This document shows, piece after piece, positions 1 to 64,000 of a DNA stretch of 64,000 nt. Each line of letters begins with the position of its first letter. The stretch's first letter is position 1. The DNA is from an uncultured Flavobacteriales bacterium (GTDB lineage Bacteria > Bacteroidota > Bacteroidia > Flavobacteriales_G > Salibacteraceae), in NCBI GenBank assembly GCA_937121175.1, contig CAKZKD010000012.1:1-64000 (forward strand), in the 5' to 3' direction. The position numbers and the translations under genes were made by a program. The notes under the pieces are model-generated. The model saw nothing but the letters and a program-made list of their open reading frames with translations, was not told the origin of the DNA and searched no databases.

Positions 1-420
1 GTTACACTGGGTCATGTACATGGTGCTGAAACGAGTATCAAAGGTTAATGCACCATCGTTATACTTGGTGCTTGCTTCTTTTAATAAGGCTGGCTTAGAC
101 CATTTAACCTTACCTCTTCTGGTGCTTTTTTCCATGAACCATATGTCGCTATAGGTATGAAAGCTAATAGCATCTGTTTTCTTACTAACTCCACCATCCC
201 GGTCAGATGCAAAGTACAGAAGTTTATCTCTTCTTGCTGCCACCATTGGAGCCCAATCATCTGATTTTCTGGTATTGGCTTCTTTAAAATTTTCTACTTT
301 GTACCTACTACTATCCGCATCCCAAGAAAGTTTCATTTCCAAACCTTCGCGTCTATGGATAGCGAATGAATCTCCTGGTACTTCTTGCAAGTAAGTGGTA
401 TATGCTTCTAGAGCATCTTC
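1..420 (-). CDS. C-terminal-side fragment of a TPR/PD40 envelope protein, in frame with Ung
   Basis: The 140 codons that follow the Ung motifs in the same frame are not glycosylase. They begin with a TPR-like helix pair (EDALEAYTTYLQEVPGDSF) and continue into a PD40/WD40-like segment with the typical DDWAPMVAARRDKLLYFASD and FSTMYMTQC signatures. This order is seen in Bacteroidota proteins of the PorE/PD40-OmpA type, which combine TPR, PD40 beta-propeller and usually a C-terminal OmpA domain at the outer membrane. The fragment is open at the window edge, so its end is unknown. Its own N-terminus (signal peptide and first TPRs) is missing, replaced by the Ung sequence. Base composition here matches the rest of the window. 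The family is inferred from motif resemblance only. Confidence 0.6.
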
Positions 421-1050
421 ATCTTTTTCTAAACTTTTTAAAATCTCATTTGTTTTTGAAAAATGCTTACACCCAAAAAAACCTCTATAAGCAGATAATG
501 GACTTGGATGAACTCCACTTAAAATATAATGTTTAGATTCATCAATAATTTTTTGTTTTTTAATTGCAGATGCTCCCCATAAAATAAATACAACATCACT
601 ACAATTGTTTGAAATAAAAGTGATTAGGTTATCAGTAAATTTCTCCCATCCCATTTTATGATGAGATTTTGCTTTTGCTTCTTCTACTGTTAAGATTGCA
701 TTGATTAATAAAACTCCATCCTTTGCCCATGAAGTTAAATCTCCATTTTCACAAACTGAACTTCCAATATCATCATCAATCTCTTTTAACATATTTCTCA
801 TAGATGGTGGGTTTTTAATTTCTTCTGGTGTTGAGAAAGCCAAACCTTGTGCTTGTCCTGCTCCATGATATGGATCTTGTCCTAGAATTACAACTTTTGT
901 ATTCTCTAATGGTGTTAAATCAAATGCATAATAGATTTTATCTTTTGGTGGAAATACTGTAGTAGTTTCATAAGCCTTGTTTACTTGGCTCATTAAGTTT
1001 TTGTAGTAATCTTTTTTTTCTTCTTCTTTAAAAAAATCTTCCCAAGTCAT
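421..1050 (-). CDS. ung: Uracil-DNA glycosylase, family 1, fused at its C-terminus
   Basis: This enzyme removes uracil from DNA in base excision repair. Translation from the ATG at 1050 gives all family-1 motifs: the water-activating loop GQDPYHG (Asp59), an LLINAILT stretch, and the leucine-loop motif HPSPLSAYRGFFGCKHFSKTNE with His181. These matches make the family assignment firm. A normal Ung ends about 15 residues after the KTNE motif. Here the frame runs on without a stop into a TPR/PD40-type sequence and reaches the window edge, 350 codons in all. Codon use (TTA, AGA, GGA, ACA) and base composition are more A+T-rich than the rest of the window and resemble Campylobacterota such as Arcobacter (my recollection of style, not a search). 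The true last residues of Ung are absent, so this is either a chimeric assembly or a recombinant gene. Confidence 0.85.
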
Positions 1051-1080
1051 TTTATTCCTTTGACTTTAAATATTAGAATT

Positions 1081-1105
1081 TAAACTAAGGAAAATCCTTA
1101 GTTTA
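1081..1105 (-). terminator. Perfect 11-bp palindrome between ung and the aldehyde dehydrogenase
   Basis: The left arm at 1081-1091 pairs perfectly with 1095-1105 around an AAA loop. It lies 16 bases past the stop codon of the minus-strand aldehyde dehydrogenase and before ung, so it is well placed to end transcription of the dehydrogenase. The T-run after the stem on the minus strand is weak (TTTAAATTCT), so the terminator role is a fair inference only. Confidence 0.5.
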
Positions 1106-1121
1106 AAATATATTTTGTATT

Positions 1122-2507
1122 CTACAATACAGGAGATTTAATTACCATCATTTTTTCATTTGTCATCTCTTCCATAGAGTGGTGAATACCACCTAATCCA
1201 AGACCTGAAGCTTTAGCTCCTCCAAATGGCATCCAATCAACTCTAAAGGCTGTATGGTCATTTACCATTACAGCAGTTCCGTTTAATCTTTTTACAGCTC
1301 TTAAAGCTGTATCAATATTTTTAGTAAACACTGCTGCTTGGAATGATACTTCAAGACCATTTGCTCTATCAAATGCTTGCTCAATATCAGAGTATGAATA
1401 GATACAAACAACTGGTCCAAATACCTCTTTTGTTGATACTAAGGCATCATCAGAAGGATTTAGAATAACAGTTGGTTCATAAGTTGAATCTGTAATTCTC
1501 TTTCCACCTGTTAAAATTTTTCCACCTTTAGTTACGGCTTCATTTACCCACTCTTCAACTCTATCCACTTCTTTGGGCAATATGAGCGGGCCAACCTCGG
1601 TTTCTGGGCTCAGGGGGTCTCCAACTTTTAACTGTTTAGCTCCATCAGCAATTTGATTCGCTACATCTGCACAGATAGACTCGTGAGCAAAAACTCGCTG
1701 TACGGATACGCAGACTTGACCTGCATGATAAAATCCACCTTTTAAAAGTGAAGGAATCATTTCCTCAAAATTCGCATCGGGTTCTACAATTACTGGGGCG
1801 GCACCGCCATGTTCTAATGCGCACCTTGTTCCAGGAGATAATTTAGAGCGCAAATACCATCCAACTTTGGCAGAACCTATAAAAGAGAAATAATTAATTC
1901 GAGCATCGGTGATTAATCGCTCAGCTACATCATTTTCACAAATCACCATTTGACACCAGCCTTTTGGCAATCCTGCTTCAGCTAAAATGTTAACCAGTGC
2001 TTCGCATGACATAGGTGTTGTTGGAGCCGGCTTTACAATAACCGGACAACCAGCAGCTACTGCCGTAATTACCTGATGTACAATTAAATTTAGTGGATGA
2101 TTAAAAGCGCTAATTGACGCTACAACTCCAATTGGTTCGCGTTGTGTGAAAGCCATTCTACCTTCACTTGCTGGAGTTAAACCCATTGGAATTTCTCCAC
2201 CTTTTAATTCTCCAATACTTTCTGCTGCAATTTCAACTCCATTAATCGCACGTAAAACCTCTACTTTACTGTCTGAATATGGCTTCCCTCCTTCATTTGC
2301 CGCAATTTTGGTAAGCTCATCAATTCTAGACTCCATAATTTTGGCACAGCGCTGCAGGATAGCTTTTCGCTCGTGGGGCTTTAACCATTCAGAACGATTT
2401 TCGAATAAATAGTAGGCTTCCGAAATAATGCCATCTATAGACTCCATAGCAATAAGAGGATACTCTCCAATTTGCTCTAGTGTGAAAGGTGAATATACTT
2501 TTAACAT
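1122..2507 (-). CDS. NAD(P)-dependent aldehyde dehydrogenase, possibly mosaic
   Basis: This 461-residue protein belongs to the aldehyde dehydrogenase superfamily and should oxidise an aldehyde to an acid with NAD(P). Visible landmarks are the AFNHP motif (Asn136), KPAPTTP in the cofactor site, FIGSAKVG, the general base Glu232 in LEHGG (a variant of LELGG) and the nucleophile Cys266 in GQVC. The gene starts 10 bases after the acetolactate-synthase-like gene, so the two are probably co-transcribed. The substrate is not evident; succinate-semialdehyde-type and lactaldehyde-type enzymes have this layout. Residues up to about 315 have the base composition of the neighbouring genes. The remainder (below about position 1560) is more A+T-rich and has the same style as ung, so the C-terminal third may come from another organism or contig. 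Confidence 0.9.
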   Translation of the reverse strand: MLKVYSPFTLEQIGEYPLIAMESIDGIISEAYYLFENRSEWLKPHERKAILQRCAKIMESRIDELTKIAANEGGKPYSDSKVEVLRAINGVEIAAESIGELKGGEIPMGLTPASEGRMAFTQREPIGVVASISAFNHPLNLIVHQVITAVAAGCPVIVKPAPTTPMSCEALVNILAEAGLPKGWCQMVICENDVAERLITDARINYFSFIGSAKVGWYLRSKLSPGTRCALEHGGAAPVIVEPDANFEEMIPSLLKGGFYHAGQVCVSVQRVFAHESICADVANQIADGAKQLKVGDPLSPETEVGPLILPKEVDRVEEWVNEAVTKGGKILTGGKRITDSTYEPTVILNPSDDALVSTKEVFGPVVCIYSYSDIEQAFDRANGLEVSFQAAVFTKNIDTALRAVKRLNGTAVMVNDHTAFRVDWMPFGGAKASGLGLGGIHHSMEEMTNEKMMVIKSPVL

Positions 2508-2517
2508 AGAACTGTTC

Positions 2518-4158
2518 TTAAAGGATTTCTGCCGATTCTTTTAGCAGTACGTTTAGAATAGAGTGATTTAACGAATAGTCAACAGCCAAGTCAATTACAT
2601 GTACTCCATCCGTTTCAAGACAATTATTTAAGGTATTTCTAAAATCCTCATCACTGGTTGGTCGATGGCCAATTGCACCATAGCTATTTGCATAAGCTAC
2701 AAAATCAGGGTTTTCATAATCCAAACCGTAATTTGCAAAGCCCATCCCCTCTTGCTTCCATTTAATCATTCCGTAAGAACTATCATTCAGTATAATAACC
2801 ACCATGTTTATCTTGTTCCGAACAGCAGTCTCCAATTCTTGAGAATTCATCATAAAACCACCATCTCCACAAACCGAAATAACTTTCTTTTCAGGATAAA
2901 TCATTTTAGCCGCCATACCTGAAGGCAATCCTGCACCCATAGTGGCTAAAGCATTATCTAGCAAGAGAGTATTGGGCTGATAACATTCATAATTTCTAGC
3001 AAACCATATTTTATAAACCCCATTATCAAGAGTAACTATGCCATCTTCGGGTAAAGCTTTTCTTACCACATTAACTAAGCGTTGCGGAAGTGTTGGAAAA
3101 CGAGCATCTTCAAAATATTTATGCAAATGATTATCAACTTCGGTTTTCACCCGTTTATAGTAATCGAAATTCCAATGCTCAGATGGATCAACTAGATCCG
3201 CTAAACTGTGTACCGAATGTGCTATGTCACCAACCACATTCAGTTGAGGAAAATAGACGTCATCTACTTCTGCTGCGAAAAAATTGACATGGATTACTTT
3301 TTGGTCACCTTCATGCATGAAAAAAGGCGGTTTTTCGATTACATCGTGACCTACATTGATAATAAGGTCTGCATGGCGAATGGCATTATGCAAGAAATCA
3401 TTGTCTGACAAAGCTGCGGTTCCTAAAAATAACTCGTGTCGCTCATCGATAACCCCTTTACCCATTTGGGTATTGAAAAACGGAATTCCGGTACGGTCAA
3501 CAAATTCATTGAGCGCATAGCTTGTTCTTTTCCGATTGGCTCCTGCACCAATCAATAAAAGGGGGTTTTTCGCATCTTCAATCATCTTAGCGGCTGCCAC
3601 TAAACTCTTGTTGTTTGCGTCAGGTCGTCTATGCCCAACCACCTCAAACAATTTAAAATCAGCATCTTCTGCTGCAACATCTTCAGGTAATTCAAGGTGA
3701 ACTGCCCCGGGACGCTCCTCCATGGATAATCTGAAAGCTTCTCTAACCAAAGACGGTATATTATTCCCGTCAACAATTTGTTTGGTGAACTTAGTAAGAG
3801 ACTGCATCATGTCAACTACATCGATAATTTGAAAACGACCTTGTTTGCTCTTTTTAATTGGTTTTTGGCCAGTAATCATCATCATTGGCATAGCTCCTAA
3901 TTGCGCATAAGCAGCGGGAGTAACAAGATTAGTTGCTCCTGGGCCTAGTGTTGACATGCAAACTCCGGGTTTACCTGTTAATCGACCGTAAGTAGAAGCC
4001 ATGAAGCCTGCGCCTTGTTCGTGGCGAGTTAGAATTAATTCAATAGAGGAATCTTTCAAGGAATTCAGCACGTCAAGGTTTTCCTCTCCAGGGATGCCGA
4101 ATATGTACTCTACGCCCTCATTTTCTAGTGCTTTTACAAATAAATCAGATGCTTTCAT
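2518..4158 (-). CDS. Acetolactate-synthase-like thiamine pyrophosphate enzyme
   Basis: This is a ThDP-dependent decarboxylase/carboligase of the acetolactate synthase large-subunit family. The N-terminal pyrimidine-binding domain carries the catalytic glutamate in TRHEQGAGFMA, a central domain follows, and the C-terminal domain holds the pyrophosphate/Mg motif starting GDGGFMMNSQE and ending NDSSYGM, about 29 residues apart. I chose the ATG at 4158 (protein starting MKASDLFVKALE) because the family begins there; an ATG at 4197 would add 13 unrelated residues. No regulatory small subunit lies nearby, and the partner gene is an aldehyde dehydrogenase. A catabolic or alternative aldehyde-forming role is therefore as likely as branched-chain amino acid synthesis. 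Benzoylformate-decarboxylase-like activity cannot be excluded. Confidence 0.85.
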   Translation of the reverse strand: MKASDLFVKALENEGVEYIFGIPGEENLDVLNSLKDSSIELILTRHEQGAGFMASTYGRLTGKPGVCMSTLGPGATNLVTPAAYAQLGAMPMMMITGQKPIKKSKQGRFQIIDVVDMMQSLTKFTKQIVDGNNIPSLVREAFRLSMEERPGAVHLELPEDVAAEDADFKLFEVVGHRRPDANNKSLVAAAKMIEDAKNPLLLIGAGANRKRTSYALNEFVDRTGIPFFNTQMGKGVIDERHELFLGTAALSDNDFLHNAIRHADLIINVGHDVIEKPPFFMHEGDQKVIHVNFFAAEVDDVYFPQLNVVGDIAHSVHSLADLVDPSEHWNFDYYKRVKTEVDNHLHKYFEDARFPTLPQRLVNVVRKALPEDGIVTLDNGVYKIWFARNYECYQPNTLLLDNALATMGAGLPSGMAAKMIYPEKKVISVCGDGGFMMNSQELETAVRNKINMVVIILNDSSYGMIKWKQEGMGFANYGLDYENPDFVAYANSYGAIGHRPTSDEDFRNTLNNCLETDGVHVIDLAVDYSLNHSILNVLLKESAEIL

Positions 4159-4288
4159 AGTCGTATTTTTAGTTGAGCCATTAGAGTTAAACGGCAACGA
4201 CTATAAAACTATAGAAAATCAGAGAGTCAGGGCTGAATTATAATAATCAGCTACCAACTACGTGAAGAAAGTACAAGTACTTCAGAAA

Positions 4289-5668
4289 TTAATCCAAGTG
4301 CTTCCGCCTAAATCTTGGAATAGTTTCAAAAACCAAACGTTTTTTGAACGCTTCAAGCCCTTTTGCATAGGCACGGTCGTAGTTTAGATCAACACCACGC
4401 AGTCCATCAAATGATTCACGAAAAATTTCCGACTGAGTTTTCGTGTCCTTAAAACTAATGTACCCTGAAAAAGTAACGCTGTACAGATCTTGAAATACTC
4501 CACTCTCTTTGGAATTCAGAACTATATCGGCTGTTAAGTTTGCTTTTTTCAAATTCTCAGCCATCATAAAACCATTCGTCACTGCTGCAGCGTTAAAGGA
4601 TTGTATAATTTCCTGATTACTTACCGCAGCCCCATTTTTAGTTAAGTTAACCGACAAAGAAACTCTGGGTGCTTCAACGTTAATTACCATCGCACTCGAT
4701 GGCCACTGAATTTTACGCATCAATCGGGTAACTACCTTGTTCTTCTTGTTCTTGATGTCTGTTGTTAACTGCGCCTGCAAAATATTTCGACCCGATTCTT
4801 TAATAGAACCAACTGAAGAATTTGCTTTTCCGGTATGGTCAGAAAGTGCATATTCCTTCAACAACACTTCATCTCCCATCGAAAATGCAACACGCACTCC
4901 ATTCTGAACCTTTCCTGTTTTATCCTTAACCACAAAAGTCGTTTGGTCATCGGGAACCACATTTCCTTGGGTAATTGTTATTTCCGGTATTTGTGGTTCA
5001 ATAACCAATTCATTCGCCAATTTTTGCATTTCATTCAACAACAAACTACCGTAGTATTGTTCTTTTCCATCGATTTGAGTTTTTAACGGCTCGTTTAAGT
5101 ATTCCTCTAAAGAAACCAATGCCTGATAATAGTTGAACATTGCTTGTGCATTATTGCCGATAGCAGCCTGTTGAATAGCCTCTTCCCTACTTTGCTTAGA
5201 AAGTGATATGGCCGTATTAATTTTCGCATCACGAATTTCTTTGTATTTCGCCTTGCTTAATTTGTAATACACATAATACGAATCGCCAGTCTCGTAAACC
5301 CCACTTTGCTCGAACCCTTCAAGGTCAACCGAAGAAGATAGTTTTGTCGTCGATTTAAAATCTTCCTTAAAACCCGTTTCGTTTTCCATGGTGTACAGCA
5401 CCGAATTGCCTGATACGTTTACGGTGATTTCAGAAGCTAAATCATTCAGCGCGTTTTCCTTCGCTACTTGCATATAATTTGAACCTGCAGATACTTTTCC
5501 AGCTATACCAATTCCGACGTAATAAGCAGGATTAGTTGGACGTTCGGCAACCCAATGAGGTGGAGGTGGTGGCGGCGGCACTTGCGCTGCTTCTTTTTTC
5601 GCCTTACACGATTCGAGCATTAAAATTCCTAAGAATAAGCCTAGTGTAATCGCTGCTATTTTTCTCAT
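4289..5668 (-). CDS. LPP20-family lipoprotein
   Basis: This 459-residue protein has a type II signal peptide with the lipobox LMLESC (Cys21), so it should be lipid-anchored. A run of seven prolines follows, then an LPP20-like domain (residues about 40-190) with the characteristic HWV...YYVGIGIA start and the ENALNDLASEI helix. The C-terminal half is beta-rich and I do not recognise it. The ATG overlaps the stop codon of the upstream CsgG-like gene by four bases, which implies translational coupling and joint function. Pairs of a CsgG/FlgO-like and an LPP20/FlgP-like lipoprotein form outer-membrane rings or basal disks in other bacteria. Whether that holds here is inference, since no flagellar genes are in view. 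The proline run may cause EF-P-dependent pausing. Confidence 0.75.
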   Translation of the reverse strand: MRKIAAITLGLFLGILMLESCKAKKEAAQVPPPPPPPHWVAERPTNPAYYVGIGIAGKVSAGSNYMQVAKENALNDLASEITVNVSGNSVLYTMENETGFKEDFKSTTKLSSSVDLEGFEQSGVYETGDSYYVYYKLSKAKYKEIRDAKINTAISLSKQSREEAIQQAAIGNNAQAMFNYYQALVSLEEYLNEPLKTQIDGKEQYYGSLLLNEMQKLANELVIEPQIPEITITQGNVVPDDQTTFVVKDKTGKVQNGVRVAFSMGDEVLLKEYALSDHTGKANSSVGSIKESGRNILQAQLTTDIKNKKNKVVTRLMRKIQWPSSAMVINVEAPRVSLSVNLTKNGAAVSNQEIIQSFNAAAVTNGFMMAENLKKANLTADIVLNSKESGVFQDLYSVTFSGYISFKDTKTQSEIFRESFDGLRGVDLNYDRAYAKGLEAFKKRLVFETIPRFRRKHLD

Positions 5669-7065
5669 TCTCTTGATTTCTCGTAGGATTGAATTTCTCT
5701 TGCAATTTTTGCAGCAACATCAACACCAATATCTTTTGTCAACTGAGTTTTAGTTTTCATGGTTCTGCGTTTTTCTGTGAATAGCTTGTTCAGATTTCGC
5801 TTGGCACTTGAACTTTTTTCGATTACGTCCTGAGTACTTGGAATTATTTTGTTCTTCCAATAGCCCGAATAAATTTCTTGATAAGGGCCATTGACCAAAG
5901 CATACTCCAACCTATCGGTTGCCACAGGGTGATAGTTTTTACTCATCAATACCTGTCCTGTTTCTGAGCTCACCAGCTGTATTTGAAAATTGGCAGAAAC
6001 AGTTCTTGAACCAACCACTTTGTTATAGGTGATTTTCCGATAGGAGTAAACATTGTAATAGCGTTTATTAGCAGCATCATATTTCTTGGTAGTAATTCTC
6101 TTATACCCTCTTTCTTCAGTTTTCTTTAACGGTATCTCTTTATAGTTAGTCCCTGATGCAGAACCACTTAGAACGGCCTTAGCGCCTAACAACTTACCTG
6201 TTTCAGCTGCTGTATTCTGATCCAAAACCCCAGACAAACCCAACTTTTGTTCATTAATGATTAAGTCAGTATTCTTTCTGTCTATAGCCACTATAAAAGG
6301 ATTATTTAGGGCCAACAATTTTTGCATTACCGTGGTAAATAATATTTCGGCAGATGCTTTGTCTGCAGCAGAACCGGTAATTGGTAAAACAGCTATTGTA
6401 AGCCTTCCTTTTTTAAGCGCTTCACCCTTATAATAACTAGCGTCTTTATAGTTTGCGCTGATATTAAGTACACGTTCAAACTCATAATAGGACGTTCTGT
6501 ATTTTTTTGCATCGTAATCGTCCATGGCTTTTCGATACAGAGGTTCGGCATCAGAATATTTTTCTAAATCTGCAGCGTCTTTATAGTTTTTATCAATTTT
6601 TAGAATTTCTTCCAAGACCTCATTCGCTGCATCAAACTTTTCTTCTTTTATTAATTTTTTAGCCTCAACATACCGTTCTTCCAAATACACATTCTTAGAT
6701 TCCTTATAATAATCTTCGTAATATGGAGGAATATCCAATTCCACAAATCGCGACATGCGCTCTTTATATGCAATTGCGGAACGGTAAGAATATACCGCCT
6801 CCTTGTATTGGTCTGCCCCATGCGCTTGATAGAATTTTTGCAAATCGCTTTCCAACACTTTTTGAGCAATACCTTTAAGAGCAATTCGACTATCTACATT
6901 ATTGGCATTCCTGTTTAGAGAATTATAGAAAAAATCTGCCGCTTCTTTATTCATGCCTGCAGCGGCCAATTGATTCCCTTTCTTATAGAGGGAACTAGAG
7001 GTTGTACAAGCAACCAATGTTGCAATGAACAATAGATTCAAAAAAGTGTAAAACGGCTTTCTCAT
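5665..7065 (-). CDS. TPR lipoprotein with CsgG-like domain
   Basis: A lipobox (TLVAC, Cys20 from the ATG at 7065) marks this as a lipoprotein. Residues about 25-220 form TPR-like helical repeats (KKGNQLAAAGMNKEAADFF; YKDAADLEKYSDAEPLYRKAM). Residues about 225-320 match the CsgG/FlgO-type fold, with RLTIAVLPITGS, a NEQKLGLSG segment and AAETGKLLGAKAVLSGS. The rest is a basic C-terminal extension. I chose the ATG at 7065 rather than an in-frame TTG at 7074 because that TTG is the end of a promoter box (TACTTTTG at 7072-7079) and the signal peptide starts at MRKPF. The gene heads a two-gene operon with the LPP20 lipoprotein. An outer-membrane channel or scaffold role is inferred from the CsgG family. 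Confidence 0.75.
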   Translation of the reverse strand: MRKPFYTFLNLLFIATLVACTTSSSLYKKGNQLAAAGMNKEAADFFYNSLNRNANNVDSRIALKGIAQKVLESDLQKFYQAHGADQYKEAVYSYRSAIAYKERMSRFVELDIPPYYEDYYKESKNVYLEERYVEAKKLIKEEKFDAANEVLEEILKIDKNYKDAADLEKYSDAEPLYRKAMDDYDAKKYRTSYYEFERVLNISANYKDASYYKGEALKKGRLTIAVLPITGSAADKASAEILFTTVMQKLLALNNPFIVAIDRKNTDLIINEQKLGLSGVLDQNTAAETGKLLGAKAVLSGSASGTNYKEIPLKKTEERGYKRITTKKYDAANKRYYNVYSYRKITYNKVVGSRTVSANFQIQLVSSETGQVLMSKNYHPVATDRLEYALVNGPYQEIYSGYWKNKIIPSTQDVIEKSSSAKRNLNKLFTEKRRTMKTKTQLTKDIGVDVAAKIAREIQSYEKSRE

Positions 7066-7071
7066 TTTGGG

Positions 7072-7079
7072 CAAAAGTA
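7072..7079 (-). promoter_or_regulatory. -7 promoter box TACTTTTG of the CsgG-like/LPP20 operon
   Basis: This is an exact match to the Bacteroidota -7 consensus TAnnTTTG. Only six bases separate the box from the ATG at 7065, so the transcript would be leaderless or nearly so. A TTTG lies 15 bases upstream, slightly closer than the usual -33 spacing. Confidence 0.6.
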
Positions 7080-7178
7080 ATTGTTGCTTGTTATCAAATT
7101 TTTTGCCAGAAGTTTTTTTTCAAATAACCTTCAATTAATTAACTATCATTTACTTTGATTTTCCCAAATCTTACGATT

Positions 7179-8492
7179 ATGAAAAATGGTATTTCAGTCC
7201 TACTTTGTTTATTGCTTTCAATTTCATTGTTTGCTCAAAAATCGTTACTTCAATCCGGTCCAATGAACGGATATGTAACCTTTAAAGAAGCAGTAATATG
7301 GGTCCAAACCACTGAGAGTGCAAAGGTTACAGCTGTATATTGGACTGAAGAAAACCCGACCGAAAAATTAAGAACAACTCCTGTCATTACTTCTAAAGCC
7401 TCTGCCTTCGCAGCAACACTTTTAGCCGACAAAGTTCTACCCGGGCAGACTTACCATTACTATTTGGAAATTAATAATGTAAAAATTGAATTGGATTACC
7501 CGTGTAAAATTTATGTTCCAGAATTGTGGCAATGGCGAACTCAACCGCCCAATTTCTCATTATTGACTGGAAGTTGTGTTTACGTTATTGAAAAAAAATA
7601 CGACCGCCCTGGTAAACCTTACGGAGGAGATTACGAAATTTTTGAGAACATGGCAAAACAAGATGCTAAACTTATGCTTTGGCTTGGCGATAACACCTAT
7701 TACCGAGAAGTAGATTGGGACAGTAAAACTGGTATTTATTACAGAAATACGCACACGAGAAGTGTTTCTGAATTACAGCCCCTACTTTCAAGTATGCACC
7801 ATTACGCCATTTGGGACGACCATGATTTCGGGCCAAATGATGCGGTTGGCACCTTCTACAATAAGGACATCACCTTACAAGCGTTCAAAGATTTTTGGGC
7901 TAATCCAAATTACGATGTAAGTTCTGGAACAGGCATCTCTGGTCAATTTAGCTATGCCGACATAGATTTCTTTTTGTTAGATAACCGTTGGAATAGGACA
8001 CCTAAATACGATTCGGCCAAAACCAAGTTACTTGGAAAAAGACAAATTACGTGGTTAAAATCGGCTCTTAAAAACAGTAAAGCTTCCTTCAAAATAATAA
8101 TGGTTGGAGGTCAGTTTTTAAATCCCGTTCAGGTCTATGAAAACATTTCGAACTTTCCTAAAGAAAGAGATGCTATCATTTCGTTCATCAAAAGTGAAAA
8201 CATTAAAAATGTAGTTTTTCTTACTGGTGACCGACACCATTCCGAAATTTCAAAATTGACGTTGAATGAAGAAAATTCTATTTACGATATTACCAGTTCT
8301 CCAATTACCTCTAGAGCCCACAAAAAATTGAAAGAAGAAAATCCATTGCGCATGAAAGGCAGCGCCATCAAAGAGCGCAATTATGCCAAGCTGAGTTTTT
8401 CGGGAAAGCGCGGCGAACGTGAAATAAGGGTTGAATTCTACAGTTCAAGCAACAAACTGTTGTTTACAGAAGTTATTCGCCAGTCGAAGTAG
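7179..8492 (+). CDS. PhoD-like metallophosphatase, exported
   Basis: The protein starts with a signal peptide (MKNGISVLLCLLLSISLFAQ) at the ATG at 7179. A small N-terminal beta domain follows (residues about 25-120), then the PhoD/metallophosphoesterase domain. Metal-binding motifs visible are TGSC, WLGDNTYY, IWDDHDFGPND and a late FLTGDRHHSE. These are diagnostic of the PhoD group of Ca/Fe-dependent phosphodiesterases/phosphatases, which release phosphate outside the cytoplasm. The gene is divergent from the CsgG-like operon with a 113-base gap. Its end overlaps the end of the convergent gene at 8473 by 20 bases. The exact substrate is not visible; phospholipid or nucleotide phosphodiesters are possible. 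Confidence 0.85.
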   Translation: MKNGISVLLCLLLSISLFAQKSLLQSGPMNGYVTFKEAVIWVQTTESAKVTAVYWTEENPTEKLRTTPVITSKASAFAATLLADKVLPGQTYHYYLEINNVKIELDYPCKIYVPELWQWRTQPPNFSLLTGSCVYVIEKKYDRPGKPYGGDYEIFENMAKQDAKLMLWLGDNTYYREVDWDSKTGIYYRNTHTRSVSELQPLLSSMHHYAIWDDHDFGPNDAVGTFYNKDITLQAFKDFWANPNYDVSSGTGISGQFSYADIDFFLLDNRWNRTPKYDSAKTKLLGKRQITWLKSALKNSKASFKIIMVGGQFLNPVQVYENISNFPKERDAIISFIKSENIKNVVFLTGDRHHSEISKLTLNEENSIYDITSSPITSRAHKKLKEENPLRMKGSAIKERNYAKLSFSGKRGEREIRVEFYSSSNKLLFTEVIRQSK

Positions 8493-10305
8493 AAATAAAA
8501 TCTCCACAGGCGGTGCAATACAAGGTGCGCAAAGCTGGGTAATCAAAAACTTTGTATGGAACCTGGCAGGGAGTAAAAAATAATCTGCACCATTGATTTT
8601 GTCCTAACTCTTCAAAAGCGTTCATTACTACAAAATTCATTTCGGTATCTCTTCCGTCCAAATCTATATTCAGGCAGTTTCTTAAGTATAGTTTCAGGGC
8701 GGCTTTTTTATTAGGATTGGCAACAGAATCAAAGGCAATGGGTTTTAATAATTCGAGTGCCCAATCCATTTTGTCGAATAATATAAAAAACGATGCAAGG
8801 TCAATGGAATCTTTAGAATCGGACTTTGGTGTGATGTAAAACTCACGGACATATTCTAATGAAACTTCAGCCTTGTTCCTATTCTTTTTATTCTGAGAAC
8901 CAAAAACCAAATTTGCCATTTCGATATGATACCACAGCTCCAACTCTTGATACAGTTCGGCTAACTTAAGATCATTTTGAGATTGTAGCATCAACGATTT
9001 AATCAAGGGAATTTTAGTTTTTTCATCAAACAGGTGAGCATGTTCTGCTATAATTGATTTTATGTTGTAATCTATTTCAGGAAGTTGCAACACCTTGTTC
9101 AGTTTTTTCAAAAGTTCAACGGTTTCAATGGGCTCTCCTACACCATTTTCAAGCGCATTAAACAAATGCTGCCGATACCTGAGCAGAGCAACTTTATCAG
9201 AATATCCTTGAACAAATAGCTGACTTACCCATTGTTTTTGTGAAGACGAAAACAAACCAAAATTCGAATAGAAATACAACTGAAGTTGCTCCATTCTTTC
9301 AATTTTATTTGGATTAACAAAAGAAGGGTTATACATTTTAAGGTAATGCTCCCATTCACTCTTAGCCAACTTAAATATCCAATTGTCACTCAATTTTGGC
9401 AATACAACAATAGAAATTGCTGCGGTACGCTGTTCCGCTAAAAGAGATTCTAATTCAGCCTGGTTTTGAACCTTATTCACTTCAACCCTTATTTTGCCTT
9501 TCGATAATGAATTCAAGTAAAACCATTTGGTTCCAATAATTTGGTCGTAGAATAATCTCCAATTTTCTTGTGCGTTTACCGACCAAATAATCTCCCGTTT
9601 TTGGTACTTATTTAATTGGCCTATTAGTGATTTTGCTCGTTGTTCAAATAGTTCGTGATTGTTATCCTGATTACCTTCAATACTAGCATAAGCATCAATT
9701 TTAACTTTTTTCACTTCTAGTTCCTTCGCTTCAAGTTGTTGGAGCAAAGTATCAATGGCTGCGCTAGAAATACTACTTGATGATTTTTCAAATTTTACGT
9801 TGACTTCAATCTCAAACGTATCGGAAATTGGTGTGAATTTATTTTGAGGTAAATCAAATTTCAATGGCAGTTCACTGGGTTTATATTGTAGTTGCTCTCC
9901 GCAGAAGCCAAAAAACTCAATTTCAGCACATAGATTTTTATTTTTCACATAAAAAAGTCTTGCGTTTACTGGCTTTTCAGCAATTTCAGGTGGCGTTTCT
10001 CCCAGCTCAATAAAATTGCAACGCTTTTCTCCCCTGACTTTTTTACGAGTTCTGTTCTCTTCCTCTAGCTGAGCAATTTGTTTTAGAATATCTTTTCTAA
10101 AAATTGGTTTTAACAATTGACCGTCAATGGCACTTAACCCATTTCGTCTATTCTCATTCTGGTCAAGTGTTTCACAACCAAAGGCGTTGCTAAAGGTGGT
10201 TAATTCAACTACCAACCCATCTTTATTCGAATTAAAAAGTCTTTTAATTTTATTCAAATCATAAACGCACAGTAATACCTTACTTCGGGTGACTTGCAGT
10301 TTCAA
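8473..10305 (-). CDS. OmpA-like domain protein, probably the second part of a frameshifted CAP protein
   Basis: The listed start is a TTG at 10305, but the same frame is open further up to about 10448 and contains no ATG, GTG or signal peptide there. Residues about 165-255 resemble an OmpA-like peptidoglycan-binding fold (FEIEVNVKFEKSSSSIS, KKVKIDAYASIEGNQDNNHELFEQRAKSL). The rest is helical and unrecognised, and the last 20 residues hold a CxxC pair (YCTACGDF). The open frame overlaps the end of the CAP gene in the -1 frame across a run of ten A residues (10419-10428 as T on the plus strand). One extra A would join the two into a single exported protein of about 850 residues. I think that is more likely than an independent leaderless protein. 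Confidence 0.55.
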   Translation of the reverse strand: MKLQVTRSKVLLCVYDLNKIKRLFNSNKDGLVVELTTFSNAFGCETLDQNENRRNGLSAIDGQLLKPIFRKDILKQIAQLEEENRTRKKVRGEKRCNFIELGETPPEIAEKPVNARLFYVKNKNLCAEIEFFGFCGEQLQYKPSELPLKFDLPQNKFTPISDTFEIEVNVKFEKSSSSISSAAIDTLLQQLEAKELEVKKVKIDAYASIEGNQDNNHELFEQRAKSLIGQLNKYQKREIIWSVNAQENWRLFYDQIIGTKWFYLNSLSKGKIRVEVNKVQNQAELESLLAEQRTAAISIVVLPKLSDNWIFKLAKSEWEHYLKMYNPSFVNPNKIERMEQLQLYFYSNFGLFSSSQKQWVSQLFVQGYSDKVALLRYRQHLFNALENGVGEPIETVELLKKLNKVLQLPEIDYNIKSIIAEHAHLFDEKTKIPLIKSLMLQSQNDLKLAELYQELELWYHIEMANLVFGSQNKKNRNKAEVSLEYVREFYITPKSDSKDSIDLASFFILFDKMDWALELLKPIAFDSVANPNKKAALKLYLRNCLNIDLDGRDTEMNFVVMNAFEELGQNQWCRLFFTPCQVPYKVFDYPALRTLYCTACGDFISTSTGE

Positions 10306-10397
10306 GTTTGATAAATCAATTTTATTGTTGAGTTCTCTTGGGCAATCTGCAAACGACTCTGGTTGCTTTAAGCCCCATTCATACTTGGAAACTGGTT

Positions 10398-11039
10398 TTA
10401 GTGGCTTGTCTTTTTTAGTTTTTTTTTTACGTGCGAATAAAAAGACTCATAGGGAAAACTTTCATTGGTTTTAGTTAATTCATGTTCACCGACGACTTGA
10501 CCAAAAGCCTGAGTTGCCCACAACATTTCCGTCTTCTTATCTATTCGAATACACAGTGCAGTTACCGTGAACTCCTCAGTAAGAATGTTGGCGTAATGTG
10601 GTTTAGAATGTCTCCATGCTTTCGCTACAGCCTCCGCTAAATCCTCATAGGTTTTTATTTCTAACGGGTCTTTTTGATATTCAACCTTCAACAAGGTATT
10701 TATGGGTATGTACAATACATTCTCTCCTGCCTGTACATTGTCTATTCCGAAAAAATCAAATCGACGCTGGGGATCATGCTTTGCTCCTCTTTTTTGAAAA
10801 TGCGTCAGTTTGTTGTTCGAGAGCATAAATTCGGAGTGATCACAAGCTGGAAGCAACAACATAGAATCGCTTCGTAGTTTATCCAATCCCTTCATTATTC
10901 GGTACTGGTCTATTTTAGACTTTGCCAAAAACTCTAGAAATTGAGTGTTTAATTGCTCGTAGTCAACAAAATCAGTTTTGGACTGCGTTATACCTGCAAA
11001 AGGTAAGAACGAAAAAAATAGAATTAGAAAGTGTTTCAC
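10398..11039 (-). CDS. CAP/SCP-domain exported protein, first part of a possible fusion
   Basis: The GTG at 11039 gives a signal peptide (MKHFLILFFSFLPFAGITQ) followed by a CAP (SCP/PR-1) domain. Conserved features are LRSDSMLLLPACDHSEFMLSNN, GENV, the helix WRHSKPHYANIL and the strand ATQAFGQ. Bacterial CAP proteins are extracytoplasmic and mostly of unknown activity. The reading frame ends in a lysine-rich tail just after a run of ten A residues, and the stop follows 10 codons later. The -1 frame at that point continues without a stop into the OmpA-like sequence down to 8473. A single extra A, by error in the sequence or by slippage during expression, would give a CAP-OmpA-like fusion. TTTCTTTG, one mismatch from the -7 consensus, lies seven bases before the start. 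Confidence 0.75.
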   Translation of the reverse strand: MKHFLILFFSFLPFAGITQSKTDFVDYEQLNTQFLEFLAKSKIDQYRIMKGLDKLRSDSMLLLPACDHSEFMLSNNKLTHFQKRGAKHDPQRRFDFFGIDNVQAGENVLYIPINTLLKVEYQKDPLEIKTYEDLAEAVAKAWRHSKPHYANILTEEFTVTALCIRIDKKTEMLWATQAFGQVVGEHELTKTNESFPYESFYSHVKKKLKKTSH

Positions 11040-11133
11040 AAGGTTACAAAGAAACGTTCAAAAGGTATTTTTTGTTCAACGCGATTATGTAATTATTCAC
11101 AACTTATTTAACTTAGTCCCGTATCCCACTCAG

Positions 11134-12303
11134 ATGTTTCCAAAAACTCTTCTCTTCTTCTTTTTTGTGCTGTACTCATTCAGCAATATTATCCTTGGTC
11201 AAGGAAATGGAAGTATTGAGAATCAAACCGAAGTTTCGTCATCATCTTCTGAAAAAATTGTGAATGATATACTTGCCAAAAGCTTGTCATTTTATCAAGA
11301 AGGGAAATACCATAAGGCTTACTCTTATTGCCAATTAGTGTTTCAATACTTAGAGGATGACTTACCCAAAAGCTTGAAGGGAAGGTGCTATTTATACATA
11401 GGAAATTTTGCGGTTGAAGCTGAACATTACGAAAAGGCAATACAACATTTCGAAGAAGGGTTGTCTATCTTCAAAGCTGATGAAGACAAGCGAAACACTG
11501 CTATAATACACAACAGTTTAGCAGTAGTTTTTGAAAAAATGGGGAAGTACGATTTGAGTTTAAAGTATAATTTCAGGTATCTTGATTACTTAATCGCCCA
11601 AAACGATTCGGCCGGATTAACTTCTGCATATAATAACCTTGGTAATTCCTACATGGGTTTGGAAGATTACAATGTTGCTAGAACTTATTATCTGAAAGCT
11701 TTCCAAATAGATAGCATTAAAAACGATAGTCTTAGCCTTTCTGCCGATTACAATAATCTTGGAATTGTCTTCTCAAAATTACAGGATTACAAAACCGCCA
11801 TAGCACATTACAAAAAAGCATTAGAAATAGATGAGCATCTTTCAAACGGAATGGGTCAATGCATTGACAAGTTTAATATTGGACTGTCTAACCTAGAGGC
11901 CAACAATCTCCTTGAAGCCGAGCAATACCTATCTAATTCCTATAAGCTGGCAGTCTCAAACGGTTCGCTTACGTACATTCAAAATACATCTGAAAAATTG
12001 AGCATTCTCTATGAAAAATTAGGCGGGAACAAAAGAGCACTTGCCTTCATGAGAACTTATAATTTAATGAATGATAGTATTAATAATAAAACAAAAGTGG
12101 CCCTACAATATGCCAAAAATCAAGAAACAGTTGCGACCAGTAACGAAAAGCTTGACACAGCTAATTCTTCTATTAAAAACAATGAAAAGCTTGGACTGGA
12201 ATCAAATATAGATGGCGTCTTTAGTAACCTAATGTACGTGTTAATAGCTATCGCTACAGTTTTTCTTCTAATCGTGATTGTTCGATTATTCACAACTAAT
12301 TGA
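11134..12303 (+). CDS. TPR protein with C-terminal membrane anchor
   Basis: I chose the ATG at 11134, where a signal peptide begins (MFPKTLLFFFFVLYSFSNI); upstream in-frame codons look like chance extension. Residues about 40-300 contain at least six TPR units of the kind YNNLGNSYMGLEDYNVARTYY. A charged linker follows, then one transmembrane helix (VLIAIATVFLLIVIVRLF) and a very short cytoplasmic tail. The layout is the sensor half of the Bacteroidota TPR-histidine kinases, such as the one at 44510-46588, but no kinase domain follows. It may bind partners in the periplasm. A truncated kinase is the alternative, although the gene after it shows no kinase remnants. Confidence 0.7.
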   Translation: MFPKTLLFFFFVLYSFSNIILGQGNGSIENQTEVSSSSSEKIVNDILAKSLSFYQEGKYHKAYSYCQLVFQYLEDDLPKSLKGRCYLYIGNFAVEAEHYEKAIQHFEEGLSIFKADEDKRNTAIIHNSLAVVFEKMGKYDLSLKYNFRYLDYLIAQNDSAGLTSAYNNLGNSYMGLEDYNVARTYYLKAFQIDSIKNDSLSLSADYNNLGIVFSKLQDYKTAIAHYKKALEIDEHLSNGMGQCIDKFNIGLSNLEANNLLEAEQYLSNSYKLAVSNGSLTYIQNTSEKLSILYEKLGGNKRALAFMRTYNLMNDSINNKTKVALQYAKNQETVATSNEKLDTANSSIKNNEKLGLESNIDGVFSNLMYVLIAIATVFLLIVIVRLFTTN

Positions 12304-12391
12304 TGAAATTTTTATAAATATCTACTACCATAGGCAGTATCAGCAATGGAAGTTGCTTAATTTAGCTGCTTCAAATTTTAAGTAAAATATT

Positions 12392-12508
12392 ATGGCGGAT
12401 AACAATTTACCAGAAGCACCATACGAAGATGGTGGCGCAGTTAACTTTAGTGTAGTTTATATTATTGTGGCAATCGCTTTTATTTCTAGTATTTTAATCT
12501 TTGGATAG
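12392..12508 (+). CDS. 38-residue single-pass membrane peptide
   Basis: An ATG at 12392 opens a 38-codon frame ending with TAG at 12508. The first 17 residues are polar and acidic (MADNNLPEAPYEDGGAV). The rest is one hydrophobic helix (VVYIIVAIAFISSILIFG) ending at the C-terminus. It sits between the TPR protein (88 bases before) and the convergent DUF58 gene (two bases after). The clear polar/hydrophobic split and the neat fit into the gap suggest a real small membrane protein. I do not recognise a family, and there is no obvious promoter or ribosome binding site. Confidence 0.5.
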   Translation: MADNNLPEAPYEDGGAVNFSVVYIIVAIAFISSILIFG

Positions 12509-12510
12509 AA

Positions 12511-13443
12511 TTATCTCGTCATTTTAGAACGTTTGGCCAAATAGGCCAGAAACAACGGGGAAAATCCTTTTTGAATGTCAATTAGGTTATAATCAATCCC
12601 AAATTGACCACAACGTACAGATAGTTCTCGTTCAAATTTTTCTGTTGCTTGCTGGTATTGTTTTTTTAATTGGCTTGGGTTTAAATTTAATTTCTCCCCG
12701 GTTTCCATATCCACGAAAGTGTGTGGACGATTTTCAAATTTTAATTCATACTCCAACGCTTGATCAGTTACATTAAATACGATTACTTCGTGTTGATTGT
12801 ACCTTAAATGTTGGAGCGCTAAAAAAAGCTCTTCTTTGTCAGTAGCACTATCAAACAAATCTGAAAACAATATAACCAAAGATCTCCTCGGAATATTTTC
12901 TGCAATTTCATGTAGCGCCTGTACTGTATTGGTTTTCTGATTGTTTACATCTACATTCTCGATAAGCTTATCCAGTTCCTGCATCATTAATTGCTGATGC
13001 GAATTGGCCACTTTTGCTGGAAGATGAATATTCAGTTTTTCGTTATAGATACTCAACCCAGAGGCATCGCGCTGAGTCTTGAGCAAAAACATAAATGATG
13101 CCGCGGCATGAGCAGCAAAGTCAATTTTATTACGCATACCGGCATCTCTACCAGTTGCACCAACAGGAAAATACATACTAGAACTGTTGTCAATAACGAG
13201 CTGACATCTCAGGTTCGTTTCTTCTTCGTATTTCTTTACAAAAAGTCGTTCTGTTTTTCCAAATAATTTCCAATCTACATTTTTGGTCGATTCACCTGTA
13301 TTATATGCTCTATGTTCAGAAAACTCAACTGAAAAACCGTGGTAGGGCGAACGATGCAATCCGGTCAAAAAACCTTCAACCACACCTCTGGCGAAAAGCT
13401 CCAAGGAACTGTACTGTCGAGATAAATTTTGATTAATAGGCAT
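12511..13443 (-). CDS. DUF58 / vWA-like protein
   Basis: This 310-residue cytoplasmic protein carries the DUF58 signature near residues 40-75 (FSEHRAYNTGESTKNVDWKLFGKTERLFVKKYEEE, positions 13220-13320) and a von Willebrand A-type fold. Its MIDAS-like motif is DNSSSM. DUF58 proteins usually accompany a MoxR AAA ATPase and Bat (aerotolerance) membrane proteins, acting in envelope or metal-centre maturation. None of these partners is adjacent; the nearest gene is thioredoxin, upstream on the same strand behind a strong terminator. A near-consensus -7 box (TAAAATTG) five bases before the ATG suggests its own short-leader promoter. The family call is firm and the role is not known. Confidence 0.85.
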   Translation of the reverse strand: MPINQNLSRQYSSLELFARGVVEGFLTGLHRSPYHGFSVEFSEHRAYNTGESTKNVDWKLFGKTERLFVKKYEEETNLRCQLVIDNSSSMYFPVGATGRDAGMRNKIDFAAHAAASFMFLLKTQRDASGLSIYNEKLNIHLPAKVANSHQQLMMQELDKLIENVDVNNQKTNTVQALHEIAENIPRRSLVILFSDLFDSATDKEELFLALQHLRYNQHEVIVFNVTDQALEYELKFENRPHTFVDMETGEKLNLNPSQLKKQYQQATEKFERELSVRCGQFGIDYNLIDIQKGFSPLFLAYLAKRSKMTR

Positions 13444-13457
13444 AGCTACAATTTTAG

Positions 13458-13487
13458 AAAAAAAAAGTCCGGTAAAAACCGGACTTC
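13458..13487 (-). terminator. Intrinsic terminator after thioredoxin
   Basis: On the minus strand, a 9-bp perfect stem (arms at 13478-13486 and 13465-13473) with a short T loop is followed by a run of nine T residues. It lies 23 bases past the thioredoxin stop and ends transcription before the DUF58 gene. Confidence 0.85.
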
Positions 13488-13509
13488 AATATTCACGTCA
13501 CAAATAACG

Positions 13510-13830
13510 TTATGACATGTGTGCTTCTAACTTGCTTACTAAAACATCTTTAGAAACTGCACCAACTTGTTTATCTACAATTTCACCACCTTTCATAAAA
13601 AGAATAGTAGGAATAGAACGAATACCGTACTTCTGACCAGTTTCTGGATTCTCATCTACATTTAATTTCCCAACAACTGCTTTACCTTCAAACTCTTGAG
13701 AGATTTGCTCTACAACTGGGCCTATCATTTTACACGGTCCACACCACTCTGCCCAAAAATCTACTAATACAACTTTATCTGAATCAAGCGCTTCAGCTTG
13801 AAAATTTGAATCTGTTAATTCTAATGCCAT
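13510..13830 (-). CDS. trxA: Thioredoxin
   Basis: This is a general cytoplasmic dithiol-disulfide oxidoreductase. The ATG at 13830 gives a 106-residue protein of standard length, with the active site WCGPCK (Cys30 and Cys33), the preceding DFWAEW, the buried Asp in LVDFW and the cis-proline loop SIPT. A longer frame starting at 13866 would add 12 non-conserved residues and cross the promoter, so I reject it. It is a single-gene unit, with its own consensus promoter about 33 bases upstream and a strong terminator just downstream. Confidence 0.95.
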   Translation of the reverse strand: MALELTDSNFQAEALDSDKVVLVDFWAEWCGPCKMIGPVVEQISQEFEGKAVVGKLNVDENPETGQKYGIRSIPTILFMKGGEIVDKQVGAVSKDVLVSKLEAHMS

Positions 13831-13863
13831 TTTATTAAAATTTGATGTTCTTACTAATTGATA

Positions 13864-13892
13864 CAAAAGTAAATAATCCCGCTTGGTTCAAA
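13864..13892 (-). promoter_or_regulatory. Consensus flavobacterial promoter of thioredoxin
   Basis: On the minus strand a TTTG (-33 box, 13889-13892) is followed 17 bases later by TACTTTTG (-7 box, 13864-13871). This fits the TTG-N17-23-TAnnTTTG consensus known from Flavobacterium. The leader to the ATG at 13830 is about 30 bases. Confidence 0.75.
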
Positions 13893-13984
13893 AGGTTAGA
13901 TAGAGGACATTTACAGAGCATTCTGGGTTAATAAATCTTAATCAACCACTCACTCAACAAAACAATGATGGCACGGGATTTTCA

Positions 13985-13992
13985 TACCTTTG
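13985..13992 (+). promoter_or_regulatory. -7 box TACCTTTG of the GWxTD gene
   Basis: This is an exact TAnnTTTG match 16 bases before the TTG start at 14009. No clear -33 box is visible. Confidence 0.5.
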
Positions 13993-14008
13993 TTCAAAGA
14001 ATTGACTC

Positions 14009-15481
14009 TTGGGAAGTATTAAACATTGTATTCTGAGCATATTAATTGCTCTGGTAAGTTCAGCGAACGGGCAGCAATTGCAAGCATTATTTTCGAGTAA
14101 CGTCTTTTCTGCTCCAAACAAAGGCCCTTATGTCGAAACCTACCTTCTAATAAATGGAGAAAGCGCCAAATTTGTTAAGATTGATGAAACCTCGTTTCAG
14201 GCTAAAATTGAAGTAACCTACACAGTTACCGATGGTGATAAAATCATTAGTTTCGATAAGGTTGCCATTCTCAGTCCCAAAATCAGTGATTCTTCAATGA
14301 TTAAACCCAATTTTCTAGATCAGCAACGCTTTGCTGTTCCAAATGGAGATTATAAACTAAGTTTAAAGTTAGATGATTCAAATGCTGAGGACAAACCTGT
14401 AATTTCTGAAAGTGAACTAACGGTTGGCTTTGAGGAAAACAAAATCCAATTTTCGGAAATTGAACTTGTAGATAATTTTTCCAAATCTGATGAAAATTCT
14501 GTCTTGTCGAAAAGTGGATACAATGTAGTGCCATACTTATCTACGTTTTACCCGGACAACAAAAAGAAACTAAAATTTTACACTGAAATTTACAATTCCG
14601 ATTCGTTATTAGAAGACGACTTGTTTTTAGTAAAGTATTACATCGCCAAACACGAAAACACCCAGACATTAAACAGTTTTGTAGGTTACATGCGTCAAAA
14701 AACTGCTCCTGTAAACGTTGTACTTCGTGAATTTAATATTGAAAACTTAAAATCAGGTAATTACGACTTGATCATCGAAGCTCGAGATAAATCGAATAAC
14801 CTAATTGCACATAAAAGCCTGTTTTTTCAGCGAAGTAATGTTGAGGCCGATAACGCTGAGATAGATTTAAATGGTATTTCAACTGCCTCAACTTTTGTAG
14901 ATGAAATAAATAGTATAGATACAATTTCTGAATTCGTTGCCAGCCTTAGACCCATTGCAGATGACTCGGAGCAACGCTTTATTGATAATTACACACAACA
15001 AAAAAGAGACACCTCTTTGGAGGTCATGAAAAAGTACTTTTATGCTTTTTGGGTAAAACGAAGTGAACTTGAACCTGAGAAAAAATGGGAAGAATACTGG
15101 CAAAATGTGATAGCAGTTGACGAAGTCTTTGGCACTCGAATTCGCAAAGGATATAATACAGACAGAGGTCGCATTTACCTCAAATATGGAAAACCAAATT
15201 CACGAATGGAAGTACCCAACGAACCTAACTCCTACCCTTATGAAGTTTGGCATTATTTCCAAATCAATAACCAAACGAATGGTCGGTTTGTTTTTTGGTC
15301 CAATGACAATGTAACCAACGACTACGAACTGCTGCATTCTACCATATTTACTGAGGCAAATAACCCTCGCTGGGAAATGATGCTGCAACAACGCAATACT
15401 TCTATGCACGATTTAGACCAACTTGACCCAGGATACACTCGTGGTGGGCGCGCAAGAGAATATTGGGACAATCCAAGATAA
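14009..15481 (+). CDS. GWxTD-domain protein, exported
   Basis: The start is a TTG at 14009; the following residues form a signal peptide (HCILSILIALVSSANGQ) and no ATG is available in that region. The C-terminal third (residues about 330-490) matches the GWxTD domain of Bacteroidota: a KYFYAFW helix, FGTRIRKGYNTDRGRIYLKYGKP, YEVWHYF, and FVFWSNDN. The N-terminal two thirds are beta-rich and probably form immunoglobulin-like domains. The biochemical role of the GWxTD domain is not established. The protein is predicted to be periplasmic or outer-membrane associated. The next gene, a glycosyltransferase, has its own promoter box. Confidence 0.8.
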   Translation: MGSIKHCILSILIALVSSANGQQLQALFSSNVFSAPNKGPYVETYLLINGESAKFVKIDETSFQAKIEVTYTVTDGDKIISFDKVAILSPKISDSSMIKPNFLDQQRFAVPNGDYKLSLKLDDSNAEDKPVISESELTVGFEENKIQFSEIELVDNFSKSDENSVLSKSGYNVVPYLSTFYPDNKKKLKFYTEIYNSDSLLEDDLFLVKYYIAKHENTQTLNSFVGYMRQKTAPVNVVLREFNIENLKSGNYDLIIEARDKSNNLIAHKSLFFQRSNVEADNAEIDLNGISTASTFVDEINSIDTISEFVASLRPIADDSEQRFIDNYTQQKRDTSLEVMKKYFYAFWVKRSELEPEKKWEEYWQNVIAVDEVFGTRIRKGYNTDRGRIYLKYGKPNSRMEVPNEPNSYPYEVWHYFQINNQTNGRFVFWSNDNVTNDYELLHSTIFTEANNPRWEMMLQQRNTSMHDLDQLDPGYTRGGRAREYWDNPR

Positions 15482-15495
15482 GTCTTTTTTACCGA

Positions 15496-15503
15496 TATAT
15501 TTG
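15496..15503 (+). promoter_or_regulatory. -7 box TATATTTG of the GT2 gene
   Basis: This is an exact TAnnTTTG match starting 15 bases after the GWxTD stop and 26 bases before the ATG at 15530. A -33 box is not evident, so confidence is moderate. Confidence 0.5.
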
Positions 15504-15529
15504 CGCACTTTTTTTAAGGACAAATACGA

Positions 15530-16567
15530 ATGTCAAAACCTAAACTTGCTATAGTTTTACTGAGCTACAACAGCCTTGAATTGGTAAAGAATTACTTACC
15601 AAAAATAAAGGCCTGTATTCCTCAAGGTAAAAATTACGAAATAGTCGTTGTCGATAATGCATCGGCAGATAGTTTGGGTAATTATGTTCAAGAAGAACAC
15701 AAAGATGTTCGCCTCATTACGCTCAAAGAAAATCATGGATTTACGAATGGCTATTGCGAAAGTTTAAGTCAAATTGAAGCCGAATATTATTGCCTTATCA
15801 GTTCCGATATTGAAGTCACCCCTAATTTTACAGAACCTATTCTTGAGCTACTAGAATCTGACCACAGGATTGCAGCTTGCCAACCAAAAATAATGAGTTG
15901 GGACAGACGCAATGAATTTGAATATGCTGGTGCTGCTGGTGGGTTTATCGACTACTTAGGCTACCCTTTTTGTCGAGGTCGAATTGTTAACGTGGTTGAA
16001 GAAGATAAAGGGCAATACGACACGGTTCAAGAGATATTCTGGGCTTCTGGTGCATGCTTGTTTATCCGCGCCGATTTGTACCATGAAGCCGGAGGTTTAG
16101 ATAATGATTTTTTCGCACACATGGAAGAGATTGATTTGTGCTGGAGATTGAAAAACATGGGTTACAAAATCATGTTTCATCCTGAATCAGTTGTATATCA
16201 TATGGGTGGTTTCATTATTAAATATGGAAGCCCGGCAAAGGTTTTTCGAAATCATAGAAACAACCTAATTATGATGCTCAAGAACTTACCACCTTACGAA
16301 TCTATTTGGAAAATTCCTATTCGATTTTGTATGGATTTTCTAACGCTTTTGAAAATGATGGTGGATGGCAACTGGAACACTATTCCGGCAATTAGCAAGG
16401 CACATTTTCAGTTTTTATGGTACTTACCAAAGTGGCTAAAAAAACGTTCAGCCGTAAATAAACTAAAAAGCACTCCTAACTTACGAGGTATTTTCCCTAA
16501 AAGTATGGTTTGGAAATTCTTTGCCCAAAAGCGAAACAAGTTTTCGCAATTAAATTGGAAACCTTAA
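15530..16567 (+). CDS. GT2 family glycosyltransferase
   Basis: This 345-residue protein has the GT-A fold of family 2: LAIVLLSYNSLELV at the N-terminus, the nucleotide-binding VVVDNAS, a metal-binding SSDIEV (DxD-equivalent), and the acceptor-side motifs FWASGACLFIRAD and FFAHMEEIDLCWRLKNMGY. The last is typical of the rhamnosyltransferase/WbbL-like group that acts on polysaccharide or glycolipid chains. There is no signal peptide; a short amphipathic region near residues 255-300 may touch the membrane. The donor and acceptor cannot be read from sequence, and no polysaccharide gene cluster surrounds it. Confidence 0.9.
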   Translation: MSKPKLAIVLLSYNSLELVKNYLPKIKACIPQGKNYEIVVVDNASADSLGNYVQEEHKDVRLITLKENHGFTNGYCESLSQIEAEYYCLISSDIEVTPNFTEPILELLESDHRIAACQPKIMSWDRRNEFEYAGAAGGFIDYLGYPFCRGRIVNVVEEDKGQYDTVQEIFWASGACLFIRADLYHEAGGLDNDFFAHMEEIDLCWRLKNMGYKIMFHPESVVYHMGGFIIKYGSPAKVFRNHRNNLIMMLKNLPPYESIWKIPIRFCMDFLTLLKMMVDGNWNTIPAISKAHFQFLWYLPKWLKKRSAVNKLKSTPNLRGIFPKSMVWKFFAQKRNKFSQLNWKP

Positions 16568-16582
16568 ATTTTGTGAGGTTTC
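16558..16582 (+). terminator. Possible terminator after the GT2 gene
   Basis: A 7-bp perfect stem (16558-16564 with 16576-16582) spans the stop codon of the glycosyltransferase. It is followed by an A/T-rich stretch with only short T runs. The evidence is weak. Confidence 0.3.
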
Positions 16583-16666
16583 AAATTTGTTTTCAACCCT
16601 TACTTTTTTTTAAACGTTTTACACTATTAGTAGAGCTTTGGCGTTTATCGTCTGCGAAAAAGTAAA

Positions 16667-18967
16667 ATGAAACGATTCCAAATACTTTTTACATTAATAG
16701 TAATTACTCTAGGTGTTGATTCCTTTGCCCAAGAAATAATTTCTGGACAGTTGATTGACGGAAGTACAAAAGAGCTATTGCCTTTCGCGACAATTCAAAT
16801 AAAGGGTACTCGTTTGGGAACCACAACCGATGAAAATGGAAAATATTCATTTACCATTCCTGACAAGAATAAAATAACAGATTCGAGTACTGTGCTAATT
16901 TCCTTTTTAGGTTACAAGAAGAAATCAATATCCCTTTCCGAATTAAAATTAAACCCTAAAATATCTCTGGACCAAGACCTCCAAGAACTGGAAACCTTTG
17001 AAGTGACTGCAACCGTCTCAGAAGAAGCCGCGGCCGTTCAATCGACTCAAATGAGTGCTGTAAAACTCGATATGCGAGAAATTAAATACCTTCCTGCTAT
17101 TGGTGGAGAGGTCGATTTAATCAAAGCGGCCCAACTCCTGCCCGGAATTTCTGCTGGATTTGAAGGATCTACTGGTCTTTTTGTGAGAGGTGGAAATGCC
17201 GACCAAAACTTAGTTATATACGATGATGCCCCTCTATATGAATTTGGGCATTTGTTTGGATTCTTTTCCATCTTCAACAATGATGTTGTAAAAGATATTA
17301 CGATTCTCAAAGGTGCTTTTCCTGCCAATTACGGAGGCCGATTGTCTTCAGTGATTGACGTTGAATCGAAAACAGACTTTGCCGATTCGTTGCAAGGACA
17401 AGGAGGTATTGGCCTTCTTTCAAGCCGATTAACCTTACAATCGCCTTTTGCCAAAGGTAAAGGAACCGTTTTAATTGCTGGAAGAAGAACTTATATTGAC
17501 CAAGTGGCAAGCCTTGCAGGACAAGACGTGCCCTATTATTTCTACGATGTGAATGGAAAAATTGGCTACGAAATCAACGGAAAAAATACGCTTTGGTATA
17601 GTATCTATTTTGGTAAAGACATATTAGCGGTAAATGATGGTGATGACCCAGATGCATTCAATTCTAATTTTGGTTACAATAAATTTAACCTCACACAAAC
17701 CCTAAGATGGAACAGAATTTACTCAGCCAAACTTTCCTCCGACATTAGCATTGTAAATACCTCATTTTCCTATGATATAAACGGACGATTTGATGAGAAT
17801 GAACTGAAGGTGCAATCGAAAGTTTTTGATTTGGGCGTAAAGCCCAAATTCACCTATCGACGCAATAGCAAACATATTATTGAATATGGAGGCGATTTAA
17901 TTTACAGAAATTTCGAACCAAACATCATTAATACTAGTGGAGAAATCGCGGCATTTTTAGAAAGTAACAAAGGCCCAGAATTAAACAATTTTGAATACGC
18001 CGGTTACGGTGTCTCGAAACATAAATTCCTAGATGGATTATTGGCTTTAGACCTAGGTCTCCGTTTGAGTGGTACTGTGGTGGAGGGCAAAAATTACATT
18101 GGATTGGAACCCAGATTAGCCAGTAGATATACCTTAAACGAAAACAACGCAGTAAAACTATCTTACTCAAGAATGCGGCAATACTTGCATCGAGTTTCTA
18201 GTGCGAGCGTGGTATTGCCTACAGATTTGTGGTACCCGGTGACGGAAAATGTTGCTCCAATGACGGCCGACCAAGTTGCAATTGGGTACGACCACTTGTT
18301 TCCAAAAATTAAGACCACAGCAACTGTTGAAGCCTATTATAAAAACATGCGAAACGTTATTGAATATAGAGAAGGTGCGAATCTTATTCTTAACAACGAC
18401 TTTGAAGATGAGCTTCTACAAGGCAGAGGCGATGCTTACGGAACTGAATTTTTATTAAAAAAACGAAGAGGAAAATTATCGGGATGGATGGGTTACACTC
18501 TTTCGTGGTCAACCCGTTTATTTGATGAATTAAACGATGGAAAACGTTTTTGGGCACGTTACGACAGAAGGCACGATTTCTCTTCTACCCTCACCTACGA
18601 AATATTCAAGTGGTGGTCTGTTTCAGCAATATGGGTATATAGTTCTGGGCCGAGATTTACACCGCAAACTGGCCAATACGTAATACCAAACCCAACTTTA
18701 ACTGGTATTGACATCGTACCCATATACGCAGAACGAAATTCGGTGAGCCTTTCACCTAGTCACAGATTGGATTTGAATTTGGTATTTAAACCAAAAAGTA
18801 AATTGAAAGGTCGTTGGCAAGGCGAATGGAATATAGGCGCTTACAATGTTTACAATAGAGCCGCTCCTTTTCAAGTGCAAATAGAAGGTACAGAAACAGG
18901 TTATAAATATGTGCAACCAGGGTTGTTTGGCTTTTTGCCTTACTTCTCTTATAATTTTAAATTTTGA
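16667..18967 (+). CDS. TonB-dependent outer-membrane receptor
   Basis: A signal peptide (MKRFQILFTLIVITLGVDSFAQ) is followed by a carboxypeptidase-D-like regulatory domain (residues about 25-110: ISGQLIDGSTKELLPFATIQIKG, ISFLGYK). Next come a TonB plug domain (about 150-235: LPGISAGFEGSTGLFVRGGNADQNLVIYDD, ILKGAFPANYGGRLSSVIDV) and a large beta-barrel ending in YFSYNFKF, with the terminal aromatic expected of outer-membrane barrels. It is shorter (766 residues) than SusC proteins. The stop codon overlaps the start of a DUF4249 lipoprotein, a partner found with this receptor type in Bacteroidota. The pair should import a ligand that cannot be deduced here. A weak promoter-like GAGCTTTG lies about 24 bases before the ATG. 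Confidence 0.9.
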   Translation: MKRFQILFTLIVITLGVDSFAQEIISGQLIDGSTKELLPFATIQIKGTRLGTTTDENGKYSFTIPDKNKITDSSTVLISFLGYKKKSISLSELKLNPKISLDQDLQELETFEVTATVSEEAAAVQSTQMSAVKLDMREIKYLPAIGGEVDLIKAAQLLPGISAGFEGSTGLFVRGGNADQNLVIYDDAPLYEFGHLFGFFSIFNNDVVKDITILKGAFPANYGGRLSSVIDVESKTDFADSLQGQGGIGLLSSRLTLQSPFAKGKGTVLIAGRRTYIDQVASLAGQDVPYYFYDVNGKIGYEINGKNTLWYSIYFGKDILAVNDGDDPDAFNSNFGYNKFNLTQTLRWNRIYSAKLSSDISIVNTSFSYDINGRFDENELKVQSKVFDLGVKPKFTYRRNSKHIIEYGGDLIYRNFEPNIINTSGEIAAFLESNKGPELNNFEYAGYGVSKHKFLDGLLALDLGLRLSGTVVEGKNYIGLEPRLASRYTLNENNAVKLSYSRMRQYLHRVSSASVVLPTDLWYPVTENVAPMTADQVAIGYDHLFPKIKTTATVEAYYKNMRNVIEYREGANLILNNDFEDELLQGRGDAYGTEFLLKKRRGKLSGWMGYTLSWSTRLFDELNDGKRFWARYDRRHDFSSTLTYEIFKWWSVSAIWVYSSGPRFTPQTGQYVIPNPTLTGIDIVPIYAERNSVSLSPSHRLDLNLVFKPKSKLKGRWQGEWNIGAYNVYNRAAPFQVQIEGTETGYKYVQPGLFGFLPYFSYNFKF

Positions 18968-19881
18968 TGAAATATATTGTAGTTGGCATACTCTTGTTTT
19001 CAATAATTGGCTGTACACCAGAGCCGCTAGACTTAGAAGTAGAACAAGCTGAGAGTGAACTGGTTGTAAGTACACAAATTATTCCTGACCGAGGAATGAT
19101 TGTAGCCATTACACGCTCCTTTAGCGCATTGAGCGATGGCACAGAAGGAAGTTTTGATGAAGAAGATTTGAGTGCATATCTGGTTACGAATGCTAAAGTG
19201 ACGATAGATTACAACAACAGAAGTGTTGAATTAATTGAGATAAACCCGGGACTATATTTCACTATTGATGTTATTCAAGAAGTTGGCCCTACCTACACCA
19301 TTAACATTGAGGATACAGAAAACTCAAAAACCGCAAAAGCTTCGACTCAAGTTCTGCAACCGATTGCAATTAATGGCGGATCGGCAATACTTGATTATCG
19401 AGAGACTGGACGTACCAATCTGAATATGACCTATAATTTCAACGACCCTCCAGGAAAAAACTTTTATATGTTCAATGTGTATATCAATCCAAAACTTCCT
19501 GAACCTGGAACTGACGGTGGAATTGAAGGAAGTATTGGCGGAAGTAAAGGTGGAGGTCCACAAAGCGATTTTTCTGGGTTCGGAAACCTATTTAGTGATT
19601 ACTCTGAGACTTGGTTGGTGACAGACGATGGCTTTGATGGACAGAATATTAGACAAGAACACACCGTTTTTGATATTGCTATTTCTCCAGACGACACCAT
19701 TTTCTATACATTGTCAAACATTAGTGAAGACTATTACAATTTTCTGAACGCCAGAGAAAGATCTAGAAATACCATCCCTTTTGTAGGTGAACCCACCACA
19801 TTACCAACCAATTTAGAAGGCGGGTATGGTTTCTTTTCAATGCACTACCCTTTTCCTTATTTTTTATCCATTGAAGATTAG
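18967..19881 (+). CDS. DUF4249 family lipoprotein, receptor partner
   Basis: The ATG at 18967 shares its A with the TGA stop of the receptor, so the genes are translationally coupled. The lipobox LFSIIGC (Cys16) marks a lipoprotein. The body is beta-rich with the DUF4249 pattern: ESELVVSTQIIPDRGMIVAITRSFS, a NAKVTIDYNNRSVELIEINPGLY segment, and a late GYGFFSMHYP. A glycine-rich loop (GGIEGSIGGSKGGGPQ) interrupts the middle. By analogy with other receptor-lipoprotein pairs it probably caps or assists the receptor at the cell surface; this is inferred from gene pairing and is not known for the family. Confidence 0.8.
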   Translation: MKYIVVGILLFSIIGCTPEPLDLEVEQAESELVVSTQIIPDRGMIVAITRSFSALSDGTEGSFDEEDLSAYLVTNAKVTIDYNNRSVELIEINPGLYFTIDVIQEVGPTYTINIEDTENSKTAKASTQVLQPIAINGGSAILDYRETGRTNLNMTYNFNDPPGKNFYMFNVYINPKLPEPGTDGGIEGSIGGSKGGGPQSDFSGFGNLFSDYSETWLVTDDGFDGQNIRQEHTVFDIAISPDDTIFYTLSNISEDYYNFLNARERSRNTIPFVGEPTTLPTNLEGGYGFFSMHYPFPYFLSIED

Positions 19882-19913
19882 AAAGTTTACACAACCAAAC
19901 TAACCAACCCAAT

Positions 19914-19921
19914 TATATTTG
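19914..19921 (+). promoter_or_regulatory. -7 box TATATTTG of the ABC-F gene
   Basis: This is an exact TAnnTTTG match six bases before the ATG at 19928, implying a leaderless or almost leaderless transcript. No convincing -33 box is seen. Confidence 0.55.
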
Positions 19922-19927
19922 CCGCCC

Positions 19928-21883
19928 ATGTTTTCAGTCTCAAAAATTTCCATGTTTCTCAGTGGCAAAGAACTCTTTGCCGATTTATCGTTCATGATTC
20001 GCGAAAAAGACCGCATAGGTCTAGTTGGCAAAAACGGTGCAGGAAAATCAACTTTGCTTAAAATTATTGCCGGTGCTCAAGCCCCTACAACCGGAACCAT
20101 TGATATAAGCGGAGAAAAACGCGTGGGATACCTTCCGCAGGAGATGAATTGGGAGTACGATAAAACCGTATTTGGCGAAACCATGGAAGTTTTTAAAGAA
20201 GTGCTTGAATTGGAGCAAGAAGTTAAAGATATAAATGTTCAATTTATTGAACGAACTGACTACGAAAGCGATTCCTACTCTGCACTAATTGAGCGATTAA
20301 ATGAAATTCATGCGAAGCTGGGGACTATGGAATCCGAGAAAATGGAGTCCAAAATTGAAAAGGTTCTTAAGGGGCTAGGTTTCAGTAGAGACGAATTTGA
20401 AAAGCCTTTGGCAGAATTCAGTGGAGGATGGCAAATGAGAGTGGAATTGGCTAAAATTCTGCTTACTGAACCGGATTTGTTGCTGTTGGACGAACCTACA
20501 AACCACCTTGACATCGAATCCATTTTGTGGTTAGAGGAATACTTTCAAGCCTATCCCGGAGCAATTGTGATGGTGAGTCATGACCGCAGATTTTTGGACA
20601 ATATCACGAATCGAACGGTTGAAATTGTGTTTGGAAAAATCTATGACTACAAAGCCGCCTACACTAAATATTTGGAGTTGAGACAAGAGCGGTACGACAC
20701 TCAAATTGCAACCTACAAAAACCAACAAAAACACATCGACCAACAAGAACGATTTATAACTCGGTTTAAAGCAAAAGCCAGTAAATCGAAGCAGGTTCAG
20801 AGTAAGATAAAAATGCTCGAAAAAATTGACCGAATCGAATTGGATGAATTTGATGAATCGTCCATTCAATTTCACTTCCCTCCTGCTCCACGTTCGGGTG
20901 CAGTAGTTGTTGAAGCAGAAAGTGTAAATAAACATTACGAGGACAAGCATGTGCTCAAGAACATGAACTTCAAAATGCAACGAGGAGACCGTGTGGCGTT
21001 TGTAGGTAAAAACGGAATGGGCAAAACAACTCTTGTAAAACTAATTACTGGAGAGGAAAAGTGTACAGGTGAACTGACTATTGGACACAATGTAGCACAA
21101 GGCTACTATGCTCAGGTTCAAGAAAAAACGCTGAGTAAAGACGCTACCGTTTTGGAAACTTTGGAAGCTGAAGCAACCGGAGACTGGACTAAAACCAACA
21201 AATTGCGAGGTTTATTAGGCGCATTTCTGTTTAGAGAAGCGGATATTGACAAGAAAGTAAAAGTGCTTTCTGGTGGAGAAAAATCTCGTTTGGCGCTGGC
21301 TCGGCTATTACTTTTCGAAAATAACTTGATTATTCTTGATGAGCCAACTAACCACTTGGACATGCGAGCAAAAGACGTATTGAAACAAGCGTTGCAAAAT
21401 TTCGATGGAACGCTAATCGTAGTTTCACACGATAGAGACTTCTTGACCGACTTAACAACAAAGACTTTCGAATTTACCCCTACGGGAGTTAAGGAACATC
21501 TTGGAGATATTTCTGAATTTTTGGACAAGTACAAGCTCGACCATTTCAGAGAATTTGAACAAACCCCAAAAGCAGAGAAAAAAGCTCCAGAATCAAAAAA
21601 ACAACCGGAAACGCGTGGCGAAGGCAAAGTTGCATACGCTGACAAAAAAGTCCAAGAAAAAGAACAGCGTCGATTGCGTTCCGATTTGAGAAAATGCGAG
21701 CAAAAAATTGAAAAACTAGAATTGGAACTTGCTGCAATGGAAAACAAAATGAGCGACCCTTCATTTTACGATGGTGAAAATGAGGCTTCAAAAAAGCTGT
21801 TTTTCGAGCATGCCGAAATTCAAAAAAACTTAGACCTGAAAATGCAGGAATGGGAAGTGCTCACTGAAAAAATTGAAAATTAG
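19928..21883 (+). CDS. ABC-F family ATPase (Uup/YdiF-like)
   Basis: Two ABC ATPase domains in one soluble polypeptide without membrane segments define the ABC-F family, which acts on ribosomes. Domain 1 has Walker A GKNGAGKST (residues 34-42), signature FSGGWQMR, and LLLLDEPTNHLD. Domain 2 has GKNGMGKTT, LSGGEKSR and LIILDEPTNHLD. The linker between them (FITRFKAKASKSKQVQSKIKMLEK) is the P-site tRNA-interacting motif. A C-terminal coiled coil (residues about 560-650) resembles Uup. The ATG at 19928 is preferred over an in-frame TTG at 19919 that is part of the promoter box. It is convergent with the T9SS operon. Whether it resolves stalled ribosomes or gives drug protection cannot be told. 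Confidence 0.92.
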   Translation: MFSVSKISMFLSGKELFADLSFMIREKDRIGLVGKNGAGKSTLLKIIAGAQAPTTGTIDISGEKRVGYLPQEMNWEYDKTVFGETMEVFKEVLELEQEVKDINVQFIERTDYESDSYSALIERLNEIHAKLGTMESEKMESKIEKVLKGLGFSRDEFEKPLAEFSGGWQMRVELAKILLTEPDLLLLDEPTNHLDIESILWLEEYFQAYPGAIVMVSHDRRFLDNITNRTVEIVFGKIYDYKAAYTKYLELRQERYDTQIATYKNQQKHIDQQERFITRFKAKASKSKQVQSKIKMLEKIDRIELDEFDESSIQFHFPPAPRSGAVVVEAESVNKHYEDKHVLKNMNFKMQRGDRVAFVGKNGMGKTTLVKLITGEEKCTGELTIGHNVAQGYYAQVQEKTLSKDATVLETLEAEATGDWTKTNKLRGLLGAFLFREADIDKKVKVLSGGEKSRLALARLLLFENNLIILDEPTNHLDMRAKDVLKQALQNFDGTLIVVSHDRDFLTDLTTKTFEFTPTGVKEHLGDISEFLDKYKLDHFREFEQTPKAEKKAPESKKQPETRGEGKVAYADKKVQEKEQRRLRSDLRKCEQKIEKLELELAAMENKMSDPSFYDGENEASKKLFFEHAEIQKNLDLKMQEWEVLTEKIEN

Positions 21884-21920
21884 CAGCAGTATATCTAAAC
21901 GGGACTATTTCCCGATTAAC

Positions 21921-23351
21921 CTACTCCACTTTCAACAACCAAGGCTCACCCTTTATCACACCTTTCGAGTTTAACTTTTTAACCCGAACCAATTCACCAC
22001 GGCAATCTTCTCGGTGCTCGCACTCTTTGGAATAAATTAAAAACCTGCCAGATTTTTCGTTTTTCATCAACTCCGAACCTTGACTGTACTCTCTCTGCAA
22101 AATCTTCTGCATAGAAGTAGCGTGACCCATTTCGTTAAAAGAACCTATTATAACTCTATACTTAGCGTCCAAATCTTCTGATGAATGATGCACACTGTCC
22201 ACATGAATGGAATGGTCGTCTTTTTCTGAAGTGATTTTTTCTACGTGGTCGTCGTAATGGTCGTGTAATTCTTGTAAACCATCAATCACGGCTTTCATAG
22301 AATCTTTTTGAGCTTCAGAATATCCTTGCTTTAAATCATCAATTTCTTTTTTATTGGCCTCGTTTTGCTGTTTTAATATTTCTAATTGCTCAAAAAGTTC
22401 CGCGTTTTGATTTGTTAGTTCTTCAAATCTTGCATCTGCTTTCGGGTCTTTTTTCTTTCCTAATCGCAGTCCAAGAATTATTTCGTGCGCACCTGTAGTT
22501 ACGTTTGACAAAGAACCTGTGTAGTAATGGTAAGAATAGGCAAAGCTCATTTTCTCAGAAAGTTCCAGTCCAACCGTTGCATTAATTCCTAAATCTTGTT
22601 TGTACAAAATGCCTAACCAAACTTGGTCTTTCCACCAACCAGCTGCTCCACCTTCAAACTTTATTGGAGCTCCATGAGAAGACCTTAGTACAACTAATGG
22701 TTTTACAGCAAAATCTTGATTAATTTCATAGTTATAGCCTATGGTTCCTATGTACTGGCGCAGTAAGCTACTTTGCAAATTAGTTTGGTCAATAGTGTTC
22801 GTGTAAGAAAAGTTTGGCTCAGTAATATGGTTCATGGCAAACCCTACCTCTAAATCTTTCCAGACATATCTAAAACCAGCGCCTCCATCAAATGTCGAAG
22901 AATAATTATTCTCGGAAAGCAAGACAGACTCTTGAGCATCCTTGGCTCTAATGTTATCGAAATTTATTCCTCGATAAACTAACCCAGCATTCACTCCTAA
23001 ATCAAAATAATGCTCTTCTGCAATCTGAGCACGATAGCTAAATGCAGCGTATCCAACATGATGACGCATTAACCCTTCCACATCATTCTTAAACATCAAT
23101 CCAATTCCAATTTTTTCAGGAACTACACCCCAATCGTAAGTCAAATACTGAGAGGTAGGACTTCCATCAATACCAGAGGCATCTTTTCGAACATCAAGTA
23201 AAATGGATTGTTGTTTAAATTTTCCAGCATAAGCTGGATTCAAAACAAACGGATTGATAAAGTAATTGGACGAATTCAAATCCATTTGACCTAGTGCTCC
23301 TTCAAAACAAAAAGCACTCAAAACCAACGCTATAAATATCTTGTTTTTCAT
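21921..23351 (-). CDS. PorP/SprF-family T9SS protein with coiled coil and SPOR-like tail
   Basis: A signal peptide is followed by a PorP/SprF-type outer-membrane barrel (residues about 22-300), recognisable by NYFINPFVLNPAYAGK, the repeated barrel strands and the closing HEIILGLRLGKKK. PorP/SprF proteins help secrete and anchor type B T9SS cargo at the cell surface. This one continues with a coiled coil (about 300-360: NAELFEQLEILKQQNEANK), a His/Asp-rich linker (about 360-385), and a C-terminal SPOR-like fold (about 387-476: YRVIIGSFNEMGHATSMQKI ... RFLIYS) of the peptidoglycan-binding kind. It is the last gene of the seven-gene operon, four bases after the type B adhesin that is its likely client. 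Confidence 0.85.
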   Translation of the reverse strand: MKNKIFIALVLSAFCFEGALGQMDLNSSNYFINPFVLNPAYAGKFKQQSILLDVRKDASGIDGSPTSQYLTYDWGVVPEKIGIGLMFKNDVEGLMRHHVGYAAFSYRAQIAEEHYFDLGVNAGLVYRGINFDNIRAKDAQESVLLSENNYSSTFDGGAGFRYVWKDLEVGFAMNHITEPNFSYTNTIDQTNLQSSLLRQYIGTIGYNYEINQDFAVKPLVVLRSSHGAPIKFEGGAAGWWKDQVWLGILYKQDLGINATVGLELSEKMSFAYSYHYYTGSLSNVTTGAHEIILGLRLGKKKDPKADARFEELTNQNAELFEQLEILKQQNEANKKEIDDLKQGYSEAQKDSMKAVIDGLQELHDHYDDHVEKITSEKDDHSIHVDSVHHSSEDLDAKYRVIIGSFNEMGHATSMQKILQREYSQGSELMKNEKSGRFLIYSKECEHREDCRGELVRVKKLNSKGVIKGEPWLLKVE

Positions 23352-23355
23352 ATTG

Positions 23356-26300
23356 CTACAGATTTCTTAGAATGGTTAACGAACCTTTGTAAATTCTATC
23401 GGAATTATCAAAGTTGATTACATAATAATAGGAACCATCCGGCAATGGGTCACTCCCACTTGAGCCAATCCAATCGTTTTTATAACCATCAGACTGGTAC
23501 ACTTCCCGTCCCGATTTGTCATAAACCCAAAGATGTAAATCGGGGTAAGTTTCGGCATTATCAATGTACCAAACATCGTTCTCACCATTATCATCAGGTG
23601 TGATGATATTGTAAATAACCAATTTGTAATCGGGTAGAACATTCACATTAACACTATCCGAACTCTGGCAGCCAAATTTATCGGTGACCAACAGCGTAAA
23701 TAAGGTCGTGTCTTCAGGGTTTGCATTTGGTCGCATTGCACCATTGTCGTCAACACCTATTGCTGGTGACCATTGAAACGAACCTGAATCTGCTAGTGCA
23801 TCTAACTGAATCTCAAATCCTTTGCTGGTAGTTTTTTCTTCTCCGGCATCAACAAAAGGTCTTTTATAGGTCTCCACAAATTTCTTAATTGAATCCATAC
23901 ACCCAAATGCCGAAGTGCTCAACAATTCTATTTCGTAAATGCCAGATTTTTCGTATCGGTGAATCGGATTTTCGGTTGTATCGATGTTTTCATCACCAAA
24001 TCGCCATAAATGATTCAATTCTCCAGCGCTAATGCTGCTCAGGTTTTTTGGCTCAATATCGAATTTGAAACAAACATCTTGCACAGTAAAATTTGCAAGA
24101 GGTTCTTCTTCTACCAAAACGTCAATTATAGTGTCCTTAATACAGTTCTGGTCTGACACCGCTCGTAGGTTTACCTTGTGAATTCCATGTCTAAGAAACA
24201 GATAATTCCGTTGTTTGTCTATTGCCGTTACTCCATCACCGTAGCGCCATTCGTATTCGTCAATTTTTCCAGTGTCTATAATTGACGTATTTATTAGCTC
24301 TGTTTCAAAACCAAAACACACCGTATCGGAAGTAAATCTTGGAATTGGTCTTGGGTAAATCTGAACCACCTTGTTAAGCGAGTCCTTACAGTTTTTATCA
24401 CTTATGGTTTGCATAAAAACCGTGTATAAACCGTGTGTTGGATATTGATGTTTTGGGTCTTGTAGTACTGCGGTATCGCTGTCTCCAAAATTCCAACGGT
24501 AAGTCAAACTACCATTAGAAATAGCTGAAGTATTGGTAAACGGCATTTGGAAACTATCGCACACATTTTTGAATTCGAAATTTGCGGTTGGAATTGCAAA
24601 GGTTTCCACCCATTGAGCAGTGTCTCCCGAACAACCCTTGTCGGTAATCACATCCAGCTTCACCAAATATCTGTTCGGCACTTGATACAAATAAGTAGGG
24701 TTCGTATCAGCAGAATAAAAACCGTTTCCAAAGTCCCATTTGTAGGTTAAATGGCCAAACTGAACATTGGTATTATTGGTAAACCGAACCGTGTCGTAAA
24801 CACATTCGTCTTTAAACGAAAAATCGGGTTGTGGCAATGGAAAAATAACTACCGTATCAGTAGCAAAATCTTTACAACCCTTATTGGTAGTGGAAAACAG
24901 GTTTACTTCAAAAGTGTCCACCAAAGCATAGGTGTGCATAGGCTGTTTGAGTGTTGAAGTATTAGCGTCACCAAAAGTCCAATTGTAAGCTACCGACGAA
25001 GCGTTGGTTACTGAACGGTTATTAAAGGTGATGCTATTTCCCAAGCAAACACTGTCCACATCAAAACCTAACGCCGTTCTAGGCCAAATTTCAATTGCCT
25101 TTGACAATGAATCGCTACAGCCCTTGTCCGTTACAATTTTTAATTGAGCTGAGTAATTTCCTTCGGCTGGGTAATAATGGTTGGTATCCCTTTTTTGTGC
25201 AGTATCGCCATCACCAAACGTCCACAAATAATCGCGTATAGTACCTACCGAAACGCTTGAGGCATTTGTAAAAACTACTGGAATGGTGTCACAAACATTT
25301 TGGTGACTAAATGCAACGGTAGGTCCTGGATTAACTACAATGCTCTGCGTTAAGGAGTCGATACAGCCTTTATCGCTTTGCACTTTTAATTGAACAGAAA
25401 ACGTTCCTGCGCTCGGGTACTGATATGACGGGTGTTGCAAACTCGAACCTTTTCCTTTTGCAAATGCCCATGTCCAAGTCGATTTTCTACTATCGGTAAT
25501 AATTGTAGAATCAGAAAATTGAGTGGTAACTCCCAAACAAACCGTATCGGTCGCAAAACGCACATTAGGAATATCGAAGGTATTTACAAATACCGTATCG
25601 CTGGTGTCTGTTGGACAAACTCCATTCGTTACTTGCAATCGATACCATTGGTCTCGGGTAATATTTGAATAACTCAGTTGATTGGTTGTGTTGGTAACAT
25701 CGGCCCAGGTTCTTCCTGTATCTGCGCTCAATTGCCATTTGTCAATTGCACCTCTTTCATTAATAAGGTTAATTACGCCACCATTATGAGAACGACAAAC
25801 CTCTGCGTTGCCAAATAAATTACCACCTATACTTACCTGGTCAACTTGCACCTTCGCAGGAGCGCCAGTATCTGCTGGACAAACTCCACTCTTTATTATC
25901 ATGCGGTAGTACTTGGTTTGAGCTAAGTTGGTGTAAGTAATAAACGTATCTAAATCAGAAAGAGTAATCCAAGGTCCAGAGCCCGTGGCGCCTTCTTGCC
26001 AATGAGTAATCGTTCCCGTTTGGTTTGCAATAGATATAAAACCAGCGTTGGTATCAGCACAAACTGTCGTTGCTCCTGAAATGGTGCCTATTTGAGAGCT
26101 ATCAGAAACTACAACATCAATTGAACCAGTTACGGGTGCACAGCCATTTGGCAAGGTAACAGTAACCAAATACTGACCTGTTTGAACTGAAGTTATCGCT
26201 CCAATTTTAGGGTTTTGGTCGCTACTCGAAAAAGCATTTGGGCCACTCCAAGCATAAGTTGCGCCCACAAAAGTTGGGGCAGTTAACCGAACGGTATCGT

Positions 26301-27351
26301 CTTGACACAATGGGCCATTTTGACCTACAGAAATTGTGGTTACAGTTTGCAATTCTGCACCTAGCGCCAGAATAGGTTCAACATCGGTGTGCTTTCTAAT
26401 TCTGAACCAATCTAAACTCATTGAACCCGCATTAAAGAGGTTACCAATAACTGCATGTTTAGCATCGCCATATATTGATACCATCGAAGTATCAATACGA
26501 GTAACGCTGCCTCCTGGCCATTTTACCGTAGCAGTATCGTCCTTGTGCCAAGCGAATTTCCATAGTCCTGAAGTAGCTCCAGCAACTTCAGTATTTGGTG
26601 TAGGTACTTGGTCTGTGTGTTGAATACAAGTGAGCGAGGTACTACTATCGCGTAGTGCAAGCATGCGCATTACCTTATTCCCAGAATTCAATTTTTCATA
26701 AGCCATTGCCCAACCACTATCGGCTGCGTTAATTTGTCCCATAAAACCTATGCCTTCTGAAACCGCATTCACATAACCTTCGGTAACTATTGGAGAAGAA
26801 AAACTAGCCTTAGTAGAAATTACAGCATTGGACGCTTGGTTATTGGATTGCAGGGTTACTTCTCCTCCAGTAACAGTGACCGTTCCTCCACCGCATTTAT
26901 TCCAAAGTGTCGGATTAATAAAACTACCCGTAAAATCATCAAAGAACTCAAAGGTTGCCTGGCCAGAAGAAACGTTATTTGCGGTTGCGTTTCCGTAAAA
27001 CAGGTAGATACTATCTATTGTTGCGGCATTTACAGTGGTTAATTTAACCCAAATAGTAGTTGAAGGTTTATTGAATGTCCCATTTTCAATCCAAAAAGAA
27101 AGATTATTTCCTAGCTTATCCAATACTCTAATATCACCTCCGTCTGCTTTTGCTTTTCCGGCAACCACCAAATCTTGGGAATTAAAAACAAACTTGGCTT
27201 GGTGATTTGAGAGTGCAGTACCATTGCTGTTATTTATAACTACTGGAGTTCTGTAACTCCAACCATTTAAACATGGCTGGGCGAATGCTGAACTAGTAAC
27301 AAACAGCAGTAAAGCACTTAACTTAAATACCTTAAAAATTGAAATTTTCAT
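23356..27351 (-). CDS. DUF2341/PKD adhesin with type B T9SS sorting domain
   Basis: This 1331-residue exported protein starts with a signal peptide ending in SAFAQ. A DUF2341 domain (about 27-140: WSYRTPVVINNSNGTAL, SIYLFYGNATA) and a lectin-like region follow (to about 330), then several Ig-like units (340-600). Next are seven PKD repeats (about 600-1180) with the motif W-x-FGDG-(D/N)-T and TDKGC-x-DS. The tail (about 1240-1331: YKLVIYNIITPDDNGENDVW, LHLWVYDKSGREVYQS, LPDGSYYYVI) is the gliding-motility-associated C-terminal domain, a type B T9SS signal. The protein should be surface-attached and adhesive. One base separates it from the preceding gene's stop and four from the PorP/SprF gene. 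Confidence 0.9.
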   Translation of the reverse strand: MKISIFKVFKLSALLLFVTSSAFAQPCLNGWSYRTPVVINNSNGTALSNHQAKFVFNSQDLVVAGKAKADGGDIRVLDKLGNNLSFWIENGTFNKPSTTIWVKLTTVNAATIDSIYLFYGNATANNVSSGQATFEFFDDFTGSFINPTLWNKCGGGTVTVTGGEVTLQSNNQASNAVISTKASFSSPIVTEGYVNAVSEGIGFMGQINAADSGWAMAYEKLNSGNKVMRMLALRDSSTSLTCIQHTDQVPTPNTEVAGATSGLWKFAWHKDDTATVKWPGGSVTRIDTSMVSIYGDAKHAVIGNLFNAGSMSLDWFRIRKHTDVEPILALGAELQTVTTISVGQNGPLCQDDTVRLTAPTFVGATYAWSGPNAFSSSDQNPKIGAITSVQTGQYLVTVTLPNGCAPVTGSIDVVVSDSSQIGTISGATTVCADTNAGFISIANQTGTITHWQEGATGSGPWITLSDLDTFITYTNLAQTKYYRMIIKSGVCPADTGAPAKVQVDQVSIGGNLFGNAEVCRSHNGGVINLINERGAIDKWQLSADTGRTWADVTNTTNQLSYSNITRDQWYRLQVTNGVCPTDTSDTVFVNTFDIPNVRFATDTVCLGVTTQFSDSTIITDSRKSTWTWAFAKGKGSSLQHPSYQYPSAGTFSVQLKVQSDKGCIDSLTQSIVVNPGPTVAFSHQNVCDTIPVVFTNASSVSVGTIRDYLWTFGDGDTAQKRDTNHYYPAEGNYSAQLKIVTDKGCSDSLSKAIEIWPRTALGFDVDSVCLGNSITFNNRSVTNASSVAYNWTFGDANTSTLKQPMHTYALVDTFEVNLFSTTNKGCKDFATDTVVIFPLPQPDFSFKDECVYDTVRFTNNTNVQFGHLTYKWDFGNGFYSADTNPTYLYQVPNRYLVKLDVITDKGCSGDTAQWVETFAIPTANFEFKNVCDSFQMPFTNTSAISNGSLTYRWNFGDSDTAVLQDPKHQYPTHGLYTVFMQTISDKNCKDSLNKVVQIYPRPIPRFTSDTVCFGFETELINTSIIDTGKIDEYEWRYGDGVTAIDKQRNYLFLRHGIHKVNLRAVSDQNCIKDTIIDVLVEEEPLANFTVQDVCFKFDIEPKNLSSISAGELNHLWRFGDENIDTTENPIHRYEKSGIYEIELLSTSAFGCMDSIKKFVETYKRPFVDAGEEKTTSKGFEIQLDALADSGSFQWSPAIGVDDNGAMRPNANPEDTTLFTLLVTDKFGCQSSDSVNVNVLPDYKLVIYNIITPDDNGENDVWYIDNAETYPDLHLWVYDKSGREVYQSDGYKNDWIGSSGSDPLPDGSYYYVINFDNSDRIYKGSLTILRNL

Positions 27352-27352
27352 A

Positions 27353-30300
27353 CTAATGAATCTTTATAAATTTTTTCGATTGAACACTTTTACCTGCTAC
27401 ACAGCGCACGAAATACAAGCCAGCTGGAACTGCTGAAACATCATATAATCGGGTAAACTCCACTCCATTTACCAGTTCTTCGTTGTGCAGGTGACCGTAT
27501 AGGTCAAAAACTTGAATTTTTACATCGGATGTGGTGTTCAATTTTACATGAACATTGAGTTCTCGCTGTGTAGGATTTGGATATAATCCCAATTCAAGTA
27601 TTTCGGTGTAAGTGTATATTGCCTCTGGTTCATGCTCCACACTTCTCGTAGGTTTTTTTACAGAAACCGTTTTGGTGAGCGTGTCAGAACATTGAGAATT
27701 GCTTACGGCAAGTTTTACATCAAAATCACCTTCTACGAAATAGGGATAAAACGCGTGCAAACTTGGGTCGGTGAATCCGTCGTGCATTATCCAAACTTGA
27801 TTATCGGGAATAGGGAAACTTAGATTAATAAACGCTACGGTATCTCCTATTTCAATTTCGTCAACTGCAGTAAAATCTGCTGTAATCTCTAAATTGGTGT
27901 ACAATAATTCCAACGTATCTGTAGCCGAACAACCAGCAGAGTCAAGCACTTCTACCCTATAAGAACCGGTATCGGTTAGTACAACTGAACTGTCCGTAGA
28001 ACTAAAACCATTGGTAGCCGACCAATTAAGAGTCGCTTGCGGATAATTCAGTGAAATACTTTTATCAGCATTTTTACACAAAGGTTCATCAGGGCCTAAA
28101 TCAACATTAAAAGCAGGGTTAATCGTTACCAATATTTCGTCAGAACCAATGCAAGAATTTGTATCGGTAACCGTAACTTTTACTCGCTGAGAACTGGATA
28201 TAACAACTTGCTGGGTTGTATCTCTAGTACTCCATTGGTAGCTACTTGTTTCAAAACCAGCATCTAAGTCAATAGCGTTACCATTACAAAGCGTGGTATC
28301 TGCACCTAATTGAACATCAGGCGAAGTATTGACCGTTATTGAAATGGTATCGGTGAATACACAACTTAAACCAGACGTAGCCTTTGCCCAAAATTCATCT
28401 GAGTTGGTTACCTCTATGTCTTGAGACGTTGAGCCTCCCTTCCATTCGTAGGCACTTGCGGCGACATCTATTTTCAATGAAAGAGAATCACATACTACTT
28501 GGTCAGCGCCTAAATCGAATTGTGGAATAGGATTCATAGTAACATTAACTTCATCCTCATCTGTACAAGAATTGGCGTCGGTAACTGTTAGTCTATAAAT
28601 ACCCGTTTTGGTTGGTGTAATTTGGTTGGTGGTTGCCCCGTTTGACCACGCATAAGTTGGCACAGTTACGCTGCTGGTTAATTGAAAAACAGAATCGGAA
28701 CATGCGGTAATATCTCCTCCCAAATTAAGATTTGGACTTGCATTAACGGTAACCACAATGGTGTCTGAACCCGTACATGAATTAGGGTCTGTGACCATTA
28801 CATAATAGGTTCCCGAGGTAGTCACTTTAAACGTATGCCCAGCAGAAGTTCCATTCCAAAGAGCAGTACTTGCAGTTGCCCCATATCCACTTTTTAATTC
28901 AATTGAATCACATACAGAAATATCTGGTCCTAATTGAGGTTTTACGGCGGTATTGAGGGTTACGGTTACAGTATCCGAAGCGGTACACCGTTGAGAGTTG
29001 GTAACGGTCACTGAATAAACCCCAGAATTTCTAACCGTAATGCGCTGTGTACTTTTTGCATTACTCCATACAAAACTTGAACCTGCATTACCGGCATTTA
29101 TCTCCAAGGAATTTCCGCAAGTTGCAATGGCGGGACCAACAGAAACTGTTGGTTTTGCGTTTACAGTAAGCGGTTTTGAAAGCGAATCCACACAGCCGTT
29201 AGAAGAACTTGCAACCAATAACACATTTTGCGAACCTGCTGAAGCATAAGTAGTTGCAGGTGAACGTAACACTGAGGTATCTCCATTACCAAAATACCAC
29301 TTGTAGTTTAGCGTACCCGAAACAATTGCACTGGAATTCGTAAACGATACTTGGTCTCCTTCACACGCCCTTGAAGCGGTAAATCCTGCAACTGGATTTG
29401 CATAAACATTTATTGGTTGAACGACTGAATCGGCGCAACCGCTATCAGAAACCACATTCAACTTGGCAGAAAAAGCTCCAGAGCCCTGATATGCATGCTT
29501 TGGAGAATTAAGGGCACTTGTGTTACCGTCTCCAAATGTCCATTGACTTGAAAAAGTACCAGCCGACAAACCGGTTGTGTTCGTAAAAGTCGCACTATCT
29601 CTAGAACAAGTATTGGTAGCAGAGAAAGCAGCACTCGGAGCTGCATGAATTGTAACTGTATCCAAAAAGCTCGCTTTACAGTTCTTGTCACTTGTTAGTT
29701 CTAGAGAAACAGTATAATCTCCGCTTGTTGCATAGTTGGTACTTGGGCTTTTTTGCGCACTGGTCACAAAATTACCAAGGTTGTAATTGTAAGTTAACGT
29801 TCCCGAATTTATTTTGCTGCTGTCGGTAAATACTATTTGCTCATTCGGGCAGTTGTTCGAGAACACAAACTTTGGTTCTGGGTTAGGAAAAATAGTTATG
29901 TTTTTGAAAGTTGAATCGCTACACCCTTGGCTTGTTGCCTCTAGTTTCACTCTAAAAATTGTGTCTTTAGCAAAAGCATGTGAAGGTTGATTTAGAATCG
30001 AGGTATCACCATCGCCAAATTCCCAACGGTAGGTAATCCCCTGTGTTCCTGGTACCGAAGAAGTATTGGTGAATGCGATAACACTATCTGTACATGCTCC
30101 AGCAGCCGTAAATTTCGCCTCCGGAATAGCCAGCACCACAACAGAACTAGAAACGGATTTGGAACACCCTAAGTTGGAGGTGGTAGTAAGCGAGACGCTA
30201 AAAGTTCCGAACTTGGTGTACAGATATTTGTTCGAATCTGAACTCGAAGTATCTTCAGTACTAAACGGGTCGCCAAAATCCCAATCGTAGGTAATACTGC

Positions 30301-31537
30301 CGCTCGAAATTTTAGAGGTATCCACAAAAACCGCAGAATCGCCCAAGCAATGTGGGTCAACATAAAAGCCCGGCTCTGGGTCTGGAGCGCGCACGACAAC
30401 AGTAGAATCAAAATTTACGCAACCACCATCGCTCACTACTTTAATCCAAAAAAGTCCCGTATCGTTCACCAAAATGCTATCAACGCCCGTTAAGCCATTA
30501 CTCCAAGTAACATCTAAATCTCCAATACTGTCAGCGGGGATATAAATGCTGGTTCCAGAGCATAGCGGAAAAGTATCTTGTGGTATATCAACATAAGGAA
30601 GTGCATCGCAGGAATCTTCGGAAAGGGTAATTCTAGTTTTGTTGTTTATCGTGAAAGTTTCTGTATTGGTTACTTTATTGTTATTTGAATCTACCGAGCC
30701 ACCAATGTCTCTCCAGCTCAGGCCATCTTCTGTAGAATAATAAAATGCTAAATCCGATTGTGTGTTTCCATTGAGTCCAGTTGTGTCTAAGTAGGTCATT
30801 CCAACATTAGAAATGTCATCGTTTATTTTTGGAAGAATATTGTAATACCAATTAATGCTGCCATTTGAAGCATTGGTTTGCTCTTGGTGATACCTCCTAA
30901 CCTCTGTTTTATTACCCAAGTTGCCTGCTATGGTGAGGTCAAAACCTGTTCCGTGCAAATCATTATACGTTTGACCGAGCGTAAGTGGTCTGTCCATTTT
31001 TATGTACCCAGGGTATCCAAAAACGTGTGAAGAAGTATCTTCCTTTTGCAATGTTCCGTTAAGGTTTCCCCACAAGTAAGGGGTGCGTTTGAGGTGCAAG
31101 ACGCCTTTATCCACACTAATTTTTCCGTTAGTGAAGTTTACTTTTTTGGTAACATAAACGGTGTCTTTATGGATAAACACCGTATCAGCTGCATTGTCTA
31201 TTGTTAGGTTGGAAAAGTAAATCGCCTTACCTCCAAATTTTTGGTTTCTAGAGCCATCCAAAAACACATGACCAAGGGTATCGGGCAAATTTCCGAAGAC
31301 ATACACTCCGCCTTCGTTTACAATAGAATCGGAAACATATATATTCCCTAAATTGATGACTATATTTCCGTTGTTTCCGTCAAGACTTTCTAGCCCGCCC
31401 TTGATTTTGACATCGGTGTTTTGTTCTATTAAAAACAACTCACTGGCGTGCCGCAAACGCAGCGGCGCTTGAGACCACGCTTGAAGCGACCCAAGGAGGA
31501 TTAATCCTAAAATTATATATCGATTTTGAATCTTCAT
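27353..31537 (-). CDS. PKD-repeat adhesin with type A T9SS sorting domain
   Basis: This is a 1394-residue secreted protein. After a signal peptide (to about residue 23) comes a 300-residue beta-helical-looking region (INLGNIYVSDSIVNEGGVYV). Five PKD repeats follow (about 385-800: YRWEFGDGDTS, SQWTFGDGNTS, YKWYFGNGDTS), then about seven Ig-like units (800-1230) with the spacing LG-x-D-x-x-x-CDS ... VTVTD-x-x-(S/G)C-x-x-(S/T)D. The C-terminus (ELGLYPNPTQRELNVHVKLN ... GLYFVRCVAGKSVQSKKFIKI) is a type A T9SS sorting domain, normally removed when the protein is attached to A-LPS. The gene starts one base after the collar gene and ends one base before the type B adhesin. Confidence 0.9.
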   Translation of the reverse strand: MKIQNRYIILGLILLGSLQAWSQAPLRLRHASELFLIEQNTDVKIKGGLESLDGNNGNIVINLGNIYVSDSIVNEGGVYVFGNLPDTLGHVFLDGSRNQKFGGKAIYFSNLTIDNAADTVFIHKDTVYVTKKVNFTNGKISVDKGVLHLKRTPYLWGNLNGTLQKEDTSSHVFGYPGYIKMDRPLTLGQTYNDLHGTGFDLTIAGNLGNKTEVRRYHQEQTNASNGSINWYYNILPKINDDISNVGMTYLDTTGLNGNTQSDLAFYYSTEDGLSWRDIGGSVDSNNNKVTNTETFTINNKTRITLSEDSCDALPYVDIPQDTFPLCSGTSIYIPADSIGDLDVTWSNGLTGVDSILVNDTGLFWIKVVSDGGCVNFDSTVVVRAPDPEPGFYVDPHCLGDSAVFVDTSKISSGSITYDWDFGDPFSTEDTSSSDSNKYLYTKFGTFSVSLTTTSNLGCSKSVSSSVVVLAIPEAKFTAAGACTDSVIAFTNTSSVPGTQGITYRWEFGDGDTSILNQPSHAFAKDTIFRVKLEATSQGCSDSTFKNITIFPNPEPKFVFSNNCPNEQIVFTDSSKINSGTLTYNYNLGNFVTSAQKSPSTNYATSGDYTVSLELTSDKNCKASFLDTVTIHAAPSAAFSATNTCSRDSATFTNTTGLSAGTFSSQWTFGDGNTSALNSPKHAYQGSGAFSAKLNVVSDSGCADSVVQPINVYANPVAGFTASRACEGDQVSFTNSSAIVSGTLNYKWYFGNGDTSVLRSPATTYASAGSQNVLLVASSSNGCVDSLSKPLTVNAKPTVSVGPAIATCGNSLEINAGNAGSSFVWSNAKSTQRITVRNSGVYSVTVTNSQRCTASDTVTVTLNTAVKPQLGPDISVCDSIELKSGYGATASTALWNGTSAGHTFKVTTSGTYYVMVTDPNSCTGSDTIVVTVNASPNLNLGGDITACSDSVFQLTSSVTVPTYAWSNGATTNQITPTKTGIYRLTVTDANSCTDEDEVNVTMNPIPQFDLGADQVVCDSLSLKIDVAASAYEWKGGSTSQDIEVTNSDEFWAKATSGLSCVFTDTISITVNTSPDVQLGADTTLCNGNAIDLDAGFETSSYQWSTRDTTQQVVISSSQRVKVTVTDTNSCIGSDEILVTINPAFNVDLGPDEPLCKNADKSISLNYPQATLNWSATNGFSSTDSSVVLTDTGSYRVEVLDSAGCSATDTLELLYTNLEITADFTAVDEIEIGDTVAFINLSFPIPDNQVWIMHDGFTDPSLHAFYPYFVEGDFDVKLAVSNSQCSDTLTKTVSVKKPTRSVEHEPEAIYTYTEILELGLYPNPTQRELNVHVKLNTTSDVKIQVFDLYGHLHNEELVNGVEFTRLYDVSAVPAGLYFVRCVAGKSVQSKKFIKIH

Positions 31538-31538
31538 G

Positions 31539-32585
31539 TTAGAGTTTCATGATAAAAACGACGTTACGATAAGCTGGCTTATTGTCGAATGAAGAGCCGC
31601 TACCTTGACTTGCGGTTGACAAATTGTGTGAAGTTCCATGGGTATGGGCACCACCTGAGCGTGTGTACAACAACTTCGAGAAATCGTCCTCAGCTCTAAT
31701 TTTACTTCCACTCGAATGTGTTGAACCTCCGTCTCCATTCATACTGTGCACATGTGCAGAGCCTGTTGAATTTACGGTCACGCCCCCTGTAACTGTATGA
31801 TTATGTGCTGGCATGTTGGCTGTTGTTAAAGTTTGGTTGTCTTTTCCTCCATTAGACGAAGAACTAAACGAGGTAGAGGATGCTCCACGTGGAAACATAC
31901 CAACCATATTCGGAGTGCCACCTGTACCATTACAATAAGCCCAGCCAGAAGGGATATTTGAAGTAGAACCAAACCACATAACAATCGTTCCCCGAGGAAC
32001 TAAATCTGCTCCATTTTGTTGAACAGTACCTCCTTGAACATTTAATGCTCCACCATTAGAAACCACTACTTCTACATCTGCTCCCGAATTGTGATTTTGT
32101 ATGGTCAATTTAGTGGTATTGGTCGATAAAAATCCAACACTTGCCTTATGTCCTCCTGAAAAACCTTGTGGATAAATTCTAAAAAATGAAGAAGAGCTGC
32201 CTTCTAAAGCAAAACCTTCACCGTTATTTTTAATGTGAAATTTTCGCTGAGGGTCCGTTAGTCCAATGCCCACGTTACCATTAAAATTGTAGTAGGTATG
32301 ATTGGTGGAAGCACCATTAAACTTATAACGCCAAGGGCTCAATACATTATAACCGCCAGATTCTCGGTAATAAATTTTACTGTCTGCATCGCTAAAAAAC
32401 ACAATCCCTAAAGGAGAAGTTGGAAGTAATCCGGGAGCTTTTGGTAAAATCAATCCTCGGTTATTCGTGTTCTGTAAATCGAGAATGGAATTGGTATCCG
32501 GAACTACGTTACCTATGCTTACCTGCGCATTTAATCCAAAAGTCAAGAGTAGTATTGAAGCGAATAAACTTAATAGTGTTTTCAT
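31539..32585 (-). CDS. Exported phage-tail-collar (tail-fibre-like) protein
   Basis: A signal peptide (MKTLLSLFASILLLTFGLNAQ) precedes an N-terminal region common in Bacteroidota surface proteins (VSIGNVVPDTNSILDLQNTNNRGLILPK; residues 22-60) and a tail-fibre-like shaft (NFNGNVGIGLTDPQRKFHIKN). A phage tail collar domain starts at about residue 199 (RGTIVMWFGSTSNIPSGWAYCNGTGGTPNM, coded near 31910-32000). The last 100 residues carry repeated HxH motifs (AHNHT, AHVHS, AHTHG), which bind metal along trimeric needles in T4-type fibres. No other phage genes are near, and no T9SS sorting domain is visible. It overlaps the FN3 gene by four bases. I infer a trimeric fibre placed on the cell surface by the products of this operon. 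Confidence 0.8.
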   Translation of the reverse strand: MKTLLSLFASILLLTFGLNAQVSIGNVVPDTNSILDLQNTNNRGLILPKAPGLLPTSPLGIVFFSDADSKIYYRESGGYNVLSPWRYKFNGASTNHTYYNFNGNVGIGLTDPQRKFHIKNNGEGFALEGSSSSFFRIYPQGFSGGHKASVGFLSTNTTKLTIQNHNSGADVEVVVSNGGALNVQGGTVQQNGADLVPRGTIVMWFGSTSNIPSGWAYCNGTGGTPNMVGMFPRGASSTSFSSSSNGGKDNQTLTTANMPAHNHTVTGGVTVNSTGSAHVHSMNGDGGSTHSSGSKIRAEDDFSKLLYTRSGGAHTHGTSHNLSTASQGSGSSFDNKPAYRNVVFIMKL

Positions 32586-34570
32586 TTTTTCTGATTTATT
32601 GTTGTTTCGTTAATATCTGATTTCAGCACCTTGCCTCGGGTACTAATGGCTCGAACCTGAACGAAATAGGTTCCAGCATTTGGTACTTTAAATGTGTTAC
32701 TGTTTTTTTTAGAAAGTCCTGAAACAGGTCTCATGTTCTCTTTTTTAGTGCCAGCATAAATGGTGAATCCTTCTAGGTTCTTTGTAGGAACCTCATCCCA
32801 AGAAACAGTAATCTGCTTTTTCTTCGAATTACTTCGAACTTGAATTCCTGTAGGTTTTATATCTCCTACTCTTTCTGGTAACCCACCATAAAACGACGAA
32901 CTCATTTCACTTTCTAAACCATTGGTGTCTTCAGCTTGCAATTGGTATTCGTAACGGATTCCTGCTTTTGCCAAACGATCGGTATAGCGCAAACTGGTTT
33001 TTGGTAACGCTTGGAAGTTTACTTTTTTGAAAGCCATGGTATCCCCTTTCGGGCGTTTGTACAAATTGTACCCTTTAAGGTCGCTGTCAACATTAGCCAA
33101 CCACGCTATTTGTAGCTGTTCTACACTGTCTTTTTTTATTATATCTATGGCCTTTATCAATGGTTTTTGTGGCGGATAAATATCAGGGAGGCCTGCCACT
33201 ACCACCTTCGAAGGCCTGCTGTAATTGAAATTGGTGTCCATAGCCAATACATAGAAAGCAAAGGGTTGTGTTACGTTGTCTTGTAATTTAAACGTATAGT
33301 TCGTGCTATCAAAAAGGTCTCCCGTAATGGCAATCCAAGAATTATCGTCGTTGTTGTCGTCTGCAATAGAGCGGTAAATTTTATACCCTTTTAAATCTGC
33401 CGCATTGCTTTTGTTAAAATTAAATGAAAAGCGTCCGGTATCTGACTTTACAGAAAATGAGGTAGGAATTTCTGGCGGAATAACATCACCCAAAAAGATT
33501 CGTGCCGCATTTGAACGTTTTGAAGTAGCGTTAAACACAGCCTCTACGATTGAAACTTTCCAACCAATTTTATCTGTAACATATTCATAAGAATTAGCCT
33601 CAACGGGAAGAGTTTCTTGCGTTTTGAGTACCGTGTCTTTCTCAGTAACTTCATAAATATTGAACCCTTTTAAATCCTTACTTTTTTCGCATTGCCATTC
33701 TACCACTACCTTCATTTCATTGGCTTTGGTAGATAAATTGGTAATTATTGCACCTGGGCTATCTGTATATTTTAAGGCTGGAGCGGCAAAGCTTTTACTT
33801 GGCTTAGATACTCTTCCGAAATAATCTCTAGCCACCAACTGGTATTCGTAATTGCTTCCTTTTTCGATTTTAATATCTTGGTAAAATGTCTTTGCCCACT
33901 TGCCATTTTTCAACTTTCTGGGTCGAGCTGGCATGTCGTTTATTTTTTCAAAATTGCCTTCCGATTTTCGATATATCCACAATCCAGAATGAGACAATTC
34001 TTCAGGCTTCCAATTAATGTTTACCCCTTTTTTGTTTCTTTCCACCATCACACTATCAGGCACAGTAACAGATGAAAATGAACCCATTTTATAAGGCTCA
34101 GAAACTCCAATTTCTATTTCACCTTCCATAAGCTTGTATTGCACCGTTTGACCTTCCAAAACAGTTGGGTCGTTAACCATCATACCAATGGCTGTGGCAA
34201 ATTGATTGGAGTGAATTCCTTGCAACACCACAAACACCTTCAGTAATTTATTGTCCTGAAATTTTTGGTAATCCATGCTCGTTAAGGCTCTGTAAAGTCC
34301 TTTGTCTGCTGTCTCAGAAAAAGCATTGGTGTCAATCGATTTATCGATTGTAATGGGTGCAGAATTCACTTTTTGCCAGCTTCCTGAATTTACATTTCGG
34401 AATAAATCAAAGCCTTTTTCAGAATAAATCGAAGTTGTTACCCATTTAATAGAAGCGCCTTCAACATTTTCAACTCCATCAGAAACGAATATCTTAGCCG
34501 ATTTTTGAGCAATGGCATGTTGTCCGATAAATAGAACAACCAAAAGCGATATGATATTAAAAATTTTCAT
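32582..34570 (-). CDS. Fibronectin type III repeat protein, exported
   Basis: The 662-residue protein has a signal peptide (to about residue 21) and about five to six fibronectin type III domains, shown by repeated hydrophobic-W, YxIYR/YNLYK and YxYxLxAxD patterns (GFDLFRNVNSGSW, KGYKIYRSIADDN, KGYNLYKRPKGD, RYEYQLQAEDTNG, EGFTIYAGTKKEN). There is no sorting domain at the C-terminus, so its surface attachment, if any, must be by partner binding. It starts one base after the TANFOR gene and its stop overlaps the start of the collar gene (ATGA). A structural spacer or scaffold role within the same assembly is inferred. Confidence 0.8.
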   Translation of the reverse strand: MKIFNIISLLVVLFIGQHAIAQKSAKIFVSDGVENVEGASIKWVTTSIYSEKGFDLFRNVNSGSWQKVNSAPITIDKSIDTNAFSETADKGLYRALTSMDYQKFQDNKLLKVFVVLQGIHSNQFATAIGMMVNDPTVLEGQTVQYKLMEGEIEIGVSEPYKMGSFSSVTVPDSVMVERNKKGVNINWKPEELSHSGLWIYRKSEGNFEKINDMPARPRKLKNGKWAKTFYQDIKIEKGSNYEYQLVARDYFGRVSKPSKSFAAPALKYTDSPGAIITNLSTKANEMKVVVEWQCEKSKDLKGFNIYEVTEKDTVLKTQETLPVEANSYEYVTDKIGWKVSIVEAVFNATSKRSNAARIFLGDVIPPEIPTSFSVKSDTGRFSFNFNKSNAADLKGYKIYRSIADDNNDDNSWIAITGDLFDSTNYTFKLQDNVTQPFAFYVLAMDTNFNYSRPSKVVVAGLPDIYPPQKPLIKAIDIIKKDSVEQLQIAWLANVDSDLKGYNLYKRPKGDTMAFKKVNFQALPKTSLRYTDRLAKAGIRYEYQLQAEDTNGLESEMSSSFYGGLPERVGDIKPTGIQVRSNSKKKQITVSWDEVPTKNLEGFTIYAGTKKENMRPVSGLSKKNSNTFKVPNAGTYFVQVRAISTRGKVLKSDINETTINQKK

Positions 34571-34571
34571 A

Positions 34572-37500
34572 TTAGAATTCTAAATCAACATCAAAATCAA
34601 AATCAGCACTTATAATATCCAGAACTACAGCTTCACCACTCAATGTTCCACTAATTTTTAGAGGATTGTCACCTGCTGGAGGATTTAGCGAAACGGTACC
34701 ATCTAGCGCAACTGACGCAAGCGTACAAGAACCAGAACCTCCTAAGAACCAATATCTAGCGGAAAGATCAGCCGACAAACTCAATTGAGTTTCTAAAAGC
34801 CCTAATTCGAAAGGGTCTATTTTTATTCCAGCACCGAAGGCCAGGCTATAATTTGCCTTAAATCCTATTCCGGCTCCAACAAAATCGTCACCTATATCAA
34901 CACCTAAATCAAAACCTAAAGACTGCTTCGCATATACGTAAGCTCCATCGTTCTCAATTCTGAAATAGCCTTTTCCCTCAAAATCGCCACAACCAGGTTT
35001 TACCGAAATTAAGTTCTCTTCATTTCCTACTTCAATAATCCAAGTCTTTTCTTTAGGCTTACTTTCAAAGAATAGAGTCCCTTTTGTACAAATTATCTCT
35101 TCCGAATTCCAACCCGCTGTTCCGGAAATCATTGGTGTTTCTTTATCGATATAGAATTGCAAAGCACCCTTTGACACACCTCCTGCCGATTCGCTGATTT
35201 TACTAGTAACGTACTGCGGTTCTGCAGCAGCAGGAATACTCCCTGCCTTAGAACTTTTTGGTGGAGCTGCTGCTTCGGCAAAGAATATTGGAGGTAAATT
35301 GAACTTGCTACAGCTACCTGATTTTTTGCCGCTCAATCCAGCAGTTCCAGCTTTTAACTCAAAATCGCAACCGCCACCTTCAAAACCAATAACGGTATTG
35401 GCATCGGCATCTGCCCCAAACTTAACGTGACCTAAAGAGCTGTTCCCTAAACTGAATTTGGTGAATTCACCCTCAACACTCTCCAGTCCTGCAACGAATC
35501 CTGCGAAATCAACATCGGCTCCAAAACCACTTGGAACATCCAATATTTTTAAATTAACTGGGCTTAAATTGATATTAAATGGAATGCCATTTTTAAAGAA
35601 ATCGAGGTTGAGTGTTCCTAATTTGAATCCTAAAACAGCGCTAGGAGAAATGTCTAAATCAATTCCAGCATCTGGAATGTCAAACCCGATTCCACCCAAT
35701 GTTGGAATTCCAATTTTACCAGCTTCGAAGGATAATGCTCCTAAATAATCTCCTCCGAAATCGAACCCAACTTTAAGTTCATCGTCCCAAATTTTTCCTA
35801 TTCCATTTCCGAAGGTAATGGTTCGGTCAAAAGCCTCTATATCCAACCAATTGGTTGTGTTCATTCCAAAAGACAAATCAGTACCCAAGTTAAAGTTGAA
35901 TGAGGCTGGGCTTATTGAAATCCCACCAATGGGGTTTTCTAATTTCAGTCCTTTAACACCTTCAATATCAACTAGGCCCAATTTAATATCCTCGTAGGCC
36001 AAATCAATTCCACTACTTCCTAAATCGAATGAAAACAGGTCATTTTTGAAACTCAGTGGGTTTTGTGCACTGAACCCAGCTTCTATTCCATTAACGTTAA
36101 TATCAATTTCATCAAGACCTAATTTTATATAATTGCTTGCATCAATATTTAAATCAAACGAAGCATCACCAATCGAAACTCCTGTAAGGTCATTGAACAA
36201 TTCAAATTTTTGTGGACCTATTTCAAAGTGGCGTTCGGTATCGTCATACACCAATTTTTCGACAGGATTAATGAATAAGCTCACCTTGTCAATCTTTAAG
36301 TCTAGCGTTGCATTTTCCAGCTTGACATATTTTTGTTGGTCGTATTGCAATAGGATTTTTTCGGTTAAATCAACCGTCACTTTCTTATCCTGTTTCTCCA
36401 AGTTAATTCCCTTGGTTTCGTCCATCCAAGCAACGTAATTTTTAGAAGACTCTGTAAAATCTAGTCGGTCGTCCACATCTAAAGTGGAAGAAATAGTTCC
36501 ATAATTGATTTTTCCTCCTGCTTCGTTAATTTCAATGTTTTTATCGCTTGAGGCATTGATTTTCAGGACGTTGTTTTCAAGAACATAGGTTAAGTCTCCA
36601 GCTGCTACATCAACTTTTGAAGCTGTGTTTTTTGCAGACCAAGTTGCGCCATTCACCGTGGCATTAATCGAACCTAAGTTTCCATTTGAAGTTAAAGTAA
36701 CCGTATTGGAACCGGCATAAGCAAGCGTTTTTTCATTACCCGTAATGGTCGCTTTTACTTTACCAGAGTTGGTTTTGTAGGTTGCTTTTATGCCTGATTC
36801 CGTAGTACCATTTTTATCGATTTCTAATCCGTTGGTTAAAGTTTCTTGTATGGAAATAACATCCGAACCATCGGTAATCTTTAAATCACCCTCGTCGTCC
36901 ATTTCGAATACTACTCCACCAAGAGTAAGTTTATAATCAGCTTCTAAATCATCCGCATCGGCAGAAACTTCTATAAGGTTTCCATTTTGGTCAATGCTCA
37001 TGGTATAGTCTTCATCGTCTCTAGAAGCTTTTGCCAATAACCCAGCACCTTTAATTTCTAATGTTGACTCATCCGACTCTGCTGTGAAGTTGTAACTGTC
37101 TGAACCATCGGTTAACGTAAACGCACCCGTTTCTGCACTAAAGTCAGCATTTGATAAATAGATTATTTGTCCACCGTTGTAGTTGAAGTTTAACTTTCTG
37201 TCTTTTAAAGCTCCAACAACATCAAAGGTTACTCCTGGGTCTTTGAATTGGACGGTGTATAATCCTTCTTTGTTTCCACCAGCCGAAATTCCACTTCCGT
37301 CAATAAAAATGGCACCGCTCATGGTGTCTTTAGGAATCATGTATCCAGAGAAATCGTATCTAGAATCCTTGTAACTAAAGCTTCCAAATTCACCCGAAAT
37401 TCCTTCATATTCTTCAGCTGCAGCCATAGGAATTCCACTTTTGCAACCTGCGGCAGTTAAGGTTGTTTCACTATCTGATAGGTAGAGAGACCCGAATTTT

Positions 37501-40500
37501 TGGATTTTATTTCCTATTAAATCCACTTTGTAATTGTCTTTTTCTAAGCCTAATCGTCCAAAACCTTTTCCATATCCCGAAACGCTTAATGTATATCCTT
37601 CTCCATTAAACCAGGCAAATGCAGAATCGGCAAGTACACCCGAATTAATTTCGTAGTCGTTTTTGTATTTGAAGTACAAGTCTCCTGTTTTCTCCTTTGG
37701 TGCTGCTTTTAGGTTGAATTTTATATCGCTATTTTCAAAAAGTACTCGGCCAGAATCAACCCCTGCATTTCCTCCTACTCCAAATTTATTTCCGTCAACT
37801 TCCATTTGAATAAAAGCATAGTCTCCGTTCTGTAATTCACCATAGAATTTTTTCGTGGCATCATGCTCGTAGTTAATAGTTCCGCTCAAATTTGGCTTAT
37901 CAAACGTGGCATCCATCTTTTTTCCTTTGTAATCCAAGTGAGCTTCTCCAACGTATTGTGCATCTGCTTCCCCCTTAAAATCAATTGCGCTGCTTTTGTA
38001 AGTGAAAGCTCCTTTTTTATCATTTGCCCAAAAAGTTGCGCCTAACTTGGTTCCGTCAATATCCATGTCAGCTTTTACAATTTTTGTCGAAGGGTCAGCC
38101 TCCATATCGTAAATTGTGTTTTCGTACGTGAAGCCTGCAAACGCTTTGCTGTTTTCGACCATTCCATAAACTGATTTATCGGTGGCATAGGTGAAATCAC
38201 CTCGCAATTTTTTGGTATTACCGTTTCCACTTACTTTCAGTAGCTTACCGTCGTATTCTACTGTTGCATCTATTAGTTTTCGGTCAAAAGTGAGATTCGA
38301 CGTAAGTTTCATACCCTCTAATGTTCCGTTAACAAAAGCTTTTCCTTTGGTTTTAGAGCCGAAATCCAAGCTATTACTTCCAGCTGCAATTTTCATATCA
38401 AAATTCCCGTTGGAATAACCGGTTCCTGTAAGCTCGTTGCTTCCTTTTTTAAATCCAATATATGCTCCAGGAACACCACTGTCTTCTTTTTTCTCTAAAC
38501 CAGCATAAATCTCTTTGCCTTTGTTTTCATACCAGAATTGATTTCCGGCAGAACCAATTTGAAGTCCTAAAACATCGCTATCTAAGAGGGGAATTTCAAC
38601 TTTTGGCAATTCTGTTATTTCTTCAATGACTTCGATTAATTCTGTTCCGGCCATTGCCGCAGCTTGAGCTGCACCGCCTGAACGTCTGTTTCCGTTAATA
38701 CAAGAAATATCTCCGGTTACGTTCATAGTGTAATTGGTACCCGATATTTTCATATCCGCGACCCAATCACTTTGGAAAATAGCGCCGCCTGTTTTTCCAT
38801 CAATGATTTGCATAAAGGTGGTTTGAGCTAAATCTGTGCTCTTATCGAACTTAAAAGCATCACCTTGTAAACTCATGTGGTGATACATTCTGCCCTCAAA
38901 ACCAACACAATTGAATGGTTCCATAATAGGAATTCCAGTTCCAGTTTTGTCTTCGAAATACGAATCGAAATACCAATATTTGGTGCCGTCTTTATCTCCA
39001 ACAATAATATTAGCCTGCATTGGAACCTCAACTGGAAGGAGCATTTTACCTTCAATTTTTCCAGCGAAAACGGTTCCTAAATTCGGGTCATTATTCACCA
39101 ATTCTACCCAACCTTTAAATTCATTCATTGGGTTATTAATCTCTAGATAAGTCGAACCGGTTACCTCTCGTTGACTCTCCATTCCTTTTTTGTAAGGAAC
39201 TTTAGGAGGAGCAAGTGAAGCGTTCTCAAATTCAGGTTGATACTTTTCGTCAACCCCCATTACGCTACTAAATGCCATTTTTGGAGGACCGTCTCCTCCA
39301 TCTAATCGATTTCCTAAATCAACATCTGACAATAGAGAAATCATATAAAAACCGCTTTCGTAGGTAGCTGCTATTTCATTCAAGAGAAATTTAAATCCTC
39401 CGTGGCTGCCACTTATCGGTGAACTCAAGCTTCTACTCCCATTGCGCTTGCCAAATCCGATATAGCCATCGCCATAAATTTTAAAATCGGACATATTGCT
39501 GAATTTTGCATCCAACACCGGGTAGGTAATATCAACAGTCACATCTAATCGTTCTCGGTCTGCAAAAACGGCTCGTTTAATATCCACGTCCATTTTATTA
39601 TCACCACCGTAAGGATTGAATTTTAGTTTTCGATTGCCTAGTTCTTGGTCAATAAATCCTTCCATAACACCTTCATTGGTAAGTGGAACAGTAAACGAAA
39701 AGACTTCATTTGGTCCCAGAAATGGTATTTTAAACTCGCCTGTGAGCTTACTTTCAGTTAGGTTACTTTTTTCGATATTGATAAGCCCGGCTAACGTTGA
39801 AGGAAAACTGTTGAAGGCTAATTCATCGTCTTCTACTTCAAACTCCCATTTAAAAAACAATCCTTCGGAGTTGGTATAAAAACGAGTTCTTCCTTTTTGT
39901 TCTACATCAAATTCGCTGTCGAATTTGGCTTTAAGCTGACCAGTATTGTCCATGTTTTTGGTAAATACAGCTTTAAATTTTGAAAAGTAAACCCCTTTCC
40001 ATTCCTTGTCAGAAGAGCGACTCCCAGGAGATTCTGTTTCGGAAAGGTCGATAATGGCATTGTAAGGTTTAAGCGCAAAGGACGAATTCTCGATTGGCGT
40101 AAAATGATTAGGTGCGTTACTCATGAGGTATGGAGCTTCGAAAACGAATAAACTGTTGGCATCTTCAAAAGGAATGATGTACCCTTTTTCATCGTTGGTT
40201 GGAATGTAATCCGGCAAATGAAATTCACCACCCAAACGCAGGTTGTAGGTGTTTTGCCCAACCTGAATATCACCGGGTTCTTTCAAGAAAAGTTTATGAT
40301 GCAACGGGTCTGCTAAGTCAAACTCATTTTCACCCGACAATAATCCAGTTCCGGAAATTTTGTAGTCTTTATCTACTTGGTAATAGGCCAATTCGGTTTT
40401 AACAATTGCAGGTTGCCCACCTTTTACTGGATGCGGCAGTGGCCATTCGATAATACCCCCGTAGTACAGTCCTCTTTTGGTCAATTTACCTGTTTTAAAA

Positions 40501-41987
40501 ATAAAGGTGGCCGGTCCGTTTTCTTCAAGTTTTGGTTTCAAATCCAATGCATCTCTGTTTTCTAAGGAGAAAAGCACTTCACCGTCTTCCATATAATTTA
40601 GCCCAGATATTTCTTTGATTTTTACACCAGAAAACTCGCAGCTTACCGTGTCAGATTCGTCTTCAGACAATTGAACGATACCCCTACCCTTTAAATCTTG
40701 CAGGTCTTTTTTATCTACTCGCTTTACAAATACTTTGAAATTACCAGCGCTAAATTCCTCAATGAACGGAGGTCCATAAAAATCCCAAACTTCAGAAGCT
40801 GCCACTTCTTGCTCTCCGGAAGTTGCGGATACCTGCCATGCATAATGGTCATCGGTATCTAGAGTTTGATTCAGCTCCCAGCTTGCTCCTTGCGTTGACC
40901 TTGTAGAACCGAGAGTTTGTTCTGCCCAAGCAGGATTATTTTTAATGGCTTGTTCTGGTGATTGTCCTTCCTTAATTTTTACAATCTTAATTGAATAAAC
41001 AAATTCTTGTCCTTGAACTTTTTTGTCGGTAGCCGTCCATTCAAATATTTTTTCGTCATTTTTTCCAATTGTACCGCCATCTGCAGGTGACTTTAAAGAA
41101 ATTAAACCTCCAGTTGGGTAACCATAATAGAACCAGCAAAACTCACTTCGTCCATCATTAGCATATACATTTCTGCCCAAATTATCTTTGGCTTGCACTT
41201 GGTAAGAGTAGCGATACCCTACATCCAACTGTGTGGTAGTTAAGTCTAAATTAAACGTGGACTGCGTCATTGGAATGGACTCAAAAACACGCATGCTCTG
41301 ACCGTTTTGTACTGCAGCATATCCGTCGGCATTAGGGTCTAATATTTTCCAAATTGACAATGTGTATTGTGAGTTTGCAGCTAAGCTCGGCGAACCACCT
41401 GGCGAAGCCTGCCAGCCAAACAACACCGATTGAGGAACAGTTGGCGTAACCATCTTCTCACATTCAGGATTCATAAGTCGTGGCGGTTGTTCTTGGAAAA
41501 TATTCACCATGGCACACCCTTGTTGACTTATTTCTATTCCGGTTCTGTAGTCTAGAACAGTAATGCATATTTGATAGAAACCTTCTGGCAACCGACCGCC
41601 ATTCTGATAAAAAGCATTGGGGTCGGTTCCTGAAACATTTATGTTGTTGGGGTCTAAATACGGACCAAAATCGGTACTTTGAAGTACGTAAGGAACACCA
41701 GCCGATAAGGTAATTGGACTTATTGGCTGAAAGCTTTGTTTGGTTTCAATTTTTATGTTGTTGCTCTCAATTCTTATTTTAAGTCGAACATCAAAAGTCG
41801 GTCGCTGAAAATCATTGGATACAATAGTTGAACGAAACGAAGTGTTTGACGCAGCCGAGAAGTCTTTAAGTGATATTGGGTAAGGTGGAGTAACCGTTGT
41901 TGTTACATTAATAGGATATACCTGCGCGAATACATCACTTGCAAAGACAAGAGCACTAATGCATAATATGGCTTTAAATAACTTCAT
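34572..41987 (-). CDS. Giant TANFOR-domain protein, 2471 residues
   Basis: After the signal peptide (to about residue 22), residues 23-190 match the TANFOR domain of Bacteroidota giant proteins: YPINVTTTVTPPYPISLKDF, FDVRLKIRIES, a GGRLPEGFYQICITVLDY strand and a MNPECEKM linker. Two fibronectin-like units follow (about 190-410). From about 410 to the end the protein is almost entirely short amphipathic beta-strands with Asp/Asn/Gly turns, some repeated at 20-30 residue intervals (KLRGDFTYATDKSVYG, GAFTYKSSAIDFKG). There is an alanine-rich break near 1140 and a low-complexity SSKAGSIPAAAEPQ linker near 2270. The chain ends in alternating FDFDVDLEF without a known sorting domain. The start shares one base with the stop of the upstream barrel gene. 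I cannot assign a function beyond a very large surface or periplasm-spanning beta structure. Confidence 0.8.
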   Translation of the reverse strand: MKLFKAILCISALVFASDVFAQVYPINVTTTVTPPYPISLKDFSAASNTSFRSTIVSNDFQRPTFDVRLKIRIESNNIKIETKQSFQPISPITLSAGVPYVLQSTDFGPYLDPNNINVSGTDPNAFYQNGGRLPEGFYQICITVLDYRTGIEISQQGCAMVNIFQEQPPRLMNPECEKMVTPTVPQSVLFGWQASPGGSPSLAANSQYTLSIWKILDPNADGYAAVQNGQSMRVFESIPMTQSTFNLDLTTTQLDVGYRYSYQVQAKDNLGRNVYANDGRSEFCWFYYGYPTGGLISLKSPADGGTIGKNDEKIFEWTATDKKVQGQEFVYSIKIVKIKEGQSPEQAIKNNPAWAEQTLGSTRSTQGASWELNQTLDTDDHYAWQVSATSGEQEVAASEVWDFYGPPFIEEFSAGNFKVFVKRVDKKDLQDLKGRGIVQLSEDESDTVSCEFSGVKIKEISGLNYMEDGEVLFSLENRDALDLKPKLEENGPATFIFKTGKLTKRGLYYGGIIEWPLPHPVKGGQPAIVKTELAYYQVDKDYKISGTGLLSGENEFDLADPLHHKLFLKEPGDIQVGQNTYNLRLGGEFHLPDYIPTNDEKGYIIPFEDANSLFVFEAPYLMSNAPNHFTPIENSSFALKPYNAIIDLSETESPGSRSSDKEWKGVYFSKFKAVFTKNMDNTGQLKAKFDSEFDVEQKGRTRFYTNSEGLFFKWEFEVEDDELAFNSFPSTLAGLINIEKSNLTESKLTGEFKIPFLGPNEVFSFTVPLTNEGVMEGFIDQELGNRKLKFNPYGGDNKMDVDIKRAVFADRERLDVTVDITYPVLDAKFSNMSDFKIYGDGYIGFGKRNGSRSLSSPISGSHGGFKFLLNEIAATYESGFYMISLLSDVDLGNRLDGGDGPPKMAFSSVMGVDEKYQPEFENASLAPPKVPYKKGMESQREVTGSTYLEINNPMNEFKGWVELVNNDPNLGTVFAGKIEGKMLLPVEVPMQANIIVGDKDGTKYWYFDSYFEDKTGTGIPIMEPFNCVGFEGRMYHHMSLQGDAFKFDKSTDLAQTTFMQIIDGKTGGAIFQSDWVADMKISGTNYTMNVTGDISCINGNRRSGGAAQAAAMAGTELIEVIEEITELPKVEIPLLDSDVLGLQIGSAGNQFWYENKGKEIYAGLEKKEDSGVPGAYIGFKKGSNELTGTGYSNGNFDMKIAAGSNSLDFGSKTKGKAFVNGTLEGMKLTSNLTFDRKLIDATVEYDGKLLKVSGNGNTKKLRGDFTYATDKSVYGMVENSKAFAGFTYENTIYDMEADPSTKIVKADMDIDGTKLGATFWANDKKGAFTYKSSAIDFKGEADAQYVGEAHLDYKGKKMDATFDKPNLSGTINYEHDATKKFYGELQNGDYAFIQMEVDGNKFGVGGNAGVDSGRVLFENSDIKFNLKAAPKEKTGDLYFKYKNDYEINSGVLADSAFAWFNGEGYTLSVSGYGKGFGRLGLEKDNYKVDLIGNKIQKFGSLYLSDSETTLTAAGCKSGIPMAAAEEYEGISGEFGSFSYKDSRYDFSGYMIPKDTMSGAIFIDGSGISAGGNKEGLYTVQFKDPGVTFDVVGALKDRKLNFNYNGGQIIYLSNADFSAETGAFTLTDGSDSYNFTAESDESTLEIKGAGLLAKASRDDEDYTMSIDQNGNLIEVSADADDLEADYKLTLGGVVFEMDDEGDLKITDGSDVISIQETLTNGLEIDKNGTTESGIKATYKTNSGKVKATITGNEKTLAYAGSNTVTLTSNGNLGSINATVNGATWSAKNTASKVDVAAGDLTYVLENNVLKINASSDKNIEINEAGGKINYGTISSTLDVDDRLDFTESSKNYVAWMDETKGINLEKQDKKVTVDLTEKILLQYDQQKYVKLENATLDLKIDKVSLFINPVEKLVYDDTERHFEIGPQKFELFNDLTGVSIGDASFDLNIDASNYIKLGLDEIDINVNGIEAGFSAQNPLSFKNDLFSFDLGSSGIDLAYEDIKLGLVDIEGVKGLKLENPIGGISISPASFNFNLGTDLSFGMNTTNWLDIEAFDRTITFGNGIGKIWDDELKVGFDFGGDYLGALSFEAGKIGIPTLGGIGFDIPDAGIDLDISPSAVLGFKLGTLNLDFFKNGIPFNINLSPVNLKILDVPSGFGADVDFAGFVAGLESVEGEFTKFSLGNSSLGHVKFGADADANTVIGFEGGGCDFELKAGTAGLSGKKSGSCSKFNLPPIFFAEAAAPPKSSKAGSIPAAAEPQYVTSKISESAGGVSKGALQFYIDKETPMISGTAGWNSEEIICTKGTLFFESKPKEKTWIIEVGNEENLISVKPGCGDFEGKGYFRIENDGAYVYAKQSLGFDLGVDIGDDFVGAGIGFKANYSLAFGAGIKIDPFELGLLETQLSLSADLSARYWFLGGSGSCTLASVALDGTVSLNPPAGDNPLKISGTLSGEAVVLDIISADFDFDVDLEF

Positions 41988-43705
41988 TAAAATGCAAATT
42001 GATAACCTATTATTCCAATATTTTCGGTGGCATTAACTGGAGGAGCAGCACTTGCTAAGTTTCGGTTTACTGTTGAATAGCTGGCATTAAAAGTGTGGTT
42101 TTTTCCAACTTTGTAATTTGCAAAAAGCCTTGCTGTGGTTATAACTCCTGCATTTACAGTGTTTATGGTCGTAACTAAATAGCTGGCAGCCGCACCCACA
42201 TTTAATTTATTTTTTAATAGAGGTTTAGAGGCTCCCACTGTTGGACCAACCAAATCGGTTTCGGCAGCAGGAGCAATGGATTTATTGTACGAAAGACCAA
42301 GCGTTCCTGTTAATTTGATTGGCTTATAGGTAATGTTGTAATTGGTCATTGCTAAGTAGGTTTGACTGTTTCTATCTCCATTGCTTACTGCCTCCTGGTA
42401 ATTACCAATTACCATTACGGATTGGTCAAACGTTTCACCTTTAAACATACGAGTGGCATTGGCACCGGCAGAAGTGGTTACTTGAGCAAAACGCAGGGTA
42501 TCGAAGCCTTCTTGAACTAATGTTTGATTGGTGCTAGTTGTAAAGTTGGCATAATTAGCCCCAAAATTCCATTTTTCATTTGGCGCATAGGTTGCCGAAA
42601 CAGAGCCAATTAATCGAAGCGTTCTTGTGAGTTTATCCGCATCTAAGTTGTTGCGCTGAAAACCCCCGGTAATTGAAAAGTTTAGTTTTTTATCTAAAAC
42701 TCCAAATCCGAGATTTGCGGTAACGTCTTCTAAATCATTATTCAAAAACACTGCACCTAGAGAACGATATCCAGGGTCAACTCGTCGGTAACCTAATTTC
42801 AAATTCGCCTCTTTGATTTTAAAGTTAGCGCCAAAATTCATGGCCTTTTTCTGAATGGTAGTTGGATTGGAATAAAATGCGTTACCAATATTGTTTAAAT
42901 AAGAATAGCCACTTTGAATGCCTTGTTCAATTCTGGTATCCTGCGTGAGTGCGCTAATCGTATATTCTCCAAACAAGGAAATCGACTTGCTTACAGGGTA
43001 TTTTCCGGTAAACCCGTACACCAAATTATCCGATGGCGTAATTAACAATGAATCGCTTCCTTCTAAAGAACTAGGGTCGTCTTTAGCTTTGAACACGTGA
43101 AATCCAATATTCTTATCTGCCTTTCCTACAATTACCTGCGCTCCACCACCCCATCGCTCGTAGGCAGGCGTTCCCACAATTATTAGATTTGGGTCGTACT
43201 CTATATTGGATTTTACAAACCGGCCAGCCAAAGCTTTAACGTGAATTATTCCACCTTCGGGTTGATACTCTACTCCACCTCCTACAAATTGATTACCTCC
43301 TAGTGAAAAGTCAGAAAACGTAACTGAACGCCATCCTATGTGGGCTGTCCAGGCTTTGTATTTTGGACTCATTCCAATTTGAGTAGGTACGGTAGGGTAT
43401 GTTCCGTCATTACCAGTAGGTGAAAACCGAGCAGAAAAGGGCATATTGATTGGCCCAGCTTTAATGTTAAGATTCGCACTTATTTGCCAAAAATGAGGTG
43501 GCCGTTGACTTGAAGCTCCTTTAATGTCATAAAATGTTGATGTGTAACCTATTCCGCCAGAAACCCCGGTTTCCTTTTTGACTTTATCCCAAAGTTTGGA
43601 TTTGGTCGACTCTTCCGATTCAGTTGCTTCTTGACCAACAGCTATAGCAGCTGTAAACAAAACTGTTGCAGATAAAATCGTTTTTATAAAATTCTCGTAC
43701 TTCAC
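41987..43705 (-). CDS. Outer-membrane beta-barrel protein heading the surface operon
   Basis: This protein of about 572 residues starts at the GTG at 43705 (a TTG at 43708 is an alternative). It has a signal peptide ending near AVGQ, an acidic/basic linker, and about 500 residues of amphipathic beta-strands (ISGGIGYTSTFYDIKG-like, FGANFKIKEANLKLGYRRVDP, NFGANYANFTTSTNQT), closing with GIIGYQFAF. The terminal Phe and the strand pattern are those of outer-membrane barrels. I do not recognise a named family. As first gene of the tightly packed operon it may anchor or export the giant protein encoded immediately after it. A weak -7-like TACCTTCA lies about 20 bases upstream, and the response regulator gene ends 81 bases upstream. 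Confidence 0.75.
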   Translation of the reverse strand: MKYENFIKTILSATVLFTAAIAVGQEATESEESTKSKLWDKVKKETGVSGGIGYTSTFYDIKGASSQRPPHFWQISANLNIKAGPINMPFSARFSPTGNDGTYPTVPTQIGMSPKYKAWTAHIGWRSVTFSDFSLGGNQFVGGGVEYQPEGGIIHVKALAGRFVKSNIEYDPNLIIVGTPAYERWGGGAQVIVGKADKNIGFHVFKAKDDPSSLEGSDSLLITPSDNLVYGFTGKYPVSKSISLFGEYTISALTQDTRIEQGIQSGYSYLNNIGNAFYSNPTTIQKKAMNFGANFKIKEANLKLGYRRVDPGYRSLGAVFLNNDLEDVTANLGFGVLDKKLNFSITGGFQRNNLDADKLTRTLRLIGSVSATYAPNEKWNFGANYANFTTSTNQTLVQEGFDTLRFAQVTTSAGANATRMFKGETFDQSVMVIGNYQEAVSNGDRNSQTYLAMTNYNITYKPIKLTGTLGLSYNKSIAPAAETDLVGPTVGASKPLLKNKLNVGAAASYLVTTINTVNAGVITTARLFANYKVGKNHTFNASYSTVNRNLASAAPPVNATENIGIIGYQFAF

Positions 43706-43789
43706 CAAAACGAGGCGAAGCTACTTTGAAGGTATTGGCTCGATTACAGGAATGTTACGAAACGAATGAATTGTGTTACGAACAAGAAA

Positions 43790-44509
43790 CTAGACAATAC
43801 TCAACAGAGCCATTAGATTATCTCTGTAATTTTTTGACAGTGGAACTCTTTGATTACCAACAACTACCACCTCTCCATTCACTCCAGTAATGTTATCTAG
43901 ATTGACAACCCAGGAACGGTGTGTCTGATAAAATTTTTCGTTCAACTTTCCAATTAAATCGTTCATTGTACTTCGAACTACGAATTTTTTGTTTTTGGTA
44001 AACACATCGATATAAACATGGTCACTTTTCAGGAATAAAATGTCCTTGAAATCAACTTTGTAGAATACATCCTTCTCTTTAATAAATAGAGAATCCTTTA
44101 GGATTCCAAGTGCAGCCTGCTCTTGCTTTATTTTTCGTTCGTGATTGGATACCGCTACTTCTATTGATGTAAATAAATCATCTTTATTAAACGGCTTCAC
44201 TAAAAAGGCAGGAGGTGCGACTTCTTTAGCGTGATTTAATGTTCGAGAATCAGAATTTGAGGTCAGAAAAATGAAAGGAATTCCAAAGTCTTCGTTAATG
44301 ACTTTAGCAACGTCTATTCCTGTTTTAGTGCCTTCTAATTGAATATCTAAAACCATTAATTCTGGGGATTCTTCCTTTAAAAGGTCCAGAGCCTCTTCGT
44401 AGGAGCTTACTGGTTCTAATACATCATAGCCTATTTTGGTAAGAATTGCGAATAGGTTTTCCGCAATGATTGCTTCATCCTCAACTATTCCAATTTTTAT
44501 TTTTTTCAT
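43790..44509 (-). CDS. LytTR-family response regulator
   Basis: This 239-residue protein has an N-terminal receiver domain (residues 5-120) with acidic pocket Glu10-Asp11, phospho-acceptor Asp55 (LMVLDIQLEG), Thr83 (FLTSNS) and Lys105 (LVKPFN). A C-terminal LytTR DNA-binding domain follows (about 140-239: LFIKEKDVFYKV, ILFLKSDHVYIDVFT, HRSWVVNLDNI). It starts directly after the stop of the histidine kinase gene, so the two form a two-component pair. LytTR regulators bind direct repeats near promoters. The adjoining surface operon, 81 bases downstream on the same strand, is the obvious candidate target or co-transcribed partner. Confidence 0.93.
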   Translation of the reverse strand: MKKIKIGIVEDEAIIAENLFAILTKIGYDVLEPVSSYEEALDLLKEESPELMVLDIQLEGTKTGIDVAKVINEDFGIPFIFLTSNSDSRTLNHAKEVAPPAFLVKPFNKDDLFTSIEVAVSNHERKIKQEQAALGILKDSLFIKEKDVFYKVDFKDILFLKSDHVYIDVFTKNKKFVVRSTMNDLIGKLNEKFYQTHRSWVVNLDNITGVNGEVVVVGNQRVPLSKNYRDNLMALLSIV

Positions 44510-46588
44510 TTACTCACCTTCTATTACCAACTTAAAAACAGCCCCATCCCCAAACTCATATAAAAGCTTAGTTTTTAATTGTTTAGATAACCTTTTTACC
44601 AACCTCAAACCTAGCGTTTTAGGCCTTTCAATTTTCTGAGGGTCTTGAATTCCTGGACCATTATCGCGAATCAAAACCTCCAAGTTATTTTCAATTTTAG
44701 AAATAATTATTGAAATTTTCAGAGTTTTGTTACGAAATGCATATTTGTAACTATTTGTCACCAGCTCATTAATTATTAAACCTAAAGGAACGCTTCTATC
44801 AACATCTAAAGAAAAGTTGCCGCATTCAATAGAAAGTTCTGATTCGGTCGTGCCCCCGAAAGCAGCTTTTATGTGTCCACACAACGACTCAAGATAAGAT
44901 TGTAAATAAACCTCGGCAAGATTTTCTTGCTGATACAATTCTTGGTGAATTAACGCCATAGATTTCACCCGTGCTTGGCCAATGAGTAATTGTTCCTTGC
45001 TCTTTTCATCATCGTTTTGAATCGTTTGTAGTTCGAGTAAGCTACTTACTATTTGTAGGTTATTTTTTACACGGTGGTGAATTTCTTTGAGCAACACTTC
45101 ACGCTCATCATTTTGGGCTGATATTTCGTCTTTTTGCCTCGATAATATGTTGTTTTTTTTCTGATTGGTTCTATAAATCCTAAATCCCGCAAACAGCAGA
45201 CCTAACAGTAAGAAAGTGATAATGATAAACACATTTCTGCGCATTTGTTCAGATTCAATTTTAAGTTGATTTTCAATCTCAAATTCGGCCAGTTGTTTTG
45301 CCGCTGCCGCTCTATCTTCACCTCTTATCTTTTCATATTCAATAGCCGATTGACTTATCGCGGTCTGACGTATTTGATCTTTGTCAAATAATTCGACCTC
45401 TAACGCACGTAACCTCGTTAGATAATTAAGTTCTGCACTCTTATCACTTCGCTTTTTAGCGAGTAAATACAACTGGTTATAGGCATCAATTTGAATAGTT
45501 ATCTCTTTGAATGGTTTTGCCATTTCAATTGATTTTAGAAACAGTGCTTCCGCTCGAGAATATCTTTTCTCACTTAAATATGTCATACCTGACTCAAAAT
45601 ACGCCTCATACAAACCCTTTTTCACAGATTGACTTTCCAATAACTCAATTCCAGCTAGAATGCGTTTGTGCGAAGAGTCATTTTTATTTTGTAGTCGGAA
45701 AACCCGTCCCAATTGTATTTGCGCTTTAGCAAAATCAAACTTGTTATTTGAATTTGATAACTCTGCAGCCGATTGCTTGGCAAAAAGCAAAGCCGAATCT
45801 AAATCTCTTTTTTGTTCATAGACTTTACCTAAACTGTACAACGATTTTCCTAACCGGGCAATATTTCCTCGGTCCTTCGCCGCTGCAACAGACAACTTAT
45901 AATAGTTCAATGCCTGATTTAACTCATCTTGTAAAAAGTAAATATCTCCGTAGTTACTGTAAATGGTAGCCATAAAGCCAGTGTAGTTTTTGCCCAGCGA
46001 AATTTGCTCTGCTTCTTTTAAAAAATCTAAAGCTTGAGGGTATCGAGATTGTAACTTTTCAAGCTCTCCTAGATTTATTAAACATCTGGTAATTCTTACA
46101 TAAGAACTATCTGAAGACGCCGCCTCAAATGCTTTATGGTAAAACAATTTCGCAGAATCTAGACCTCCCAATTCAAGATAGATATTACCAATATCTATAT
46201 GTACTTCCGCTATCCCTGTCGGTATCTTCTTTTTTACAACGAATTCTAAATTCTGGTTTGCTTTTTTCAGTGCTGAATCATACCGAAAAGCATTAGCATG
46301 CAATATGGTTTGAAAATGTAATGCACGGTATTGAAAATAATCCTCTCCAATATTTTCAGCCTGTTTTTCAACCATTTTAGACCAATTCATGCCACTATCG
46401 GGATGAACGTAAGTCCAGTAAAGTGCAATTCTATAATTACATTTTAGGCGGTCTAATTCTGAAGTAGCTGGATTCGACAATAAAGTTCTAAAAGAATCCA
46501 ATTCGAGCTCAATTGCACTATTTAATTGACCATATGATTGAATAAAGCCAAGTAAAGTGAACAGAAAAACATGTACTATGCGCTTCAT
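44510..46588 (-). CDS. TPR sensor histidine kinase (HisKA_2 type)
   Basis: The 692-residue protein has a signal peptide (to about residue 20) and a periplasmic sensor with at least seven TPR units (about 60-400). A coiled coil leads to one transmembrane helix (NVFIIITFLLLGLLFAGFRIY, about 455-475). The cytoplasmic HisKA_2 domain has the phospho-acceptor in LLKEIHHRVKNNLQIVSSLL (His near 504), and the HATPase domain carries N-box INELVTNSYKYAF, G1 RDNGPGI and TLGLRLV. It begins 19 bases after the N-formylglutamate-amidohydrolase-like gene and is followed directly by its LytTR regulator. The TPR sensor suggests it detects a protein partner rather than a small ligand; this is inference. Confidence 0.93.
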   Translation of the reverse strand: MKRIVHVFLFTLLGFIQSYGQLNSAIELELDSFRTLLSNPATSELDRLKCNYRIALYWTYVHPDSGMNWSKMVEKQAENIGEDYFQYRALHFQTILHANAFRYDSALKKANQNLEFVVKKKIPTGIAEVHIDIGNIYLELGGLDSAKLFYHKAFEAASSDSSYVRITRCLINLGELEKLQSRYPQALDFLKEAEQISLGKNYTGFMATIYSNYGDIYFLQDELNQALNYYKLSVAAAKDRGNIARLGKSLYSLGKVYEQKRDLDSALLFAKQSAAELSNSNNKFDFAKAQIQLGRVFRLQNKNDSSHKRILAGIELLESQSVKKGLYEAYFESGMTYLSEKRYSRAEALFLKSIEMAKPFKEITIQIDAYNQLYLLAKKRSDKSAELNYLTRLRALEVELFDKDQIRQTAISQSAIEYEKIRGEDRAAAAKQLAEFEIENQLKIESEQMRRNVFIIITFLLLGLLFAGFRIYRTNQKKNNILSRQKDEISAQNDEREVLLKEIHHRVKNNLQIVSSLLELQTIQNDDEKSKEQLLIGQARVKSMALIHQELYQQENLAEVYLQSYLESLCGHIKAAFGGTTESELSIECGNFSLDVDRSVPLGLIINELVTNSYKYAFRNKTLKISIIISKIENNLEVLIRDNGPGIQDPQKIERPKTLGLRLVKRLSKQLKTKLLYEFGDGAVFKLVIEGE

Positions 46589-46607
46589 TTTTATTTCTCT
46601 AATTCAA

Positions 46608-47765
46608 TTAGTGTTGAATGAGAATTTTTCTTGATTCCATCTTATTATTCTGGTATAAAACCTTGAAAAAATAAAACCCATTATCAATCTCAACATGCTG
46701 AAATGACTTAGGATTTGTAATTGAGCTAACCCTAGTACCAGTGATATTAATTACGTCAATTTTATTAACTTCTTGCGGGTTTTTTATTTGAATGAATACT
46801 TCCCCATTACTTGGGTTCGGGTAAATACGTACATGTTCATTTTTAGCGAACTCTAATGTTTCTAATGTTTCTACTTGGCCTAAAACACTACAATCTAAAT
46901 CCAAACCATAATGAATTTTCATAAAGTCGATAATGGAATGCGCTACATCTCCAGCATACTTATATCGGTTACTTGTTCGTACCATAAACGCCCAATAACT
47001 CTCTAAATGTGTTGCGTCTATTGTTCCACCATGATAGCTACCATGTTTCCAGGTATTCCAACCAGCATAAAAAAAGCCCCCGGAATCTGGTGAAGAAAAA
47101 ATTGGACTTGGTACCGATTTCCAGCCTTTATTGATAAGCATGCCGCCCAAGCTAGTTTTTCCGTTGATTAATTCCAGCAAATCAACCCCTTCATTTGTTG
47201 TTAGATTAACAACCGTGGTGTTCTTTTCTCTGGATAAAATTGCTGAATCTCCTTGATTTAGATAGGCTTTTGAAATACCCAGGCCGACTTCTGTCCACGC
47301 ATCTGAATGCCCGTTGCCGTGCAATTCGAAATAATGACCTTTACCCCAATCTCTGATGACTTTTGCCTTGGCGGAATCGATGTATTCGTGAAATTCGTCC
47401 CACGCTTGCCTTGTCCAAGGGTGATTTCCTGCTGCTTCGGTTTTTTCATGCACAGGGCTAAATTTAGATGCGTGTAAATGATTGATAATGATATGAGGCC
47501 TGCATCCATTCAAAATTTCAGGAATAGAATCTTTGAGCAACAATGTTAACTCCATGGTTCCATTGTCTTTACCCCTATTATGCACGTCTGGTAAGGTATC
47601 AGGTTTCCAATCACCGGCATGTGGAGAGGATAAAATTATGGGTAGGTCGCCAGGTATGTACTCGACATAACGATTGATGCCAAAATAGGATTTGCCAACT
47701 TCGTATTGAGCTGACAAGGAAATCGAACACAACCAAGCAATTATCAGCACCAATAATCTTCTCAT
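46608..47765 (-). CDS. N-formylglutamate-amidohydrolase-like enzyme with type A T9SS tail
   Basis: After a signal peptide (MRRLLVLIIAWLCSISLSAQ) the protein shows the N-formylglutamate amidohydrolase pattern: PIILSSPHAGD, PHIIINHLHASKFSPV and YFELHGNGHS, the histidines and acidic residues being likely zinc ligands. Cytoplasmic members act in histidine degradation. This one is secreted, so an extracellular amide or peptide substrate is more likely. Residues about 310-385 (VRIYPNPSNGEVFIQIKN ... GFYFFKVLYQNNKMESRKILI) form a type A T9SS sorting domain. A consensus promoter places the ATG four bases after the -7 box. It is probably the first gene of a transcript including the kinase and regulator. 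Confidence 0.75.
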   Translation of the reverse strand: MRRLLVLIIAWLCSISLSAQYEVGKSYFGINRYVEYIPGDLPIILSSPHAGDWKPDTLPDVHNRGKDNGTMELTLLLKDSIPEILNGCRPHIIINHLHASKFSPVHEKTEAAGNHPWTRQAWDEFHEYIDSAKAKVIRDWGKGHYFELHGNGHSDAWTEVGLGISKAYLNQGDSAILSREKNTTVVNLTTNEGVDLLELINGKTSLGGMLINKGWKSVPSPIFSSPDSGGFFYAGWNTWKHGSYHGGTIDATHLESYWAFMVRTSNRYKYAGDVAHSIIDFMKIHYGLDLDCSVLGQVETLETLEFAKNEHVRIYPNPSNGEVFIQIKNPQEVNKIDVINITGTRVSSITNPKSFQHVEIDNGFYFFKVLYQNNKMESRKILIQH

Positions 47766-47769
47766 TTGG

Positions 47770-47800
47770 CAAAATTAGTTCACCAAACAGATTACATCAA
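47770..47800 (-). promoter_or_regulatory. Consensus promoter of the amidohydrolase-kinase-regulator genes
   Basis: On the minus strand a TTG (47798-47800) is followed after 20 bases by TAATTTTG (47770-47777), fitting TTG-N17-23-TAnnTTTG. The box ends only four bases before the ATG at 47765, so the message should be leaderless. Confidence 0.7.
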
Positions 47801-47916
47801 CTTTTTATTTTGTTCAAAATAATTCGTTGAGAATTCGTATTTTATTCCTTTATTAGTCGCACAATGGTAATTTCGCACCTCAATTTTTTTAAGTAAAAAA
47901 TCGCTAATAAATATTA

Positions 47917-48825
47917 ATGACACCATTTTCAATAGCAGGAGTTCAAATGCGCGTTAATGCTGGAACCAGCAACGTGCCTATGATGAAACATAAACTCGAT
48001 GTTTTAATGTCCATATATCCCTGGATAGATATGGTATTGTTTTCTGAACTGGCCCCCTTTGGCCCGCTCACTCACAATGCAATGGAATTTCCCAATTCTA
48101 TCGAGGATGAATTTCGTGAAATGGCTAAAAAACATAACGTCTGGTTGATTCCAGGCTCTATGTTTCAAAAAAAACATGGTAAAATATACAATACCTCTTC
48201 GGTTATTAATCCTCAAGGAGAAGTAATAGGACGGTACGATAAAATGTTCCCTTTCCTTCCTTACGAAGAAGGTGTAGCTAATGGCGAAGAATTCATGATT
48301 TTTGATGTACCGAATGTTGGTAAATTCGGAATGTCAATCTGCTACGATATGTGGTTTCCAGAAACGTCAAGAACTTTAGCTGCTCATGGAGTTGAAGTTA
48401 TTCTTCATCCTTCATTAACTGGTACCATTGATAGAGACATTGAGCTGGCGAACGCACAGGCCACAGCTGCAATTAACCAGTGTTTTGTAATCGACATCAA
48501 TGGATTGGCAGATGGTGGAACTGGAAGGTCAATTGTTTGTGGTCCCGATGGAAGGATAATGTATCAGGCAAGCACAGGGCCAGAATTCATTCCGATAGAA
48601 ATTGATATGGATAGAGTGCGTAGTAGTCGTGATCGAGGTGTACTTAGATTGGGGCAAACACTAAAGTCGTTTAGAGATCACAAAAAGGTTTTTGATGTTT
48701 ACAATCCGGAAAAGCCGCTTCCGTATTTGGATTCATTAGGCCCTCTCTTAAAACCAACTCAAGCAAATAGAACTGCAAACCTTGATGTTATAGAACAACA
48801 CCCTGCGGATGAACTGGACGAATAA
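47917..48825 (+). CDS. Carbon-nitrogen hydrolase (nitrilase superfamily)
   Basis: This 302-residue cytoplasmic amidase has the superfamily catalytic triad: Glu44 (LFSELAPFG), Lys109 (GRYDKMFPF) and Cys142 (MSICYDMWFPE). It probably hydrolyses an amide or carbamoyl-amine. The stop codon shares a base with the ATG of the following decarboxylase-like gene, indicating joint translation. In polyamine pathways, N-carbamoylputrescine amidase belongs to this superfamily and an arginine decarboxylase precedes it, so a related amine pathway is a reasonable inference but not shown. A near-consensus -7 box TAATTTCG lies at 47868-47875. Confidence 0.88.
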   Translation: MTPFSIAGVQMRVNAGTSNVPMMKHKLDVLMSIYPWIDMVLFSELAPFGPLTHNAMEFPNSIEDEFREMAKKHNVWLIPGSMFQKKHGKIYNTSSVINPQGEVIGRYDKMFPFLPYEEGVANGEEFMIFDVPNVGKFGMSICYDMWFPETSRTLAAHGVEVILHPSLTGTIDRDIELANAQATAAINQCFVIDINGLADGGTGRSIVCGPDGRIMYQASTGPEFIPIEIDMDRVRSSRDRGVLRLGQTLKSFRDHKKVFDVYNPEKPLPYLDSLGPLLKPTQANRTANLDVIEQHPADELDE

Positions 48826-51518
48826 TGGATGTAGCAAAAAAAATAGCAGACGATAAACGATCAAAAGAAAAGGACTATTACACGATAGCTCAACTAAGAT
48901 ACGAGCGTTGGAGCGAGCTAAAAGAACTGGCATCAAAACTTAAGAGAAATAAAGAAGGAGAAATTTCTACCTTAAAAGAAAGAGCTGATGAGGTTTTTAA
49001 AGATTTAGGTGTCATTGAAAAATACTGGGCTTATCCTGGAACCAATCGGATCAATGAACTAAAAGCCTTTTGTAGAAAGGATGAATTTTCGCAGCTGCAC
49101 CAAAACACCTCTCGAATTCTCAGGCATTTAGTAAGTGAAGCTTACCGCTATAACCCTGGAAAACTTGAAAATATTGAGCTCTTTAACGATGAGGTCGAGG
49201 AGCCCGAAGAGCGTCCAAATCAACATTATTTCGAGACGCTATTCGTTGATGACATTGCTGCCCATGACGAAGCAGATTTAAAGGAAAAATTAGCTCGACT
49301 TAGAGACCCAAAAGACCAATTTGTTTACAACCCAGTTGTGGTGAAGAGCTTTGAAGACGCTATTATTTCAGTGTTATTCAATTACAACATTCAAGTAGTT
49401 GTTATTCGATATGACATTCTTGTAAAATCAGCAAACCGTCTTAAAATATTGCGACCTTTCATTAGTTCTTTAAGCGGCTTAGATTATGCCAACCTTGAAC
49501 AAGAAGAATTGGCAACTTATCTCGCTTGGAGTATTAAGAAACTAAGACCCGAATTGGATATCTACTATGTGACCAATCACTCTTTAATGGATCTGAGCGA
49601 TACCGTAGTCTCTACTTTCAGGCGTATTTTTTACCGTCAAGAAGATTTACAGGAATTACACCTCAGTATTCACCGTGGTCTTTATGAGCGTTTTGAAGCA
49701 CCGTTTTTTAAAGCACTCACCGAATATGCGTCAAAACCTACTTCCGTATTTCACGCTATGCCAATATCTAGAGGCAACTCTATTTACAAAAGCTTTTGGA
49801 TTCGTGATTTTGGCGACTTTTATGGAAGAAACCTTTTCTTGGCAGAAACCTCTGCAACCACAGGGGGGTTAGATAGTCTTTTGCAACCTACTGGCCCATT
49901 AAAAAAGGCTCAAGAAATGGCGGCAAAAGCTTTTGGTTCAAGGCACACCTACTTCGTTACCAACGGAACCAGTACTGCTAACAAAATTGTGCAGCAGGCG
50001 GTTGTAAAACCTGGCGATTACGTACTCATTGACCGAGATTGTCATAAATCTCATCATTATTCTCAAGTACTTTCAGGCGGATTCCCAATTTACTTAGACT
50101 CCTACCCTATTCCAGAATTTAGCATGTATGGTGCTGTACCTCTTTCTGAGATTAAGGAAAAGTTGCTGCTCATGAAGAGCAAAGGAAAACTGGACGAAGT
50201 AAAAATGTTAGTGCTTACCAATTGCACGTTCGACGGATTAGTTTACAACGTGGAAAAAGTAATGCAAGAAGTATTGGCCATTAAACCCGATATGGTTTTC
50301 TTATGGGACGAGGCTTGGTATGGGTTTGCAGCCTTTACCCACACCTACCGAAAGCGATCGGCGATGTACGTTGCACGTAAATTGCGATACCGCTATTTAT
50401 CCGAAGGCTATAAAAAACAGTACAAAGAACACATCAAAACTTTGGGCGAAGGTGAAATTCCTTTAATGCCAGACCCTTCTAAAGTTGTGGTACGATGTTA
50501 CTCTACCCAATCCACACATAAAACACTTACGAGCATGCGTCAAGGCTCTATGATTCATGTTTATGATGAAGATTTCCCGAAAAAGAAAGATGCTTTCTTA
50601 GAAGCGTACATGACACATACTTCAACTTCTGCGAATTACCAAATTCTTGCTTCCATGGATGTTGGCCGACGTCAGGTGCAATTTGAAGGGTTCGAAATGG
50701 TAGAGAAATGCATTGAACTGAGCATGATTTTGCGTGCTAAAATCAATGATAACCCACAGCTAAAGAAGTACTTCGATGTATTGACCATTGAGAATTTTAT
50801 TCCAGAAAAATACCGACAATCAAAATTGAACGAATACTACGATTCGAAAAAAGGTTGGAATCGATTAGAGAAAGCTTGGGGCGAAGATGAATTTGTCTTA
50901 GACCCAACAAAAATCAACCTGCACATTGGTCGGACTGGCGTTGATGGAGATACATTCAAGAATCGTTTTTTGATGGATAAATTCAATATCCAAATCAATA
51001 AAACATCAAGAAATTCAGTGCTCTTTATGACCAACATTGGCACCACTCGAGGTAGCATTGCCTACTTGGTTTCTGTGCTCTTGCAGATAGCCAAAGAATT
51101 GGACGAAGAGAAGAAAAGTTATACCAAAACGGAAGCTAGAATTCGACAGAATCAGATTAAAAGCCTATGCGAAGATTTCCCAGCACTACCTGATTTCAGT
51201 GCTTTTCATGAAGTATTCAGGCAAAAATCTGACGTACCTGGTGGAGACATTCGAAGAGCATATTATTTAGCTTACGATGAAGAGAATTATGATTTTATAC
51301 CATTACAAAAGTGCCTTGAAACTGTCAAAAATGGAAAGACCGTCGTTTCTTGTGCTTTTGTAATTCCATATCCTCCGGGTTTCCCTGTATTGGTTCCAGG
51401 CCAAATAATAAGTGAAGAAATACTCGAATTTATGCTAGCACTAGATGTCAAGGAAATTCATGGATTTCAGCCTGATTTAGGTTTGCAGGTGTTTAGAGAT
51501 GAGGCTTTAAAAAAGTAA
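48825..51518 (+). CDS. Orn/Lys/Arg decarboxylase-like PLP enzyme
   Basis: This large (897-residue) fold-type I PLP enzyme has an N-terminal region of about 350 residues that I do not recognise, helical with a possible receiver/wing-like part around 150-290. The PLP domain follows: TGGLDSLLQPTGPLKKAQ, FVTNGTSTANKIV, DRDCHKSHHYS, FLWDEAWYGFA, and the Schiff-base lysine Lys566 in STQSTHKTLTSMRQG. The C-terminal Orn/Lys/Arg decarboxylase domain holds CAFVIPYPPGFPVLVPGQ. These features put it in the Orn/Lys/Arg decarboxylase family; arginine or lysine decarboxylation is likely, but the substrate is unproven. It is coupled to the nitrilase-family gene by a one-base overlap (TAATG). Confidence 0.88.
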   Translation: MDVAKKIADDKRSKEKDYYTIAQLRYERWSELKELASKLKRNKEGEISTLKERADEVFKDLGVIEKYWAYPGTNRINELKAFCRKDEFSQLHQNTSRILRHLVSEAYRYNPGKLENIELFNDEVEEPEERPNQHYFETLFVDDIAAHDEADLKEKLARLRDPKDQFVYNPVVVKSFEDAIISVLFNYNIQVVVIRYDILVKSANRLKILRPFISSLSGLDYANLEQEELATYLAWSIKKLRPELDIYYVTNHSLMDLSDTVVSTFRRIFYRQEDLQELHLSIHRGLYERFEAPFFKALTEYASKPTSVFHAMPISRGNSIYKSFWIRDFGDFYGRNLFLAETSATTGGLDSLLQPTGPLKKAQEMAAKAFGSRHTYFVTNGTSTANKIVQQAVVKPGDYVLIDRDCHKSHHYSQVLSGGFPIYLDSYPIPEFSMYGAVPLSEIKEKLLLMKSKGKLDEVKMLVLTNCTFDGLVYNVEKVMQEVLAIKPDMVFLWDEAWYGFAAFTHTYRKRSAMYVARKLRYRYLSEGYKKQYKEHIKTLGEGEIPLMPDPSKVVVRCYSTQSTHKTLTSMRQGSMIHVYDEDFPKKKDAFLEAYMTHTSTSANYQILASMDVGRRQVQFEGFEMVEKCIELSMILRAKINDNPQLKKYFDVLTIENFIPEKYRQSKLNEYYDSKKGWNRLEKAWGEDEFVLDPTKINLHIGRTGVDGDTFKNRFLMDKFNIQINKTSRNSVLFMTNIGTTRGSIAYLVSVLLQIAKELDEEKKSYTKTEARIRQNQIKSLCEDFPALPDFSAFHEVFRQKSDVPGGDIRRAYYLAYDEENYDFIPLQKCLETVKNGKTVVSCAFVIPYPPGFPVLVPGQIISEEILEFMLALDVKEIHGFQPDLGLQVFRDEALKK

Positions 51519-51583
51519 TTTTGGTCAGGTAGAATGGGAAAACCTAAAGAGGTTATTCTAATACAAATTCTGCAAGGGTAACT

Positions 51584-54418
51584 ATGACCGAGTTTTTCAA
51601 TAAGCTGAATTTAAAAAGTGAGTATATATCAAGTTCACTTTTTATTACCCTGCTTGGGTTGTTACAGCTTTATGGAAACACTGGCTTTGAGCTTTCAGAA
51701 CTATCTAAGCTTTACCTTAGTGAGGCAACTTTAAATGGAGTTGATATTGGCAAAAGAATCAAGCTGTTTTATGGCGTTATCTTTTCTTTTATTATTCTGT
51801 TTTTTCTGTGTTACAAATTACATGAGTTTCTAAAAAAGCATTTTCACTTCAATTCAAACCAGTGGAATACGCTAAAAGTTATTTGTGGCATTGGCTCCGT
51901 GCTTATTCTTACCCACGTTTTCGGAGTTCAAAACGAAGCATTAATTGGTTTGATAGCATTTTTTACGGCATGGTTCTATGTGGTTTTTGTACTGCAGCGA
52001 AAACAACTAGTTCCTCGAATCTTAGGTCAACCTTTATTGCATTTAAGGTTGCTTGTGCTTACCATTATTCTGTCAGGTTCAATTCTCTTTATTAACAACT
52101 CAACACCCTTTTTCGTAAACTCAGGAGCTATTTCCTTTTCAGTATTATTTCTGCTTTTAGTAGCCAGCTTTACTCTTGTATATAAGTACGTTAAACTGAG
52201 CCCCAATCGCATTTTTTCATTTTGTTATCCACTAGCTTTAGTTCCTATTTTTCTGTTTCTCTCAATTGAAATGCAGTTTTTACTAAAACAAAAGGCTGGT
52301 GAGTTTATTCCTTACAAATGGCTATTTATAGGCCTTTCTGCGTTTTCATTACTTGCTTGGGCTTTATATGTTTTGGTAAGTAAAAAACGGTTTTTTGCTC
52401 CAAGGGCATTCCAACAATTTATTGTTCCTGCAGCCTTGCTTACTTTTATTTTATTAGTAGAATACATGCCAATTATTTCGCAGCCAACAGAACTTTTCGA
52501 ACTGGCTAATCCTGCGATTGCTCAACTAAGAATTTTTAGATTTAATGAAATACCGTTTCTGGATTTTGTCTCGTCACACATGTTTTCAGAACAATGGTAT
52601 GGTATTATTTACCATTCTCTGTTCGGTTTTACCGGAACAATGGAGTTTATGGTGTACCAATTTTTTGACAGTATTATTTATTATTTCATTATTTATTTCT
52701 TACTGCTCAACCTGTTTCGCTCAGCGATTAATTCGTTGATTTTCATTCTCACATTCCCCTTTCTTCCAGAACTATTTCACATATACCTAATTACAGGGGT
52801 ACTAGCCTATTTCTTGATTCAAAAAGCGGTTCAAACACAAAGTGGTAAAAACTACTTTTTTGTATTCATGGGCTTATCCTTCTTATGTTTTTGGCGGTTG
52901 GATACCGGAGTTGCTTCCGTATTCTCCAGCTTAGTATTTTTTCCAATTACCTATTATTCCCAAAACATTAGACCTAAATTGTCAGCGATAGTAAACGGGA
53001 TGGCTTCGTTTTCTTTCTTGGTAGCATTGATTCTTTGCGTACTTATATCCATAACCAACGCAGATTATGTATTTGGAAACATCGCTACAGCCTTACACTA
53101 TTTTGGAGGAAGCCAGGCACATGGTTTAAGCTGGTTAACCGACAATTACAACCAACAGTATTTTGTCCACCATATTGTGTTTCCATTAATCGCTGTGATT
53201 ATCATTATTATTTCGGCATTACAGGCTAGAATAAGCACAAGTCCAATCAATCGATATTTGCTTTCAGCAGGAATATTTTTGTTGCTTATCTATCTCTTCA
53301 ACTTCCAAAGAGGACTCGTGCGTCATGGTTTCATGGAGAAACAAGATTTTCACTTGTTATCGACCCTATTTCTTGGGCTAAGTTTTTTCTTAGTTGCACA
53401 ACTTAAAAAAGTGAAGAGAAAAATGGCTTTTTTACCACTTTTCACAATTGGCTTTTTCGGTATTCTCGCATTTAAATATTACCCCATTGATAAAAACAAA
53501 AACAACTTTAATAAATTCCTGACTCAGCCTACAATTGCTGGATTAGACCATCAATTCAATGACAGTTTCGAAGGTAGAGTTCAGAATTCTCAATCATTTG
53601 CCCTAGACACTTATTTGGACCTAAAACAATTTATGGACGAAAACCTTAGTCCAAACCAAACATTCTTTGACTTTTCGAATACACCAATGCTTTATTATTA
53701 TTGTGAGCGACAAGTTCCTTCCTACTTCTGTCAGAACCTACAAAACACGGTTGACGAATACTTACAAGTTGAACAACTAAAATTACTTTCAACCGAATTG
53801 ACTCCGATAATCATTTATTCGAACTACCCTGAGACTTGGTGGGATGCAACTGATGGCGTACCAAACGCCATTCGACAAAATTTGATTGCAGAATTTATTC
53901 ATAAAAATTATCAGCCACACAGCATTATTAACAATAAAAATATTTGGATTGCAAAAGGGTTAACAATCAGTTCTTTGATGCTGGATAGCTCTATAATTGC
54001 CAAACCTAAAACCTATAAATACAGAGAAGCCGCAAGATATTTAGCGCATTTTTTTGAATCTGATTCCAATGGTCGTTATATGTCAATTCCTAAGGCATTT
54101 TCACTTACTAAGGACACATTCAAACACCAATATTACTCTGTAAATCAATCGATTAAGAAACTAGAAAGGGTTTTAATAAAAGTAGAGTTTGCAGAGTCAA
54201 AAGGAAAACAAACTTTCGAAATTGACCTCTTTGAAGACAGCATGAAATTGGGAACAACCTCATTCGAAACAAAACGAAATCATTTAAATTACCTCGTTCC
54301 AATCAGCAATCATTTTGTGTGGTTTAATGCCAATGTAACTCACCTAAGAGTTTCAAAGTCAAGTGACATTCAAATTCATAGTTTTAGCGGTTACAAAGAC
54401 TTGAGAAGTGAATACTAG
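51584..54418 (+). CDS. Large polytopic membrane protein, GT-C-like architecture
   Basis: The 944-residue protein has about 14-16 hydrophobic segments between residues 15 and 640, followed by a soluble C-terminal region of about 300 residues facing one side. The order of a long multi-pass membrane part then a soluble domain is that of GT-C polyprenyl-phosphate-sugar glycosyltransferases, but I do not see a firm catalytic motif. The C-terminal domain has aromatic motifs (NTPMLYYYCERQVPSYF, IIYSNYPETWWDA). It overlaps the downstream GT9 gene by 11 bases, which supports a role in surface glycan synthesis. It could also be an O-antigen-type ligase or an unrelated transporter. Confidence 0.6.
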   Translation: MTEFFNKLNLKSEYISSSLFITLLGLLQLYGNTGFELSELSKLYLSEATLNGVDIGKRIKLFYGVIFSFIILFFLCYKLHEFLKKHFHFNSNQWNTLKVICGIGSVLILTHVFGVQNEALIGLIAFFTAWFYVVFVLQRKQLVPRILGQPLLHLRLLVLTIILSGSILFINNSTPFFVNSGAISFSVLFLLLVASFTLVYKYVKLSPNRIFSFCYPLALVPIFLFLSIEMQFLLKQKAGEFIPYKWLFIGLSAFSLLAWALYVLVSKKRFFAPRAFQQFIVPAALLTFILLVEYMPIISQPTELFELANPAIAQLRIFRFNEIPFLDFVSSHMFSEQWYGIIYHSLFGFTGTMEFMVYQFFDSIIYYFIIYFLLLNLFRSAINSLIFILTFPFLPELFHIYLITGVLAYFLIQKAVQTQSGKNYFFVFMGLSFLCFWRLDTGVASVFSSLVFFPITYYSQNIRPKLSAIVNGMASFSFLVALILCVLISITNADYVFGNIATALHYFGGSQAHGLSWLTDNYNQQYFVHHIVFPLIAVIIIIISALQARISTSPINRYLLSAGIFLLLIYLFNFQRGLVRHGFMEKQDFHLLSTLFLGLSFFLVAQLKKVKRKMAFLPLFTIGFFGILAFKYYPIDKNKNNFNKFLTQPTIAGLDHQFNDSFEGRVQNSQSFALDTYLDLKQFMDENLSPNQTFFDFSNTPMLYYYCERQVPSYFCQNLQNTVDEYLQVEQLKLLSTELTPIIIYSNYPETWWDATDGVPNAIRQNLIAEFIHKNYQPHSIINNKNIWIAKGLTISSLMLDSSIIAKPKTYKYREAARYLAHFFESDSNGRYMSIPKAFSLTKDTFKHQYYSVNQSIKKLERVLIKVEFAESKGKQTFEIDLFEDSMKLGTTSFETKRNHLNYLVPISNHFVWFNANVTHLRVSKSSDIQIHSFSGYKDLRSEY

Positions 54419-55622
54419 ATATCAGCTTGTTTTAGATAAAAAAATTGCTAGGCCAGTTGCCTACCTGCTGAACTTTGTAGTTCGTTTAGCGGGTCAGCTA
54501 CTTCGCATTAATCATAGTTTAGACAAAGAGTTTAAAACGATTGCTGTTTGTAAATTCAAAGGAATGGGCAGTATAATACAAGCCACTCCAATGCTCGCCG
54601 CCATAAAATCTAAATACCCAAATGTCGAGCTCATATTTGTAAGTACCAAGGGAAACAAAGCAATTCTTTCTAAAATAGATTCAATAGACACTCTAGTTAC
54701 CATCGACGACAGTTCTCTATTTTCATTTGCGATTTCAAATCTAAAATCCCTTTTATTCTTAATCAAAAAACGTCCGGAAGTTTATATTGATTTGGAAATT
54801 TACTCTGACTTCAGCACATTATTTACCTTATTCAGTTTGTCCGTAAATCGAATAGGGTTCTATCTTAGGTCTAGTTCTTTCAGAATGGGAATGTACACTC
54901 ACATGATGTTCTTTAACCCCAAAGTTCCCATTTCGAAAGTGTATTTACAAATGGCTCATCTAATTGGGTGTGGTGTTGAAAATACTGAGTTAATTCCTCT
55001 TTCAAAAACAATCCACAAGCCATTCGAACATGTAAGAAAATACATTGTAATTAATCCAAATTCTTCAGATCTCCGGTTAGAACGTCGCTGGGCCGCAAAG
55101 AATTTTATTGAATTAATAAACCGAATGCTAATAGCATTACCAGAATACGATATTCTGTTAATTGGAAGCAAAACTGAACAAGATTACACAGAGTCAATTG
55201 TAGATATTTTTAAAGATGAACGGGTGCAAAACCTTGCTGGAAAAACTAGTATCGACGAAGCCATAACCGTTATTAACAATGCTACCGCAATGATTACAAA
55301 TGACACAGGTCCAATGCATTTGGCCTTTGCACTTAATACTCCCGTAGTGTGCCTCTTTGGCCCATGCTCACCAGAGCAATATGGCATGAGTAAGAATGCC
55401 ACCATTATTTACAAAAACACCTATTGCAGCCCGTGTGTGCATGACTTTGAAATTGCCCCGTGTAATGGAAACAACATCTGTATGCAATTGATTTCTGTTG
55501 AAGAAGTTTATAACGAATTACTCCATTTATTAAGTGCTGACAAAAGCAGAATTAAGAATTCTAGCAACCCAATTTTTTCAGTTGATAGTGAAGTACTCGG
55601 AATTGTTCAACGACAGCATTAA
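54408..55622 (+). CDS. GT9-family glycosyltransferase (heptosyltransferase-like)
   Basis: This GT-B enzyme starts at the GTG at 54408, inside the end of the upstream membrane protein gene. N-terminal features are TIAVCKFKGMGSIIQATPMLAAIKSKYPNVE (54532-54630), and the C-terminal nucleotide-sugar site includes YIVINPNSSDLRLERRW, NLAGKTSIDEAI, ITNDTGPMHLAFALNTPVVCLFGP. A late cysteine pattern (YCSPCVHDFEIAPCNGNN) is common in this family. It should add a heptose or related sugar to lipid A core or another glycolipid on the inner membrane face. The overlap with the multi-pass gene suggests both act on the same glycan. Confidence 0.88.
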   Translation: MNTRYQLVLDKKIARPVAYLLNFVVRLAGQLLRINHSLDKEFKTIAVCKFKGMGSIIQATPMLAAIKSKYPNVELIFVSTKGNKAILSKIDSIDTLVTIDDSSLFSFAISNLKSLLFLIKKRPEVYIDLEIYSDFSTLFTLFSLSVNRIGFYLRSSSFRMGMYTHMMFFNPKVPISKVYLQMAHLIGCGVENTELIPLSKTIHKPFEHVRKYIVINPNSSDLRLERRWAAKNFIELINRMLIALPEYDILLIGSKTEQDYTESIVDIFKDERVQNLAGKTSIDEAITVINNATAMITNDTGPMHLAFALNTPVVCLFGPCSPEQYGMSKNATIIYKNTYCSPCVHDFEIAPCNGNNICMQLISVEEVYNELLHLLSADKSRIKNSSNPIFSVDSEVLGIVQRQH

Positions 55623-55712
55623 ACTTCATTCCCATTAGTGTAATGACCTCACCAATAAGCTCTACGTACACATTTTTTTGTACATTTTGCCCTTGTTAAA
55701 AAACACTCAAAT

Positions 55713-57215
55713 ATGGCTAAGAAAAAGACAGCAAAAAAAGTAAACGAATTATTGAAACCACTGAAAGGAATATCGGATATACGTCGTTTTTTCTACAAAA
55801 ACGAAACCCCAATTTACTTTATAAGTGCTACCAACTTTAACTTGTTGGGTGCAGACGAATGGGTAAAAGGTTTCAAGTTTATTTGTTATATCGAGTGTTT
55901 TGATGGACAACATCCCAACGTGTTCTCGCCAGATGAAATTCCACACGACGAATTTCAAAGCATTGAAGACATAAACAACTATATGCTTGAGCATAAGCAA
56001 GTAGTTGATTACATTCAAGGAAGAGCCAAAGGCAAGAACAAAGGCAAGGCTTTGTTCTTAATGTTTGATGAAAAGACTGAAAAACTGGCGAAGAAAATTG
56101 GATTGGACGTTGCCTTTCCTTCTGCCAAATTAAGAAACGATTTGGACAATAAGGTAATTACCAACCGTGTAGCCGAAAAAGCAGGTGTACCGTGTGTTCC
56201 GAACGTATTAACGAAAATCAAAAATTATAAAGACTTAGAAAAGCAAGCGGGTCATTTAGGCCACGACTGGGTAGTTCAAACTCCATTTGGAGATAGTGGT
56301 CACACTACTTTCTTTATTAAAACCGAAGAAGATTACGACAAGTACGCAGAAGAAATTGAAGCCGAAAAAGAAGTAAAGGTGATGAAGCGCATCAATTGCA
56401 TGGGTTCAGCCATTGAAGCTTGTGTAACACGTCATGGAACTGTTGTAGCTCCACTCATGACTGAATTAGTTGGTTTTAAGGAGCTTACACCATACAAAGG
56501 TGGTTGGTGCGGAAATGAAATCTACGCAGATTGTTTTACCAAATCGATAAGAGATAAGGCAAGAAAATACACGCGACTTTTTGGAGATCAATTACTAAAA
56601 GAAGGCTATAAAGGTTATTTTGAGTTAGATTTTTTAATTGACACAGACACCAACGAATTGTACCTAGGTGAGCTAAACCCTAGAGTTACCGGAGCGAGTT
56701 CGATTACAAACCATGCAGTATTCGCATTAGCTGATGTCCCACTGTTTATGTTCCATATTTTAGAGTACATGGATGTCGATTATACCATAAATGTGAATCA
56801 ATTGAATCGTAGATGGGCACGTCCAGAGAACATCGATTCTTGGGGTCAAATGGTTATCAAACACACTGAAGATTCCATAAAACAAGTAACCAAAGCACCA
56901 AAATCTGGAATTTGGAAAATGAAAGACGATGGTTCTATCGAATACAACCGTATGGATACCCACCGTAGAGCGGTTGATGGAGAAGATGAAGCGTTTTTCT
57001 TACGTATTATGAAAGAAGGAGAATACGTTTACGAAGGAGCCGATTTAGGGATTTTGGTTATGCGTGGACGCATGATGACGGACAACTTTAATTTGACTGA
57101 AAAATCTAAGAAGTGGTTAGCGGCTATTCAAAACAAATTTGAATCGGTTGAACCTGTTCAGGTAAATAAAATTCAAGATAAAGTTGCTGAGATTGGAGGG
57201 TTTAAAATGATGTAA
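55713..57215 (+). CDS. ATP-grasp ligase (biotin carboxylase-like)
   Basis: This 500-residue cytoplasmic protein has an ATP-grasp core: DNKVITNRVAEKAGVPCVPN (residues about 145-165, central domain), WVVQTPFGDSGHTTFFI (ATP-binding loop), VMKRINCMGSAIEACV, and the metal-binding ELDFLIDTDTNELYLGELNPRVTGASS. The last motif is as in carboxylate-amine ligases and biotin carboxylase. It lacks a biotin carrier and other carboxylase subunits, so ligation of a carboxylate to an amine is more likely. A C45-type acyltransferase gene follows after a repeat-filled gap. The substrate is unknown. A hairpin-like T-rich element (GTACACATTTTTTTGTAC) lies at 55666-55683, with TACATTTTG overlapping it, possibly a promoter. 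Confidence 0.85.
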   Translation: MAKKKTAKKVNELLKPLKGISDIRRFFYKNETPIYFISATNFNLLGADEWVKGFKFICYIECFDGQHPNVFSPDEIPHDEFQSIEDINNYMLEHKQVVDYIQGRAKGKNKGKALFLMFDEKTEKLAKKIGLDVAFPSAKLRNDLDNKVITNRVAEKAGVPCVPNVLTKIKNYKDLEKQAGHLGHDWVVQTPFGDSGHTTFFIKTEEDYDKYAEEIEAEKEVKVMKRINCMGSAIEACVTRHGTVVAPLMTELVGFKELTPYKGGWCGNEIYADCFTKSIRDKARKYTRLFGDQLLKEGYKGYFELDFLIDTDTNELYLGELNPRVTGASSITNHAVFALADVPLFMFHILEYMDVDYTINVNQLNRRWARPENIDSWGQMVIKHTEDSIKQVTKAPKSGIWKMKDDGSIEYNRMDTHRRAVDGEDEAFFLRIMKEGEYVYEGADLGILVMRGRMMTDNFNLTEKSKKWLAAIQNKFESVEPVQVNKIQDKVAEIGGFKMM

Positions 57216-57290
57216 GCAAACTCAAAAAATTTCGCGACTTAGGAGCAAGAAATTTGTTAGAGTTTGCTTATGCTGAACTCGATTCAGCAT
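57216..57290. repeat. Palindromic elements after the ATP-grasp gene
   Basis: GCAAACTC at 57216-57223 pairs with GAGTTTGC at 57260-57267. Next to it is an 8-bp perfect hairpin, 57270-57277 with 57283-57290, around a CTCGA loop (ATGCTGAA...TTCAGCAT). The second hairpin matches the look of dispersed REP-like palindromes in Bacteroidota and may also act as a terminator, since a T-rich stretch follows. Confidence 0.6.
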
Positions 57291-57372
57291 CCTTCATTTT
57301 TAAATAATCCTAACATGATTAATACCTCTATTTTTAGTTGAAAATTCTAACAAGCTTAAAAAACAAAATGGT

Positions 57373-57468
57373 GTCAGTTCGAGTATCCCGAATTTTCGGG
57401 ATGTATCGAGAACAAGCCATTTGCCTATTTCGATACAATTCCGCTAACACGGAATCACTCAATATGAC
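57373..57468. repeat. Cloverleaf-like REP element
   Basis: Three perfect hairpins lie side by side: 57385-57392 with 57395-57402; 57403-57409 with 57430-57436; and 57438-57443 with 57450-57455. They are enclosed by an imperfect outer stem (57373-57384 with 57457-57468; 9 of 12 match). Non-coding, between the ATP-grasp and C45 genes. It resembles the dispersed intergenic repeats of Bacteroidota genomes; copy number cannot be seen from one window. Confidence 0.65.
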
Positions 57469-57481
57469 AATTGACTTGTAA

Positions 57482-58477
57482 ATGTTCCTCTATCTAAGAA
57501 GTATAGCAGAAGATAAACCGGGCGAAAAATGGCAATCCATTTTCGAACGCACTTGGCCGCACTACAAAAAGTGGTTTTTGCAAGAAGGTTACAGTGGCAG
57601 ACCTGGATACTTATCTTCAAGCATAGCCTTGGAAGAACAGATGCCCGAGTTGTTTCCTATTTATGAAAAACTGTGCGAATTAGCAGGTGGTGGTGATACA
57701 GAGTCTCGGTTTTTAAGTCAATACTGTCCGCCTCCGTTTATGAGCGGCTGTTCCCAAATCGCTTGGACAAAGGACGCTAATTTCTTAATTCGAAATTACG
57801 ATTACTCCCCTCGCCTTTTTGAAGGTGTTTTACTTAAATCCAATTGGCTAAAACCTGTAATTGGCGTTGGAGATTGCATTTGGGGATTACTCGACGGAAT
57901 GAATGGAGACGGACTTGCGGTTTCCTTAACGTTTGGAGGCAGAAATATCTCCGGAAAGGGTTTCGGAATTCCGCTGGTTCTGCGATACGTTTTAGAAACT
58001 TGCTCAACAGTTGAAGAAGCCATTGAAGTTTTTCATAGAGTTCCAGTCCATATGAGTTATAATGTAACCATCCTCGATAAGGCAAAACGTTTTGTAACGG
58101 TTTTTCTATCTCCTGACAGACCGGTAAGCGTTGTTCCTACTTGCATCGGAACCAATCATCAACACAGCATAGAATGGGAAAATTACGCTTCTATGTCAGC
58201 TACTCTTCCTCGTATGCAATTTTTGGAGAAGTGCTTATATGACCCAAACGAAACTAAAAAGACAATTAAACAACGCTTTTTTCAATCGCCTTTGTATAAT
58301 ACTCAATTCGAGAAAAGCTTTGGTACTTTATACACGGCTATTTACGATCTTGAGAATATGAATTGTGAACTCCGTTGGCCAAACAAAAAAAGAACTTTTG
58401 ACTTCGATAATTTTGAAGAAGAAAAACTACAAATCAACCTCACCAAAATGTTTTTTGATAAGGGCTTATCTATTTAG
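57482..58477 (+). CDS. C45-family (acyl-CoA:6-APA acyltransferase-like) Ntn hydrolase
   Basis: This 331-residue protein matches peptidase family C45/acyltransferase proteins, which self-cleave and use the freed N-terminal cysteine as nucleophile. The likely cleavage is before Cys90 in FMSGCSQIAW, followed by the family's NFLIRNYDYSP and WGLLDGMNGDGLAVSLTFGG. Members transfer acyl groups or cleave amides; the natural substrate in Bacteroidota is unknown. There is no signal peptide. It follows the ATP-grasp ligase after 266 bases of palindromic repeats, so co-transcription is uncertain. A PagL-like gene begins five bases downstream and is probably in the same operon. Confidence 0.85.
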   Translation: MFLYLRSIAEDKPGEKWQSIFERTWPHYKKWFLQEGYSGRPGYLSSSIALEEQMPELFPIYEKLCELAGGGDTESRFLSQYCPPPFMSGCSQIAWTKDANFLIRNYDYSPRLFEGVLLKSNWLKPVIGVGDCIWGLLDGMNGDGLAVSLTFGGRNISGKGFGIPLVLRYVLETCSTVEEAIEVFHRVPVHMSYNVTILDKAKRFVTVFLSPDRPVSVVPTCIGTNHQHSIEWENYASMSATLPRMQFLEKCLYDPNETKKTIKQRFFQSPLYNTQFEKSFGTLYTAIYDLENMNCELRWPNKKRTFDFDNFEEEKLQINLTKMFFDKGLSI

Positions 58478-58482
58478 CAAGG

Positions 58483-59115
58483 TTGAATTATCGTCTGGTA
58501 CCTACTCTGGTCATATCCCTTTTATTTGGGCTACTCTCGATTGCACAAGACAGCAATCAGACAATTATTGGAGCATCACTTGGTTTTGGCACTCAACAAG
58601 CATTCCCATTCAATAACGACGATTACACGCACAACAATTACTTTATAAAAGGACAATTAAACTATCAACTACTGAGTAAGCAAAAATTTCAAATTCAATT
58701 TACCGCCGAACCTACTCTCTTTTACTTGGAGCATCAAATGATTGACACATTCTATATTACACCAGAACGCGGTTCTGACTATTTGGAGCAACGAGCTCGT
58801 TTCCTTCAACCCATTTCGTACTTCGAGTTTGGTGTGGGACTTGGATTAATTTGTAGCTATGAATTTGTTCCAAATTCGAGCCTATATGTAATGGGAACAG
58901 TTGGGCCAACTCTTATTAGCAAAGAAACTGAACGCCTTGCACGAGGTTTTGCCTTTTCGGATATTGCTGGAGCTGGATTCAGAACTGGAACTCAAAAATG
59001 GAAAATCGATGCACGAATTTCTGTACGTCACTTATCTAATGCAGGTTTGCTTTTTCCAAATGGAGGGCATAATAGTATCAATTTTGAAGTAGGATTGCTT
59101 TTTCCGCTGCGTTAA
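58483..59115 (+). CDS. PagL-like lipid A deacylase, outer membrane
   Basis: A TTG start at 58483, five bases after the C45 stop, gives a signal peptide (to about residue 21) and a small beta-barrel of 210 residues. The C-terminal part reads DARISVRHLSNAGLLFPNGG, then NSINFEVGLLF. The His183-x-Ser185-Asn186 motif and the following Glu202 match the catalytic His-Ser-Glu of the PagL/acyloxyacyl hydrolase family, which removes the 3-O acyl chain of lipid A. The spacing between Ser and Glu is a few residues longer than I recall for Pseudomonas PagL. The end in ...LFPLR lacks the usual terminal aromatic. Confidence 0.75.
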   Translation: MNYRLVPTLVISLLFGLLSIAQDSNQTIIGASLGFGTQQAFPFNNDDYTHNNYFIKGQLNYQLLSKQKFQIQFTAEPTLFYLEHQMIDTFYITPERGSDYLEQRARFLQPISYFEFGVGLGLICSYEFVPNSSLYVMGTVGPTLISKETERLARGFAFSDIAGAGFRTGTQKWKIDARISVRHLSNAGLLFPNGGHNSINFEVGLLFPLR

Positions 59116-59124
59116 GAAATTCAC

Positions 59125-59132
59125 CACCTTTG
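59125..59132 (+). promoter_or_regulatory. Near-consensus -7 box CACCTTTG of the second aldehyde dehydrogenase
   Basis: This is one mismatch from TAnnTTTG, 22 bases before the ATG at 59155. It is probably the promoter of the downstream genes up to 62467. Confidence 0.35.
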
Positions 59133-59154
59133 CTAATCTTATATCATATACAAA

Positions 59155-60603
59155 ATGAACGACTCATTCTCTTCAATCCTTTCCTCTTCAAATTATATAA
59201 ACGGCAAATGGCATTCTGCTGGAAACGGCGAGTTACTGCTCGTCATTGACAAATACACTCAAAAAGAAATCACCTCAGTTCCATTTTGTTCTAATGCACA
59301 AATGGAGAAAGCCATTGCTACCTCAGTAAAAGGATTTGAGGAACTCAAAAAATGGTCGGCAGGACAACGAAGTGATGCCTTGGAAAAAATGCGTGCTGGG
59401 TTAGTCGAAAACAAAGAAGCATTCGCACAATTGATTGCTGCCGAAGCTGGCAAACCTATTGGATATGCCCGCGGCGAAATGGACCGTTGTATCGATACCT
59501 TAAAAACCGCTGTTTCAGAAGCTCTCAGATTCGATGGTGAAATGGTACCCATGGATTATAACAATGGTGCAGGAAAAGTTGCTTTTACTCGCCGGTTTCC
59601 TATTGGACCAATTGCAGCCATTTCGCCCTTCAATTTCCCATTGAATTTAGCGTTGCACAAAATCGCTCCAGCAATCGCTTGCGGTTGTTCTATAGTATTA
59701 AAACCTGCTCCACAAACTCCTTTAGTTGCTCTAGCATTCGCCAAATTGGTCGATGATTTAGATTGTTTGCCCAAAGGAGCATTAAATGTATTGGTAGCGA
59801 ATATTCCCGAAGCTGAGATGTTAGTCACTGACGAACGAATGAAGTTTTTATCGTTTACAGGAAGTCCACAAATTGGTTGGAAACTAAAAGAAATTTGCGG
59901 TAAGAAAAAGGTGGCCTTAGAGTTAGGAGGTAATGCAACTGTAATTGTGGATGAAACTGCTGACATAGCGCAAGCAGCTAAATTGAGTGCAATTGGTGCT
60001 TTTCTGTATTCGGGTCAAATTTGCATTTCCACTCAACGCATTTTCGTGCACGAATCCATTTCAGAAGCTTTTACAAAACTATTGGTGAGTGAAATTGAAG
60101 CATTAAAAGTGGGTGACCCTAGAGACGAAAAAGTAATGGTGAGTTCTATTATTCAGCCTATTCACGTTGAGCGAATTAGCGATTGGGTAAACGAAGCTGT
60201 TGAGCACGGAGCTAAAGTGCTAACCGGTGGAAAACTAGTAAGCGAAGAACATGGATTGTATGCTCCCACCCTTCTCACCAATACCGAAAGAGAGATGAAG
60301 GTTTGTGCAGAAGAAGCTTTTGGTCCGGTAGCAATAATTGAAACTTTCGGCGATTATAAAGATGCAATTGAACAAACAAACGATTCTGTTTTTGGATTAC
60401 AAGCCGGAGTGTTTACAAACAATTTTGAGCATGTTAAAATTGCGCACCAAGAGTTGGAAGTTGGAGGTGTGATGATTAACAATATCCCAGGTTTTAGAAT
60501 TGACAGCATGCCCTATGGAGGTGTAAAGGACTCTGGGCTTGGTCGAGAGGGAATAAAATACACCATGGAAGAAATGACCGAACCTAGATTGTTGGTTTAC
60601 TAA
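59155..60603 (+). CDS. NAD(P)-dependent aldehyde dehydrogenase
   Basis: This is a 482-residue aldehyde dehydrogenase. Landmarks are SPFNFPLNLALHKIAPAIAC with the catalytic-site Asn, KPAPQTPL, FTGSPQIGW, the general base in VALELGGNA, and the nucleophile in YSGQICISTQR. The C-terminal dimerisation arm reads SGLGREGIKYTMEEMTEPR. It is a distant relative of the dehydrogenase at 1122-2507 but not a close duplicate. Methylmalonate- or succinate-semialdehyde-type and lactaldehyde-type enzymes share this pattern, so the substrate is open. A DUF985 cupin gene follows nine bases later. Confidence 0.92.
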   Translation: MNDSFSSILSSSNYINGKWHSAGNGELLLVIDKYTQKEITSVPFCSNAQMEKAIATSVKGFEELKKWSAGQRSDALEKMRAGLVENKEAFAQLIAAEAGKPIGYARGEMDRCIDTLKTAVSEALRFDGEMVPMDYNNGAGKVAFTRRFPIGPIAAISPFNFPLNLALHKIAPAIACGCSIVLKPAPQTPLVALAFAKLVDDLDCLPKGALNVLVANIPEAEMLVTDERMKFLSFTGSPQIGWKLKEICGKKKVALELGGNATVIVDETADIAQAAKLSAIGAFLYSGQICISTQRIFVHESISEAFTKLLVSEIEALKVGDPRDEKVMVSSIIQPIHVERISDWVNEAVEHGAKVLTGGKLVSEEHGLYAPTLLTNTEREMKVCAEEAFGPVAIIETFGDYKDAIEQTNDSVFGLQAGVFTNNFEHVKIAHQELEVGGVMINNIPGFRIDSMPYGGVKDSGLGREGIKYTMEEMTEPRLLVY

Positions 60604-60612
60604 AGCTCTCGA

Positions 60613-61125
60613 ATGATTAAAAACAACAAGGCATTAGCAATTGCCGAAAAACTTGGGATGCAAGCCCATCCTGAAGGTGGTTTTTACAAAGAAACTTATC
60701 GCAGTGAAGGTGTAATTTCTCCGAACAATCTTCCTGTCGAATACGAGGGTTCCAGAAACTATTCGACCGCCATTTATTTCATGCTCACTTCTGAAGCCTT
60801 CTCGGCCTTTCATAAAATTAAGCAAGACGAATTTTGGTTTTTTCACCAAGGCACTCCAATTACGTTTCATACAATTTCTTCAAAAGGAGAATACAATGTT
60901 CAAACTATAGGAAACGATATTGCACGTGGACAGTTGCCGCAATTGGTGGTGAAAGGAGGTGATTGGTTTGCAGCGGAAATTGAATCAGACAACGAATTTG
61001 CGTTAGTCAGTTGCACTGTATCTCCAGGTTTTGATTTTAATGACTTTGTTCTAGCCACAAAAAAAGAATTGACTGAATTATTTCCGAAACACGAAGATAT
61101 AATCAGTAAACTCGTTCGTATTTAG
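60613..61125 (+). CDS. Cupin_5 (DUF985) family protein
   Basis: This 170-residue soluble protein has the DUF985 pattern: LGMQAHPEGGFYKETYRS, STAIYFMLTSEAFSAFHKIKQDEFWFFHQG, LVVKGGDWFAAE and LVSCTVSPGFDF (regions 60650-61035). These form a double-stranded beta-helix with candidate metal or ligand residues His24, His67 and Glu73 (approximate). No activity is established for the family; sugar or epimerase-like roles have been proposed for related cupins. It sits nine bases after the aldehyde dehydrogenase and 14 before the next gene, so it is part of the same run of genes. Confidence 0.85.
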   Translation: MIKNNKALAIAEKLGMQAHPEGGFYKETYRSEGVISPNNLPVEYEGSRNYSTAIYFMLTSEAFSAFHKIKQDEFWFFHQGTPITFHTISSKGEYNVQTIGNDIARGQLPQLVVKGGDWFAAEIESDNEFALVSCTVSPGFDFNDFVLATKKELTELFPKHEDIISKLVRI

Positions 61126-61139
61126 AATTTAATACCCTC

Positions 61140-61928
61140 ATGGTTTTGAAATACTCACACCTTGTCTCTTGTTTCCTGTTGTTACTTTTAGCCTCTTGCG
61201 GTAGCATTGATGAAGAAATTATAATTGATAATGCTGGAGGTGGAAGTTTTGTAATGAAGGCTGATATTATGGAAAGCACCGTCGAAATGTCGTTTCAAAT
61301 GATGAAAGGATTTATTGATGACGAAAATTTAAATGAAGACAGTTTGCGCGAGGCCTTGGTAGATGAAATGTGGGAAAGTATGCCCAATGATATTGACTCT
61401 ACTATTGATATTATGAAAGGTTTGCCCGATAGCATTAAAAACAATCCTGAATATCTCAACATCCTGAATCGAACAGAAGGATTTATGAAGTCGAACAGAA
61501 AGAAAAGGGAAATGGAAGGCGGAATAAGTCACAAGTTTTCTAACATCTCGGATCTCAACGCATTTATTTCGTTTTTAGACAAGCAAAACGACAATCCTAC
61601 CACAGCAAAATTTATGAAAGTCACGAAATCTAAAAGTGCCATAATAACGTTCGCCTATGATGGAAAAACTTTCTCAAGAACGAGCGTACCGAAAGAAGGA
61701 GGAAATAGTAACGAAAATTCAGAATCCAGCAAAGAAATTGATACTGCTGTTGAATTAATGTTTAAAGATGCATATTACCGCATTAGGATTACCATGCCTA
61801 AAACCATTGCATCTGCAAATGGCCCCGGACTTATTGAAGTAAAAGGTAAACAAGCCTTTTTTGAATACTCTATGTCAGAATATATGAATGCCAAGGCAAA
61901 TACGGATTTTGAAATAACGCTCAAATAA
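61140..61928 (+). CDS. Lipoprotein of unknown function
   Basis: A lipobox LLLLLASC (Cys20) makes this a lipoprotein. The mature part is 240 residues, rich in Asp, Glu and Met, with alternating helix (VEMSFQMMKGFIDDENLNED) and strand regions and a serine/glutamate-rich loop (EGGNSNENSESSKEID). I do not recognise a domain. Its TAA overlaps the ATG of the FMN-binding protein gene by one base, so the two are translationally coupled, although one is envelope-bound and the other cytoplasmic. Confidence 0.7.
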   Translation: MVLKYSHLVSCFLLLLLASCGSIDEEIIIDNAGGGSFVMKADIMESTVEMSFQMMKGFIDDENLNEDSLREALVDEMWESMPNDIDSTIDIMKGLPDSIKNNPEYLNILNRTEGFMKSNRKKREMEGGISHKFSNISDLNAFISFLDKQNDNPTTAKFMKVTKSKSAIITFAYDGKTFSRTSVPKEGGNSNENSESSKEIDTAVELMFKDAYYRIRITMPKTIASANGPGLIEVKGKQAFFEYSMSEYMNAKANTDFEITLK

Positions 61929-62467
61929 TGGGAGGACTAATACAATCATTGACAAAAAAAGAAACAGATTTCATTGCAAGGCAAAAAATGTTTTTTGTTG
62001 CTACAGCTCCTAATGAAGGTAAAATCAATTTATCACCTAAAGGCATTGACTCTTTTAGAGTGCTCAACGAAAACCAAGTGATTTGGCTCAACTTAACTGG
62101 AAGCGGAAATGAAACTCAAGCGCATGTTGACGAGAATGGCCGAATGACCATTATGATGTGTGCATTTGAAGGTGCTCCAAACATTCTAAGGCTTTATGGA
62201 AAAGCAACTGCTATTCTTCCAAAAGATGCGTATTGGGATAAATACATCGACCTATTTCCAGAATTAGGTGGAACTCGACAATTGATATTACTGGATATTA
62301 AAGCCATTCAAAACTCATGTGGATTTGGTGTTCCCTATTACGATTATAAAGGTGAACGCGATACACTTGGACTTTGGGCTGAAAAAAAAGGGAAGGAAGG
62401 CGTTCGAGAATACCAAGAACTTAAAAATACCACGTCAATTGATGGAAAAGAAATTCGAATTGATTAG
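61928..62467 (+). CDS. Pyridoxamine 5'-phosphate oxidase-like FMN-binding protein
   Basis: This 179-residue protein has the split-barrel fold of the pyridoxamine phosphate oxidase-like group: FIARQKMFFVATAPNEGKIN, LSPKGIDSFRVL, VIWLNLTGSGNETQAHV and MTIMMCAFEGAPNILRLYGKA. These motifs line a flavin site. Such proteins reduce or bind flavins and small heterocycles; the vitamin B6 role of the true oxidase is not indicated, because its C-terminal pyridoxal-binding motif is not seen. The C-terminal SCGFGVPYYDYKGERDTL is typical of the short homologues. It is convergent with the MFS gene across a 72-base A+T-rich gap in which I see no clear terminator. Confidence 0.85.
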   Translation: MGGLIQSLTKKETDFIARQKMFFVATAPNEGKINLSPKGIDSFRVLNENQVIWLNLTGSGNETQAHVDENGRMTIMMCAFEGAPNILRLYGKATAILPKDAYWDKYIDLFPELGGTRQLILLDIKAIQNSCGFGVPYYDYKGERDTLGLWAEKKGKEGVREYQELKNTTSIDGKEIRID

Positions 62468-62539
62468 TTGAATAATTTGCCAATAAAATAATGTGATAAT
62501 TCAATAATTGAAAAATTACCAAATTGTCAAATTAAAAAA

Positions 62540-63745
62540 CTATCCCTTCCTCAAACTGCGAACGGCCAAAACCATTGAAATAGCAGCTAAAATTGCACCC
62601 AAGAAAAAGGTAGCTCCAGGCAAATGAAATGGAGCATCATCTCCACTAAAAACTGCAAACACCGAAGTGAACAGTACTGGACCAATTATACTAGTTGTGC
62701 TAATCAAACTGGTTAAGGCGCCTTGTAACTCACCTTGTGCATTATCAGGCACTTCATTACTAATGACGCTTTGTAAAGTAGGCCCAGCCACTCCTCCTAA
62801 ACAATACACAATTATAAATGAGTACATCATCCAACCTTGATAAGCAATCCCAAACAATATGAGGCCTAAAGTCCAAAAGAAATAGCCAATCATTATGGTA
62901 TTGGTTTGACCAAATTTTTTGACCACTTTACCAATTAATCCTCCTTGAACAATAGTAACTAATATACCTACCACGGCCAGTGAATATGCAACTTCTGTGG
63001 CATTCCATTCAAACCTATACATGGTGTAATAACTCCATACAGACTCGACTGATTTACCAGCTAAATAGATTAAAAAATAAGCCAATACTAAGCCCATTAT
63101 CCTAGGGTATGTTTTAAGATTCAGCAAAGAGCTAACGGGGTTGGCTCGTTTCAATTCAAAAGGTCTAACATTCTTTGCATCAAGAGATTCTGGCAAAATG
63201 AAGATTCCATATAACATATTAAGCAAGCTAAGTCCTGCAGCAATAAAAAACGGAACTTTTAATCCCCATTGTACCGCCACACCACCGATAACGGGACCAA
63301 TTATAAAACCTAATCCAAATGCAGCTCCGATTAATCCAAAGTTTTTGGCCTTAGTTTCTGGAGTACTTATATCGGCCATATAGGCAGTTGCCACGGTAAA
63401 ACTGGCACCAAAGAAACCAGCAATCACCCTGCCTACAAAAAGCCAGAAAATAGTAGGTGCATAGGCATGAAACACGTAATCTAATCCCAGACCAAAAAGA
63501 GCTAAAATAAGGATTGGCTTTCGTCCAAATCTGTCGCTCAAGCCGCCCATAATAGGAGAAAATACAAATTGCATTATTGCAAAGGCGAACATTAGCCAAC
63601 CGCCAATTTTTGCTGCATCAGTTTCATCAACTCCACCTAATTCTTGAATTAATTCTGGAACAATTGGAATGATTATTCCAATTCCAATTACGTCAACCAG
63701 AATGGTTACGAAAATGAAAAATTTAGCGGCGTTTCCTTGTTTCAA
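62540..63745 (-). CDS. TetA-like MFS transporter
   Basis: This inner-membrane transporter of 401 residues has about 12 hydrophobic segments. Motif A, GGLSDRFGRKPILILAL, follows helix 2, and ATAYMADISTPETKAKNFGLIGAAFGLGFIIGPVIGG follows helix 4 (coded near 63290-63400), as in the TetA/drug:H+ antiporter group. It probably exports a small molecule in exchange for protons. Tetracycline export cannot be claimed from sequence. The start is a TTG at 63745; I see no ATG that would keep the first helix. Confidence 0.88.
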   Translation of the reverse strand: MKQGNAAKFFIFVTILVDVIGIGIIIPIVPELIQELGGVDETDAAKIGGWLMFAFAIMQFVFSPIMGGLSDRFGRKPILILALFGLGLDYVFHAYAPTIFWLFVGRVIAGFFGASFTVATAYMADISTPETKAKNFGLIGAAFGLGFIIGPVIGGVAVQWGLKVPFFIAAGLSLLNMLYGIFILPESLDAKNVRPFELKRANPVSSLLNLKTYPRIMGLVLAYFLIYLAGKSVESVWSYYTMYRFEWNATEVAYSLAVVGILVTIVQGGLIGKVVKKFGQTNTIMIGYFFWTLGLILFGIAYQGWMMYSFIIVYCLGGVAGPTLQSVISNEVPDNAQGELQGALTSLISTTSIIGPVLFTSVFAVFSGDDAPFHLPGATFFLGAILAAISMVLAVRSLRKG

Positions 63746-64000
63746 AATGTGGCGTATTTAGCAGCTGCGAAATAACACAGAATAAACCAGTTGTATTCCT
63801 GTTCACTCTAAAAAAATAGGTTTATTTGCTGACAAGGAACTATTGAATCTATTGTATCCCTTGATTGATTTTAAAACCGTAATTAGTCGTTCATCCTATT
63901 CGCGCGGCGCACGTTGCAAAAAATCACTTTGGTTGCATAGGAACAGAGCCAAAGACACTAGAAACCTTCCGTCCGATAGCAAGTTAATAAAGTTAGCATC
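63746..64000. other. Terminal non-coding stretch
   Basis: This is the longest stretch at the right edge without a recognised gene. It should hold the promoter of the MFS transporter, but I find no consensus TAnnTTTG box. Open frames here are at most about 35 codons and unrecognised. A short G+C-rich patch (around 63900-63920) contrasts with the surroundings. Confidence 0.4.

What the first reader, a model, noticed from the sequence alone, without database searches (positions are those of the whole stretch)
21921..43708. Seven-gene surface-apparatus operon with a TANFOR giant, a tail-fibre-like protein and both T9SS sorting types
Seven minus-strand genes are joined by gaps of 0-4 bases or overlaps of 1-4 bases, over 21.8 kb. 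The order is outer-membrane barrel, 2471-residue TANFOR protein, fibronectin-III protein, phage-collar protein, type A PKD adhesin, type B PKD adhesin, PorP/SprF with a SPOR-like tail. All seven have signal peptides. Such packing argues for one multi-protein surface structure made to a fixed ratio, with the PorP/SprF as exit or anchor and the barrel as a second outer-membrane component. Individual families are known; this combination as an appendage, adhesion or gliding machine is, as far as I know, not described. Function is inference.
Basis: partly seen in the sequence, partly recalled or inferred. Interest (0 to 1): 0.8.

Follow-up and report, generated by a model that had tools for sequence, protein, structure and literature searches.

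The report
Toxin-less TANFOR-related surface-adhesion operon
Seven tightly packed genes in this flavobacterium encode a recurring set of surface proteins (a very wide outer-membrane barrel, a giant rod-like protein, a tail-fibre-like protein and two adhesins with their anchor), found in several families of related bacteria, that probably work together as a static attachment or contact structure and look like a toxin-free version of a known family of contact toxins.

Summary
The same set occurs as a second, 25-37%-identical operon in the same genome, and in the same order in two congeners, in Salibacter halophilus and another family member, and in another family. A further Flavobacteriales MAG and two Cytophagales keep much of the set in permuted order. 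All genes diverge in step. The core is barrel-giant-FN3: the barrel is in 68 of 295 sampled genomes of the class, and 18 of 21 TANFOR hits lie directly beside it. The published TANFOR-toxin survey did not report this barrel among enriched neighbours. The barrel is predicted to be wide, about 26-stranded and plugless, most like MtrB in fold. The giant carries no recognised toxin domain; it ends in a conserved outer-membrane-like domain. The PorP/SprF proteins carry a SPOR-type tail and lack the twin cysteines of gliding SprF, which favours static anchoring over gliding. Best reading: a toxin-less, TANFOR-related, multi-adhesin attachment/contact apparatus; assembly, ratio and function remain inference. 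New variant of a known kind.

The parts
41987..43708 (-). Bar: 573-aa outer-membrane beta-barrel, about 26 strands, no plug domain, N-terminal periplasmic helix; no known sequence family
   Evidence: AF2 model pLDDT 87.6; best PDB fold MtrB 6r2q_B, Z 19.7 over 453 residues, 14% id; no Pfam hit; next to TANFOR-type genes in most loci
34572..41987 (-). TAN: 2471-aa TANFOR-related giant: signal peptide, TANFOR/FN3-like head, region shared with the separate giants of other loci, long single-layer-type beta stalk, conserved C-terminal membrane-barrel-like domain; no toxin domain recognised
41511..41912 (-). TANFOR domain (residues 26-159), below the curated cut-off
   Evidence: TIGR02542, 20.6 bits, E 3.2e-4
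35388..37940 (-). beta stalk of TAN (about residues 1350-2200), variable in length and repeats between homologues
   Evidence: regular 6-9-residue strands in the model; best matches OspA/ApoB-type long beta sheets, not specific; alignment A3
34575..35177 (-). TANc, conserved C-terminal domain of TAN (residues 2271-2471), outer-membrane-barrel-like
   Evidence: hmm hits in 25 of 92 TAN/giant proteins, all of the window type; long strands; OmpU 6ehb Z 10.7, 149 aa; alternating amphipathic strands 0.33-0.49 against 0.06-0.20 in the stalk, a home-made index
32582..34570 (-). FN3: 662-aa fibronectin-III protein, third member of the core triad
   Evidence: fn3 37.1 bits; follows the giant in 31 of 34 uncut loci
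31539..32585 (-). Col: 348-aa tail-fibre-like protein with gp12/gp10-type C-terminal domain (H-x-H motifs, N-[KR]-P..Y...[FY]IM end)
   Evidence: Collar 18.3 bits here, 28.1 and 27.8 in relatives; alignment of 24 paralogues
27353..31537 (-). PKDa: 1394-aa PKD-repeat adhesin with T9SS type A sorting domain
   Evidence: PKD_4 151.6 bits, Por_Secre_tail 41.8/43.3 bits
23356..27351 (-). PKDb: 1331-aa DUF2341 + PKD-repeat adhesin with T9SS type B sorting domain
   Evidence: PKD_4 240.6, CHU_C 77, TIGR04131 46.1 bits
21921..23351 (-). PorP/SprF carrier for PKDb, with coiled-coil and SPOR-like periplasmic tail
   Evidence: PorP_SprF 173.5 bits; SPOR above cut-off in two orthologues; no C-x-C in the tail
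21924..22163 (-). SPOR-like tail of the PorP/SprF protein
   Evidence: alignment by eye with SPOR-positive orthologues
43790..44509 (-). LytTR response regulator, possible regulator or part of the transcription unit
   Evidence: LytTR 67.2 and Response_reg 66.8 bits; two-component genes also upstream of Bar in G015 and G060
44510..46588 (-). TPR-histidine kinase (HisKA_2)
46608..47765 (-). 385-aa T9SS type A substrate, first gene of the same-strand run
   Evidence: Por_Secre_tail 35.1 bits

Best explanation
A static, multi-adhesin attachment/contact apparatus of the outer membrane, the toxin-less branch of the TANFOR-type loci of Bacteroidota. Core: Bar, a wide plugless barrel, holds or threads the giant TAN; TAN has an N-terminal TANFOR/FN3 head, a long beta stalk and a C-terminal domain seated in or at the outer membrane; the FN3 protein is the third obligatory partner. 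Accessory layer: a collar-type fibre that probably binds a receptor or glycan, a type A PKD adhesin exported by the T9SS via PorV, and a type B PKD adhesin exported and then held by its own PorP/SprF, whose coiled-coil/SPOR tail ties it to peptidoglycan instead of to the moving gliding track. Shown here: the genes, the domains, the conserved set and order, co-divergence, the barrel-TANFOR linkage, absence of a recognised toxin domain, absence of the gliding C-x-C motif. Inferred: signal peptides (by eye), barrel size and fold, the membrane seat of TANc, T9SS routing (from family knowledge), physical assembly, static anchoring, adhesion.
For: Same set and order in a second operon of the genome, G001, G002, G008, G015 and G060; permuted set in G071 and, in part, in Reichenbachiella versicolor L082 and Marinoscillum L085, where PorP-SPOR abuts Bar with gaps of 0 and -4. 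Mirror-tree r 0.94-0.99 for all 15 gene pairs. Bar beside 18 of 21 TANFOR hits, and in 17 of 17 TANFOR genomes against 68 of 295 overall; giant next to Bar in 39 of 46 loci, FN3 next in 31 of 34. Bar has a confident barrel model without a plug, best fold match MtrB. Conserved non-polymorphic TANc. SPOR above cut-off in two PorP tails, no C-x-C in any. T9SS present: SprA and GldM. Type B CTD bound and anchored by PorP-like proteins in P. gingivalis and F. johnsoniae (PMC9143113, PMC12618676).
Against: No expression, localisation or interaction data. Core and adhesin layer are separable: most Bar loci lack PKD/PorP. The collar is outside the operon in three of the eight core loci. The window's TANFOR and collar domains are below curated cut-offs. 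The TAN C-terminal model is only moderately confident (mean pLDDT 69) and its fold matches are unspecific. The window's own SPOR match is below threshold. Five of the eight core loci are close (G000p, G001, G002, G008) or from one family (G015), which inflates the mirror-tree correlations.
Confidence: 0.5

Rival explanations
1. Two separate devices in one transcription unit: a Bar-TAN-FN3(-collar) module and an ordinary T9SS adhesin module (type A + type B + PorP). They are co-expressed for the same situation but do not form one structure.
For: The triad occurs without the adhesins in most loci. The own genome has 20 type B CTD hits and 12 PorP copies, with about seven adjacent pairs, only two of them in these operons. 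Collar copies are loose.
Against: The adhesin module joins the core in three different gene orders and in several families, with PorP directly against Bar in two orders; shared PorP-SPOR type throughout the operon class.
Confidence: 0.27
2. A contact-dependent toxin-delivery system whose toxin is encoded elsewhere or has been lost; the giant is the delivery stick and the collar the receptor binder.
For: TANFOR heads carry polymorphic toxins in PMC7073777 and in loci here (PT-HINT in L101, ART in L099), and those loci carry Bar too. M43-type metallopeptidase genes sit inside two related loci.
Against: In the window class the C-terminus is one conserved domain, not a variable toxin; no immunity gene or toxin domain in or beside the operon.
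Confidence: 0.12
3. A polymer-capture and uptake device: adhesins bind a polysaccharide or particle and Bar imports the product, as SusCD-type systems do.
For: PKD, FN3 and DUF2341 domains are common in carbohydrate binding (family knowledge); among barrel fold matches are porins and TonB-dependent receptors.
Against: No plug or TonB box domain in Bar, no hydrolase or SusD gene in the operon or in the conserved set.
Confidence: 0.07
4. Gliding adhesins carried by the T9SS track, as SprB on SprF.
For: Type B adhesin + SprF-like pair, GldM and SprA present.
Against: The C-x-C motif that links SprF to GldK (PMC12635249) is absent from the tails of all eight core-operon PorP proteins and from those of L082 and L085; a SPOR-type tail points to the cell wall.
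Confidence: 0.04

Closest known systems
TANFOR polymorphic-toxin loci (Jana, Salomon, Bosis 2020, PMC7073777)
   Same: TANFOR-type N-terminus, signal peptide, neighbours with Fn3, PKD and type A CTD; the same barrel is present next to toxin-bearing TANFOR genes
   Different: No toxin or immunity; giant ends in conserved TANc; adds collar fibre, type B adhesin and PorP-SPOR. The barrel is not among the enriched neighbours reported there
Type B CTD adhesin + PorP/SprF (+ PorE) operons (SprB-SprF; PG1035-PorP-PorE; Fjoh_3952-3951-3950)
   Same: Type B substrate followed directly by its PorP/SprF gene
   Different: Tail is coiled-coil + SPOR, with no separate PorE gene and no C-x-C; linked to the Bar-TAN-FN3 core
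MtrB porin of the MtrCAB electron conduit (PDB 6r2q)
   Same: Predicted wide barrel of about 26 strands without plug (Z 19.7 over 453 residues)
   Different: 14% identity, no Pfam relation, no cytochromes in the operon; fold similarity only
Two-partner/CDI systems (CdiB-CdiA) and autotransporters
   Same: Outer-membrane barrel encoded beside a giant exported beta-rich stick (analogy)
   Different: No POTRA/Omp85 or TpsB signature in Bar, no CdiA toxin; barrel-like domain of TAN only predicted at moderate confidence

Membership tests
TANFOR domain (TIGR02542) | Score above curated cut-off (67 bits) | tested here: not met
   20.6 bits; no protein in 295 class genomes passes (best 46.8). Hence 'TANFOR-related', not a filed member
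TANFOR polymorphic toxins | C-terminal toxin domain, often with downstream immunity gene | tested here: not met
   No Pfam/NCBIfam toxin hit; conserved TANc in all window-type homologues
PorP/SprF carriers | PorP_SprF/TIGR03519 barrel above cut-off | tested here: met
   173.5 and 207.4 bits
PorP/SprF carriers | Gene directly downstream of a type B CTD substrate | tested here: met
   gap 4 bases
Gliding SprF | Twin-cysteine C-x-C in periplasmic tail | tested here: not met
   absent in all operon copies
SPOR domain | PF05036 above cut-off in the tail | tested here: inconclusive
   not in the window protein; 25.3 and 25.7 bits (cut-off 21) in the operon orthologues, 18.0 in G071
T9SS type A and type B substrates | CTD above cut-off | tested here: met
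   TIGR04183 43.3 (23), TIGR04131 46.1 (35)
T9SS substrates | Actual T9SS-dependent secretion | not testable with these tools
   SprA and GldM are present in the genome
Phage tail collar (PF07484) | Score above cut-off | tested here: inconclusive
   18.3 (cut-off 24) here; 28.1 and 27.8 in operon relatives
MtrB/PioB barrels | Sequence family match | tested here: not met
   no such Pfam match in 47 Bar proteins at E <= 1
MtrB/PioB barrels | Wide barrel fold of about 26 strands | tested here: met
   about 25 long + 1 short strand in the model; Z 19.7 to 6r2q_B; works-like only
CdiB/TpsB (Omp85) partners | POTRA domains and Omp85 barrel signature | tested here: not met
   no Pfam hit; only a signal peptide and one helix before the barrel

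The most novel reading that the evidence does not exclude
Bar is a dedicated outer-membrane export and display port for TANFOR-headed giants and toxins, a Bacteroidota counterpart of two-partner secretion with an MtrB-like sheath and no T9SS signal on the cargo; the window operon uses it for a toxin-less stick crowned by T9SS adhesins.
Probability: 0.2. Interest if true: 0.85.

Novelty: new variant of a known kind. Interest (0 to 1): 0.58.

Why it matters
It gives the TANFOR loci, until now known as predicted toxins with a speculated T9SS route, a consistent outer-membrane partner and a toxin-free branch, and so makes testable how TANFOR proteins reach the surface. It also links T9SS type B adhesins to a possible new way of being held still (PorP fused to a SPOR-type tail), the counterpart of the disulfide link that makes SprF move. 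A cultured carrier, Salibacter halophilus, has the whole set.

Tried and rejected
PDB sequence searches with the barrel profile and with TAN gave nothing. T9SS co-occurrence as evidence was rejected: SprA is in 284 of 295 class genomes, so the published >95% of TANFOR genomes with T9SS is not informative within this class. A link to ixotrophy grappling hooks could not be tested from the open papers found. An MtrB paper search found nothing under my terms. A SPOR-SprF paper search found none. Promoter and terminator scans were at chance level and gave no transcript ends. An OspA/ApoB/LptD relationship of the stalk was rejected as a claim: only long-beta-sheet resemblance at low confidence. Recent foreign DNA by composition: GC of the operon (0.39-0.42) is slightly above its surroundings (0.35-0.39), not decisive.
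Full report
The observation. The seven minus-strand genes are present at the stated places with gaps of +4, +1, +1, -4, +1 and -1 bases. Domain scans confirm PorP/SprF, type B CTD with PKD repeats, type A CTD with PKD repeats, and Fn3 well above cut-off. Collar (18.3 bits, cut-off 24) and TANFOR (20.6, cut-off 67) are below cut-off in the window proteins, and the barrel has no family. Signal peptides were judged by eye. On the same strand just upstream are a LytTR response regulator, a TPR-histidine kinase and a 385-aa type A T9SS substrate, with gaps of 81, 0 and 19 bases, so the transcription unit may be longer than seven genes.

The set is conserved far beyond close strains. A search with the giant protein found a second, complete relative in the same genome (contig C5) and others elsewhere. 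One to three collar genes lie after FN3 in the window, G008, G015 and G060, and collar copies lie outside the operon in G000p, G001 and G002. G071, in yet another family, has the set permuted (FN3-Col-Col-PKDa-M43 peptidase-PKDb-Bar-PorP-TAN). In two Cytophagales, Reichenbachiella versicolor (L082) and Marinoscillum sp. (L085), PKDa-PKDb-PorP comes first and Bar follows PorP with gaps of 0 and -4; TAN follows in L082, and a collar gene lies downstream in L085. Identities between the window copy and the others are mostly 25-40%. For the eight loci the identity matrices of all 15 gene pairs correlate at 0.94-0.99 (label-shuffle p of 0.006 or less), partly because three or four loci are close kin. 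The second operon of the genome is the orthologue of the congeners' copy; the window copy is a deeply diverged extra one.

The core is larger than this operon. A profile of the barrel finds it in 68 of 295 genomes drawn evenly from the class, 48 of 155 genera. The TANFOR model gives 21 hits in 17 of the same genomes. By comparing the two lists, all 17 also have Bar (23% expected), and 18 of the 21 hits lie immediately beside Bar on the same strand. Among 46 stitched Bar loci, a TANFOR-type or related giant follows Bar within three genes in 39, and an FN3 gene follows the giant in 31 of the 34 cases not cut by a contig end. A scan of named genomes returned 80 loci from Flavobacteriales, Cytophagales, Chitinophaga, Hymenobacter and others; 47 of the 54 with enough flank have a TANFOR head on the same strand. 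In Chitinophaga, Aquimarina and Cellulophaga the TANFOR gene is often of the toxin type (PT-HINT in L101 and ART in L099). Some of these loci carry a separate giant of about 1,600 aa beside Bar and FN3, and L125 joins a TANFOR head to that giant (E 1e-113). So the barrel is a consistent TANFOR partner. The published neighbourhood survey (PMC7073777) reports enriched SprB repeats, Fn3, PKD and type A CTD, and does not list it; the barrel has no domain model, which would hide it from a domain-based survey (inference).

What the parts look like. Bar was predicted with a 47-sequence alignment: mean pLDDT 87.6, about 25 long and one short strand, an N-terminal helix, and no plug. The best solved relative in fold is MtrB of the Mtr complex (Z 19.7, 453 residues, rmsd 5.8, 14% identity), above general porins that match only about half the length. 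No sequence family links them. A plugless barrel of this width would leak unless a partner filled it; TAN, FN3 or both are the natural candidates (inference). The C-terminal 1,200 residues of TAN were predicted at moderate confidence (mean pLDDT 69): a long run of 6-9-residue strands, matched only loosely by OspA-like and ApoB-like sheets, then a 200-residue domain with long strands that resembles pieces of outer-membrane barrels (OmpU Z 10.7 over 149 residues). In 22 homologues this last domain has strongly alternating strands (0.33-0.49 on a simple home-made index, against 0.06-0.20 in the stalk). It is recognised only in window-type giants, is conserved to the end, and so is not a variable toxin. 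Stalk lengths vary (whole proteins 1,367-3,225 aa).

The T9SS layer. The genome has SprA and GldM, 20 type B CTD hits and 12 PorP/SprF copies. Type B substrates are exported and held by their own PorP/SprF (PMC9143113, PMC12618676), so PorP here most likely serves PKDb, and PKDa goes by PorV (family knowledge). Gliding SprF is tied to the moving track through a C-x-C motif in its tail (PMC12635249). None of the operon PorP proteins has it. All eight core-operon copies, and L082 and L085, instead carry a long tail ending in a SPOR-like segment, above the Pfam cut-off in two. SPOR domains bind peptidoglycan (family knowledge), so the tail plausibly does in one chain what PorP plus PorE do in P. 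gingivalis: hold the adhesin still. This is inference.

Mechanism. I favour a static attachment/contact apparatus: Bar with TAN and FN3 as the outer-membrane core, a collar-type fibre as probable receptor binder, and two T9SS adhesins around it, one tethered to the cell wall through PorP-SPOR (0.5). The main rival is two co-expressed but separate modules (0.27): the core often occurs alone, and type B/PorP pairs are common in this genome. The permutations that keep PorP against Bar speak against that. A toxin-delivery reading (0.12) lacks a toxin or immunity gene; uptake (0.07) and gliding (0.04) fit worse.

Novelty. T9SS adhesin/PorP pairs, PKD adhesins and TANFOR loci are known; the toxin-less branch with its conserved giant, the barrel partner with an MtrB-like fold, and the PorP-SPOR fusion in this set were not found described in the papers searched. 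I rate it a new variant of a known kind. The most novel reading, Bar as a dedicated export/display port for TANFOR proteins, is not excluded (0.2).

Noticed in passing
G000:C5:346993-359489 (L039): Five collar-fibre paralogues, interleaved with response-regulator and kinase genes, lie beside the second operon; G001 has shortened or broken collar pieces at the same place. Looks like a variable receptor-binding cassette.
   Followed up: partly
L055:8946-10085 (G071) and L082:2745-3845: A metallopeptidase-like gene lies between the type A and type B adhesin genes in two distant loci; the L055 one is M43 type with its own type A CTD by Pfam, the L082 one was judged by position and N-terminus only.
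   Followed up: partly
G000:C2:534931-535743 (L008): Another PorP/SprF copy of the genome sits in a 656-aa frame with an OmpA-like C-terminus that contains a C-N-C motif, another kind of wall-linked carrier.
   Followed up: no
SprA is in 284 of 295 class genomes, so the reported >95% co-occurrence of TANFOR and T9SS carries little information within this class.
   Followed up: yes
G212, G183, G069, G250 (L140, L141, L144, L145): A shorter form: Bar followed by a giant of about 975 aa without a recognised TANFOR head, and FN3 in three of the four (the fourth contig ends).
   Followed up: no
L119, L133, L135: Giants of about 1,600 aa near Bar and FN3 without a recognised TANFOR head; in L119 a separate TANFOR gene lies upstream, so head and giant can be split or fused (fused in L125).
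   Followed up: partly
window 16667-19878: TonB-dependent receptor and DUF4249 gene pair just beyond the ABC-F gene that converges on the operon; ordinary Bacteroidota uptake pair.
   Followed up: no
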